64,000 bases of DNA, taken from contig OZ017804.1 in the NCBI GenBank assembly GCA_963969395.1, forward strand, positions 12,648,001 through 12,712,000. Reading direction: 5' to 3'. Below are positions 1-64,000 of this stretch, one piece after another. Position numbers and translations under genes: made by a program. The DNA is from Pseudoscleropodium purum. Lineage: Eukaryota > Streptophyta > Bryopsida > Hypnales > Brachytheciaceae. A model generated the notes under the pieces. That model had not been told where the DNA came from, did not search any database, and saw nothing but the letters and a program-made list of their open reading frames with translations. Each line of letters opens with the position of its first letter. The first letter of the stretch is position 1.

Positions 1-690
1 GATTACACAAACACAAACATGAAGACATGTTGTCACTCTATATGAGAATATGTGATGCATACAGAACATTCTATGTCACCATACTCACAAAGTTGTTTCA
101 CTACCAATACAGACACTATGTATAATAATCCATCCATCCATTTAAACCTTAAGTTAGGCTATATGTTTTGTTTGTTTATTACATTGAGATCTCCTGGATT
201 GTGCGTCTCCTAGTTGTATACTTAGTATTGTTGGAAAGCTCTTGGCGAGAAGGGGTGCATGGGCTTTAATTTGTGGCATTTGGACGTATACTATGAAATT
301 TATGAATTTTTGAGTATTTTTTATTTTAAAAATTACGAAATTTTACTTCTGTTTTTATTTTGACCGTGGCAGTGACACGGGGCACGCTAGTATACACTAT
401 GAAAAAAGGAGGACCTCAAACCGTATAGTGATAGACCCTAAAGCGTTGGGATTTCAAATTTATAATGAAAAGGACGCAGTTATACGTTAGCAGTAAATTT
501 CTCTGGTCCCGCGGTAGAACTCCCCCAGGCCAAGCAGAACTCCACCAATGCAGACCCTATTACTTACAATCCATACAAACTCTTCCTCTAGGCGCGTGTT
601 CTGGCCGGTGCTGGGGTGCAAAGGGTCGACGAGGAACGCGACGGAGGGATACTGGGCCTTGAGATTTGCTCGATGGGGGTCACATAATGT
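1..690. other. Intergenic, no gene recognised
   Basis: AT-rich at first, with a more GC-rich stretch at about 480-720. Short open frames occur on both strands at 465-736, but they overlap one another, have no recognisable domain and no visible splice context, so I do not call a gene. Confidence 0.6.
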
Positions 691-841
691 CTTGCAAGCT
701 TCCAACAAGTCCACATTGCATTGCTCCGATCCTTGACTTTAAGACAAATCGATCAACATGAGGGCGGGTTGCAGCTTGTCTGCAGTTTGTGTTTCTCTTT
801 CTGGCGAAATTTCGCCACCTTTGACAAAAAGGAGCTAATAC

Positions 842-1025
842 GCTGACGTTCCTCGAAATTCAGCTGGACGACATCCTGCCAGAGGCATCAGAGCTGGCTC
901 ATATGCTGACGTTCCTCGAAATTCAGCTCGACGACATCCTGCCAGAGGCATCAGAGCTGGCTAGTACGCTGATGTCCCTCGGAATTCAGCTCGACGACAT
1001 CCTGCCAGAGGCATCAGAGCTGCTG
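842..1025. repeat. Three tandem copies of a 63-bp unit
   Basis: Units begin at 842, 905 and 968, each starting GCTGAYGTYCCTCGRAATTC and ending near CAGAGCTG. The 63-bp period is a multiple of three, so the units read as a 21-residue repeat (LEIQLDDILPEASEL core). The array is missing from the duplicated flank at 39.5-39.6 kb, so it was inserted or expanded after the duplication. Confidence 0.85.
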
Positions 1026-1840
1026 AAATTTCACCAGAAAAAGATCAGAAACACGGAGTGCAGAAGTAGCTTTACACAGGATTGCCTCGTAAGAATGATC
1101 CCTATGAAGCTTATCTAGATTTAATTAAGCTTACTCGTCCCATTGCACGGAAGCATTTGTCCAGGATTGTCTGTAAACCGAAGTGGAGTGCAGAACGAGA
1201 GAGACAAGTTTTATTCCCTTCGATCAAGGGTCTTATTTCCAGTGTCTGGATAACTGGATGTGTAACTTGCAACAACTAGAGTGCAAATTTCAGAGGGGGA
1301 GGAATAGAGAGAGAGAAAGACAGGTTTCGTTTCACTTTGTGAATCCACATTAGGGAGTGTCGCAGTTCACAATTTCATCCACGCAACTCTGCTTCTTCTT
1401 TCCAAATCTGCCCTGGCTTTCTCAAGCTCTGTCCAGAATCTCATCATCTCACTGGTATAGCTAGACTCCTTGTCGAATTTTCAATTGCATTGCCAAATCA
1501 CGTCAAAGTAGAACTCTTGAGTGAACTCGGACACCCCACTCGAGATCGAACCTTTGTAGAGCGTTCAAATTGTTGCCGAAATCGATCACCTCCTCGCACA
1601 AGGTTCGGAATCTTGTCTCACTGTTATAAATAGACCCCTTACTGAACTTTCCAGTTGCATGACCCAAATTACCTCCATACCCAGAGCTCAAGTCTTGAAC
1701 TCTGACACCGTAGACGTACCTTTTCATAGACCTTCCAAATTTGTTGCTGAAATTGCCTCCATTTCCAGAGCTCTAATCCGTGACACCACGTATTGATTGC
1801 AGTAAGCACTGGGGCAAGCGCTAGCTGTAAGCAATTCAAG

Positions 1841-4800
1841 ATGACTTGGACGAAAGTAGCCAATGTGGCGATGTATGGCGCGGACTGGAACAGCAGCTAT
1901 ATCCAAACAGTAACGCAGAGCTCACCCGAGCAAGGACGGCGAATCGCTCTCCGCGACCCAGTCATCACATTTTTCTTCTATTGCAGTGAACCTGGGGAAC
2001 TCACGGATCCGTCGTGGGCGTCTCCGAAGGCATTCAACGCGGGTGACGTCGTCTTCTTCACGGGTGAGTTTTCACTTTGGTTTTCAATGGCAAAAGCTCA
2101 CAACACATGGAGCCCATGTGGAGCCCTACTCTACTATGGAAAGCATAATGCACGTGGTTCACCTTAGTTGCAGTGTACTCTCGCATGCTTCCCTGTACTC
2201 GTCACACCAAGTTTTTTCACCATGGCGAATGAATGATTTACTTTGGAAGGACATGGCCCTATGATGAAAGCAGTCACCAAAATGCTCTGATTATTAGACT
2301 TATATAGGTGCATTCTTTGTTTCTACAATTAACAATGAAGCCATCCATTGGACCTTTTTAAGTTCACAACATCCTTACAAGATTAAACTTCCTTTTTTTA
2401 ATTTTTTTAATTTTTTCTTAGCTAAATTGGGGTTTAGGATTCTAAATGTGAATTCAAATTTTCTAGATTTGATTGCCTCATGATAATAATTAGTTCTTGG
2501 GTTTTCTAACAAGGTGAAAAAATCTATCAATTTTTTGAATGTGGCAAGTGTAACTAAAGGAGGCTTCTCCCATGTAAAGTAATCAGTGTTACATGGTCAA
2601 TTAGGTCAACCAAGAAGACAACTAAGAAGGCATTTGTAGGGAACTATATTTGTGTCATATAACTCAGATGTGATCACTATATACAATAAAGTGCATTGGA
2701 CAATTCTAAATGTACAATACTAATAGATAGTGTAGCATAAGTAGGGGTTTCTTAGCTTACTCTAATAGATGGCAATGCTATGTAGTGTACTGTAGTCCTC
2801 TCTAACTTTTTTAAAGAAGCATGTCAATGACAAGCAAGTGTATATTGAGAATATCTTCTTCTATGTGTGCATTAGCATGTTAGCTTCCTCAATGCACTAC
2901 GCAAGTAGGGGGCAAGCTTTACATTGTGGACATTATGTGTGCTTCAATTGAAAAGTCCACACTGCATAGAACAACAATTATTGTGTACCTTCACTTGTAC
3001 TTCCAACTATCCAATGGTAGTACACTAACATTGTACTTTAGATGGAACGCAATTCTTGAATTTTGCCGTTGCTTCTTGATAGGTCTCACTAAAATTTTCA
3101 TGTGACATCATATATTTAAATGCTAGATTTGTGTCTCTATATTATTTACCTTGAGAACTACTACTTGATTTGATGTGTTCAATTAATCCCCTCGCTTTCT
3201 ATTTGAGATAAAACTATGTGTATGGTAATAAATATTCATTGACATGGTTTGGTTGATGTCTAGGCCAACCCACGTACTTCAACGCAACGCAATGCAGTTC
3301 ATACCAAAAGAACGGGATGAGCGTGGCCTACATTGGGCAGACCAACGTGACGATGTTGGAAACTGCAGGGTGTTACACCACGGCGGATGGTAGCCCGGCG
3401 GTGGACGTGGTGTGCATATTTGCGGCAAATATTAACCAAAAGTTGCCAACCGGATACGTCCATCTTGCGCCCTATGTGACAATCCCCAGTGGCGGATCGT
3501 AGCTTGCGGCAGTGCTGATATGATGATGTTGTTGCGGTCCCCGGCTATCAAGGAGTTGCAGAACAAGGGGATCACGGTGTTGTTGACATTTCTCAACAAC
3601 CATGATGCTGCTGGATGGTCTCAATTTGCTACCGAGACAGGTGCACCTGCGTCTTACTCTCGTATATCACATTACAAAAAAAATTATTTTCTTTTCTTTA
3701 CTCAATGGTTACATTTTATTTTAATATATATTTTCTTTAAGGGAAGCGTGCTTCAGCACTAAGTTGGTTGTATGTCGTGATGGTAATTATGGTAGAGCAC
3801 TATTGGAATTCACACTTACTTATACAACAACGTTCAAACATTGCTGATAACACAAAGTGTGGTTCCAAGGTTGACTTTCAATGTTGCCAGAAAGCTTCGT
3901 TCAAAGTGAACAATGTTTCAAACAAGCTTGCTGGAAAAACGTTGCATGTTTGTTGAAGTATGTGCATGTTTGCTAAAGAATGTTCAAAATTTTCATGTCT
4001 GTTGGAAAATGTTGCTTAAACATGTTCCAAAACGTTAAAGAATGCTTCGAAATGTGGCATGTACCTAAAAATGTTCCTAAATACTCCAAATTCTAGTAGT
4101 ATATAAAATTATTTGCCCCCCAATTTTGTCTTCAGAATTGTTTGGAATTTGACATTACTCCTAAGCGCTCCAAAGTCCATTTTCTAGATGATGGACAAGG
4201 TGCTTTCGGGGTGAAGTTTCGTCCAAATAGTTTCTCATTCATCCCAAACAATACTTGAGTCTTTAAAAAGAAACTTTCTTTTATAAAATAAATGAAAGAG
4301 CCTTCTGTCACTAATCATTGTGTTTTTATTTCAATGGATTGGCTTGACTGGACTTACACCCTACTAATACACAACCGTCTCTGGTTCCCTTCCAGATGCG
4401 CAGAGATTTGTGTCCCAGCTGCAACATGTGGTCACCACCTACGGCTTGGACGGCATCGACATCGACGATGAATACTCCACAGGGAAAGAGAACAGCACAT
4501 CGCTGGCCATGGTGACATCTCTGATGCGCAAGGCCATGCCAGGAAAGATCATATCCAAGGCCTTGTTCGAAGACCTCCAAAACTTTGGGGTTCCATACCA
4601 GGGTGTGACGTTGGAGCAGACATTGACATATGGTTGGGAAATGACCTACGGTGGGTTGCCCCAATATCGGTTGCCTGTGTATGTCGACGCCGGCATGGCC
4701 AAGAATGCGCTTTCCCTTGGGTTTTGGTCTGGCCAACAGTCCGCGAATTTCACTGCGGATGTTAAGTGGTTGAAAGCTAACGGGTACGAAGGGGTGATGG

Positions 4801-4901
4801 TGTATGCATTTGAGGATGCACCGGACCAAGCTCTGCTAGGAAAGCTGGTAGATGCGTGGGATGGACCCGGAAACTGGAACAAGCTCGCTAATTGTGCGTG
4901 A
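1841..4901 (+). pseudogene. GH18 endo-beta-N-acetylglucosaminidase (Endo H-type)-like, broken copy
   Basis: This is the paralogue of the intact gene at 40492-42480. Exons are 1841-2063, 3264-3640 and 4396-4901, all with GT-AG borders; the joins read ...FFTG/QPTYFN... and ...ETD/AQRF.... Exon 3 keeps the GH18 catalytic signature DGIDIDDE (DxxDxDxE). The break is in exon 2: near 3497-3500 one base is missing compared with the sister copy (GGATCG-TAG against GGATCCATAG). This gives an immediate TAG stop, and the rest of the exon lies in another frame. The exon borders are otherwise preserved, so the loss is recent, or it is an assembly error. A truncated protein would lack the catalytic Glu. Confidence 0.85.
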
Positions 4902-5559
4902 GATTTTATACTTGGTCACTCAGTGAGAAGATGCTGCAAAGATTTTGTGATATCTTAGAATGGCATATGCACATTGTATGTGATAAATCATAGGTTAGAG
5001 ATCAAAGTGCAAGTGTAGATTTTCTAGAATTGTCCCTTACTTCAATGTCCTAGTGTTGATTATTGTGTAATGAATTGATCTAGTAGGTATCTAGACTTAT
5101 TAGGGCTCCGTTTTGGGTGCGTGCTTGAAAATTGTTGACCCTACCTTCATTGAGAAGGACAAGTACGTCTCACACCTGCTACCAACATCTCATGTATCCA
5201 TGTAGTTTGGTGGACTTATAAACATGAAGAGTAAAGCATGACTTGGGAAAATGTCAACAACCACCGATTCTTGAAATGCAAATGTAGTTTTTTAAGACCT
5301 CTAACTCTAAAATTGCATACGAAATTCATTCACAGTGAGAATTTTTTTATCTAAACACACACAGCTCTTATACCCCCACCCGAGTATCCAAACAGATATC
5401 TCCTCAACTCTACACATCTCCAAAATATCACACTTGTACCTAGGATAAAATATTTAACTAAAATCCTTTACCTAATCGGTAACACCCTCTAAGTTACAGA
5501 GCTTCAAGAGCATACCTACTAACAAATCCGTCTTCAACAAGACGAGCACCACATCGACC

Positions 5560-5976
5560 TTAACAAACGCAATTCGTGTTGTGAAAGGATTGCTTCCTGT
5601 GACCCTTCTTCTGCTCATGAGCATGAGCACGAGCATGTTTCTTCACCGTCTCGTGGAAAGTGGAGTTATCCACAGTGGTCGCCACTTTGATCTCCTCCAC
5701 GGACTTGTCCGACTTCGCAAGCTCAAGATTCTCCTGATGAATGACAGCTAGTAAAATCACACTCCAACTATGTTGAAAGAACTGAAATTATGTCCCCTAC
5801 CTGAAGTCAGTGGCAACGCCCTCTTACAGGACTGCATCATTGAATTTGTCGAACTTGGTTTTGTTGGTTAAGAAGAAGGCGATTGAGGGGACGCCGACGG
5901 GCTTGGAGAGGATCTTGAACCGCCCTGTTGCGATTAAGGCGTCGGCTGCGCAGTTGCAGACGATCTTCTTGTATCC
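5560..5976 (-). pseudogene. Remnant of the last exon of glutamate decarboxylase
   Basis: Reading on the minus strand, 5976-5824 matches the start of GAD exon 7 (YKKIVCNCAA, then [19 protein letters not shown]). It then breaks off and resumes at about 5750-5560 with the C-terminal tail ([16 protein letters not shown], ending in TNCVC). About 200 bp of central coding sequence is missing, and no upstream GAD exons follow. The tail belongs to the most downstream of the three tandem tail copies present in the intact locus (42908-43098). It is the 3' end of GAD carried along by the segmental duplication and cannot encode an active enzyme. Confidence 0.85.
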
Positions 5977-6010
5977 CTGTGCAAGCATTGTAAAATCATT
6001 GGCATTACGT

Positions 6011-8480
6011 TCTTGTTGGTGGGTCAAAGAAGATTCCAACGCGCCAGAGAATGCATTGAGATATTTGGCCACCATGTGTAGAAGTTGTAAGGGTTTGAAA
6101 TTTACTATACCGTAGTAGATGGCCTAAAACCAGCACATTGCAAGAGACAGGGTAACAGTATACTAGTACGATTCCAACACACCAAGAATAGTTTGTTTGG
6201 GTACGATCCGTTGGGCGAGTCACCATGCCGCAATGGACTTGAGGCTTGGACGCCCATTGTAGAGGGAGATTGATCATTCCAGCGACAAAATGTTACCAAA
6301 ATTGCAAAACGGGATCACAATGCATACCGCAAAAACGAGCAGGTTTGATTCTAAACGAGCAAGGTTGATTCTGAACGAGCAGGTGAGAAGAATTCCTGGG
6401 GTTTGCGAATCGAGAAAATCGAAGCATTCTTCCCCCTCCGGAAACTTCACGACGACAATCTTGAAGCGCTCTCGTGTGTCCTAACAAGGTAACTACACAC
6501 CCTAACGGTTGCGTCTGAATAAGAGCATTTTTCTTCTTATTAAATTGTCTAATTTTGTGTGTTTTGTTGGAGATCAAAAGGTCAAAAAGAATATTCTTGT
6601 TTTTCATTTTGGACATTGTATGAATATACTATTTATTTTATTAAGTATTGATAATTATAGGTTTTATTCAAAAAAGATATTAGGTTTTCATGATTAGAGG
6701 TAGTATATTTTAGACAGAAATTTGTAGGAGTTTGTTTTAGGGGTTACAATTAAGTGGAATTCCCTTAATCAAAGCTAATCAAGTGAATGTATCTATCTCC
6801 AACTTTTTAAGAGAATCAGCTTATATTTGGTCAAATTTGAAAAGTGCAAGAATATTATAGCCTACTAAAGTCCTATGACTACATTACTTTTGAAAGTGCC
6901 CCAAATTGCCATTTTCTAATGCATTGAGAGAAAAATGAAAAAAAGAAGTTTCTTTTTAAGAATTTAACCTTAAAAAATTATACTAGAATACTATGGAAAT
7001 GGAAAGAGTTTTAAAAAAAATTGATGATGTAGATTGCATGATCTTAGTTGTTGAAGTGAATAAACAAATTTTGTTCAACTCTTTCAAATTATGAGGTTTC
7101 ATCTTTCAAAAAAATTATGGAAAAATGAGTATGTCCTATAACTTGTAATGAAAGTCATAATCATGAAGAAACAAATTTTGAATATACAAAAAAAACTCAA
7201 CAAAAATTACTTCATATTCATTCTTGCAAAAAATGTTAAAGAAAAGGAGATATAAAATGTTGCAAAACACTAAATTATTAATAATTTATATATGGATTTG
7301 AAATCCCAATGGTAAAAACACATGAACTTCTAACTTTCAATTTTTGAAAAGAGATTCTATAACAAACTATAAAATAAAACTCTTCATAACTTTCATCTCA
7401 TTAATTATGACATAAAAATGGTTCAAGGCTTTCCATATATCCATAAATCTAGAGAAACACAAACATATTTGGTTTAAGAAAAGTGATTTTTGTGGGCTAC
7501 CCAAATTGCCTACTTTAGGAGGAAATTTCTTGCAATGTTTTTTGGAGATATTTTGAATGATGTATTGAAATGCTACAAAATTTCAAACCTTAAGCACGAT
7601 TACAAATTACGTACATACACCTAATTTCATCAAAATTAGACAAAATTTGGATCCATGGTGGCTTGTCCAAAATTGAGAATTTGGCTGAAATTCCAATCAA
7701 TGTGTTTTTTTAGGGATTGATGGATTGGACAATGAAAATATTGAATTAAAAATAAATTAATATTGGAAGTTTTGATGATTTTTTTGTGAAAATAATAAAG
7801 TTCACTTGTACATCACATCTCAAACCAACACATGAAATTGTACAATAATGCTTGTCAACACAAGCATTATTGTATGCATGAACATTATATTGATATACTC
7901 GTAAATTACAAAACTTTAGCTTTTTAAATATAGCACATATTAGTTGCAAGTGTACTGTTGAAAATAGGTGCAATCACCTTATCACCTCATAAGCATAACA
8001 ATAAACATCTAAGCATTTATTTTGTTCTTGGAGTTACTCAATTTTTTTCATTCCTATTGGTCATCAAAAGGGAATTATATTTACAAGTTTAATTTGTTTT
8101 GATTTAACATTATATTTAAATAAATGACTATTTTTTTTTACACATCAGATATAGGAGTATCAAAAAACAACTATAAACTCATATATTCAAATTGTGCAGT
8201 TTATTTCAGAAATAAATTAATAAGTGACAATATTCTATAAAGGTCACAATTTGGTGCAATAAATTTACATGTTCATTTAGTAAGCCCAAAGATCTTTGCT
8301 TCCTCTCACAAATTCCAACATTAATTTATCTTTGTAGGTTTGCCCAAGTTATAAGTGCATCCAAAAATAATAATTCCAAATTTAGTTCATCAATTTTGAA
8401 ATTATGCAAATTATAACAATGGTGCATAAATACAACAATTCATAAATTAGATAAAAATGTCATATTTAACTACTTTTGGA
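6011..8480. other. AT-rich intergenic DNA
   Basis: Long A/T runs, no coding-like frame above 110 residues, and no domain recognised. A short inverted repeat at 7841-7874 is listed separately. Confidence 0.6.
7841..7874. repeat. Small perfect inverted repeat
   Basis: Arms TACAATAATGCTTG (7841-7854) and CAAGCATTATTGTA (7861-7874) are exact reverse complements around a 6-base loop. The role is unknown; it may be the core of a decayed MITE. Confidence 0.6.
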
Positions 8481-8495
8481 CTTGAGGGTGAAATT

Positions 8496-8990
8496 TAGAC
8501 TTTTTGATGGTAGAATTAATTATGACATCCTTAGATGTTAGGATTTTAGACATCATGAGATTATTGAAAGTAGAAAGGATAACTGTTGAGGGGAAATTTT
8601 GAACTTTATGATGGTAGAGTTCATCATGAGATCCTAAAATGTTAGCATTTTGGACACCATCATGCTTTTGAAAAATTTGAACTTTGTGATGGTAGACACT
8701 AGAAGAAACTGGCGTCTAAGTTGAAGGATTTTTTTAGACATCTAATGTAACAAGCCATGTTTTTATGTCAACAATTACATCCACCATAACATCTTTATGG
8801 AATGGTGGACATAATTGTTGACATAAAAACACAGCTTGTTACATTAGATGTCTAGAAAAATTTGTCAACTTAGATGTGGGTTTCTTCTAGTGAGAGTTCA
8901 TTGTGGGATCCTTGGATGCTAGAATTTAAAAAACCACCATGTTGTTGAAAGTAGGAGAGTTCATCATGAGATCCTTGGATGCTAGAATTT
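8496..8990. repeat. Diverged tandem repeat, about four units
   Basis: A unit containing TTTGATGGTAGAGTTCATCA, GAGATCCTTGGATG and TAGAATTTT recurs at about 8503, 8606, 8686/8893 and 8958. The third unit is split by the MITE at 8697-8892. The undisturbed neighbour at 8611-8625 (GATGGTAGAGTTC) shows the site before insertion. Confidence 0.7.
8697..8892. mobile_element. CACTA-type MITE, 196 bp, with 3-bp TSD
   Basis: The ends are CACTAGAAGAAAC... and ...TTTCTTCTAGTG. The two halves form a nearly full-length inverted repeat: AGACATCTAATGTAACAAGC in the left arm is matched by its complement in the right arm. The flanks are AGA (8694-8696) and AGA (8893-8895), a 3-bp target duplication. Removing the element restores GGTAGAGTTCAT, which occurs in the neighbouring repeat unit. 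CACTA termini with 3-bp duplications are known for the CMC/En-Spm superfamily. No coding capacity. Confidence 0.9.
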
Positions 8991-8999
8991 TTATGGGGG

Positions 9000-10050
9000 G
9001 TTACTCCATGTGGACATTTGGATATCTTGTATAGCCAAAGGTTTTTTTAGTTGGATATTTAGATGTTCAAGACCAATTAATTTTGGTCCCTATTATTACC
9101 TAATTTGGGAATTCAGGGTTACTAGTATGTGACTCTGTGAGCGTGAGTTTGTGAGCTTCTGAGTGGAAATTTTTTTTTTTAATTTTTTATTGAAGGACCT
9201 ATGATTGTGGCCATATATAGTTTTATTTTGTGGGAAATGTCACTTCAATTTCTCAAATCATAATTATTGACTAATGATTTTGAAAATTATTTAAAAAAAC
9301 ATGCAAGTGAATTTGATTATGATTGATTTCATAACAAGCAAAAATTATAAAAAGAATTTATAAGTGTCATTAATTTGTTCACAAGAATTAGGGTAATTAT
9401 TGATTTTATTTAGGGTCATAAAAGATTTTTTCGTAAAACTATGAGAATATGGATACCCATTTTCTACATCATTCATTACAATCAATGTTTCTTGTTTTGC
9501 ATTAGCCATGTAATAAGGCTACTATAAGGAAATATCTTATAAATTTTAAGCAAAAACAAAAAACATCTTTGCATAGAATAATATAGAAAGGGTACTTATT
9601 TCTTGACTATTGGTTCTCTAATAAAACATATTTTGGCATAATTGTTGCATTACCACATCCATATTACTTGATGACGAATGATATGTCACTAAATAAAACA
9701 TAAGAGAAAAAAAATGCACATTCAAAATTTAGCCATAAAATACACAAATCCATGCATATTAAAAATCAACACACAACACAAAAATTCACAAGATATATCA
9801 ATCTTGTGAATCTAAGCCGCAAACGACTTGGTTGCAGAATTAGTGTTTGTAGAGGATTTAGAAGTCCCTAACCTATATTTAACTAATTATGGACAATTGC
9901 ACAAATTATGGACAAATTCATAGTCCATAGCCACATTAAAAAAGGTAGAGAACATGCTTCAAATGATTAAAAAGTGTTGGCAGCCCACCCACACCTTGTT
10001 CAGAAGAACCGAGGGTACAAAAAAAAAGTGGATTGTTGTATTTTGGACCG
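9000..10050. other. AT-rich intergenic DNA
   Basis: No gene, domain or strong repeat seen. It forms the left flank of the palindrome-bearing block, and I cannot place an exact element end here. Confidence 0.5.
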
Positions 10051-13000
10051 GTTTTTATGCAATAGCAGAACCGGTGCCTATGACCGTGCACCCATCCCGT
10101 GCCCATTGACATATAGGCTGGCAGCCGATAAGACAGCACAATAAAGTGTGCAAAACCAAAAAGCAGGACAACGAACATGAAAGATAGAGAAATGAGCAAA
10201 TCGCCTGTGCACTGAAGATAAAACAGTTGTAACATGGTCCCCATAGGAGATTCAAATAAATGTGATTTGTCAGCAGCCAACGGATACATATTAAAAATTT
10301 CAAAACTGACTAGTCATAAGACTTATAGTCACAACCTATAAGATATGAAGGCACACCCTAAAAGATATGAAGGCACATCCACAAATGAGTAAATATTGTG
10401 GATATGCATGTAATCATCTTGAAGTGAAAACATCCTATTCAAGAACCATGTGATCGACATGCAACGAAGCCCTTAGTATCGGTTGGCAGCCGACACCTGC
10501 AGCGAGGACTCGGATCCGTCTAGCAATGTGATGGTGACACAACTCCAGAGCTAAACTATTGTATCGGCTGGCAGCCGATAGGTCCGAGGCGATATGTCAG
10601 TAATCCTCTCCGCCCTCGTCTGCATCTCTGTCCAAAGCTGCCCCTGCGGCCTCCAGATTCGCAATAGCAGCAGCAACGGATGCCTCCGGGATGACATGAG
10701 ATGTGGGAGGTCCTTTCTTTGCATGCGAGGGCATTCTGTGCGAGTACAAGACAATGTTGACATGGACCATCTGCGGAAGACAGAGTTCCTTGTGCCATCT
10801 TTGGGTCCAGCACTCTTTCGCAATGAGCGCTTTTGACTCCCTCTTGGCTTTCATCGGAGTCCACCACTCAATTTTAAAATTACCATACGTGGGCCCCAGA
10901 GACATGTCCACACATTGGAATACCCGTCCCAGCCAAACAGGCAGATGATTGTTGTGACATAGTCGACAAAGAACAAAGTCTCCGAGCAGAACATCCCTGA
11001 ATGGATTAAATCTCAAGCGCGGCCTATCCTTCGCAGGTCCGTAGTATGGAGTGGGATCCCCTTCGTCCTATGGAGTGGTGTCTACTGAATAATTCTCCTC
11101 CGCCCCCTTGTCTACAAAAGTCGACGTGTGATCTCTTGTCCAGTCAGAGAGCGGCCATAATCCTTCTTGAAGCAATGCAGGAGTTTGAGGCAACGCCGAA
11201 TTGATCTCTGATTGAATTCTTTCCCAGTAAGCTACACAGCCTGCCATTTCTTGTGCGTACCGTCTATCTTTGGCCATTCCCGATTTCCAGAACTCAATGA
11301 ACTTTGCTATTCCGTTTTTGATGAATGTCTGTTTCTCATTGCACTCTGTAGCCCTTGCGACTTCCTTTTTTGCATTTCGCCTTCTGGTATTAATGTCCAC
11401 ATTCCCCTAGAGTGCCTTGAAAGGCACAGGTCGAGGGTCCCCCTGTGGAATATTGGGTTGTCCATTTTCGTCCGCTATCCACATTTTGACAAGTGCGCCA
11501 AGAGGCAGCCACGAAGAATCTGTGGCCCTGAGCTTGTACCTCATGACCGGCCATCCACGATCCACACCATCCTCCACAACGTAGAACTTGAAAAGGTGTT
11601 TATCTCCAAGCCCGATGATTTTGTTCACCCCATCATGATGGAAGCCCTTGAAGTATGATTTGAAGTCCGCCACTTCTTGCACGAACTCCGGAATGAAGGC
11701 TACAGTCTTCTGTGAATCCATGAACGCCTTCATGAGATCCGCAAGTACGTATGTGTTCTTCCTTTTGATCAGTTTAGAGAGATAACTGAAGTGCGCATCA
11801 ATGTCCTCGTGCGTATGCCCGACAATAAGGAACCCCACTGAAACTTCCTTGAATATGCGCTTGGTAGTGAGCAGTGAGCAGAAAGCCATGAGGAATCGAT
11901 TTTTGTTGTCCTTTGCTGAATTGTCGAGTTGCAAGAACAATTTCTTTGGAAGTGGGACCTGAGGTCGTCGTGGTCTCGCTGCGTCGATCACCATGTCCGA
12001 GGCTTGCGGGATTGACGAGTTGCATCTCGATTTCCCATAAAGCAGAGCCTCGAAGAAGGTGTTTAGCGGTGGAGTCGAGAAGAGGATCTTGGACTCCCGA
12101 ACAGGTGGTAGTTCTAGGGCCCTGAGGACCCTGCAGATGGACGAAATTGTGAAATTTGAATCCCCAAGCCAGAGTGATGTGGAGTAATGTGCATATGCGC
12201 CATCTCCATGTCCATGTGTGAGCATTCTAGTACACGAGATTGGTATTTGCCCTAGCCCTGCGGTGGCCTTGGTGATGCATTGCATCCTCGGAATGGCAGT
12301 CTTTGTGGTGTCCATTTTGTCATGAATAATGCAGAGGAACTCTGATGGATTTTGCACCGACTGTGCGGTCCATCCACTGTATACATTTCTACAAGCGCGC
12401 TGGTAATTGAGATGTCTCTCTCTGTCGTCGACCAGGGCCTGTCACTCATCACAACCTCTTGGATACTTTGCAATGAACTCTACTAGGAAGTCACATTCTG
12501 TGCATTTTGAGAAATTGCTCCCTACGGCCTTGACCTCTACGTTTTTGAAATGAGCATTCCGAAGGCGGTTGATAGCAGACTGCGAGACCGGCTTCATATT
12601 GCATATTCCATTGACTTGAAGAACATGACTTCATGGATGAGTTTCTATGGAAGACTATAGAGTTGTATCGGCTGGCAGCCGACAGAACTGCAAATGATGG
12701 CCTATAGAAAGGAAAGATCAATGGCTTCTACATTCAAAGTCCAGACATGATTTTATCGGCTGGCAGCCGATAAAAGGACTTTTCTACTGTAGACGAAAAG
12801 GCAAATGATGGATTTACATAATTGACTTGTTTGCGCATGTGATCCCAATTCATTGCAGAGGGGAGGACCTTGAGATTGTCGACGCGTTTATTTCCAACCA
12901 TTCTGAACTCGTTTGGCATTTTGTCGGCATTGTCGTCGATGATCGTTTTGAGGGTTGCTTGAGCTTGGATTGTTTGTGGCCGTGGCCGTCGGGCCCCTGC

Positions 13001-13187
13001 ATTTCCATGCGAGCCGTTAACAGATCCTCCCACGGCCGCAGCCTTGTAAACATGATAGGCCGACCTCGATACCCCGTGAATGATATACCATGCGTTCTCA
13101 CAGACGTCTATATTTGCAAGAGTAATGAATTTTTTTTCTGGAATAACCCCTGCATGAAGCTGACTCTGCACTACATACGCTACCTCC

Positions 13188-13443
13188 TATTGAGATTTAC
13201 AAAGTCATGTATGAGAGAAAGGCTTTACTTAGATGGTAGAACGACAACAAAGCCACATGAGCGGGCTCAACTTAAGCTAGAAGCCTTTCCTAGTTATCCA
13301 CAAACCATATGGGATAACTAACTACATTGGGTTGCCTTTGATTACGAGCAATACCCATTGACTCTAACATTAACTAAGTGTCTAAAGCTACTCCTAAGGC
13401 TAACTATACATGGTCTACGCTAGTATGTACAGAATCTCTAACA
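13188..13443 (-). repeat. Copia 3' LTR
   Basis: 256 bp, from TATTGAGATTTAC to AATCTCTAACA on the plus strand, and about 98% identical to the LTR at 21547. The polypurine tract lies just outside it at 13444-13453. Confidence 0.95.
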
Positions 13444-14804
13444 CTCCCACTTTGAAAGTGGTCAAAGGCACGAAGCCCCATCTTCTCAATGAAGCTTTGG
13501 TGTTGTGGCTTCCCAAGGGCCTTGGTCAGCACATCAGCAACCATAGCTTGGGTAGGCACATACTTGAGCTCAATCACCTCATCCTCCACTTGTTCATGAA
13601 TGAAATGGTGGCGCACATCAATATGCTTCGTCCGAGAGTGATGGGTGGGATTTTTGGCTAAAGCAATGGCCCCTTGGTTGTCACACTAGATGGGTGTGCT
13701 CCCCTCTTGCGCAAGACCAACATCAGCCAAGAGCTGCCTTAGCCAAATGGCCTCCTTCGTGGCTTGGCTCATGGCCATGTACTCGGCCTCCGTTGTAGAA
13801 AGAGCTATGGTGGGCTGCCTCTTGGAATTCCAAGTAATGGCACCCAATCCAAGCTTAAACACGTAGCCGGTGGTGGATCTCCTATCCCCTTCATCACCCG
13901 CCCAATCCGCATCATAATACCCATGCAAAGTCACATGGGCACCTCCAAGTTGCAACTCCATGCCAAGTGTGCCTTGAAGGTACCTCATCACCCTCTTTAC
14001 CGCTGCCCAATGTATTGGGCCATACTTGGACATGTGTTGACTCACAACACTCACCGGAAAGGCCAAATCAGGCCTTGTGGCTACCATGGCATACATCAAG
14101 CACCCAACCGCTGCCTTGTAAGGCACACCTTGCATTTCAGCCCTCACCTCCTCGAATTCTTCATCGGTGAGCTTGGGCAACTTTGCATGCGTGTCAAGTG
14201 GTGTACCTATGGCTTTGCACCCCTCCATGTTGAACCGCTTGAGAATCTCTTCAAAGTACTTGCGATGGCTCATGGTGATGGTGTGGGCAGCTCTATTCCT
14301 CTTGAACTCCACTCCAAGGCAATACTTCAACTCTCCAAGGTCGGTCATCTCATACTCCTTCTTGAGCATCGCCTTCACTTCAAGCATCTTGGGCATACTA
14401 CTTGCAAGGAGGATCAGATCATCCACATAGAGGATCACAATCACCAAATGCTCATGACTTTGCAAGGTGTACAAAGAGTGATCAGTGTGGCCTCTTCGAA
14501 ATCCCTTCCTCACAAACATGCCATCAATATCTCGATACCAAACTCTCCCCGATTGCTTCAACCCGGGGAGTGCCTTCTTCAACTTGCACTTCAAATGCTT
14601 TTGGCCTTCTTGCACAAAGCCTTGGGGCTGATCCATGTAGATGACCTCCTCCAACTTGGGGTTGAGAAAAGCCGTCTTCACATCCATTTGGTGCATCTCC
14701 AAGTCCATGGCTGCCCCAAGAGTCACAATGCACCGAATGGTGCTAAACTTGGCAACGAGGGCAAAGGTCTCATTGAAGTCCTCCCCTTCCACTTGGGAAA
14801 ACCC
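13404..14804 (-). pseudogene. Copia pol, RT C-terminal part and RNase H
   Basis: Reads ARGFSQVEGEDFNETFALVAK from the nested insertion point, then the RT active-site box YVDDLILLAS (about 14425) and the copia block LDTHAKLP/VGCLMYAM. The RNase H part contains DADWAGDEGDRRSTTGYVF and TTEAEYMAMSQATKEAIWLR. A TAG stop at about 13686 precedes CDNQGAIALAKNP, and the frame then continues to the LTR (KHIDVRHHFIHEQV). The upstream half of RT lies on the far side of the nested element, at 18085-18250. Confidence 0.9.
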
Positions 14805-15065
14805 CCTAGTGTCGCAGCTTAAAATTTTGATTTTCTTAGTATACACCAAAATAGGAACGGAAACTAGTCATTAGGGAACCGGATCCGATTAGGTGGAGAA
14901 GGAAAACTCAAAATTAGCACGGAACGTGAAGTAGTGGGCCTCTTGGATTTAATCCGGTCAGGAGTAACTATCAACGGAAACGGAATGCAACACGGATTAG
15001 GTCTAGGACCGGATTATGATGGTGAACCGGATTCATGATGACCAAACCAGAAAGGGTCCAGAGAC

Positions 15066-15072
15066 TATATAA
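15066..15072 (+). promoter_or_regulatory. TATA box of the 3.27-kb element
   Basis: TATATAA lies about 170 bases before the ATG at 15239 and is preserved in copy 2 at 30767. A second TATATAA at about 17048 in the 3' part may drive another transcript. Confidence 0.6.
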
Positions 15073-15238
15073 GGAGGAGCCTTCACTATTGCACCCCCTT
15101 TTAGAAACTCGACCTTGAGTGCGCGTGGTTGAGTTTTTGCGTTTGTGTGCTGCAGGCTTTGATTCCAGTTGAGATCGGAGAGAGAACGTGAGGAATGGGA
15201 CGTGCGGCTAGGAGAGAGTGAGATAGATTGGAGTAGGA

Positions 15239-16897
15239 ATGCCGCCGCTACGTAGGTCGAGACCAGCGAGTCCCTCTGGAGGCGAGGTGAAGCTCCGGAA
15301 AGTCATTCTGGTTATTTCCTCCACAGAGCCGGAAAAGTCTCAACTCATGGAGGATCTCACCTCTATGGGTTGCCTAGGGTTTGCAGAGAAACCCTGGGGT
15401 TTTAGGGAGGAGAGAATGGTCAAGGAACTCCTCGGCAAACTGTCCAACCAATTTGACAACACCGTGAGAGGAACTCCCATCCGCTGGAACGAGGGAATGT
15501 GGAGAGGTGTTTACGGTTTCTGGGCAGGAGGGTTAGGAATGGCAAACCAGAAGGATGAGTTTGTCCGAGGCAAGTTCCAGGGAGCCGTCAATCCGAAGGA
15601 CGGGTACGTGGTCGAGGATTGCGTGGATGACCGACACCGTCGGCTTCTGCAGTTCTTGGTTCCGGTCCTTCACCCAGAAAAGCCGACCAGGGTGACGATC
15701 ACCCTGGGCAATACGATTTTCGGTGCCCTAAGTGGTACTCGGAAAGTGGACTGGGCACGGATCATTTCCAATCTCGTGGCCCAGCTCATTAGTAGAGTTG
15801 GGAAGAAAAGGGCCACTCCAGTGTGCCCTTACCTCTTCCACCTCTATCGGGAAAACCAAGTCCTCACCGACGCGGAGGAGAAGGTGTGGAGGACTCAAGA
15901 AGTCCTCCTGAAGTATGGAGAGTCGGAAACGGATGACGAGGCCGAATCCGATTCCGGGTCAGACCGGGAGTCAAGCGAGGAAGAGGAGGAGCCGATGCCG
16001 CCCATCAAGCGACAGAAGTTGACGCCTCCCCACAAGCGCGGGACGCCTCCCGGTCACGACAAACCGGCCCCGGAAGAGAGACCGGAAGCCGAGAAGACCG
16101 TTTCCGGGGAAGACACGGAAATGCAAGATCCGTTCAACGGCCTCATCAACCTCCTCTGCAACATCAGGGCGGATTGGGAGGTCAAGCACAGGACGCTTTC
16201 GGCGATCGGAAAGTTGGTAGATGCGCCAATGGACAGTAAGTTGGCGGAACAGGTGGCGGAGTGCATCACCAATCCGGAAGAGACTCGGAAACAGGAAGCG
16301 GAGATCCGCCGGTTGTAGAAGGAGGTGGACACCCTGAAGGCAACTCTCTTTGCCTATCGGGAAGACGTGACGGCCACCCGAGAGATGGCGGAAGAGACTC
16401 GGAAGATAGCCGAGCATATCAAGGCGACCCTGGGAGAGACCGGAACGGCCGCCGCCAAAGCAAAGCTCTTCGACGAGAAGATCCACGAAGAGAAGAAACT
16501 ATCCGGTTTCCGGATGGTTCGGATTCTCACCGACTTTGCTGAGCAGGTGGAGACGGCGATGGTGGAGGGGCGGAAGGCTGCGGACCGGATTGAGGAAAGC
16601 AGCCGGAAGCTGACTAGAGCAACGTGCTCCAAGGGGATACATCTTTCGGACATATCGCTACCGGATATCTCTCCGGACGCGACCATTCCGAAGGATAGGA
16701 AGGATTGGACTCCCGAGTCCAAGAAGTCTGCACGGAATGAGACTCCGGGCACGAGACCGGATATTACAATCGACTTGGAGTCTTCATCCGGATCTAACCC
16801 TGGGGAGGGGGAACGGAACCGGAACTTGAGTGAAGTCTTCGAGCAGTTGGTTCCGGAGAGCAGAAGCCTGACAGTAGGATCTAGGATTGTAGAGTAG
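15239..16897 (+). pseudogene. Gag-like/plant transposon protein of the 3.27-kb element, with one nonsense codon
   Basis: Same protein as in copy 2 (30940-32601), but split by a single TAG at 16316-16318 where copy 2 has CAG (Gln). Otherwise it is collinear over 552 codons. The N-terminal half (about residues 35-200) is globular, with WNEGMWRGVY and VTITLGNTIFGAL. The middle is acidic (SDSGSDRESSEEEEE), the next part is a predicted coiled coil (residues about 320-460, rich in Glu/Lys/Ala), and the tail is Ser/Pro-rich. It resembles the N-terminal domain of 'putative plant transposon protein' families, but I cannot confirm this. Confidence 0.75.
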
Positions 16898-18084
16898 ATA
16901 GGATTTTGATTTCAGTTAGGAGTAGGAGCAGATCCGGATCCGGATCCGGCTCAACAGTATTAGGTTAGCCGGAAGTTAGATTAGGGTGGCGGCGGACCCC
17001 CACGGGTTTTCCGCTCCTTTTTGTGCTTTTAGGATTTTTACATTTGGTATATAAATCGGTTCCTGCGATGGGAACTGGGAGTCTTCATTTTGCAAATTTC
17101 TTGTGCCTTCCCCTTCTCCTCGTTGTATGTCTCTCTCCAGCGCGACAAGATTGTATGATGTGGAGTTAGGATAGTACGAGCTGGTTTGCGAGTGATTTCT
17201 CCCCTTGGTGTTCCTTTTCCGATCCTAGGTGCATGTGAGTAGGTATCTAAGAGTTGGGAGTGAACTTAGTTCCTCAGCACATCTAGAGTTTGAGATTCCA
17301 GGTGAGAAAGCCGTTGTTAGACTAGGCGGGTAGGGAGGGATTCCTTAGCTGCGCTAGAACTCCCGGGTGGGAAATCCGGTCGAGTATCCGATCTCCTGTG
17401 AGGTCTCGCCACCCGTGTGGGTAAACGGAAGAACTTTAGTTGATGTTGGAACGGACGAGTACACTTGTAACCACCTGTCTTCGTACGGATTGGAAGTAGC
17501 ATCAAGGTCGTTGTAGTATGAGAGGGTCGAGTGTGGGGTCTTTGTGTGACCTACAACCCGGATTGCTATCTGGGTTGTTGTGAAGGACCAAACCGGATCC
17601 GGATTAGCTTAGGAGTTTAGGAAGTAGGACAGTGGGTCTTCAGCCACTATAAGTCACGGAAGGAGTGGTGGGCCTACCACTCTCAAAATTAAGCGGCGAC
17701 CCCTCTGATGGTGAAACAGAGGCAAAACCAAACCGGATAGGATTACGGATACATGATGACCATCCGGACCGGATTGGTCAGGACGGATTTCCAGGACCGG
17801 AAGTTGTAAAGATCCTGGGATTTCGATATTTGCACAGACCGGATAGTTAGTAGGACCGGAAGAAGGAGTAATCCGGTCTATAGTTATCTGGTGTGGTGGT
17901 ATTTCTGGTTCTAGATCTAGGACCGGAAAGTAAGATTGGGATACTGACTGAGCTTAACTGCTTAATAGAGCTAGATACTTCACAGGATCTCGTGGGTTCG
18001 ATCTTTAGAGTCACTTAGTTATACTCTAGAGCGATTTTTGTGAGTATAATGGGGAATTTACCTGCCCTGTGCTGCGACACCTAG

Positions 18085-20793
18085 CAACCAATCTTGCCTT
18101 CTACCTCACAATGTGACCCAAAGCATCCCTTTTGGTAGAAAAAACCCACTTACAACTCACACTTGATCTCTTGGGAGGGAGGGCTGCAAGCTCCCATGTC
18201 CCTTTGTCAATGAGGGCCTTGTACTCCTCTTGCATGGCCACCTCCCACTTGCTTGCATCTTTGCAACGCAACACCTCTCCAAGAGTGGATGGATCTCCAA
18301 GGAAAGTCACATTGGCTTGTTCTTCTTGTTGTCGGGGAAGAATGTGATTCAGCCACCAATCTCCAAGGGGCTTGCGGGTCCTCGTTGGATAACATGGCTC
18401 CTCTGTGCCTTGATCTTCCTCACCAATGGGCTGATCTTGCTCCTCATAGGGCTGATCATGCTCTTGCTCCCTTGGTGAAGTGTTTGGAGGAGCCGCCGCT
18501 GATCTCTTCACTTGAGGTGTGGTCACCTTCTTCTTGGGCTCCATAAAGTCCTCATCTTCAACACCTTGCTCTTCATCTTCATCTTCTATGTGAACTCTTG
18601 GAGTTGTGCCCACCTTTTGGGCTGGTCCTCCATTGCTCCCACTTGGGCTCATCTCCAAGAGTTTGGGATCAACTCCTCCATCCTCCAAAAAGGTCACATC
18701 TCGGCACTTGATGATGGCCTTGGTCTCCACATTCATCAGCCTATAAGCCTTGGTTCCCTCACAATAACCAAGGAAAAGGCACTTGATGCCCTTGGGATCC
18801 AATTTCGTCCTCTTGGCACTTGGAACCAATGCATAGGCAATACACCCAAAGGTGCGCATGTGAGACACATGGGGCCTTGTCCCACTCCAAGCTTCTTGCG
18901 GTGTCTTGCTTGTCAACGCTTGGGTGGGGCACCGGTTCCTCATGTAAACTGCATTGGACACCGCCTCCCTCCAAAGCTCAAGCTTCAAACCTTGGCCATA
19001 AATCATGGCCCTTGCCATCTCCACAATGGTACGATTCGCACGCTTCGCTATGCCGTTTTGTTGAGGGGTGGAGGGTGCGGAAGTGTGGTGCTCAATGCCA
19101 TGGGCCTTCAAGTACGCCTCAAAGGCCTTGGACACATACTCCCCTCCATTATCCGACCGCAGCACCTTCACCTTGCAATCCGATTGAGCCTCCACGAGGG
19201 CCTTCCAAGTCTCAAAACGCCCAAACACCTCATTCTTGCACTTCAACATATACACCCAAATCTTGTGAGAGAAATCATCAATGAAGGTCACAAAATACCT
19301 TGCTCCTCCTATGGATGTGGTCTTCATCGGCCTGCACACATCCGAATGCACAAGCTGCAATGGCTTGGTGGCGCGCGTTGCCCCATCCTTGGGGAAGGGC
19401 TGCCTTGCTTGTTTGCCCTCAATGCACCCCTTGCACACCATAGAACTCCAATCATGCTTGCAAGAAGAGAGGTTCAGACCCTTCACCATGTGTTGGAGGC
19501 TCTTCATGCTCTTCACATTCAAGTGCCCAAGCCTCCTATGCCAAAGCTCCACAAGGTCTTTATGGGCTGATCCGTGGGTAACACACGCCATGGAAGTGCC
19601 ATTCACCTTGGTGAAATGGAGGTGGTACAAGTTGCCCTCACGAGGGGCTGATGCAATCAAAACTCCACTTGGTGAACGCACCACACACCCCACCATGTTG
19701 AAATGCACTTTCAAACCTCCCAAAGACAATTTGCTCACCGAAAACAAGTTGGCATGCAACTTAGGGACATGGAGCACCTCTTGGATTTGGATCCTCTTGG
19801 TCTTCCCCTTCACTTGCACCTCCACAAGGATCTCCCCCATGCTAAGGGCCTCCACCATGCCATTGTCTTCCAAATAAATCTTCTTCCCCGAAATGGGCTG
19901 ATACGTGTAGAAGGCATCTCGATGGCTGGTCATATGTTGCATGGCCCCTGAGTCCACAATCCAAGTGAACATGTTGGCCTTCTCCCCTCCTCCATTGGCT
20001 GCAAAGGCAAAACCCTCTTCTTCCTCCTCTTTGGAAGCTTGGTGTGCACTCTCCTTGTCCTTGCCTTGGCTGATCTTGCAATGCCTTGCAATATGGCCCG
20101 GTTTGCCACACTTAAAGCACGTCCTTGTCTCCTTGAACGCCTTGGTGTTGCCACCTTTTCCATATCTTGAGACAAGCGCTGATCCCTTCCCTTGGGCCTC
20201 ATTCTCCTTGCGCTTGGTCACCTCATGCATCAAGCGTGCGATTACAAACTCCATGGTCAGCTCCTTGGTGGGCCTCGTCTCCAATGCGGTGATGAGGAAC
20301 TCATAAGACGATGGCAAGCTTGCCAACAAGGTCATCACCACATCTCCCTCGGTCACGGGCGCCTCCAAACAAGCCAATTCATCCGCAAGAGCCTTAACCT
20401 TGTTGACGTGATCCAACAAATCGTCCTCCTCTTGCATCTTACTAGTGAAGAACTTGCGACGAAGAAATAGGAGGTTGGAGAGGCTCTTGGTCTCATGGAT
20501 GTTGCAAAGGGTGGTCCACGCTTGGGCTGGTCCCTTGCAATGGCGAATGTGTGCAATTTGGCGATCCACAAGGTTGATGGCAATGAGAGCAAAAGCCTTC
20601 TTCTCCTTCCTCTCTCCCATGCCTTCTTGGTCTTTGGGTCCGCATCTTCACTTGGGGGCTCCTCACTCCCATCCATCACGGCCCACAAGTCCTTCTCCGC
20701 AAGGATCATCTCCATCTTGAACTTCCACATGCCAAAGTTCTCTCCATCAAACTTGTCGATGGTGCACACGCCCTCTCCTCCACTGGATGTCAT
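18085..20793 (-). pseudogene. Copia gag-protease-integrase-RT N-terminal part
   Basis: Starts at an ATG (20793, or 20820 in the same frame) with the gag motif DKFDGENFGMWKFKMEMIL. A 2-base insertion near 20612-20616 shifts the frame, which resumes as RKEKKAFALIAINLVDRQI. Then follow the CCHC knuckle CFKCGKPGHIARHC (about 20125), the protease WIVDSGAMQHMTSH (about 19950), the integrase zinc motif HRRLGHLN...CKGCIEGK, and the integrase core (HSDVCRPM, FVTFIDDFS, LRSDNGGEY). The RT start is GTWELAALPPKRSSVSCKWVF. A TAG at 18101 precedes the insertion point, where a Tyr would be expected. Confidence 0.92.
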
Positions 20794-20882
20794 GGTGACG
20801 CAGCTCCCACTCGTACGCAAAGGCTGAAGGGTCTTCTTTTGCTGGTGTCGGCTGGCAGCTGATACAAGTGGTCACAGAGGAA

Positions 20883-20887
<5 letters not shown>

Positions 20888-20931
<44 letters not shown>
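20888..20931. repeat. 44-base poly(T) tract in the copia leader
   Basis: An uninterrupted T run on plus, which is poly(A) in the element's sense. It lies between the 5' LTR side and gag, and next to the copy of the palindrome at 20846. Such a tract may mark where foreign cDNA was joined to the element. Confidence 0.9.
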
Positions 20932-21546
20932 CCAATCATCCAATCAGCCCTAAAGGGAGGCTACTACTTACAATCAACACCTCAAGGGCAACAATGGCCT
21001 CCAACACCCCTAGTTGGATCACCCAAACTCCAAAGTAGCCTACTAGCCTCTCAATAGCTCCACAAGGCTCACAAGGACACAACTCAACCCTCAATGGATG
21101 GCAAATTCCACTCCTTTGCCTCACTCACTCACAAGGGCACAAATCAGCCCTCAATGGATAGCAAATACCTCAAGCAACCCAAAGGTGCTTCCAAGCCTCA
21201 CAGAAGACTCTCACTAGATTGCAATTGCCACAATCACAATCAACAATGCACCCAAATGCATAATCAGCCCTCAATGGGCTCTCAATGTACTCTTCTAAGC
21301 ACAAACTCAAACTAGGAGCATGCAACCAGCCCTCACAAGGTGTGATTACTACCATAAGCAATCTCTCACCCAAAATGCACTCAAAACCTCATAGACCAAC
21401 CAACAAAAGCCCCAAATAACTCACACCAGATGGTTTGTAGGTGAATAAAACACAAAACGCTGATTGCTCCTCCAAGCTCCAAGATCGTCTCCAAATGATA
21501 TGAAATTCTCCCTCAAGCGCAACTTCAAGTGCGTGGGCCCATAACC

Positions 21547-21802
21547 TATTGAGATTTACAAAGTCATATATGAGAGAAAGGCTTTACTTAGATGGTAGAA
21601 CGACAACAAAGCCACATGAGCGGGCGCAACTTAAGCTAGAAGCCTTTCCTAGTTATCCACAAACCATATGGGATAACTAACTACATTGGGCTGCCTTTGA
21701 CTACGAGCAATACCCATTGACTCTAACATTAACTAAGTGTCTAAAGCTACTCCTAAGGCTAACTGTACATGGTCTACGCTAGTATGTACAGAATCTCTAA
21801 CA
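21547..21802 (-). repeat. Copia 5' LTR
   Basis: 256 bp. It is followed inward (minus strand) by GGTTATGGGCCCACGC, a possible primer binding site that does not look like the usual plant initiator-Met site. Confidence 0.92.
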
Positions 21803-22799
21803 CCTCCCTCCTACTCTTGAATGTGCAAGCGAAGAACTTTTGTCGTATAGACCTCGTGTCCTCCCAGGGAAACGTCTGGCAGCATCTGAGCTTACAGCAC
21901 TTCTGTGAGCTGACCTTACGTACCTCCGTCTCCGAGGTCTTCATTTGCAGCCTGGATTGGCTTTTATGATCCTTGGGAATCACCCTTCTGCGCACAGAGC
22001 GGTATGGATTCCTCGGTACCCCTTGCATTCCGTTATCGTTCGACTCATTCAATAGAGCAGCCTCTGAGCAGAGCGTGACAATTTCAGATAGTAGCCTTCC
22101 ACCCTCCAACCTTGTGTGTGTGAGCCTCCAACGCATGGTTGTCATTTGCATTTCGTCATTGTCCGATACGAACATGACCCCGACATCCGTGTCGCCCAGG
22201 ACGCCATCATCGTAGGCCTCATCTGGTAGGCAGACTTGGATCATGGCTCTTCCGAGAACCGAGAAGTCGTCATTGAGAAGTTCACAGTATTTATTTCTCT
22301 AGAGCGGTCTATCTGGGATTGGAAGCCCAGCTTGCACTCCATCCGGATGGCCATTATCTCCACTTTGAGTATCAGCTCTAAACGCGTCCGAATGATCCAT
22401 GCTATCAGCAACACTTGTGTCGGACACGGCAGTGCCAGAGGTACTGTAACCATGAACATCGCGGTGATCCTCTGCAGACCCGCGGTTGTCATCGTCGGAC
22501 GAATAGAGCCTATCATCTCACTCGTCTTCATCTGATGCAGTAGGAAGTACTCATTGTGTTCCCGGATCACATAATTCTACTTGTACATCGTTCAAACTCC
22601 CACCACTCTCGTAGTTACCATCGACTTGAGCCTGTATGAAATGGGTCGCAGGTTCTCCTGTCGGCTGGCAGCCGACAACCTTGGTTATTGGGACGGAGGT
22701 CTCGATTGGTCTGACCTTATAACCACTCCAGAGTATTTTGAATCCAACACAACGTTTGAGTGTCATGAATTCAGGAATCTCGCAATAAGCACTCTGATC

Positions 22800-23270
22800 C
22801 TAGAAATCATCGACGACGTGCAATAGCTTCACAACGAGGAAGAAGCTGTGTGGAACGCGAAAGCCTTTCCAGTAACCCTTCGGAGAGCATTGTACAATTG
22901 TACCTACACCAGCATACAGCAGATCCGTGCCCATAGTCTGCAGTAGTGAGACATCCATATTGATAGTGAGTGACAAGAATTGTTGTATGGGTTTTTCATC
23001 TGTGACCACTTGTATCGGCTGCCGGCTGACACCAGCAGAAGAAGACCCTTCAAACTCTGCATGGGGATAGATGTTCTTTGCCTCCCACACGATTGACATT
23101 CCCGAGCAGTGTCGCAGGAACACCATGTCTCCCTCAGGAAATGAAAGAGGCATATCGAGGTTATTTGGAACGTCTAGGACATGAACACGTACGAGGTAGG
23201 GATCGCGACTCACCACCCTTTCTACAACTGCCCTTCCGGAGTAGTATAATCCTTCCAGTGTAAGAGCCAC
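22800..23270 (-). CDS. Unrecognised protein of the palindrome-marked block
   Basis: A 156-residue open frame with GRAVVERVVSRDPYLVRVHV and GDMVFLRHCSGMSIVWEA, followed by a region in which the palindrome at 23014 is itself read through (SRQPIQVV). The frame ends HVVDDF. Codon use looks coding in the first ~85 residues. A BAH-like or other chromatin-reader fold is conceivable, but nothing visible proves it. It may be the 5' exon of the transposase-like gene downstream, since it lies on the same strand and another short frame (MTLKRCVGFKILWSG) follows at 22766. The start is uncertain. Confidence 0.4.
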   Translation of the reverse strand: MALTLEGLYYSGRAVVERVVSRDPYLVRVHVLDVPNNLDMPLSFPEGDMVFLRHCSGMSIVWEAKNIYPHAEFEGSSSAGVSRQPIQVVTDEKPIQQFLSLTINMDVSLLQTMGTDLLYAGVGTIVQCSPKGYWKGFRVPHSFFLVVKLLHVVDDF

Positions 23271-23279
23271 AACAACTCC

Positions 23280-24585
23280 CTTCTACATTTTCAATCTTCC
23301 CGAGCCTCCATTTTTCGTGAATGCCTCAATAGGACTTGCACCCGATGTCCAGTCATCAGATCCACTCATGATTTGAAATCGGAGTCAGAACCCACAATGT
23401 CGGAATCTCTGTCAGACCCGTGATGACCTTATCGGCTGGCAACCGATACGTCTGTGTACCTGGTGCTTCACGACCTTCCTGGTACAGAAATTGGTATCGG
23501 CTGGTAGCCGATACCACTGTCCGTACGGTCAAGCATAGAGGCAGGACCGTACAGCTAGAACTTTGGGGATCATGCACGAAGCTAGATTTTGCGCTTCCTA
23601 TGATCTAAGCACTGTCCACAGATGCTCTGACCAGTAAAAATAATGAAATGGAAACACATGTGCAACCGAATAGGAAATCCTGAACCTTTGTCAAGCAACT
23701 AATTTCCGAGAATGCTCCTGACTACTACTGCAATTCAAATGTAGCTTGGAGCAATTCAAATCCTATTGCAAATCCTACATAAGCCTAAACGCCAAATAAC
23801 AACTATCGAAGAGCACTTCCTGAACCCGAAGACTACTCAATGCTGCACTGAACTGAGGTCTACTGAATTCCCTGTCACGTTGCATCCCTCATAAACATTC
23901 CACAACAAGCTATTGCAATTCCCTGACGGTTTTTGGACGCTCTGAGTGCGTGTGTGGGGCAAATGAAAATGAAAATGGAAGTCCTCCAAGATCTGATCCT
24001 AGGTGAGTAAGCCTGAAACTGAATTTGGCGCCTGAAATTTGAATCTGGAAGAGGATGAAGTTGTGGTGATTACAAGAGAGACAAGTCTGTGCATCGGGAG
24101 ATCGTGTTGGGAAACGTACGCATCTCTACAATGAGTGTTCGTAACTTCCATGTACTTTGCTGGATGTGGAGTACATGCTAATGGATGAAAACCTACGATG
24201 GATGAAATTTATGGAAGAACGGACTCGGTTTGTCATGATTGCGCCTACTAGCTGGCAACCGAGGGTTTAGGGGGTATATACCCCTAGCCACTTTCATTTT
24301 CTCTCATTTGCCATTTGCGTCTCCTACTCTCTCTCTGTCACTCACTCTCACTCTCACTCACTCTCACTCACTCTTAGCTTCACTCACTCTCACTCTGCCA
24401 TTCTCCCTCCTTCAGTTCGGCTTGCAGCTGACATCCCCTCGCAAAGCAAAGTAGCAGCTGATACATCTTAGCGTAGCGATACGCATTTCTGGCCAGCCGA
24501 CAGTGAAGGAGAGTGAGGCAAGCGTGCTTTTTCAGCAGCCGACAAGTCATCTTCAGCAACCGATAAGCGACAGAGTCCATTGGCG
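23280..24585. promoter_or_regulatory. Divergent intergenic region with palindromes and half-sites
   Basis: Separates the minus-strand genes from the plus-strand genes of the block. It contains full palindromes at 23430 and 23495, a degenerate one at about 24247, a CT-rich (CTCACT)n stretch at 24325-24400, and half-sites CAGCTGACA, CAGCTGATA, CAGCCGACA, CAGCAGCCGACA and CAGCAACCGATA between 24425 and 24565. It is a likely shared promoter; the CT-rich tract could be a 5' UTR. Confidence 0.45.
24325..24400. repeat. CTCACT microsatellite
   Basis: Imperfect repeats of CTCACT/CTCTCT just upstream of the plus-strand gene start at 24586. Pyrimidine-rich tracts of this kind are common in plant promoters and 5' leaders. 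Confidence 0.75.
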
Positions 24586-27500
24586 ATGGCGTCCTCCGAT
24601 TTGGCGACTGAGAGGTACTTTTCACTACATGTATCGGCTGCCAGCCGATACACTGTCATTTGTTATATCATATAGGATAGCCATTGAGATTCTGAGGCAC
24701 CTATTACTTGCTATATCGGCTAATAGCCGACATACATTGCAGCACTCACTAGGAGCCTGAGCTTAAGCTATGTCGGCTGGCAACCGATATGATCCCGGGA
24801 CGGTTGACTTAGGAATTTCTAGAAATGTCTTCCGACGGTAGGGTTTAGGGACTGAGAGGTTGTATCGACTGGCAGTCGATACAGTGGATGCACAAAGTGA
24901 AGGTGCATAGTGTGAGTGTACTGAGAATTCAATTGTATTGTTCTGTAGGAAACCGACTCTCTTGGCCCGCCTTCTGGGAAAGCAAATCCCAAACTCTCGG
25001 ATATTGAGAGACGAGTATCCACCGAGGGCAACATGGCGAGCAATCGAGGCCATCCAAGAATGGGGTTTGTGTTGGAGGCAGTTACCCGACACGACAGTGG
25101 AGATCGTATGCTCCTTCAAGCTGAAAGGGAACATGACCCCTGGCAAAGGAAGTGTATTGTCCGTCATGGCTGTTGGCGATTCCGTGCACGTCATGATATG
25201 CTTGATGCCACTGGGAAGCACGGATGGAGTTGCCGATTATTTTGCGGTGGAGTATCCGGTGAACAAGTGCACGGAGGAGGTCTATGGACAGAAGTCAATG
25301 TTGATGGGCATGACGTTCGCGGGAAACACGCCGTCCAGTGCAGAGGACCTCATCCAGGGTTGGGAGTGCTTGAAGATAGAGCACGATGAACACAATGCGT
25401 TCATCGCTCGTGAGTTGGAAAAGGGGAAGAAAAAGGTACCCTCGGCGAGGAAGCAAGTGGCGGCGCTAGTGACTGAAGTCGCTGCAACTGATCTGCAGGA
25501 GACCGGGTCGCCCAGCAAACCGAAGGCCAGGGACGACCCCAACAAGCCACTGAAGCTGACACTCGACGAGGCACTCCGGCGTGGAAATCATCTCACAACC
25601 AAGATGAAGGAGAACAAGGTGAACGCTATTTACTAGGTGTTGGAAACAGGGCTCTTGCACGCATTTCCTTACAAAAAGCAGCGTCTTCCGGGGGTCATTC
25701 ACTCGGACAAATTCCACATTGCACCGAACGAGTTGAAGTACCGGAAGATTGCAAAGGACTGACTTGGCCAGGTAATTCGACAATCACTTCCATCCTTTAC
25801 TAGTTTTTATCTTCCCATATAATGTATCGGCTGGCAGCCGACATCTGTAGCTGGTCTTTAATATTTTGGCCTTCTCTCAATTCAGGTGAAGACCATGTAC
25901 AAGGGATACGGATCCATCAGGAAGAAGCCGGAAATCCATGGGATTCCTTTAAAGCGGGCTCCACTGCCAACGAACAAAGGGCTAGACGCCGTGATGGACG
26001 AGTGTCTCGGGAAGGAACAGACTGTTGTTGTCGATGGCATCTCAATGCCATGGTGGAAGGCGCCAAATGTCCACTGGTATATCATTGGTGGGCAACACAC
26101 AGTGACGGCCTGTCGAGAATTGGCCGAGCAATATCCGAACGGCTTTGAAGCCAAAACCGACCTCCTGGAGTTCGAGGTCATTCTGGTATTCAGTAGAGAC
26201 CCGGACACACTCGTCAGAGTCTCCAATGCCCTCAATCTCAACATCGCGGAGAAAGTGGCAAAGGAGACCTTCAGATCCTACGCAGAGATGGGAAGAGCGG
26301 CGTGGGTGAAGGCGGGGTGCCCAGAGCCACATCGTGGAGGTGGAAAGCCGTCAGCAGCATTTGAGGTAATTCCCACGCACCTTTATTTTTTTCTCCCTTT
26401 TGATTAATATATTATGTATCGGCTGGCAGCCGATACCATTCTCGCATGTTCTAAACATTGTGGTGGAACTCCTCCAGGTTGCGAAGCTGAAGGTAATGGC
26501 ACACTTCCTAGATGAGAAGGTGTTCTCCAAGTTGCCCCTCATCTTCATCAAGGAGACCACCTGGGTGCTATGGACGGAGGTCTTCGATGCGTGGGAGAAC
26601 GGGGAGCTTATTGGAGATGATGGGACTGTGCCAAATCTCCTCGTCAATCGAAAGCCACTCACTCACATCACCAAAACGGATCTCACACCAACGCTGGGGC
26701 TTCGGAATTCGGATCTGTGCGAGCTAGGGCGGGAGATTGTTACACTTCGCATGAGCATCAAGAACACCGCGAAGGCCAAGTCCTCGGGGAAGATCACTCT
26801 CTTCGACTAGTGCAAGGACAAAAAGCTGGACAGGATCGTCATGAACGAGATCATGTGGACTAGGAAGAAGCATCCCCTTTCTTGCAAGGACCAGGGCTGG
26901 ACCCCATATACTGACGAGGATTGGATGGAGCTTGCTGAAAAGGAGGGGTACTCAGAGGCTGTAGTCCGAAACGTCTGGAAGGACATGATGAAGTTCACGG
27001 ACGCCAACAACTGGTTGAAGGGGCGAGTAAACCCTATGAATCCAACAACGGACAAGTCAACGGATGGCAAGGCGCCGGGGGTCTTCTTCATGACGTTGGC
27101 GAACTACGCCAAAGTCGAAATGCCTCCGATGCTTGGGAAGTCCGCCGAACTGAAATACGAATGCTATGTCGGAGAGAGTATTCCTAAGGTGGTCGACTTC
27201 GTCCGTCAATTGAAGGGGAATATGGCACTGGAACCCGAGGACAAAAAATTCATTGTCCTCTTTGGGTATACAGATATGGGGAAACCGGTTCCAGTGAACA
27301 AGAACGATCTGCTCAATCTAGCACTGGCCGCTGAAATCCCTGAGGTGGACGGTTCGAATATCGAAGAGACCGAAGCGTACATCCCCCTGCCAATGCTCCT
27401 CATCGGGAACTTGCGTTTCCGAGATTCTGTCGCGACGACCTCGTACGCGTCCTCGTCCTCTTGGTACTACCATTCGGTGTACTATCAGCCATCTCCCCGT

Positions 27501-28735
27501 GGAGGCTTTCAGAAGGCGGAGATTGAATCCATGCCTTTGGTCACTCTGTCCTTGACCTTCCCGAAGCGTGAGGACAAGTCTAGTATTTTACCCGGTCTTC
27601 AAGCGCTTCATTGGGATCAACAAGGCGCCCGACTAGTTCAATGTCGACATTGAGGGCGAGGTCGACTGGAATGGCGGGATGTGCGGGGTTGGTCATGGAC
27701 TTCTAGAGAAATTGATGATGCCAATCCTAAAATCCAAGGATGCCACCGTCATCAACATCTGGGGGGGCGGAAACATCACAGAGATCGCTCTGGTAAGTTT
27801 TCTTATCCCTTCCTCACATTTGCATTGTTCAGAGGAAGTGAAATCCTGTCGGCTAGCAGCCGATACAACATGTTACTCACTTGTACTCCATGGGTTCGCA
27901 AAGGAATGGACGGGCCGTCATGGAGTTCGTTCGGGAGGAGGACGGATTGCAGAAGGCCACGGAACGTGTGAGGGAAATGAACCTCATCTCCTCGGCTTCC
28001 TTGGGACCTTCTTCGGGGACGCCTGCGCTGACAGACCGGGGGGGCGCAAGCGGATCAGGGCAAGTGTCACCTGCGGCATCACATCAGCAACCGCGGCCGA
28101 TCTCGACCCTCAATCTAACGGAGACTCCGGGTGGCGTTGCTCAATCTCAACGGCCGTAGGGTCAGTCTTAGGAGCGACCAGCACTTCAGATGTTTCAGAT
28201 TGACTCAGACAGTGATGGCCCCTCGGAAGAGACACTCATTCGAAGGTAGCGACAACGACGTCCTTCATCTCCACGGCGTTCTTTCAGTCTCCCCCCAGCT
28301 CCAAATTCGGAGTCGCACAGGATGCTCCGACCGGGAAATTCATCGGTCGCAATGGTCGTGGACTTGCACGTTCAGCCACCGTCAAAGGAGATTCGCAGGA
28401 TTCCACAAGCTCTAGTGGTCAGTCCTGCAACAGAGCCTCAAGTGGGAGTCACTGCAATTGGCCGCCCGGCTACTGTAGCTGACATTAGTATCAGCTGCCA
28501 GCCGACACCCATGGTGGTTTCCCCGCCTGAACCACGACGGGGAAGAAGCAAGTCGGCCACGGTCAAAAAAGAGTCGGAGTCGGCAGACTCGCGGAGGTCA
28601 ACTCGGGTTCAGCAAAAGCGGAAACGACCGAGTGATGAGGAAGACGGTGGCGCGGCGGCGCGGGAACAGGACTTCCCAAATGAAGCGATGTCTCCCGCTC
28701 GATCTCAGAGGCGAGCTCAGACTGGAGGTTCGTAG
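24586..28735 (+). pseudogene. ParB-like/DNA-methylase-like fusion gene of the palindrome-marked block
   Basis: Exons by GT-AG borders and frame: 24586-24614 (MASSDLATE), 24949-25771, 25886-26365, 26478-27792, then a last exon from about 27860 or 27904 to 28735. Exon 3 has WYIIGGQHTVTACRELAEQ, matching the ParB/Srx-type GxxR-like box and its helix. Late exon 4 has VINIWGGGNITEIAL followed in exon 5 by GRAVMEFVREEDGLQKATERV. This is laid out like the FxGxG motif and following strand of beta-class DNA methylases. ParB domains joined to such methylases are known in phages and plasmids. No DPPY motif is visible. Stops occur at 25634 (TAG), about 25758 (TGA), 26808, 27634, 28157, 28169 and 28247 (all TAG), with a frameshift near 27590. 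The C-terminus is basic (RSTRVQQKRKRPSDEEDGG). Each well-placed intron holds at least one palindrome. Confidence 0.5.
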
Positions 28736-28899
28736 GCAATAGACATGCTCCGCGATGTTTGTGGAGTATCTAAAATAGCTCATGTATACGTAGCACTGCC
28801 TGGCTCAGACTTGTGCATAGACTTGTCAGTAGGAGCCTTCATCTCGGCAGACTAGAGTACTTATGGACTATGTCGGCTGCCAGCCGATACAGTGCATGA

Positions 28900-29787
28900 A
28901 TGTTTTGTCATGTACCTAAGTTCATTGCATCTCATGCTCTATGTATTTCGTTTTGCAATGCAAATGATGACTCCAAAACTTTTGAGAAATTCCCCGCCAC
29001 CGCGTCTGAAGGTGGGCAGGAATGTGACAAACCAGCTCTAGAAGAAAGGGCAGGGAAATCGTCTAGTGCTGGCCCGTCTCAGGTAGCGACTCCGAAGTTG
29101 GTTCTTTTCCTTGAGGTTCAGAGAACTCTGCTCTTCTATGAGCCCCTCATTTTAAAAGGGAAAAGTATGCATCAGAGGTCGCAAGTAAGAGCTCGACCAG
29201 GTCTTCAGGAGTTCATCAGGTTCTGTAAGGGTCAAGACATTCAGATCGTTTATTGGTCGCATTTATCCAAGCAGACTCTTGAGCAGCGTCTTCATAACCT
29301 GAAATGGAAGGCGCCGGATATCGGAGACAATTACCTAGCTTTTGGACAAGAGTACTGTGACGAGAGTGCTTATCGAGACCCTCAGAATCCCACACGACCA
29401 ATTTTTCTGAAGCGTCTCGCAAGGATTCTCGGGTCATCCTCCTTGTACGATAATGGGGCCACGATCAACAACTCATTGATCGTGGATCACGAGCCCTGTC
29501 GGAACGTTTTGAATCTGCCATATAGTGTGATTCATCCACCTCCGGTTACTATGTATTCGGAGAGTTCGTTGAAGGGTGGAAAACTGCCTTATCTCCAAGC
29601 GACGCTCATCCCGTTCATTGAACGGTTTTTGTCTTCGGGACTCATGGTCCCAGAGTTCTGTCAAAAGAACTCTTCAGTTGGGATTGCACGCTGTATGCCG
29701 AGCTCTCTTCTTCATAATCAGTTTGTGAATGTGACACTGCCATATCAAAAGGGATTCGAGGTGCCATATTCACTGGAGGAGCTATAG
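28900..29787 (+). CDS. FCP1/NLI-interacting-factor-like phosphatase domain protein A
   Basis: A long open frame. From about 29095 it reads PKLVLFLEVQRTLLFYEPL, then ARPGLQEFIRFCKGQDIQIVYWSHLS, FGQEYC, and SLIVDHEPCRNVLNLPYSVI. The order (short strand, long insert, RPGL helix, 'VYWSHLS', late 'DHEP') is that of the HAD-fold FCP1/SCP family. The nucleophile motif DLDxT is replaced by LEVQR, so both catalytic Asp residues appear lost; binding or regulatory use, or decay, is likely. The true start is uncertain. The frame ends in TAG at 29785, and a palindrome follows 48 bases later. Confidence 0.5.
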   Translation: MFCHVPKFIASHALCISFCNANDDSKTFEKFPATASEGGQECDKPALEERAGKSSSAGPSQVATPKLVLFLEVQRTLLFYEPLILKGKSMHQRSQVRARPGLQEFIRFCKGQDIQIVYWSHLSKQTLEQRLHNLKWKAPDIGDNYLAFGQEYCDESAYRDPQNPTRPIFLKRLARILGSSSLYDNGATINNSLIVDHEPCRNVLNLPYSVIHPPPVTMYSESSLKGGKLPYLQATLIPFIERFLSSGLMVPEFCQKNSSVGIARCMPSSLLHNQFVNVTLPYQKGFEVPYSLEEL

Positions 29788-30766
29788 GCCATGGGAATTC
29801 CTACCCCACGGGACCTAATGGAGGAGGCGTAGTGTATCGGCTGCCAACCGACACATATTTTTGTAAATTGTATATATTCTCTGTAGATAAAGGAGGATGT
29901 CTAGAGACTATATCTTTTGTGTACATTATTTTCTTTTGTATTGATTAAACAATTTTTTTGTAATGAAGGCATTTCAGTCCGATTTTTCCTAAAGCTTGCG
30001 CATAGGACACTCACTCTCAAAGCATTCAAATGTTTCCTTTGAGAGTTTCAGCATTAGGTCTTGGTCATTCTAATCAAGTGATCGCAATAATATAGGTGCA
30101 GGCATTCACTCATCTGTGCACAATCTATCTGGCACCTTTTGTTTGTTTCTCAATATGAATTATTGGCTGCTGTCTTGTGTCAGGCCGCAGTATCGGCTAC
30201 CAGCCGATATCAACTGGCTTGTCTTCTTTCAGTGGATGTTGATGTTGTATAATCTTGTAGCTACTAACTCATGTTCTGTTCAAGAGTCCAACGTGGGCCA
30301 TCCATAGTCGTTCAAAAATGTGTGGTTCTATGCGTCACGGGACTACTTTGTTATCTCGACCCGAATATCAAGGTGGACAAGTCGGACCCGCACAGAAATG
30401 TCATTAAAAGGCCAGGGCTAGTTGCAATGTTCATGACACTGTTTGAAAAGTTCCATGTAGGAATTTGGTCCAGAATGCCAATAGTTGATCTTAGGCCTCT
30501 GCTTGCGCACTTTGTCGCAGCATAAAATTTTGATTTTCTTGGCATGCACCAAAATAGGAACGGAAACTAGCCATTTGGGAACCGGATCCGATTAGGTGAA
30601 GAAGGAAAACTCAAAATTAGCACAGAACATGAAGTAGTGGGCCTCTTGGATCTAATCCGGTCAGGAGTAACTATCGACAGAAACGGAATGCACGACGGAT
30701 TAGGTCTAGGACCGGATTATGGGTGAACCGGATTCAAGACGACCAAACCGGAAAGGGTCCAGAGAC

Positions 30767-30773
30767 TATATAA
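30767..30773 (+). promoter_or_regulatory. TATA box of copy 2
   Basis: TATATAA lies about 170 bases upstream of the ATG at 30940, in the same context as in copy 1 (GAGACTATATAAGGAGGAGC). Confidence 0.6.
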
Positions 30774-30939
30774 GGAGGAGCCTTCGCAGTTGCACCCCCT
30801 TTTAGAAACTCGACCTTGAGCGCGCGTGGTTGAGTTTTTGCGTTTGTGTGCTGCAGGCTTTGATTCCAGTTGAGATCGGAGAGAGAACGTGAGGAACGGG
30901 ACGTGCGGCTAGGAGAGAGTGAGATAGATTGGAGTGGGA

Positions 30940-32601
30940 ATGCCGCCGCTACGTAGGTCGAGACCAGCGAGTCCCTCTGGAGGCGAGGTGAAGCTCTGGA
31001 AAGTCATTCCGGTTATTCCCTCCACAGAGCCGGAAAAGTCTCAACTCATGGAGGACCTCACCTCTATGGGTTGCCTAGGGTTTGCAGAGAAACCCTGGGG
31101 TTTTAGGGAGGAGAGAATGGTCAAGGAACTCCTCGGCAAACTGTCCAACCAATTTGATAACATCGTGAGAGGATCCCCCATCCGCTGGAACGAGGGAATG
31201 TGGAGAGGTGTTTACAGTTTCCGGGCAGGAGGGTTAGGAATGGCAAACCGGAAGGATGAGTTCGTCCGGGGCAAATTCCAGGGGGCCGTCAATCCGAAGG
31301 ACGGGTACGCGGTCGAGGATTGCGTGGATGACCGACACCGTCGGCTTCTGCAGTTCTTGGTTCCGGTCCTTCACCCAGAAAAGCCGACAAGGGTAACGAT
31401 CACCCTTGGCAACACCATTTTCGGTGCCCTAAGTGGTCCCCGGAAAGTGGACTGGGCACGGATCATTTCCGATCTCGTGGCCCAGCTCATTAGTAGAGTT
31501 GGGAAGAAGAGGGCCAGTCCAGTGTGCCTTTACCTCTTCCACTTCTATCGGGAACACCAACTCCTCACCGACGCGGAGGAGAAGGTGTGGAGGACTCAAG
31601 AAGTCCTTCTGAAGTATGGAGAGTTGGAAACGGATGACGAGGCCGAATCCGATTCCAGGTCAGACCGGGAGTCAAGCGAGGAAGAGGAAGAGCCGCCGAT
31701 GCTGCCCATCAAGCGACAGAAGATGACGCCTCCCCACAAGCACGGGACACCTCCCGGTCACGACAAACCGGCCCTAGAAGAAAGACCGGAAGTCGAGAAG
31801 ACCGTTTCCGGGGAAGACACGGAAGTACAAGATCCGTTCAACGGCCTCATCAACCTCCTCTGCAACATCAAGGCGGATTGGGAGGTCAAGCACAGGACGC
31901 TTTCGGCGATCGGAAAGTTGGTAGATGCGCCAATGGACAGTAAGTTGGCGGAACAGGTGGCGGAGTGCATCACCAATCCGGAAGAGACCCGGAAACAGGA
32001 AGCGGAGATCCGCCGGTTGCAGGAGGAAGTGGACACCCTGAAGGCAACTCTCTTTGCCTATCGGGAAGACGTGACGGCCACCCGAGAGATGGCGGAAGAG
32101 ACTCGGAAGATAGCCGAGAAAATCAAGGCTACCCTAGGAGCGACCGGAACGGCCGCCACCAAAGCGAAGCTCTTCGACGAGAAGATCCACGAGGAAAAGA
32201 AACTATCCAGTTTTCGGATGGTCCGGATTCTCACCGACTTTGCTGAGCAGGTGGAGACGGCGATGGTGGAGGGGCGGAAGGCTGCGGACCGGATTGAGGA
32301 AAGCAGCCGGAAGCTGACTGGAGCAACGTGCTCCAAGGGGATACATCTCTTGGACCTCTTGCTACCGGATATCTTTCCGGATGCAACCGTTCCGAAGGGT
32401 GGGAAGGATTGGACTCCCGAGTCCAAGAAGTCTGCACGGAATGAGACTCCGGGCACGAGACCGGATATTACAATCGACTTGGAGTCTTCATCCGGATCTA
32501 ACCCTGGGGAGGGGGAACGGAACCGGAACTTGAATGAAGTCTTCGAGCAGTTGGTTCCGGAGAGCAGAAGCCCGACAGTAGGATCTAGGGTTGTAGAGTA
32601 G
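30940..32601 (+). CDS. Gag-like/plant transposon protein of the 3.27-kb element (full length, about 553 aa)
   Basis: It begins MPPLRRSRPASPSGG (basic). A globular domain at about residues 35-205 includes GCLGFAEKPWGFREERMVKE, WNEGMWRGVYSF, VTITLGNTIFGAL and VDWARIISDLVAQLISRVGK. An acidic stretch (ESDSRSDRESSEEEEEPP) follows, then a Pro/Lys linker, a long charged coiled coil (about 340-470) and a Ser/Gly/Pro-rich tail. It has no zinc knuckle, protease, RT or DDE motif. The domain pattern suits a structural or DNA-binding protein (gag-like, or a TNPA-like accessory protein binding the ACCGGAT repeats). Function not established. Confidence 0.7.
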   Translation: MPPLRRSRPASPSGGEVKLWKVIPVIPSTEPEKSQLMEDLTSMGCLGFAEKPWGFREERMVKELLGKLSNQFDNIVRGSPIRWNEGMWRGVYSFRAGGLGMANRKDEFVRGKFQGAVNPKDGYAVEDCVDDRHRRLLQFLVPVLHPEKPTRVTITLGNTIFGALSGPRKVDWARIISDLVAQLISRVGKKRASPVCLYLFHFYREHQLLTDAEEKVWRTQEVLLKYGELETDDEAESDSRSDRESSEEEEEPPMLPIKRQKMTPPHKHGTPPGHDKPALEERPEVEKTVSGEDTEVQDPFNGLINLLCNIKADWEVKHRTLSAIGKLVDAPMDSKLAEQVAECITNPEETRKQEAEIRRLQEEVDTLKATLFAYREDVTATREMAEETRKIAEKIKATLGATGTAATKAKLFDEKIHEEKKLSSFRMVRILTDFAEQVETAMVEGRKAADRIEESSRKLTGATCSKGIHLLDLLLPDIFPDATVPKGGKDWTPESKKSARNETPGTRPDITIDLESSSGSNPGEGERNRNLNEVFEQLVPESRSPTVGSRVVE

Positions 32602-34439
32602 ATAGGATTTTGATTTCAGTTAGGAGTAGGAGCAGATCCGGATCCGGATCCGGCTCAACAATATTAGGTTAGACCAAAAGTTAGATTAGGGTGGCGGCGG
32701 ACCCCCACGGGTTTTCCGCTCCTTTTTGTGCTTTTAGGGTTTTTACATTTGGTATATAAATCGGTTCCTACGATGGGAACTGGGAGTCTTCATTTTGCAA
32801 ATTTCTTGTGCCTTCCCCTTCTCCTCGTTGTATGTCTCTCTCCAGCGCGACAAGATTGTATGATGTGGAGTTAGGATAGTGTGAGCCGGTTTGCGAGTGA
32901 TTTCTCCCCTTGGTGTTTCATTTCCGATCTTAGGTGCATGTGAGTAGGTATCTAAGAGTTGGGAGTGAACTTAGTTCCTCAGCACATCTAGAGTTTGAGA
33001 TTCCGGGTGAGAAAGCCATTGTTAGGCTAGGCGGGTAGGGAGGGATTCCTTAACTGCGCTAGAACTCCCGGGTGGGAAATCCGGTCGAGTATCCGATCTC
33101 CTGTGAGGTCTCGCCACCCGTATGGGTAAACGGAAGAACTTTAGTTGATGTTGGAACGGACGAGTACACTTGTAACCACCTGTCTTCGTACGAATCGGAA
33201 GTAGCATCAAGGTTGTTGTAGTATAAGAGGGTCGAGTGTGGGGTCTTTGTGTGACCTACAACCCGGATTGCTATCTGGGTTGTTGTGAAGGACCAAACCG
33301 GATCCGGATTAGCTTAGGAGTTTAGGAAGTAGGACAGTGGGTCTTCAGCCACTATAAGTCACGGAAGAAGTGGTGGGCCTACCACTCTCAAAATTAAGCG
33401 GCGACCCCTCTGATGGTGAAACAGAGGCAAAACCAAACCGGATAGGATTACGGATACATGATGACCATCCGGACCGGATTGGTCAAGACGGATTTCCAGG
33501 ACCGGAAGTTGTAAAGATCCTGGGATTTCGATATTTGCATAGACCGGATAGTTAGTAGGATCGAAAGAAGGAATAATCCGGTTTATAGTTATCCGGTGTG
33601 GTGGTATTTCTGGTTCTAGATCTAGGACCGGAAAGTAAGATTGGGATACTAACTGAGCTTAACTGCTTAATAGAGCTAGATACTTCACAGGATCTCGTGG
33701 GTTCGATCTTTAGAGTCACTTAGTTATACTCTAGAGCGATTTTTGTGAGTATAATGGGGAATTTACCTGCCCTGTGCTGCGACACACTTGCTTCCAAAAC
33801 ATATCAGAGACAACCTAGCGTTCGTTTATGGCAGAGAGTACTGTGTAGATAGCCAGAATTTCCCGTGGTGCTACAAAATGCTCTCAATACTTCACACTAA
33901 GAGACCATCCAGGATGACATGCTTCACGGACCAAGTGCTCATGGTCGATGTGTGCCCGCTTTCGCTCAGAAGGACGCCGGATCCGGCGTGCTATATTCCG
34001 CTACCATGTACGGAGGATCTCAATTTCCCAAAGATTAGTAGAGTTATTCCGAACATTTCAACAGATATTATTCCATTCATTTATCCCATATACGAGCATG
34101 AGTCAGTCTCGGAATACATGAAAGGTGCAATCAGACCGAGACAATTACACTATGAGGTTGCACAGTCAATCAAGTACGGGAAGCCAAACTGGAATGGGAT
34201 ATTCTGGTGATTTGCCCTAAATGGTGTCGGTTGCCAGCCGATACCCTTGTAGAGTGGAATCGGGGGGGCTTGAATACCTTCCAATCTCGTCCCCTTTACC
34301 TTATTCACAAATTTGAACTGCTTTATTGTCAACGCCAGTCTTATCGAATCGACTGCCTCTTCACTTCAAGACCTGTTCTCTGGAGTTTTCTGAGGGGGAT
34401 ATCGGCTACCAGCTGATATTGAGTTCAGAGCATCCAATT

Positions 34440-37400
34440 AGTAGTTAAATGAGGTCTATTTTTTAATTTTCTCTTCCTTCACCCTTTGAATATAACTAAT
34501 CTCTAAAAGACAAATTCTACATGCTAATAGTTTTTGTCAAAGTTTGTTTTGTTGTTGTTTTCTTTTGTTTTTGTTGAGAATTTTTGCCACAACAATAAAA
34601 AGAAATTAAAAAAATGAACTAGCTAGCAGTCAAGCACCTAGTTCAAGCACCCATTAGGCACCATGCAAGCATCATTAAAGTACCCTCCTCAGCATGGGCG
34701 CTTCAATTATCCAATTCAACTAGTACATCATAATAGAGTTTTAATCTTTTGATTTTTGCCGTAAGTTGGTCCTTGCCTATGGCCTTTCCAACCTCTCAAG
34801 CCAGTCCTTGGCCTTAGGAAATTTTGATTTTTTTTTCAAGTATCGAGAAATCTTTTCTAACATGAACTCTTCTAAATTTTAAACTTTTAAAACACCAAGA
34901 GTCACTTTTAGAAGGGTATTCAAAGTAATACTAAATAAAGAGTGTTTTTTGTTTTTGTTTTTTATTTTCTTGTTTTTTACACTCAATTTTGGAGACTAAA
35001 CTTGTATTTTTCAAACTAATGTTTTGGAAATTAAACTTGAAGAAGTGGTAATAATCACTATTTTAAAAAAATTTCAAAGACTCTATAGTTCAAAGCTTTG
35101 CCATATTTTTGAAAATACACAAAATTTTCTTCACTCAAATACACACAAAGCCAAAGCTTCGCCATCAATTTTAAACACTAAAATTTCACTCTTAAGAGAG
35201 CTAAAGCTTTATCATCATAGGAGTATTGACCAAATTAGGGAACAAAGTTAACCAAAGGATACCATATCAATTGCCAAGTTAACACATAAACCAAGTTATA
35301 ACAACCTCTACACAACCTTAAGTGAATTTTGACTTAATAAATTCTCACTTAAGATTATGTAAACTAATAAGCACTAGAGGACCCCCTAAGTGGCATTGCC
35401 AGAGTACGGAGGGGGTGTTTTTTAGGATTATTATAAGATGATAATAATCAACAACAAACTTATAACAAGACACAACAATGTAAGTAAAAGCAAACTTTGA
35501 ACTGAACCTATTGTTCTTCAAAAAGAGCTTGGAAAATAACAACAACAATGGAGTTTGAAAGGCTCCAGAAACACACGTTTCACAACTTAGGTCATGAAAC
35601 GACTAAAAAAATTTAACTAAATGAATCAACGTATTACAAAGCCAAAAATGGCTAGAAGAGGTGAGTTGAAAAGAGAAGAGGTGATGTTATACACTCTTCC
35701 AAGGGCACCCACATCCTCTCATTTCTTTGTGATAATCTTATTATTTGAAATTTTTGACCCTTAATTATCAATTTTGATTTTCTACCCTAATCTTAAACTC
35801 TAACTTTTGGGGAAAAGCTCCAAATTACAAACAAATTACACCATTGGCTTCAAAAGGCCATTTTTAGTTGAGAAGAATCCTCCACCCATTTTTTCATGCT
35901 AAAAAATCATTGAAAGTTGATGTCAACTTAAAATCTAAAAAGTTTAAAATATCCAACTTTTGGAAGTTGATTTTTCTATAAAAAGTAACTAGCCTAAGTT
36001 CTTAAGTAGGTATAAGGGAGTAAAAACGACCTAATTTCGATCCCATTTTGATTTCGTATACTCCCAAAATGTTGGCCAAACTCCATTATTATCTTCAATT
36101 TTGCTCATATTTGGAGAATTTTGTTAATTTGGGCATTTCTAGCTATAGGAATGTCTTAAAACTTGCTAAAGCATCTTATTAGCATAAAAAATTTACTTTG
36201 ATTTTTTAGTAAGATTTGACCACAACTTGAGTAATTTCTAGGAATTTCCCATTGGAGATTGAAGTGGTTGATTGTCCAAAAAGGCATCTTCTAAGTACCA
36301 AAAAATTTCAAATTTTTTTGTGAAATCTCTTGTTGAGTTCTACAAAATATTTGTAAGCCTATCTATGAACTCTACACAAGGTTTGAGGAAGAATTAAATT
36401 CCATCACTCCCCTTAATTAGTAGATTTAAAGGATCCTTTCACATGAAAAAGAATTTTGGCGAAGTGACTTTACCTTTGAGTTCTTTGTGCAATTTCAACC
36501 CTAGAACACCATCCTCTCACCATAGATACCTTTCATCAATTCTTCGTGAGTTTCTTTAACTTGCAAGCTAACAATTGGAGTTTTTACAAAAAGTGATAAT
36601 CGTTTAGAAACTTGAAACCTATTCATAAACTAGTTTCTAAAATTCTTACCAAGTTTTCTTGAACCAATTTTAGCCAATTTTTGTCACATGTATGACAGTT
36701 TGATAATTTTCTATGAAATAACTATAATTTGTACAATTTATAGGTTTCTATCCTATTTACATGAAGAAATAGGTTTTAATTTAAGAAAATACTCTATTTA
36801 GAACCAAATATCTATAAAGGCATGTGACATATTTGTTCTAAATTTACACTCTTTTGGAATCTTTTTGTATATAAAACTATATTCAAATTAAATTTTAAAT
36901 AAAAATAAAATAGTGAGTCCCAAGTGGAAAAATAGGAGCTCACATCGTGCTACCCTTTTTGGTTGTGAATGCACGTTTTAATGAAAAACTACACATCGTG
37001 CTCATCCAGGAGTTGCCTGTAACTTTGGTGGCTCAGTTCATGTTCATTTTTCATTTAAATCAAGAACTTTTTAGACCTACTTTGATTGAAAATGGATGGT
37101 CTGGAAGACCAATTTGAGCTTCCAATCACAATGAATTATAATTGTTTGTTTCCCTTATCTTTTAGATTATTTGATCACTCATCATAAGTTTTCTTATAGT
37201 AGCTGATTTTGCCTAAGTCAAAACATGATGGAACAATTAGCAAGTCCAAAGTGTACATAGTTTATGATTGTCTTGTATTAACTTCTATTGTAGACACCAA
37301 TTGTCATGGGAATTTGAAAGGTCATAATTTCATGTTTTTCATTTATTTTCTTCTAAACTAAGATTGACTCCTATTTGTTAATGTCAATTTCATTAAACAT

Positions 37401-39480
37401 TAGGAGAAGCTTAGATATTAAGAGAACCTTCATGTCCTAATAATCAAATGTAATTTGGGCTTGATTTTATGTCCTTGTCATAGTTTTAAGTGTTGTAACT
37501 CTAAAAGTCCCAAGATATGTAGAAGAACCATTTTTCACATATTCCATAAGGATTGGTTTAGGTAGCTTGAACTACTATAAGAACCCTAATGTCGAATGAG
37601 TATAACATTTTAAGGACAATTGGATACTACTTGCACCACAAAATTTGTTTGTGATTGAAAGTTCCAAGTTGCTTTTTAAGATCTCCCCCCAAAATTACCT
37701 TTGACCCCAAATCCTAACTTTTCAAATTCAAAATAATAATAATAATCTTCTCTATTATTTTTAGCACCTATTCACAAAAAATGGCTATTGTAAATGTATT
37801 TAATTTTTATTGCAACTCCCTCAATATACCCTGAAATTAATTTATGTCCATAGGTTCCAAAAAAAAATAGAAAACACATTTATTAAATTTTCTATTTAAT
37901 CTAAATCCCCTATGCTTTCAAATCAAATTTTTTTGGATTTGTTTAGATTGCAAATCAAGAAAGAACCACTTGTTGAAGGGGCATTTTGAAAAGGATTAAC
38001 TTTCATCTTTAACTTGATTGTAACTTTCAAAGTATTCATTTTTGCCTTTAATTTAGACTTAAAAATTGATGCATGATAAATTATCTCTTTACTCTAATTT
38101 CAAAACGTTTACAAAAGCAAAAAAAAATGTAATGAATCATTTGCAATTAGAAATTTAATGTGTTAAATTCTAAACAACTATGAAATTTTATGAAACAATA
38201 AATAAAATAACTTGGCAGTCTCTTTCCCACATCAAACAACTTCTACTTGCATTGTTTCTAGAGTCTAAAAACATAGGCGAACTTGTAGCCCTCCAAGGGG
38301 GTTGAAAAAACATTTAATGCTATTGCCTAATTCCAAGCATCGGGGATGTTTGTGTTTAAATATTACTTTTGGACTTTCAAAAGTCCAAAAATAATTAAAT
38401 ATGGCATAAAAGCAATATAGTATGATTTACACTATTTATATTCTATCTCAAATTGCATTATTGTCATCCAACTTTCAACTAGTTATCATCTACTTTCATC
38501 TATATTAATTCAACATTGATTTCATCCACAATCAATATAGTCTCATACATATTTTATCCAAATGTTCACACTAATTAAACCACATTCATCCAAATTTCTT
38601 TTAAATAGTGTGTAGAGATCTTGTATTAATTGAGTAATCTTAGATAGCTTGCATTTTGAATAAGGCTCTTTTCAAACTTTGTCACATTCATTGTAGATGT
38701 AACTATTGTCAATGCAAAAAACTTATCTTCTTAGCGATGAATTCTTCATACCTATGTGATTCTAGAAAAGAAAACATAGGAAGACATCTTGTAATCTATA
38801 TTTAGACCATATTAATCCAAGTTTTCGATTCATTAAACCCCAATTGCTCTCGATTGAATAGTGAATACCAACAAAAATTTCGGGTGCAAGAATATGTAAC
38901 CACCTCCATAGGGAAAACCTTTCTCCCAAATGAAAAACATTGTATTTCATTGTTTATTACAAATGAATTTATCATTTACTACGGACTCAATGGAAAAAAT
39001 TACCCTTTTATTCCATAGATGGTTAATTTTCATTCTATAACCTCTCTTCCCTCCCAAATAGAAAATCACTAATTCCAAACATGAACTCAAAATTTCCATC
39101 CATGGCAATTAATAAAATTCAATGTTTTCAACAAGGTAGATTCTACAGGGCAGGACGTTAAATCCTCCATTTGAAGTAGGCCTGGCAAGGTAATTTTGGG
39201 GGTAAAAGTAAAAAATGTCCCCTATTTTGAGTAGTATCTAAGGTATATTTTTGTCCTTCCCTAACAAATTTGAATTCTATAGTTTTAAATATGAACTCAA
39301 AATTTGCAAAAAGAAATTTAAGTGAAAAATTAAAAAATTCCTGCATTTTCCCTAGGGTAAATCCAACTTGCTGGGCCCACTTCGAATGGAGGACTTCACG
39401 TCCTGCTTCTCTGGGTTGGTGGGATTGGTTAGAGAGCAGAGGATGTGATATTAAAGAGGGATAGGCCAGGTCCAATCCAG
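34440..39480. other. AT-rich intergenic DNA, no gene seen
   Basis: Five kilobases of AT-rich sequence with A/T runs and short open frames of fewer than 110 residues. No domains, tRNA-like cloverleaf or strong repeat seen. Confidence 0.6.
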
Positions 39481-40491
39481 GGTCCAGTCAAAGCTTGTGC
39501 CTCCGACATTGCTCCATGACTCCAAGACAAATCAACACGAAGGCGCGTTGCAGCTTGACTGCATCTGGAGGCAGCTTTCCACAGGATTGCTTCGTAAGAA
39601 CGATCCCTATGAAGCTTAGATTTAAGCTTACTCGTCCCATTGCACGGATGCATTTGTCCGGGATTGTCTGTACACCGAAGTGGAGTGCAGAGCGAGAGAG
39701 ACGGATTTTATTGCCTTCAATTCAAGGGTCTTATTTCCAGCTAGTGTCTGGATAGCTGGATAGGTAGCTTGCGACAACTAGAGTGCAAATTTCAGAGGGA
39801 GAGGAAGAGAGAGAGAGAAAGATAGGTTTGGTAGCACTTTGTAAATCCACATTAGGGAGTGTCGTAGTTCACAATTTTCATCCACGCAACTCTGCTTCTT
39901 CTTTCGAAATCTGCCCTGGCTTCCTCAAGCTCTGTCCAGAATCTCATCATCCCACTGGTATAGCTAGACTCCTTGTCGACTTTTCAATTGCATTGCCCAA
40001 ATCACCTCAAAGCAGAAGTCTTGAATGAACTCGGACACCCCACTTGAGATCGAACCTTTGTAGAACGTTCAAATTGTTGCCGAAATCGATCGCCTCCTTT
40101 CCAAATCGGGCCTTGCACAAGCCTCGATCAGAATCTCGTCTCACTGTTACAAGTAGACCCCTTGTTGAACTTTCCAATTGCATGACCCAAATTACCGACA
40201 TACCCAGAGCTCAAGTCTTGAACTCTGACACCGTAGACACTCCCCACTAGAATTTTCAACTTCTGCTGTTGATCTTTCAAATTGTACAAGACCCCTTGTC
40301 GAGAATTCCAAATCCGTTGCCCAAATCACCGCCATTCCCATAGCACCTGCAATTCGTGACCTGTGAACCCTTTGAGTCTTGGCAGAATTATCAAGTCGTA
40401 TTGCTATAATTGCCTCCATTCCCAGAGCTCTAATCCGTGGCACCACGTCTTGATTGCAGTAAGCGCTGGGGCTAGCTGTGCACAATTCAAG

Positions 40492-42480
40492 ATGACTTGG
40501 ACGAAAGTAGCCAATGTGGCGATGTATGGCGCGGACTGGAACAGCAGCTATGTCCAAACAGTAGCGCAGAGCTCTCCGGAGCAAGGACGGCGAATCGCTC
40601 TCCTCAACGCAGCCATCACGTTTTTCTTCTATTGCAGTGAACCTGGGGAACTCACGGATCCGTCGTGGGCGTCTCCGAAGGCATTCAACGCGGGTGACGT
40701 CGTCTTCTTCACGGGTGAGTTTTCACTTCCATCTCGATCGGTTTTCAATGGCAAAAGCTTACAACACATGGAACCATGTGGGGCCTAGTCTACGATGGAA
40801 AGCAGATAGAGAGTAGCACAAGTAGGGTCTCCTACGTTAACCGTAGTAAATGGCAATGTAATGCACTCTAGTCCTCTCTAACTTTCGAAAGAAGCATGCC
40901 AACGGGAGGCAAGTGTATACTGAGATTGTCATTTTCCTATGTGTGTTCATTTTACGTGCGTCGGCCTGTTAGCTTCCTCACTGCACTATTGGACCAGGGG
41001 GCAAGCTTTACATTGTGGACATTATGCGCACCTTAATTGGAAAGTACACACTCAGAACAACAGTTCTTGTGTACGTTCACTTGCAATGACGTTCTACTGT
41101 AGTGGGCATGCTGTTCTGGGATTTTGCTCACTAAAATTTTCACGTGATGTGATATGTTTAAATGCCGACAGCAGATGTAATGTATTCAATTCATCCCTTT
41201 GCTTTCCATTTGAGGTAGTTGGATGTGTCACGGTGAAACCATGTGTAATACCCATTGACATGATACATTGACATGGTTTGGTTGACAGGCCAACCCACGT
41301 ACTTCAACGCAACGCAATTCAGTTCATATCAAAAGAACGGGATGAGCGCGGCCTACATTGGGCAAACCAACGCGACGACGTTGGAAACTGCAGGGTGTTA
41401 CACCACGGCGGATGGCAGCCCGGCAGTGGACGTGGTGTGCATATTTGCGGCGAATATTGACCAGAAGCTGCCGACCGGATACGTCCATCTTGCACCCAAT
41501 GTGACAGTCCCCAACGGCGGATCCATAGCTTGCGGCAGTGCTGGTATGCTGGCGTTGTTGCAGTCCTCGGCTATCAAGGAGTTGCAGGACAAGGGGATCA
41601 CGGTGTTGTTGACGTTTCTCAACAACCATGATGCTGCTGGATGGTCTGAATTTGCTAACGAGACAGGTGCACCCGTGTCTCACTCTCATACATTACATTA
41701 TAAAATTTTCTTTTTTTTATTCTCTTTATTCCTCATATGGCTGGTTCTCGTGATGGTAATTAAGGTAGAGCACAGTTATTAGAATTCACCCTTATACAGC
41801 AACGTTCAAACAGTGCTGATAACACTAAAAGTATGATTCCTATGTTGACATTCAACATTGCTAGAAAGCTTTGTTCAAAGTGAACAATGCTTCAAACAAG
41901 TTTGCTGAAAAACGTCGCATGTATGTTGAAGTATGTTCAAGATTTCTCATGTTCGTCTCCGGTTTCTTTACCAGATGCGCAGGGATTTGTGTCCCAGCTG
42001 CAACATGTGGTCACCACCTACGGCTTGGACGGCATCGACATCGACGACGAATACTCCACAGGAAAAGAGAATAACACATCGTTGGCCATGGTAACATCTC
42101 TGATGCGCAATGCCATGCCAGGAAAGATCATATCCAAGGCCTTGTTCGAAGACCTCCAAGACTTCGGCGTTCCATACCAGGGTGTGACGTTGGAGCAGAC
42201 ATTGACATATGGTTGGGAAATGACCTACGGTGGGTTGCCCCGAAATCGATTGCCTGCATATGTCAACGCCGGCATGGCGAAGAATGCTCTTTCCCTTGGG
42301 TTCTGGTCTGGCCAACAGTCCGCGAATTTCACTGCGGATGTTCAGTGGTTGAAAGCTAACGGGTATGAAGGGGTGATGGTGTATGATTTTGAGGATGCGG
42401 AGGACCAGGCTCTGTTAGGAAAGCTGGTAGATGCGTGGGATGGACCCGGAAACTGGAACAAGCTGGCGAACTGTCCGTAA
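40492..42480 (+). CDS. GH18 endo-beta-N-acetylglucosaminidase (Endo H-type)-like
   Basis: Exons 40492-40714, 41289-41666 and 41975-42480 (223+378+506 = 1107 bases, 368 residues), all with GT-AG introns. The N-terminus (MTWTKVANVAMYGADWNSSY) begins directly with a beta-strand-like segment, with no signal peptide or membrane segment, so a cytosolic or vacuole-independent location is suggested. The catalytic motif is LDGIDIDDEYS (DxxDxDxE; the last E is the proton donor), followed by MPGKIISKALFE and GYEGVMVYDFED. The 'DDEY' form is that of Endo H/F-type GH18 enzymes, which cut the GlcNAc-GlcNAc core of N-glycans, more than of plant class III chitinases. Substrate not proven. No frame break. Confidence 0.8.
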
Positions 42481-42829
42481 GGTTGGGTTTTTAGGGTTTA
42501 GGGTTTTTAGGACTGAGGTTTGATCAGCTAATGTATACGACCTGTGTCCGACCAGGGCCCCAAGTGCAAATGGAGTTGTATGAGACCTCCAACTTTACAA
42601 TTGCATACAATAATTATTCATTCATAGTGATAATTCTTTTTATCTAAACAAACACATTGCATATGATAATTACTCATTCATAGTGATAATTTTTTTTCAT
42701 CTAAAAACACACAGTTAATATACCCAAACCCTGAGTATCAGAACTGATATATCCACAACTCTATACATCTCATAAAAATTACACTCGTACGTAGGATAAA
42801 AGATTTAAATAAAATCCTTCACCCAATCG
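42481..42829. other. Spacer between convergent GH18 and GAD genes
   Basis: AT-rich. Contains the near-repeat GATAATTnTTTTTATCTAAA twice (about 42630 and 42690). It probably holds the 3' ends and poly(A) signals of both genes. Confidence 0.5.
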
Positions 42830-42907
42830 GTAACACCCTCTTTGCAGAGCTTCAAGAGCATACCTACTAACAAATCCGCCTTCAACAAGATGAGCTTCAC
42901 ATCGACC

Positions 42908-43098
42908 TCAACAAACGCCATTCGTGTTGTGAAAGGATTGCTTCCTGTGACCCTTCTTCTGCTCATGATCATGAGCGTGATCATGTTTCTTGACCGTCTC
43001 GTGGAAACTGGAGTAATTCAGAGGTCGCCACTTTGATCTCCTCTTCGAACTTGTCGGACTTCGCAACTCAAGGTTCTCGTGAATGGCCTCAACAGCAG
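42908..43098 (-). other. GAD tail copy A (degenerate alternative last exon)
   Basis: Preceded on minus by TTTTACTAG (acceptor-like). It stays open to FHNTNGVC and TGA, but the middle has compensating indels, so the residues expected to read KSVEEIK appear as SSKRRSKW. The corresponding tail in the left duplicate (5560-5760) is in the correct frame. Confidence 0.5.
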
Positions 43099-43227
43099 CT
43101 AGTAAAATCACACTCCTACATATGCTAAAGAGCTGAAATAGTATCTTCGACCTGAAGTGGCAACGCCCTCTTGCAGGACTTCAGTAATATAACCAATAAC
43201 TTTGGAGACGAGCCCCACATCGCCTTA

Positions 43228-43424
43228 CTAACAAACGCCATTCGTTTTATGAATCGAATGATTCTTCTGCGCCTTCCGACAATTCTTCAGCTTATGCCCA
43301 TTCGCATGTTTCTTCACCGTCTCTTGAAAGATCCCCCCATCCACTGTCGTCGCCTCCTTGATCTCCTTCACACTCTTCCCCGACTCCGCCAGCTGCGGAT
43401 TCTGCTCCTGAATGACCTCGACAA
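43228..43424 (-). other. GAD tail copy B (intact, possible alternative last exon)
   Basis: Begins after TTTTAAGCAG (acceptor) and is open to TAG at 43228. It encodes [33 protein letters not shown], and HSIHKTNGVC. Upstream (minus) lies CACTTCAG/GTAGGGG, a donor-like site in the 3' UTR of copy C. A transcript using it would not change the protein unless an upstream donor in exon 7 is used. Confidence 0.5.
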
Positions 43425-43570
43425 CTGCTTAAAACTAACACTCCTACTTATGATAAAGATCTTAAATAGTATCCCCTACCTGAAGTGGTAACACAGACTT
43501 ATAGAGCTTCAGTACTAAAACCATTTCCAACTTCGCCTTCATAGACAAAGCCCATCTGCACACCATCCTA

Positions 43571-46500
43571 CTAACAAACGCCATTCGTTTTCTGAATCGA
43601 ATGCTTTTTATGCGACTTCTGCCCCTTCTTCTGCTTATGACTATTCGCATGTTTCTTCACCGTCTCATGGAACGTACTCTCATCCACAGTCGTCGCCTCT
43701 TTGATCTCCTCCACGCTCTTATCCGACTCAGCAAGCTCCGGATTCTGCTCCTGAATGGCTTCCGCCACCGCTTGCACCAGCTTCGCCGGCTGTGCATCCA
43801 GCGTCGCCAGGACTCTCTTCAAGTCCGCGATGAGACGGTCTGCCAAGCTGCGGCTGAAATCTTCCCGGACAACCACTCGGAGGAGGGAGACGCTCTGGGC
43901 ATCGGGTGCCATGGTGTAAGCGGGGACTGTCCAGCCGTAGCGACGCAGACCGTCTGCAACGTCGAACTCGTCGAACTTGTTTCTGTTTTTCAAGGAGAAG
44001 GCGATTAAGGGGACGCCGACGGGCTTGGAGAGGAGCTTGAATCGCCCTGTTGCCATTATGGCGTCAGCCAGGACTTTGGCGTTGGCTGCGCAGTTGCAGA
44101 TGATCTTCTTGTAACCCTGTGCACGCATTGTAAAATCATTAGCATTCTAGACAAGAATCTTTATTTATGAGATTTAGGTGTTGCTTGCGGTCGATTTTGG
44201 GTACAACTATTTTGAGTACTTTGATTATTACTTCCTCTGTTTCTAAAATAATACGAGTGATTCCTTTGTAAAACACAAAGAAAACACCAGTATTATTTAG
44301 AAACAGAGGGAGTATCATACAATGTCCAAAACATACATGCAAAGACAATCAGGATTCCCCTTTTGACGACCAACAAGGTCCAACAAAAAAATTAGGCAGT
44401 TTTCTAATAAGAACCACGATCAAATGCTTACTTGGACAATTTTAATTGCAGCAACCTGGAGTGTTCAAAGTTCATTTTAGTAGATGACCTAGAACCTACA
44501 CAAGTTCTGACGTTGAAGTGGTGAACATTCTCAAAACCAATTTGTGAATACTGACTTTAAGGTGCCACATTTAGATACGGGTTGCAGGAATCTTGCGTTA
44601 CATCCATTTCTACCAACTCCATTCGTGGAATAAGACTTTGCTTCTTGGAATGATCTATTCGCTCATGTGACTTTGTGTTGAAAAAAAACACCAAGGTAGA
44701 GGTGCCTAGATCAATCAAGTATTCTAAATAGGACAAATTATGCTAAGGTGATCAATGTAGAGCACAATTCCAGGAGCTTCTTGCATTTGTTTGTTATTGA
44801 TTCAAAGGCTTAAAGGTTCAAGATCAGATCCGTTCAAGAATGTCGACAATATGGCACATTTTGCAGCACTCTTCCTTATAGATAACGGCAAGCAAGATTG
44901 TGCCAAGTCAACTGCTTATCTATGCAATGAAGGACTAAGTTGATAAGTAGCAAGTACCTCAAAACCAAGTCGAATGAATTGGTAGTACTGAGCAATGACC
45001 TGGCTAGCACCTGACATAACACAAGACGAACACAATGAGAGAAATAATCAACGGTATCACAGGATTTATTCATTCATGTGGTAAAATCAGTAGAATCTCC
45101 AACAGAGACTTTTCACTCAAGTTAGTCTTAGGAACAATATTATTCTTCATTTCATTTTGATAAAAAAAATGGCTTTCTCAAAGATGGGAAAGCATACAAG
45201 TTATCGGAGGAAGGGAATGGCAAACCTTTCGAAAAGTTGAGGGTAAAAGTGGGCTGGTCAGCTCCCAAGTAGTTCACATGAAAAATCAACTCTTCAGGGA
45301 GATCCTCCTTGCCACGCCACACCACCCATCCAATGCCGGCGTACACAAGTCCATACTTGTGGCCACTGACGTTGATGCTCTTCACTAGGGGCAGTCGAAA
45401 GTCCCACACAAGGTCTGGGTACAGAAAAGGCGCTACAAATCCTCCACTTGCAGCGTCAACGTGAATGGGAATATTCCACCTGTACCATAAGAAAAAAACA
45501 TCAATGAATCTAGCTGGCAAGTCAGCGGCACATACGATATCTGTGTCATTTGTTTCATAATTCGTATTACAAACTCAATAGAATCTTCATTCACACTAAT
45601 CTTAGCACGAGAGTTTTTTCTTCTTTTCTGATTGACAATTAATTTGCTGAAGATGTATACTTTTACAAGCTAAAGGAGAAGAGAACCGAACTGGGTGACA
45701 GAAAATGCGCGACTCACCCTTTCTCTTTGTTCTTCTTGTCGAGCAGATCATTCAAGGCTCCAACATCTTCAAACTCGCCGTTGTAAGTCGACCCCAGAAT
45801 GGCACATACACAAATGGTATTCTCATCGCACAACGCCACTGCTTTGGCAGGGTCCATGACATAGTAATCCTCCGAAAGTTTCACATCCCGAATCTCAACT
45901 TCGAAGTAGTTGGCGAACTTTTCCCAACAAACCTGGCCAATTTGCAACCAAAATAAATCTTGAACATGACAAAAAGATTCCAAATGCCAGTCAAAGAAAA
46001 AACGTAAACCTAACAAGGAAAATACATCGAGAAGGAAGTCAGAGAGACGAACCTGAACATTAGCGCCGGTGACCATATTGGGTTTGTCACACGGCAACCC
46101 AGCAGCTCTCCTTTGAAGCTGCCACTTGCGCTTAAAAGCCAGCCCTGCCAACATGATGGCCTCGGAGGAGCCCACCGTGCCAGCTCCAATTGCGGATTGC
46201 CCATCTTCTAATGGAGCATTGAACAGACGGGCAATCATGTTCACACACCGATCCTGCAAGACGAAACTCAAATGAGAAAAACATGATTCAATCTATACAT
46301 GAAGTGTTTTCTTTCATTTTGATTGTTTAGTATTCAAGCCATACATCTTCTCGACTGTGGACCAACGTGGATATTTAACCCTTAAACGCCCAAATCTTTT
46401 TTGAAGATATTTGCATAATTTTGCTTATATCTTTACAAAAACATATTGTTTACATCAATTTCATCAAATTAGTCATAAAGAAAATGCGACTTTGGAAATT

Positions 46501-47452
46501 CAAGCATTACTCAGGACGATGAGAAGCTATTTGGACAAAACATCACACTCGAGCTCTGTTTCATCATCAAAGAGCGCTCAGCGGTTAACAGTCAGATAGG
46601 CCTCACGAAAGGGGTGCGAACATTAGGTGAAGCTAAAGCTGATCTACAAACGAAGGTGATTTCTAATTGCATTCCAAAACTCTACAAAGGGCTAGTATTT
46701 CGAGGAGTGAACAATCACATTGCATGGTAACAAACCTATATATCACTGAGCAATAATCGCAAAGCAATCAGACACTTCCAATTACAAAAAAATCGACCCA
46801 CATTGAAATGCAAAGAATATTCATTCTCAGAAATTACAAATTAACAGAAAATTAACGATTGACAAAAATGCGATTATGTTGTCATCACCGTGGATACTAA
46901 GCAGGCCATGTAACTAGTTGTTTTTCAAAAAAAAGTTTGAATCAGATTATTTTCAGAGTAGAGAAGGTACCTGGATCTCAGTAGTGATGGGATACTCGTC
47001 CATGTCGATGTAGTTTTTACTAAGAGACTCTTGGATGAGCTTGTCACACTCGGGCTCCATCCAGGTCGTGACAAACGAGGCCAGGTTCAAACGTGGGTTG
47101 CCATCCAGCATCAACTCATCGCCGATCACCTGGTACGCTGCGTCTTTGGGTGTTTCCCGATCCGGCAACCTCCATCTACAACAAACACCAAACACCATGA
47201 CAAAGTTAAATTATAACCCAAAAACAGAGGAGACATATCGATTTTGCATCTATTACATAGCTCTATTTTGAGCTAATTAAATATACCGAAAGACAGAAAT
47301 CGATTCTGCATCTACATAGGGGAAAGGGAGGCCGAAAAGTGTGAAAAGCTCTAGTACTTGGGGAGAGGAGCTTGGACGTAACGAGAAGCGAACATGGAGT
47401 CGATGGTGTTCGAGTCCACCTCCTTCATGCTCTTCGATTGCGTGAGCACCAT
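43571..47452 (-). CDS. GAD: Glutamate decarboxylase
   Basis: PLP enzyme converting glutamate to GABA and CO2, cytosolic. Seven exons (minus): 47452-47358, 47175-46971, 46253-46053, 45932-45718, 45479-45226, 45010-44958, 44116-43571; total 1569 bases, 522 residues. The N-terminus is MVLTQSKS, then [33 protein letters not shown] follows. The cofactor region has [26 protein letters not shown] and the PLP-lysine box [17 protein letters not shown] (NVSGHKYG here). The last exon carries VGVPLIAF and a Lys/His-rich tail ending TNGVC. In plants the C-terminal extension binds Ca2+/calmodulin; here it is basic but lacks the usual Trp, so calmodulin control is uncertain. The length is slightly over the usual ~500. 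Intron 6 carries a Stowaway-like MITE. Confidence 0.93.
44231..44312. mobile_element. Stowaway-type (Tc1/mariner) MITE, 82 bp, in GAD intron 6
   Basis: Ends CTTCCTCTGTTTCTAAA and TTTAGAAACAGAGGGAG are inverted repeats flanked by TA on both sides (44229-44230, 44313-44314). CTCCCTC-type ends with TA duplications define Stowaway MITEs. The element is short and the arms differ at two or three places. Confidence 0.85.
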
Positions 47453-48790
47453 CTCGGAAAAAAGAATGGTTAAAAAAAGAAAAAACTTAACCCCTTCCAA
47501 CCTGCCACAAAAACAGAAACGCAATAGGGGTGTCAGAGTTCACGACTTGTGTTTCAAGAATGGAGGCAACTTGGGGAAATGAAATACGAAATCTCTACTG
47601 GGAGCTCATACTTTGCTCTGGATTTAAAAACAAACAATAGAGTCACGACGGGCTGAAATTCGAATCAAACGATGGACACATCCGCGCAGCTAAGATTACA
47701 AACTCAGACAAGGCTCAGACAATCCAATTCTCAAAGCTCAAAACATGGAGGACACGCCAAATCAAATCTCTAAAGGAAGCTCGTACTTAGAAACAAGATC
47801 CTGGGGGATCTCCGAATTGCGCGCGCAGGGTTGGATTTCGAAACAAACGGAAGAATCCCCAATGGGCTAGATTGCATTTGGAACCAAACCACTGAATCTC
47901 AGGGCTGATTTTGGACCCAAACAAACAGAATCGCCGCACTTCTGGGAATCCCCAAACTCGGACATCCCGTCATCCAAAACTTTTGTACAATGCGCAGGCA
48001 TAACTTCAAGTGCAAGCAAGAAACGAAAGAAATCCCTTCCCCCTCCTCCTCGTCCCAAACCCACGCCCACGAAACTCTCCTCAACCAACAACGCCTCAGC
48101 CCGAGCATGAGAATAGAGAACAGAGAACGGAAGTCTGATACATACGCAGTGATACAAGAAAGTTTACAAATGCGGAGATAAGCTGCGGTGACAGAGACTA
48201 CGATAATAGACATAAGTCATCGAGCAGTGAAGAATCGAGCGCAAGAGGAAGTCGGAGATGGAGTACAAGCAGCAAACAAAACTCCCCAACTCACCACGAG
48301 AGCTTCTCTCTCAACCCACCGACGACGTGCGAGAGCTGGGACTTCAGCTGGAGCGCTGCAACAACACGAGAACAGAGAACGGAAGAAACTTACGAATTGG
48401 TCCTTGAGGCTGTGTTTGCAAATGCTGGGAAGTGGAACGCAGAACTCAATTGGGTTCTCAATTAATTGGTGAATTTGCTGCAATGAGAGTGTGACTTTAA
48501 AGCTTCTACGGTATTCGTTTGAGGAATCAAGTGCAAGAGGGCGAGGAAGATTCAGCAGGATTGGTGGGGAAGGCAGGTTTTGCGCCCAGACGTGTGGGAG
48601 GAAAAGAGACGCACAGCGAGGTAAGTTAATCGAGGGCGCCGGGGAAGTTGGGGAAGTCCGGAGGACGCCTGAAGCCTTGGGCCCAGTTGGGCGGGACATT
48701 TAGTTGTGCCGAACAGCGAGCTGGCAAAATGACGGGGCAGAGGGAGAACCTGCCAGGTGTCAATTTTATCTGACAACCTGTCAATCATTC
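47453..48790. other. Probable GAD 5' leader and promoter
   Basis: More GC-rich than the flanks, with CT/GA-rich tracts and open frames on both strands but no recognised protein. It lies upstream of the GAD start, so leader exons and the promoter are expected here. I could not place the transcription start. Confidence 0.45.
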
Positions 48791-50397
48791 CTTTTCAGTG
48801 AATCCTTTTCAGTGTTTGTTTGATGCATGATTTTATTTTTTTCCAATTGACTACAGCCAAAAGATGTTGGCTATTTTTTTGTCAAGGAAAGGAAATTTCA
48901 TTTTGTGGGGTCCAAATTGTAGTCAAATTATTGTTGTATTGTAAGACCAATAGCCAAATTTACTTAGGTATCATATAATTTTGATATAAATATCACCAAG
49001 TATCACCCAAGCATCACATGAGTATTGATAAAACAGTTACTTATTTTTCCAAAATGATCATTTATTTATATATATAGTTCCTTATGTTGCTATTGATGTG
49101 GGTGAAGATTTTATTTTTTAACCTTGAAAAGATGCAAATCCCATAATTAAGGTAGTCACTAAAATACTTTGATAATTAGATCAATAGGTGCATTTTTTAT
49201 TTCTACAATTTGCAAGGAAATCATCCATTGAATATTTTAGATTTGTAGCATCTTTATAGGGTCAATACAAATGAAACCATTTTGTTGCTTTGACATGTGA
49301 CATTTCATCAACATTTCTTTTGTTGGCAAAATTCTGTTGACTCTAACAAAAAGGAGCCTTTATATAGACATCCCTCTAAATTTACATCAATGATATGCAG
49401 CCAACAATTAGATTACTGTTCCTTTGGAAAAAAAACTACAAAGTAATATTCACCTCATTTGAAACAACAATGGCAAAAGTTCATCCAATCTTGAGGTTTT
49501 TTCACATTGGGAGGAAAAGGAAAAATTTTTAATTTACCACTAACTGATCAAATTTGGAAAATTTGAATTCATTTTTGACTCCAAGATGAGGAAGTTTGTT
49601 TTAAAGAAGTTATAGAATATAAATGGCCCAAAACAAGTATAGATTTTTACATTTTTCCCTCAAGGAAAAAAACCTTTCAAGACTAGATGAGCTTTAGATG
49701 TGGCCATTTTAGGCATTGATTTATTTGTCCTATTTGTGCATGCTAGGAAATAACCTTACATTTAGTTATAATTATTTACAAGGAAAAATTGCTTTATAAC
49801 TTATTGTCACAAACTTCTAAATAGTCACAATGAAGGAGTTATTGTATGTATAGGTCAATTTTAGAAATAATTAGAGAAATTTTGGATCGTGTCTTAAATT
49901 TTTTTAATTCTACAATCATTTCTAAAAATCTGAAAATTTTCATTGTTACTAATTCTGAATGTCCGAAGATTATTCTTAAAAAAAATTAGAAAAATGAACA
50001 TGTTTATCCATGAATAGAAAAAATCAATCAAAAATTAAGAGCCTCAAATTTATTTTTTTAAAAAGCAAAGTGCCTAAAGCCAAAAAATCCAAATCAAGCT
50101 GCCAAATTGTTGAACTACAAAAACTAAACTATTTCAACAACAAGCTACCAAAACTAACCTATACGTATAGTAGAGGGGGATGTCCAGATGAAGTTTTAAC
50201 ATTGGAAATTCTATCTTCTAAACTATAGAAGGATGCTAAAATCCCAAAGTACCCAATGGATGATTGTAGAAATGAAGAGCAATGTACCTATATATTGGTC
50301 TAAAAATTAGATCATTTTTGGCAAAACACCTAGGTTATAGAGTTCATCTTTCAAAGTTAATCCCTAAAGTCTATAGTGTTTTGAATTCCAAAATTGT

Positions 50398-50464
50398 TTC
50401 AAAATACTCATACCCAAAGCAAGACTAAAATCTTCATCCTTGCTTTGGGTATGAGTATTTTGAA
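50398..50464. repeat. Perfect 26-bp inverted repeat with 15-base loop
   Basis: The left arm (50398-50423, TTCAAAATACTCATACCCAA...) and right arm (50439-50464) are exact reverse complements. Transcribed RNA would form a 26-bp perfect stem. It could be a recent MITE core or a small-RNA hairpin. Confidence 0.85.
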
Positions 50465-51296
50465 GTAGTTTTGGTAACCTAACTATATGGTCTTTTGGAA
50501 AATATGTTCAAATACATCAACCTCAAAATTATAAAGTCAACATCCCTACCAATTGCAAGTTCAATGTGCCTAAACTTCAAAATATAGGCTCTCTAGCCCT
50601 TTCAAAAGGTGAAGATATGTCTTTCAACATTTGAAGAAAAAAATATGTATGTCCTATAATTTGTACATTTTAGTCAATATGTTGGAAAGTGGATTGAAAA
50701 TATATGCAAAAAAAACTAAACTAAAAACTTTCATATTCATCTTTAAGAAAATTATGAAATGGAAGATGGTATTGAATAGAAGATAAAACTAAACCACTAA
50801 ATACTTTTACAAGAAATTGTGAATTGTTGATACCAATGGCAAGAATGTTTTAGTAAATAATAGGTATCTTTTCATTTTGTTTGGATTTGAAAATTTTGAA
50901 AATTGAGTGGAAAAAAACACTTTATATGTATTTTTTTCACGTTCATTGCCCACAAAATAAAATTCTTCATAACGTTCACCTTACTTTTTTCATAATTCAA
51001 TAATACAATTGTTTTTGAGTAAGTATGAATCTCTAGATCCCAAAAAACTAATGAATATTCATTTAGAATATTAGTTTTTGAACTTGCTTATTTTAACATT
51101 GATATAAATAAATAAAGCTTCTAACTTTAATAACTATATTATTATCAAAATGAAGTAAAACAAAGCTTCACACATTGATTAGGATGATTAGCATTCATCC
51201 TAAAACTTCATGCAAAAATTCCAAGTCATAAAGTCAACAAAACTTTCAAACAGTCCAAAGTAGATTCTTTCATTAGTGGCATCTAGAGGTTAACCT

Positions 51297-52107
51297 TGAA
51301 AGGACGAGCTAGTCACCATAGTAATCATTTATTTTGGTATCTTGGGAATTCTTAGCTTAATCCATGTCTATCAGAGGGGACATTTTTAAAACACTTAAGA
51401 CCTCCATTCTCAGAAAACCATGTTAATCAAAATTTATAATTTTGAAATTTGCATGGTCAATCTTCTTGGAAATTGATAATTTGGCTACAATTGGAATGGT
51501 AAAAACTTCCATAATTGAGTACCATTGAAGTTATTCCATTTGGTCTAGAAAGTGTAGGAAAGCCACTTACTTTTGTTGTATGGTCTGTAACACACAAGGG
51601 TTATAGAAATCTAAATATACTGTCATTAGAAGTCAAACTATTGTAAACAACGGACCTCCATCATCTTTTCACATAAAATTCCAATGATGAATAGTTAGGT
51701 TAACCTTGAAAGGACGAGCTAGTCACCATGGTAATCATTTGTTTTGATCTTGTGGGAATTCTTAGCTTAACCCATGTGTGTCAAAGGGGACATTTTTCAA
51801 ACACTCAAGACATGGATTCTTGAAAAATCATGTTAATCAAACTTTATAATCTCAAAATCCGCATAGTCAACCTTCTTGAAAATTGATAATTTGGCTACAA
51901 ATTGGAATGGTGAAAACTTCCGTAACTAGGTACCATTGAAGTTATTCCATTTGCTCTGGAAAGTATAGAAAAGCCACTCACTTTTGTTGTCCAGTCTATG
52001 GCATACAAAGGTTAAGGAAATCTAAATGCATTGTCATTGGAAATCAAACTACTATAGAGGACAAACCTCCATCCCCTTTCCATACAAAATTTTGATAATG
52101 AATAGTT
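51297..52107. repeat. 400-bp tandem duplication
   Basis: AGGTTAACCTTGAAAGGACG at 51297 recurs exactly at 51697, and the following ~400 bases match with scattered changes up to TGATAATGAATAGTT. Non-coding. Confidence 0.85.
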
Positions 52108-52182
52108 GCACTTCTATCATGCATAGAGAGATTTTTTTTTTATCATTCATCGGTCAAAAAAACATCCACTGCATTGTTTATA

Positions 52183-52416
52183 GGTTAACCCTTGAACACC
52201 GAGGCAAACGTTTTGCATCCATTGGATGACAGGGAATCAAACTGTATAAGACAAAAGTGCAACTACTCATCCTCAAAATTTGTTTTTGGAAAGGGAAGAT
52301 CTTCTACAATAGTTTGACTTGCAATGACTACTTTTGTAATTTTGAAGGCTCCTGATTCACACAGTACTAGAAAACGATGATCTCGAGGGTCACCCCTTCA
52401 GCGTTTAAGGGTTAAA
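52183..52416. repeat. Possible short MITE with TTAACCCTT ends
   Basis: Starts TTAACCCTTGAAC and ends GTTTAAGGGTTAA (inverted, one mismatch). Related ends lie at about 46377, 53505, 53644 and 54030. No clear target duplication seen, so the call is tentative. Confidence 0.35.
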
Positions 52417-54442
52417 ATCAATTCCAACTTCCAAAATTGAATGAGTCATTACAAACAAAGCTTACAAGGATGCCACATGACCAACAAGACCAACAAGCAA
52501 CCTCTCGTGGAGAATTTCCAACAATGAAAAGTGGCTTTAATTTCGGAACACACACACTGCTGGAAGGCTAAGCGTATCTTAAGTACTTTGGGGATTTTCT
52601 TTTGTCAGAAGGTTACATGCATTATCCCTCCAGTACGAAACCGCCACGTCCCTCATTGGCGAGTTTGGGAGAGCCAATTGGAGTCCAGTGAAACCTTCCA
52701 TGTCCCCAGATGCCACGCGTCGACAAAGTAACTTAGACACGCAACACCTCTCTCATGAGTTTAATAAGGACCAGACCAAATCAAAAGTTCAGTTAGCCAA
52801 GGCAACTGCCGACATTTGTGTCAAAATAATAATAACAGCCAGCCAGCAGCCCAAACCTTCTCCACCGTCCACACCGACATGGAAAAATTCTACAAACACT
52901 TGGAGTAACTTAATGTAGGAGGCCCATAAACCAACCATTTAAGAACTGGAACTGATTTTTTTTTTTTTGGGGGGGGGGAAACTTCTTCAAATATCTTTTA
53001 GTAAATTTTCCTTGAAAGAAAGGTAGAATTGGCATCTAACCCCAAGTCGTTTCATATTTTTAGGAGCTTTGTGAAAATAGTTATGAAATTTTGAAGCTCA
53101 AGTGACACAGGGCTCTAATAGCATCCACCTCCTAAAATGTACATTGTTTGTACATGGTTGAAGGCTACAAAATAAGCAACATGAACATATAGTGTACATT
53201 TAAGAAGGTGGATGCTTTTAGAGCCTCTGAGCTTTTAGAACCTCCTACTTTACAACCTTTGGCTCTTCAAAACACTAGGTCTAATTAATCCTTCATCCAC
53301 AAACATTGCGGAAGACATTTTTTAGTCAATAGAGAATCTTGTTGTATAGGATAGAAGTGCAACTATTCATCTTCCAGATTTTGTGAAAAATGGGAACGTC
53401 TTCTATAGTAGCTTGACTTCTAGTGAGTACTTTTGCAATATTTTAATCCAATGATTCACATGATAATGAAAAGGGATGATTTCCAAGGTCACCCTTGTGT
53501 CGTTTAAGGATAAAACGATGTATTTTCTAACTAATTAATGACAAAGAATCTCTCCCAACAACTATTCATCTTCCCAATTTTGTATGAAAATGGGAGATCT
53601 TTTACATACAATAGATTGACTTCCAATGAGTGTTTTTGTATTTTTTAACCCTTAAACGAGGGACTCTTCACCATGGGGAAAGACGAGCCGTGGACTACAA
53701 CTTCTGACTCTGATCTTGAAACATTGTTCACACCGATGAACAGTGTCATGTCAACTTGTACATGAAGTTCAGTTGCCTTCATGAAAATTTTAGGAAGGGC
53801 AGCCTTTGGTCTAACACCTTCTACATCTATTTATGAGCTATCTTCTCCATTTTGGGGCTACCTAAAAATATGAATGCATCCAATTACAATGTTTTTGGCC
53901 TTCCATGATGCAACACACCTCCACTTTCACTTTAAAAAAAAATGAAAAAAAAAAATGCTTTTCTACATCCAACAAACTCTCTTATTGTCATCCATCCATC
54001 AAACAAAAAAGTCTACATTCGTATTCAAGGGTTAAAGCCACGTGGTACCAAAATAGATGATTTCCACAATGACTAGTCCGTCTTTTAAGAATTAAGACAA
54101 TTTGTTCTTAAAGTGACCATTTAAGAGCTAATGGCCTTCTTGGGAAAACGAAATTCTTTGAAACAATTTTCACTAAATTTTCATAGGATGGAAATAATGG
54201 AATTTGTTGGCATCAAATCCAATTAAGTTGTTTCATTTTGGGGGGACCTTTGTAGAATTAGTTATGAAGTTTTGAAGTTAAAACACAATGGTTACTAAAA
54301 AGTGACTATCTCTTGAAATGTACATTGTTGGTACATTGAAAAAAGCAAAATGTAACTTTGTATCATGGTCACTTTTAGAGCAAGGTTACTCTTACAACAA
54401 ACTACTTGAGGGTTTTCACACCATCTTCTTCTCCGATCCCCA

Positions 54443-54505
54443 TTCTCAATCTTTAGAGAAAAAAGATGTTGACCTACAAAGGGGCCATTCTCTAAAGATT
54501 GAGAA
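54443..54505. repeat. Perfect 18-bp inverted repeat
   Basis: TTCTCAATCTTTAGAGAA (54443-54460) and TTCTCTAAAGATTGAGAA (54488-54505) are exact reverse complements around a 27-base loop. Confidence 0.8.
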
Positions 54506-55340
54506 GTTTTTTCCTTTTTCTTGAGGATGTAAAGAATAGGCATGAAGATTGAGAAATTGTGAAAATCAAGGAATTGTGGAGAAGATTAACAAGTTGTGTT
54601 CATTGCAAATTATATAGCTCAAAAGTTAGCTAGAACATCAAAATTATAAATGAATTTGGTGGGGTTGGTGAAAGAAAAGGAATGTAATTAGGTGTAGTTA
54701 CCTTATTTATTAAAAAAATTATTGTTATTTATAATATAATATTTGAAAACTTAGATCCTTTATACCAACCATTTAAAAAATGTATTTTTATCCAATCCTT
54801 TAACGTCACAACTAGCACATCCATTAGTAGAAGGGTGATCTTTGGTGAATCAAAGCATGGTGTTCAAGACCCACATTGACTTGGGCACACAATGGCCATG
54901 CTAGTACCATTGTGGGGCCTTGGGTACCATGACTCCTTGGTGCCCAAAGACCACCCTTTCTACTAGTGCTTCCTACCAACTTTTCAATATATTTCAAAAA
55001 CTTTGACAAATTTTTGGGTCTTGTTACAAGCCTAGCCTCCAGGAATTTTTAAGGATAAAAGTTCATTTATGGAGCCAGATTTCAAATAATTTTTAGTTGT
55101 GGATAACTGAAAAATTACATTTCAGCAGCCAAAAACAACCAAAATACTACACAATATTCGCTGGAATTTGGAGTCTCAATTCATGGAGCCACCCCAGGAA
55201 AAAGGGAACAATGAATAAAGAACAGTAGCTTTCTGCATTCTTCGGATCGTCGCATTCATGTTGAGATAAGATTTGTTTCTTGTGCTCTGCTCCCACAACT
55301 ACCTTGTGTCCGCAATAAGATGAATCTATTCTCCAAAAAG

Positions 55341-56287
55341 TTGTGCTTTTCTACGTAAGTGCGCGAATCTAGTAGAACGGAACAAATTCTTGATTCTATT
55401 CGGCCTCGAGTAGTGGCTAAACTGTTCATTTGGGGGGATGATAAACAGATAGGAATACAAAACTACGCATCATTCAACTTTTTGCAACAAATTGTAATAC
55501 ATTATTTTCATTTGTTGGCTCTGGATCAAATACATTGCACCAACACAAGCTACATCTACAGTGAGGTGAAAGTTTGACTAAGGTCTTACGTACCGTGATT
55601 GCTGTTACTCAAACTGAGTCCTTGGCCCTCTCATGAAATGAGCTTCATCTACAATACAACATTACTCTAAAATAAACTAATATATGTACATAGCCTCTCG
55701 TAGCTTTGTAGCTGCACTCCCAAAGGGACAATGCCTCGCGGAGCATACAGCTGCTGTTTTCTGATGCAAAAGTACAATACAACAGAATGCCAAGTTTTCA
55801 TGATGATCAGGAATTATAGAGATTGTCATGCACAAGATGGACTTTAGATCTATATCATCATCAGCTGGGGCCCTTTCCAGCTGGGGAACGTGCACCTGGG
55901 ATGTCAGACAAGCACATTTACAAATCCTCGAAGTACACATAAAACTACATTGGATTGCCAACAATGTGACATGCGTAATTGAAATTCAGTTACAAAATTT
56001 CTTCAATCTCTTACAACAAGGACTCAACGCAACCAAGACCTAATTCATTCAACTAATACTCTGGCCAGATGAAGCACTAGCTTAACAAAATGGCAAGCAT
56101 TCTCACATTCAGAGGTGCAAGTGGATTTAGCAGGAATTCTGAAATTCAGAGTTGGAACATAAATGATTTTACAGCCAAACAGACATGAAGGAGTTCATTC
56201 ATGCAGTGGGCAATCATTACAATGTATGAGAGACTCTATACCAACGAAGTTAATATGTAAACTGGAATTAACCGAGCACACAAACCT
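55341..56287. other. Region downstream of the SCP2 gene
   Basis: Moderately AT-rich, no gene recognised. The part next to 56287 probably includes the SCP2 3' UTR. Confidence 0.45.
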
Positions 56288-58595
56288 TCAAAGTTTAGCA
56301 GGCTTAGGGAAGATTTCTGGTGTAAACTTTTGAGCAGCACTCATGCTTCCTTTGATCTTCATCTTGCCCCTGTCAACAATGTCGTGTCCATGCTCAGTTG
56401 TCTTACTCATAGCTAACGTAGATAAACCAAAAAGCTCAGTATTGGATTGCATTCATTTCTACTGAGCATTATTAGAAAATAAAAATGATGATTCCAATGC
56501 AGTTTAGTATAATTTTTTTCCAAACTATGAAAACCGCCTCACAAAGGAGCACAGAAATGCAATTCAGGAGAACCAAACCGAACTAAACACATCCTAAGGT
56601 TCGCAATGTGGTAAGGACAACACGTTGGCCTAGCAAGCGGGTGGTTCAATTAACCCCCAAGCTCCCAACCTAAACAATTCGAATTCCAATTTGGCAGCAC
56701 ATAGTCAATCATAGTGACTTTCAAACATATCTCTATCGTTCAAAAGTTTAGGGAAAGATCTCTTCTTTGGTTAGTTTTGTCAGCTGGCTTGAAGTTATTA
56801 CCTGATAAAAGCCATTTGAGGGTTCATCTTTCCAGAAGCAACACTGATAAAGTCGGAATCAACAAAACTGAAGGAGGCATCAGGCTTGCCCTCGGCCTTC
56901 CCTGTAATTCAAGACCGAGAGCAGTCATTTTGCCAGATACACAAAGTCTCCACGTTTGTTGAATATGCTGAATTTAACGATACCAAGATAATTTCTCAAA
57001 GCAGTGATCTAACCATTCAAATCAGTCACTCTTTGCAACCCCCGTCCTCCAAAGTGCAAGTATTACAAAATCATGCTGGATTTTATAATAAACTAGATGA
57101 TTATTCAAAAGAAGGCAGGCCCTAACTCTCTCTTCCAGAACAGTAGTTATGCCTCTCGACCCTCCTCTTCTAAGCACAGTGCATTGTGTGGCAATAAAAC
57201 CGTAAGGAGATTATGATGCTTACCCTTGTATACTTTCAAATTCTTGAGGTCAACCACAAAGATCTCCTCTTCGAAACCTATTTTCTGCAAATACTCAAAC
57301 AAAAGCACTAATCCATCAATATCTACGAGCAAACATAGCAGCCATGATCCTCGTCCCATCGTAGATATAGCAGCAGCTTCAACCCAGTATGCAGTTGCAG
57401 CAGCTACTGGTATTAAGAGCATCGCCTTCATGTAGGTCAGAAAAAGAAAAAAGCAGTCTAGGAATAAATAGATTCTCTCCATTCCATGAACGCACCACTG
57501 AACAGCACAAATTCAAGAAAAACATTCACAAACGGAATAGCTACAGCTACTGCACAGAAACTGAACACCGGGTACATCTAACTTCACCTGAATCTTGCAG
57601 AAATTTGAAACAAAAGCTGCAGCAAAGCGTCATACGAACAAAACCATGAACATGAAACAGCTGAGGAGTCAACTGAATACAGCGATATTCTAAAGCGTGT
57701 TCATAATCTCAGGGAGGCCTTGGCAAATTGCAAGGCTCAACAAGCCCTATATTCTACAATCAAGCTTCAGATTTGAGTTACCTAGTACACAATCTCAATG
57801 AGACCTTATAATCTAATAATCCAACTAAAATAGCAGTAAGCCATAACCTCTACCATCATTATGAGCTCTATTGCAACACTCAATTTCCCAAGATCTACAT
57901 TCGCCACCCTTTTATCACCCAAGCTTACAGCGTCTTCACTGGGATTAACTAGATAATAGTAGCCTGGTTACCAAAAGCGGGATCGTTCAAATATTCCATC
58001 TTTTAATTGCATACTCGATTGCTTCAGACAGTATTTTCCCAAATCTGTTTTCTACGACTCTGTTCTGAAACTGAAAGGAAACAGATTGAAAAACACGAAA
58101 AAACAATCAAATTATTACCAAACTAGAAATAAGAATAGAATAAAACAATTTTATTCTGCACTTCAAGAACCTAGCTACACATAAAAAAAATTAACACGCT
58201 TCCGCTACTTGTACAGATCAACAAACTATTCTCCACGATCAGGCTTCGAATTTAAGTGACCAAGTACCCAACCTCAACGCAGGAAACAAAGAATATTCAC
58301 AAGCAAACAATTCAGACGCTTCCTTAACGACCAATCCAACCACCACCACCACCAAAACCAAAACCAAAAACAGCGGCAGCCGCAGCAATATTGCCCGATT
58401 TCAAAAGCGATGAAGCTCTCTACTTCCGATCCAGAGACGAAGCCCTACCTTGGGCGCAATGTTGATCTGGTAGACCAACCCTATTTTCGTCTGAAGCTCC
58501 TTCCCGGCGTCCGTGGTGAGATGCGTCCTCACCATGTCCAAAAGCTGAGCCGACTTCAGCTTGGAGCCTTCGGCGACGCTCCCCTCCGACGCCAT
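56288..58595 (-). CDS. SCP2: Sterol carrier protein 2 (SCP2 domain), peroxisomal
   Basis: Four exons (minus): 58595-58449, 57284-57224, 56901-56802, 56369-56288; 390 bases, 129 residues, GT-AG borders, frame kept at each join. It reads MASEGSVAEGSKLKSAQLLD, then TDAGKELQTKIGLVYQINIA, GFEEEIFVVDLKNLKVYKG, SGKMNPQMAFIRGKMKIKGS, and ends FTPEIFPKPAKL. This is the single-domain plant SCP2, which binds lipids in a hydrophobic tunnel and transfers sterols, fatty acyls and phospholipids. The C-terminal AKL fits a type-1 peroxisomal targeting signal. Length matches the plant family (about 120-130). An in-frame ATG 21 bases upstream (58616) is possible, but 58595 fits the family length. First intron about 1.16 kb. 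Confidence 0.93.
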
Positions 58596-59085
58596 AGCTC
58601 CTCCCAATTTCCTCACAAGTCACAAAACCTCACAAACAAACCCCTCTGACAGAAACTCCGTCAAGCAAAGCACGGCACGACAAACTAAAATCGCGTGAGG
58701 ACAAGGAACTGCACTGCTGCATACAAAATTACACTCAAAGCTAGTGTGTACTTGGAGGATTACGTAAAGCAAAAGCCAGCTCCAAAAACAACAAAACTGC
58801 TGCCTGGATTTGTGGCGGTGCTGCTGTACGTGTCTTGGAATTGATGTACAACTAAATTGATTACTGCAAAATTGATAATAGCGAAATTGATTGTGAATGG
58901 AAATTGAACTGAAGGCGATGATGATCTTCACGAATGTTCATTGCGATCGGCGATGGCAGTATGACGCATACATTGCAAAAGGAGACTTGTGTATCGTCGT
59001 CATGCGAAGTCTGACGGAGGTAGTGACGAAGGCGGACAGGCTCCGTTATTATTAGGTTGGTGAAGACTTATTGAGCAATTTTCTC
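58596..59085. other. SCP2 upstream region
   Basis: Likely promoter and 5' leader of SCP2; no distinct box chosen. A ~100-residue minus frame at 58620-58931 has no domain. Confidence 0.4.
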
Positions 59086-59133
59086 AAAAAAAATAAAAAT
59101 AAAAATAAAAATAAAATTATATATATATATAAT
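59086..59133. repeat. A/T microsatellites
   Basis: (AAAAAT)n followed by (AT)n and AATTTTTT. Simple sequence. Confidence 0.85.
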
Positions 59134-62050
59134 TTTTTGGTGACACTAATTTTGCACCCTCAGCAATAGGACAACTCGATTTACACTGAATAATAAGATT
59201 TCAAAATCTACAACTTAGATTCATAATAGAAGCTCAAGAATATACTTATTCATCGTTTTATCAATTACATAAATCAAAGTGAAATTTTTGAGAAGATGCT
59301 GTAGGGCAACATAGCGATTTTTTTGGCAACATAGTGATTTTGGGCAGCTCATTACGGATGGAGTTTTTATTTTTTTTTCTTTGAAATTTTAACAAGACAT
59401 GTGCCCAAGGAGTAGCTTTAAGGCTCAACAATTTTTATAACTTTTGACTACATGGTTAAAAAGTTATTGTATGAAATGTGATTTTTAGTCCTTAGGGGGC
59501 AACCCAGGCAACAAAAATATTTTCTTCAAAATTCATTTTTTTCAAAAATTAAAATTTGAAATTGATTATTTAGATTTATATTTGCATGGAAAGCTTTGAA
59601 TCATTTCATTTGGATGGATGAATCAAAAGTTACGAGGAATTTTAGTTTGGGGTAGTTTGTAGATAGTAATAAAATCTCTACTTTGAAATAAACTTTAAAG
59701 CCCTTTATTTTACTCAATTTTAAATATTTTTGAAATAAATAAAAAAAATTAGGCGTACATTGTTTATTACAACATTGCAACCATTGGGATTGGCATTTTT
59801 CAATTCCATAAAGAAATTATTAACAACTTGGTACTTTGAATCATTTTCTACTTCATTCTACTTACTATTTTTTTCCTACGTGTTACACAATTCCAAATGA
59901 TCTAATAATTTTCAAGCATGTAGCCAACTTGCTTTGAAGAATGAATTCAAAGAGTACCCACCATTTTGGACATTTTTTCATGCAAATGTGACCTTGTGAA
60001 GTGTAGCTCCTTGATTTTTGTAGGGGAAAAAAGGATTTTTGTGAATTCAAACGCTAATATCTTGCAATCGACATGGTGAAAATTTTTGAAATTTTTACCA
60101 CATCTTCTCAAAATATTTTACTACAAGATCCTACAATTATTTGTGTTTAAATTTATTTTTTTTCAAAAATTGGGTACTTGCACTAGAAATGGCAATTTGG
60201 GTGAAAACATAGTCAAAAACCTTTAGGGGGTAATGAGGAGTGTATTTTATTTGACTTGACAAAAGTCTATTTCTATCTTCAAAAGTCTATTTCTATCTTC
60301 AAAAGTCTATTTCTATCTTCAAAAGTCTATTTCTATCTTCAAAAGTCTATATTTATTTATTGCAATTGTAAAACATGCTATAATTTTGACTTTCAACCAA
60401 TAGCAAGTCTTCTAGTGAGCAATAGCAAAAAGAATCTCTATCATTGCTAATTCAATGAACCATTTGTACGTGAAAATGTTAGCATGGTTTCTACTAATAG
60501 TATGTTGTAGTTTTTCTTGTTTTACATTGAGCCTTCTCCATCTAAGCATTTAGGAGCAAACCAAGTCACCTTTATAAATTAAATTGTCCTACAAATACAA
60601 TTGTGCTACAAAAAAAACTTTGATCTATAGACCACACACACAAACATTATCCATTGTGCTTGACCACACAAGCCTCCTATTAATCCAATGAATCAGCTTT
60701 TGGTTAGTATTTATTTCTTATTGTCATGGTAGTTAAGTCCAATTTAGTACGAAAATTGAACCAATTCTTTGAAATTTAAAATTCTTTGAGTTTGATAAAC
60801 GGTCAAATTGAAGGATCTAGGTAATTTTAGGTTTGATTTCAATGTCTATGAGATGGATTCAACCATTAGGCCCTAGTTTTAAATGAACCTTAAAAGAAGA
60901 AATGAAAGCAAGACAAATAAGGGGCTTGAAAAAAGATGAGTGATAATAAAGGCATGTTCACAAACAAAACGAAAAATATTAGTACCATTTTTATGCTTAA
61001 ATTGACATTTTTGCATAAATAATAATGAAATTCCACTTCCAATGTTGACAAAATGTTATGTGAAATGAATTTATAGAATTAAGAGTATTAATTATAGATG
61101 TCCCAAACTCAACTTCTAGGATCTCAATTCATAACATATACATTTAAGCAAGAATCTATAGGGTTTGATTTTGTAACACAATTACAATTAGGTATGGTTA
61201 TCATGTATATTTATTTCTATTGGTTTTGATTTCACTAGAAATTATCATAGTTTACATGAACATGTATCTTATTGACGTGTATTCATTCTTTTGGATATAT
61301 CATCTTATATCATATAAATTTGTTACTATTATTGTTATACAAAGAATTTATAAAAATGAAATTATATTTGATATATATAATTAGTCAATAGTAATCCATA
61401 AAGTCTCAAGAGCTCCCTTGAGAGACTCTTGAAGGTTTATGAAGATTTGAAGACGGATGTAGAGTAGATTTTGAGATGTTGTAAATTGATTTTTGTAACA
61501 CTTATTTTTTTTATTAACCACAATTTTGGATTTCATATGTTAAAAGAGAATTGAGGGACTTCAAATGTCTAACAAAATTGTGAACTACACTCTCTAATTC
61601 TAAGAGGGTCTAATGATTCACACTAAAATTATATTATATATAATATTGCAATCTCTCAGAACCTTTTTATTATTCTATAACAAATTATAACAAATGAGGT
61701 CAAGACACTATTATATACTCCGGGTATTATATTTACTTAACGGGCCGTTATGGCTTACACAGCGCTGTCCACAGAAGCTCTGGACAGAATCATGGATGAT
61801 TTTTTAATTTTCATCCACCTCTGCATCATACTGTACTGAGTATCCTTATAGAAATTCAACGGAAAATCTTCCTGAACACCATACCCGGGTCACGACGGAA
61901 CCACCCATGTATCATTACCTCCCAGGTACCACCCAGTCACAAACATTCTATTCTAAGCGCCGACAAAGTGGCCCGGATCCCGAAAGTCCCGTTGGCGCCT
62001 CGTATCCGGGTACCAACCGGGTATTGCCACCACGGGTGAGCCCGTGAACT
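59134..62050. other. AT-rich intergenic DNA
   Basis: No gene seen. Holds a 20-bp tandem repeat at 60261-60350. The last 200 bases turn GC-rich, with several CCGGGTA/GGTACC-like motifs (61880-62040), and may be the upstream part of the next gene's promoter. Confidence 0.55.
60261..60350. repeat. 20-bp tandem repeat, 4.5 copies
   Basis: Unit AAAAGTCTATTTCTATCTTC repeated without change four times plus half a unit. Confidence 0.95.
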
Positions 62051-62991
62051 GGGTTCCGTTGCGAGGACTATCAGCCATGTAGCCGTTGCTCCTCAACGGC
62101 TCCTCGCAACCTCGTTTGCTGCTCCTCGGACTCTCTTCTTCTTCTCGTTGTTCCCGGACCTACATTTCCTGTCATCGCCAACCCATTCTCACCACATCCC
62201 ATGAGCTTCCCTTGTTCCGGCACTCCCCAACGAATTTTGTGTCGCCTCTTCTCTCCCTCTGTGGCCCTTGGTCAGCAGCAGCTCGGGAGCAAGCTTCCAG
62301 TATTTCTTCAGCTCGAGTTGCGGAGCTTGGGAATCACAGGATTGACTGGGATTGTAATCCTGTGAGATTTGATGCTGCTATTGAGATTGAATGATCTCAT
62401 GTTGGGAGGCCGCAATTCTGTTGAAGGCATGGGAGAGTGGATTAGTGGGAAGGTGGAGCTCAGTTTGTAGACAGACAGATAGATAGACGATTCTCAGTCC
62501 TTCCAAGTGTTTGTGAATTTGGAAAGGTCGGTTGAGGAGGAGGTAGTTGCAATTGCTATAACGGATTGCTTAGTAGCTCCCTCCGAGGTATCGTTTCCGA
62601 TCTCAATGTGATCGTATTGTTGGAGAGTGGGAAGCACAGTCAAGGGCAGTTTGCTTGACCTGAAATTAGACATCAGGTCGATCGAGAAACTCACTGCACA
62701 TTGATATTTATCCTCAATTTGGTCCGGAGTTCATAGCTGCTGAGAATCGAGTAGTAGAGCTTTCCTGGCGTCTTTTGTATGCCAGTATAGTGATTTGTAG
62801 ATGAGCTGGAAGTAAAGACTCTTCGGCAACACCACAATTCACCCTTTTGGTGGAATTATAAATCGAATAGGCTAGGAGCTGGAGTTAATAGGAATTGAGA
62901 TCACGCTGGATTTCAGTTTGCAAGAGATTTCAGAAGCTGGTCGATTGGGCTGAGCACTGAAGGAGCAATTTGGTGTTTAGGAGCACCGAAT
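62051..62991. other. Probable promoter and 5' leader of the SDI1/MS5-like gene
   Basis: GC-richer, with pyrimidine-rich CTCTTCTTCTTCTC at about 62131. A 102-residue open frame at 62086-62394 has low complexity and no domain. Upstream open frames in a long leader are possible. Confidence 0.4.
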
Positions 62992-64000
62992 TTGATCGAG
63001 AGGAGTGAAAATTTGAGAGAAGCTATGATGTGGGGTGAGCAATTTGCGCCAACTGGTGCGTTGATGCACATGCAGTCGTATGGCAATCGCATGTCGAAGT
63101 CAGCTCCGTGTTCGCCTGTGAAACCCGCGTCGAAGCGGCCCCATGTGAGGGCCGATTCCTTTCACGTGGTGCACAAGGTTCCCGTCGGCGACACCCCGTA
63201 CGTCAAAGCCAAGCATGTCCAGGTAATTGCAGCTTTTCGTTTTATGCACATTGACACAAGAACGTTTACTTCTTAGTTCTTTCTTACGCTGTAGGAGTAT
63301 CGAATTCAAGTACGTTGGAAATCAGGCCCTCATACAGCGAAGGAGCTGGAAAATTCAGTATCCATCGAGAGAATTTTACACAATAGTTGCAATTAGTTTC
63401 GATTATAAAGGCTTTGTCGTAAAAATCTGTGATAGAATGCCTGCGTGTACCATGAAGGACTTGTCGTGACAAATTGAGATTGTATGCCTCGAGGAATGTG
63501 TCCCATGAAGAGCATCAAATAGAGTGCCTTGCGTCCCTCGAAGGACTCGTCGTAACTAATTGAGGTAGAATGCGTCCGGTGAAGAACCTGTCGTAACAAA
63601 TTGATATAGAATGCATCGGGGAGTGTGTCCCGAGAATTAATGATAGATGGATTTCGCAATGCAGCTGGTGGATAAGGACCCGGACCGTGCAATTGCGCTG
63701 TTCTGGGCAGCAATCAACGCAGGCGACCGAGTGGACAGCGCCTTGAAAGATATGGCGATAGTGATGAAGCAGCAGAACAGGCCCCAAGAGGCGATCGAAG
63801 CAATCAAGTCGCTTCGAAATCGCTGCTCCGACCAGGCGCAAGAGTCTTTAGATAATGTGCTACTTGATTTATACAAGGTATGTGCATGACCCGGCATAAT
63901 TTTCAATTCTGCAATTGTGCGTTATCATGTTCATTTTGCGGTACCCATGCCATCGAACTGACCGCTTCCCGGATTTGCAGAGATGTGGAAGGCTTGATGA
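62992..64000 (+). CDS. SDI1/MS5 (POLLENLESS3)-like TPR protein, partial at window end
   Basis: Exon 1 62992-63222 (start could be 63025), exon 2 63665-63877, exon 3 from 63981 past the end. GT-AG borders; joins read KAKHVQ/LVDKDPDRAI and LLDLYK/RCGRLDE. Exon 1 has the family N-terminus FHVVHKVPVGDTPYVKAKHV. Exon 2 begins the TPR region (PDRAIALFWAAINAGDRVDS, VMKQQNRPQEAIEAIKSLRN). Known members act in meiotic exit (MS5/TDM1) or in repression of glucosinolate synthesis under sulfur limitation (SDI1). This N-terminal part cannot tell which branch it belongs to. Confidence 0.88.
63441..63650. repeat. Degenerate ~50-bp tandem repeat in intron 1
   Basis: Elements TAGAATGC, GTGTCCC/GTCCCT, GAAGGACTTGTCGTAACA and AATTGAG recur about four times up to the branch-point/acceptor region of intron 1. 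The last unit is next to the acceptor at 63664. Confidence 0.7.

What the first reader, a model, noticed from the sequence alone, without database searches (positions are those of the whole stretch)
10112..34418. About 24 copies of a 19-21 bp palindrome, irregularly spaced
Consensus TATCGGCTGGCAGCCGATA with near-perfect dyad symmetry. One such 19-mer is not expected by chance in 64 kb, and two dozen in 24 kb demand a mechanism. Options are a parS-like or transposase binding site, an RNA triloop hairpin, or a miniature mobile sequence. A ParB-like domain in the same block makes the binding-site idea attractive but unproven.
Basis: partly seen in the sequence, partly recalled or inferred. Interest (0 to 1): 0.92.

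Follow-up and report, generated by a model that had tools for sequence, protein, structure and literature searches.

The report
Palindrome array in moss DNA transposon
The two dozen near-identical palindromes are built-in signal sites of a large jumping gene of a probable moss, perhaps docking sites for a protein that the element makes itself, and an unrelated retrotransposon in the same genome has picked up and multiplied one of them.

Summary
In detail: 22 places at up to 3 mismatches (shuffles: 0) lie at 10112-34418. All but one (20846) belong to one copy of a ~13.1 kb cut-and-paste DNA transposon (terminal inverted repeats, 4-bp target duplications in 10 of 10 full copies read, DUF7869 transposase-like gene), split here by two nested insertions. 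The host is probably a moss; its genome holds 2793 forward hits at up to 3 mismatches (reversed control 3). Ten full copies share 24 sites at fixed places, with majority form T-R-TCGGCTG-S-CAGCCGA-Y-A and featureless flanks. Relatives (36-73% identity; some named as mosses) show the site, in translation, at corresponding introns and protein linkers. One lineage reads as a version changed symmetrically in both halves (inferred). A Copia family captured a fragment of the transposase gene and carries 1-3 palindrome units between LTR and gag (39 of 40 gag-anchored copies). I think these are half-site pairs for an element-encoded dimeric DNA-binding protein, acting as element-wide expression or anti-silencing signals, as VANC motifs do in VANDAL elements. 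No binder is identified. ParB/parS is not supported: no ParB_N match. Existing copies show no protection from methylation-type decay.

The parts
9870..34418 (.). One copy of the ~13.1 kb DNA transposon; element segments 9870-13187, 21802-30512, 33785-34418; right end (~430 bp with right TIR) missing
   Evidence: blastn against 10 full copies, ends and TSDs of those copies
9870..9896 (+). Left terminal inverted repeat AACCTATATTTAACTAATTATGGACAA; the right TIR of full copies is AACTGATATTTAACTAATTATGGACAA (reverse complement)
10112..10130 (.). palindrome (aln col 244)
10477..10495 (.). palindrome (col 609), downstream of gene 1
10562..10580 (.). palindrome (col 694), downstream of gene 1
10597..12630 (-). 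gene 1, second ORF block: DUF7869 transposase-like (677 aa open in copies C and I; interrupted in the window copy)
   Evidence: Pfam PF25273 E 2e-39 for 11407-12357
12666..12684 (.). palindrome (col 2798) in the presumed gene 1 intron
12754..12772 (.). palindrome (col 2886) in the presumed gene 1 intron
13188..21801 (-). nested insertion: Copia retrotransposon (RVT_2 13686-14849; gag/integrase 18101-20620), with a 557-aa-ORF sequence inside (14971-17953)
20846..20864 (.). palindrome of the Copia element, upstream of gag; derived from gene 1 of the transposon
21802..23378 (-). gene 1, first ORF block (continues at 12773-13187; 674 aa open in copy B), holding sites 22659 and 23013 in linkers
22659..22677 (.). 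palindrome (col 4172), in ORF linker
23013..23031 (.). palindrome (col 4526), in ORF linker; source of the Copia unit
23430..23448 (.). palindrome (col 4943), upstream of gene 1
23495..23513 (.). palindrome (col 5008), upstream of gene 1
24632..24650 (.). palindrome (col 6302), between genes 1 and 2
24714..24732 (.). decayed palindrome (col 6384), between genes 1 and 2
24771..24789 (.). palindrome (col 6441), between genes 1 and 2
24863..24881 (.). palindrome (col 6533), between genes 1 and 2
24911..28735 (+). gene 2: ORF blocks 24911-25636, 25862-26407 (ParB-looking by eye only), 26400-27653 and on to 28735; no Pfam family in the blocks scanned
25825..25843 (.). palindrome (col 7999) in presumed gene 2 intron
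26417..26435 (.). palindrome (col 8591) in presumed gene 2 intron
27847..27865 (.). palindrome (col 10021) in presumed gene 2 intron
28489..28507 (.). palindrome (col 10666), inside a gene 2 ORF
28871..28889 (.). palindrome (col 11048), 10 bp upstream of the presumed gene 3 ATG
28900..34210 (+). gene 3 (28900-29787; about 30220-30512 + 33785-34210): weak NIF/FCP1-like phosphatase match
   Evidence: PF03031 E 5.5e-6, above cut-off, in copy H; E 0.0017, below cut-off, for window 28900-29787
29835..29853 (.). palindrome (col 12014)
30191..30209 (.). palindrome (col 12370)
30513..33784 (+). second nested insertion, with a 555-aa ORF (30934-32601) very similar to the one at 15239-16897
34225..34243 (.). 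palindrome (col 13128), just after gene 3
34400..34418 (.). palindrome (col 13304) at which the window copy breaks off; full copies continue with sites 13497 and 13687

Best explanation
The palindromes are about 24 internal copies of one recognition site of a ~13 kb DNA transposon of a probable moss. Each site is two 9-bp half-sites (TRTCGGCTG) in inverted order around one base, the shape expected for a protein that binds DNA as a symmetric dimer. Shown: a sharply bounded site, fixed positions in the copies, and its appearance, in translation, at corresponding introns and linkers in relatives. Inferred: the binder is encoded by the transposon itself, since the site seems to change in both halves and at several places together between transposon lineages. 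Also inferred, and least certain: bound protein marks the whole element as self and keeps it, or lets it become, transcriptionally active (anti-silencing or enhancer-like), as VANC does on the motifs of VANDAL transposons. A Copia retrotransposon exploits the same signal after capturing a transposase-gene fragment that contains it and multiplying the site just downstream of its LTR.
For: Majority sites at 24 positions agree in at least 21 of 24 at 17 of 19 bases (sites turned so that the centre is G/A); beyond the adjacent base the flanks carry at most 0.27 bits. Sites are under-represented in coding sequence supported by relatives: 4-5 of 24 in the ~50% so covered, P 0.0006-0.003 in three copies. 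Sites are read through at corresponding introns in relatives P0001, P0003, P0007, P0008 (6 strict hits in 127 proteins, shuffled mean 0.185, max 2). The two linker sites of gene 1 recur in relatives at 36-55% identity; [IV]GGPP[IT] (30 matches, 20 of 33 proteins, shuffled mean 0.005) and VGCPPT (5 matches, 3 of 33, shuffled 0) look like lineage versions; P0155 shows the CGG version in another frame (YVSAARRY). In the own genome the list for the CGG version begins at 2 mismatches. Gene 1-derived unit in Copia: 42 units in 20 pieces, 16 of 20 with two or three (pieces mostly chosen for having it); 39 of 40 gag-anchored copies carry it (two of the 39 judged from alignment coverage only). A transposase site would not obviously help a retrotransposon; a regulatory site could. 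VANC motifs are likewise in non-coding parts and multiply by tandem repeats (PMC5735166, passages).
Against: No binding protein is identified; no known DNA-binding domain was found in the ORFs scanned. Copies decay by C>T/G>A at CG and CHG, and sites decay as their sequence context predicts (obs/exp 0.91); CG decay does not fall near sites (Spearman -0.049, P 0.08, if anything higher near them) nor does CHG decay (0.002), so no lasting demethylation is visible. Copia retention could be hitchhiking from one founder. The lineage switch is read from translations, not DNA; in the linkers protein constraint could contribute; in the JGI group the first linker reads ISCRLT, IGCRLI or IGCRPT and VGRQP[TI] stands about 18 residues past the aligned second place. 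Non-coding preference depends on how coding is defined: 17 of 24 sites fall inside some raw stop-to-stop ORF of 150 aa or more on either strand of some copy. The sites are not VANC-like one-orientation arrays.
Confidence: 0.45

Rival explanations
1. The sites are transposase-binding sites that act in transposition itself (assembly of the synaptic complex, or protection of the element from inserting into itself), like subterminal repeats of other DNA transposons but spread through the whole element.
For: Site 13687 lies about 45 bp inside the right end and 244 lies about 242 bp inside the left. Centre-base orientation is biased by position (left of col 10300 G 14, C 2; right G 0, C 7; Fisher P 1.5e-4; the cut was chosen after seeing the data), which recalls inverted arrangement about the two ends. 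Gene 1 encodes the transposase-like protein.
Against: Sites are spread over 13 kb in introns, linkers and between genes rather than clustering at ends. Copia, which does not use this transposase, captured and multiplied the site.
Confidence: 0.2
2. The sites bind a host protein (a plant transcription factor or architectural protein) that both element types exploit.
For: Two unrelated elements carry it. The site persists over deep divergence of the element.
Against: Copia took it from the transposon, not independently. The inferred version change between lineages is easier with a co-evolving element protein. No plant genome other than the own one could be searched at the DNA level.
Confidence: 0.15
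3. ParB/parS-like loading: a ParB-like protein of gene 2 loads at the palindromes and spreads over the element.
For: Gene 2 exon reads IIGGQHTVTACREL...LVRVSNALNLNI, which by eye resembles ParB N-domain boxes (recalled); palindromic sites at most ~2.1 kb apart.
Against: ParB_N PF02195: no match at E<=10 in the own genome; Pfam none at E<=5; the AlphaFold model is useless (pLDDT 38), so the fold was not tested; no HTH family matched.
Confidence: 0.06
4. RNA hairpins: the palindrome acts in transcripts (splicing, processing, small-RNA source).
For: Many sites are in presumed introns; the arms could form an 8-9 bp stem; a symmetric lineage version (inferred) would keep pairing.
Against: Positions 2 and 18 vary independently. 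Sites lie between genes and in terminal regions as well as in introns and coding linkers. No Rfam match in the window.
Confidence: 0.07
5. Miniature mobile palindrome that spread through the element.
For: Near-identical short copies with unrelated flanks.
Against: Same positions in the 10 copies and no shared flanking duplications; the number differences looked at come from tandem duplication of longer segments; relatives show it at corresponding places.
Confidence: 0.04

Closest known systems
VANDAL transposons and VANC anti-silencing motifs (Arabidopsis; Hosaka et al. 2017, PMC5735166; passages read)
   Same: Short motif repeated through the non-coding parts (introns, upstream regions) of a plant DNA transposon family, concentrated in that family; motif versions differ between families; number of motifs changes by tandem duplication.
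   Different: The VANC21 motif is 9 bp (YAGTATTAY), arrayed in one orientation at high density; here 19 bp, dyad-symmetric, dispersed. No DUF1985/VANC match found. No binding or demethylation shown here.
Spm/En and Ac subterminal transposase-binding repeats (recalled; search found no paper)
   Same: Multiple copies of a short binding motif inside a plant DNA transposon, recognised by an element protein.
   Different: Those sit in the terminal few hundred bp (recalled); here they are spread over 13 kb including introns and protein linkers.
ParB-parS partition sites (recalled)
   Same: Palindromic site of about 16-20 bp in several irregularly spaced copies.
   Different: No ParB_N match; eukaryotic nuclear transposon.
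DUF7869 proteins of mosses and liverworts (Ceratodon purpureus, Physcomitrium patens, Riccia sorocarpa entries)
   Same: Gene 1 matches this family (PF25273).
   Different: The entries are single predicted proteins; no paper in the searched library names DUF7869, and the listings showed no description of the palindrome array.

Membership tests
Cut-and-paste DNA transposon (class II, TIR) | terminal inverted repeats | tested here: met
   left AACCTATATTTAACTAATTATGGACAA, right (rc) AACTGATATTTAACTAATTATGGACAA
Cut-and-paste DNA transposon (class II, TIR) | constant-length target-site duplication | tested here: met
   4 bp in 10 of 10 full copies, read by eye; the window copy itself lacks its right end
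Cut-and-paste DNA transposon (class II, TIR) | transposase with catalytic acidic triad | tested here: inconclusive
   PF25273 E 2e-39; D104, D236, D276, D278 at 0.97-0.98 in 95-117 of 121 rows; catalytic role inferred
VANDAL/VANC-type anti-silencing system | motif repeated mainly in non-coding parts of one transposon family | tested here: met
   19-20 of 24 sites outside relative-supported coding sequence, which covers about half; 21 of 24 outside my own ORF blocks; clustered genome-wide, though also in the Copia family
VANDAL/VANC-type anti-silencing system | encodes a VANC (DUF1985) protein | tested here: not met
   no such Pfam match in the ORFs scanned
VANDAL/VANC-type anti-silencing system | loss of DNA methylation by the motif-binding protein | tested here: inconclusive
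   only indirect: no reduced CG/CHG decay near sites
ParB-parS | ParB N-terminal domain | tested here: not met
   by sequence profile; the fold could not be judged, model pLDDT 38
Copia (nested insertion) | gag, integrase, RVT_2 and LTRs | tested here: met
   Pfam Retrotran_gag_2, rve, RVT_2; LTR boundaries only partly read

The most novel reading that the evidence does not exclude
Mosses harbour a lineage of large DNA transposons that mark their own DNA from end to end with a 19-bp dyad site read by a co-evolving element-encoded dimer, a second, independent invention of VANC-type self-recognition; and a Copia retrotransposon has stolen and tandemly amplified this cis-signal, one transposon class parasitising the self-mark of another.
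Probability: 0.3. Interest if true: 0.85.

Novelty: new variant of a known kind. Interest (0 to 1): 0.7.

Why it matters
How transposons tell their own DNA from the host's, and how they escape silencing, is known in molecular detail for few elements. A palindromic, strongly constrained site with apparent lineage-specific versions, in relatives from mosses with good genetics (Physcomitrium), makes that question testable outside flowering plants. The Copia capture is a natural experiment: if the site helps an unrelated element, its role is regulatory rather than mechanical.

Tried and rejected
Rfam scan of the window: nothing. tRNAs: none. PADLOC scan: nothing; NCBIfam: two matches far below cut-off. 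PDB sequence search with the ParB-looking exon: nothing. AlphaFold of the ParB-looking exon with 2 sequences: pLDDT 38, discarded; no fold search made. AlphaFold of a relative of gene 1's first block (P0128) with 33 sequences: mean pLDDT 42; only residues about 66-152 confident (beta-rich); Foldseek gave no match at E<=1e-3, with weak CAP-Gly, tudor and BAH-type rows not used as evidence. Search for gene 2 relatives in IMG/VR: 24 pattern matches, none confirmed. Motif in IMG/VR: 2 stretches; in bacterial/archaeal genomes: 14 stretches, single sites, near what chance gives for that pattern by my own rough estimate of 7-8.

Tested for post-insertion protection of sites: none found. Tested RNA pairing at positions 2/18: no covariation. 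KDZ and Sola assignments considered from memory, not tested; listings only. Searches (TnpA/Spm; ParB in Physcomitrium transposons) found no paper.

A claim weakened on checking: my first coding test (3 of 24 sites in ORF blocks covering 69.7%, binomial P 9e-9) used block limits that I had trimmed around sites at ORF edges. With coding defined by tblastn of all 157 fetched relatives, 4-5 of 24 sites lie in the ~50% covered (P 0.0006-0.003 in copies B, H, G); some of those (2798, 2886, 7999) may be covered only because predicted proteins read through introns.

Rows dropped before counts: of 28 site columns, the 24 used are those present in 9 or 10 of 10 copies; dropped were 5072 (1 copy), 5137 (2), 6682 (6), which I take for tandem duplicates, and 5905 (7 copies, 3-4 mismatches). 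Of 138-170 candidate element copies (40 scored each) 10 full ones were read. Of the 40 gag-anchored Copia copies (the window's own included) the site was judged from fetched pieces, listed pattern places, or, for two, alignment coverage alone; two have 3-4 mismatches; L069 lacks it. The 20 Copia pieces were chosen mostly because they showed the unit, so 16 of 20 is not an unbiased rate of tandem copies.
Full report
Observation. The palindrome is real and far beyond chance: 22 distinct places at up to 3 mismatches between 10112 and 34418, shuffles 0; 23 with looser rules. The window lies in a 313 Mb genome of 52 contigs, which gives 2793 forward hits at up to 3 mismatches against 3 for the reversed pattern.

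What carries the sites. DNA from the window recurs at 94-97% identity in nearly all of 40 scored places for each of two queries, with 138 and 170 candidates. Comparing the window with 10 full copies shows one element of about 13.1 kb, represented in the window by 9870-13187, 21802-30512 and 33785-34418. 13188-21801 and 30513-33784 are later insertions; the first holds a Copia retrotransposon. The ends carry inverted repeats, and 10 of 10 full copies are flanked by a 4-bp duplication, read by eye: AACT, ATAT, AAAT, AGAG, CTTA, ATAG, AAAA, GAAT, GATA, CTTA. The window copy lacks its right end: it stops at palindrome 34400-34418, followed by 33-36 bp of inverted right-end sequence.

Genes. Gene 1 (minus strand) has two long ORF blocks; the second holds DUF7869 (E 2e-39) with near-invariant acidic residues D104, D236, D276 and D278, so I take it as the transposase. 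Its best-named relatives are Ceratodon purpureus (70 and 68%), Physcomitrium patens (66%) and, further off, Riccia (36%). Together with CG/CHG-type decay (0.063 and 0.070 against 0.0057 for A/T positions) this makes a moss host likely; it was not shown otherwise. Gene 2 (plus) has no Pfam family in the blocks scanned. Gene 3 (plus) has a NIF/FCP1-like match (E 5.5e-6). Exon limits are inferred from ORFs and relatives, not from transcripts.

Anatomy of the site. In the 10 copies, 24 sites sit at the same alignment columns in 9 or 10 copies. Their majority form is T-R-TCGGCTG-S-CAGCCGA-Y-A; the information falls to 0.27 bits or less outside, apart from a preference for G and C at the adjacent bases (0.65 and 0.40 bits). 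Against coding sequence supported by relatives, which covers about half of the element, 4-5 of 24 sites lie inside (P 0.0006-0.003); my own, partly circular ORF blocks gave 3 of 24 against 69.7%. Others lie in presumed introns, between the divergent genes 1 and 2, downstream of genes and near both ends. Positions 2 and 18 vary independently (12 A/T, 7 A/C, 4 G/T, 1 G/C; P 0.63), which speaks for half-sites read separately by a protein and against a needed RNA pair. The centre base is G at 14 of 16 sites left of column 10300 and C at 7 of 7 scorable sites right of it (P 1.5e-4; cut chosen after seeing the data), unexplained.

Decay. Sites decay at about the rate their context predicts (obs/exp 0.91; raw site rate 0.035 against 0.019 in 60-bp flanks, because sites are rich in CG/CHG), and CG/CHG decay does not depend on distance to a site. 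The uniformity of the sites therefore dates from the active lineage; the copies read look like dead, methylated ones. This gives no support to a lasting demethylating effect.

Relatives. Gene 2 relatives (7 found, 37-68% identity) include predicted proteins that run on into introns, where the palindrome appears in translation at the corresponding place: P0007 CRLPADT, SAGSRY, CIGCQPIH; P0001 FYRLPADI; P0003 SAGSR. P0008 (73%) has CRLPAD and an AGCQPIH variant before the second block of gene 1, where the own element has sites 2798 and 2886. In the 127 proteins then held, 6 strict matches were found against 0.185 in shuffles. The two sites inside gene 1 recur at or near the same linkers in relatives: the loose peptide [IV]G..P[IT] occurs 57 times in 33 of 33 proteins, shuffled mean 0.91, maximum 4. 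Versions go by lineage: V-G-[CR]-Q-P in the own element, [IV]GGPP[IT] in Physcomitrium and most of the ENA proteins, VGCPPT in Ceratodon and P0128. A JGI group has VGRQP[TI] about 18 residues past the aligned second place and a degenerate first one (ISCRLT, IGCRLI, IGCRPT). IGGPPI read as ATC GGC GGS CCG CCG ATA would be the site TATCGGCGG-S-CCGCCGATA, changed symmetrically in both halves. P0155 has the same version in another frame (YVSAARRY) and P0015 has VGGPPT in the intron region, which argues for DNA-level constraint. These codon readings are inferred; Ceratodon VGCPPT reads as an asymmetric hybrid, and protein-level constraint in the linkers is not excluded. In the own genome the list of places for the CGG version starts at 2 mismatches, where CTG-type sites match, so I take the CGG version to be absent at 0-1 mismatch.

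Copia. Site 20846 belongs to the nested Copia. Its family (642 candidates, 315 with a gag query, 40 scored in each) carries a palindrome unit between LTR and gag, repeated at a spacing of 55-67 bp: 42 units in 20 fetched pieces, 16 of 20 with two or three (pieces mostly chosen for having it). Anchored on gag alone, 39 of 40 scored copies carry it (two by alignment coverage only). The unit comes from gene 1: L034 holds 77 bp of gene 1 at 97% beside two units, and L069, which lacks the palindrome, holds 155 bp of gene 1 at 98% starting at the same gene 1 base. That stretch matches 3 of 5 relatives tested at 47-56% as protein (the two without a match are predicted proteins that begin later), so the transfer ran from transposon to Copia. 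Of the 20 pieces only L034 still shows the other gene 1 stretch beside the unit. This is what a useful signal would do, but a single founder could also explain it.

Mechanism. I favour a binding site for an element-encoded symmetric dimer (about 0.75 for a protein-binding site, 0.6 for an element-encoded binder) acting in expression or anti-silencing (about 0.4). The closest parallel is VANC on VANDAL21 motifs, in non-coding parts and multiplying by tandem repeats (PMC5735166, passages). Here too the number of sites varies (23-28 per copy), in part by duplication of segments of about 65 and 149 bp. Differences are the dyad symmetry, length, dispersion and missing VANC protein, so it may work like VANC motifs but is not filed as that system. 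The ParB idea fails the sequence tests.

Novelty. Searches for DUF7869 (0 papers), moss transposon palindromes, transposase-binding and subterminal terms, Sola and KDZ names, bryophyte anti-silencing, TnpA/Spm (0 papers) and ParB in Physcomitrium transposons (0 papers) showed no description of this array. Only listings were seen, apart from the passages of PMC5735166, and most subscription journals are not in the library.

Noticed in passing
window 14971-17953 and 30717-33658: Two closely similar ~2.9 kb sequences with a 555-557 aa ORF of no Pfam family, one inside the Copia insertion and one as a separate insertion in gene 3 of the transposon; likely a further repeated element.
   Followed up: partly
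L034, L069, L032-L051: Copia elements carrying fragments of the DNA transposon's gene 1 between LTR and gag, with the palindrome unit tandemly repeated in many.
   Followed up: yes
window 34400-34452: The window copy breaks exactly at a palindrome and continues with 33-36 bp of inverted right-end sequence, a fold-back-like junction.
   Followed up: partly
alignment columns 244-13687 of the element: Centre base of the palindromes switches from G to C about three quarters along the element (14:2 versus 0:7).
   Followed up: partly
L026:4478-5338 (window about 30220-30512 + 33785-34210): NIF/FCP1-like phosphatase match in a DNA transposon; by eye the usual DxD motif seems lost.
   Followed up: partly
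window 26841-27700: Gene 2 relatives P0001-P0003 share a NIWGGGNxTEI-like stretch just before an intron, recalling a glycine-rich cofactor loop; fold unknown.
   Followed up: no
window 8697-8892: 96-nt inverted repeat arms (85% complementary) with 4 nt between, outside the element; possibly a foldback element.
   Followed up: no
window 834-1022: 63-bp unit repeated 3 times at 92% matches, unit length a multiple of three, possibly a coding repeat.
   Followed up: no
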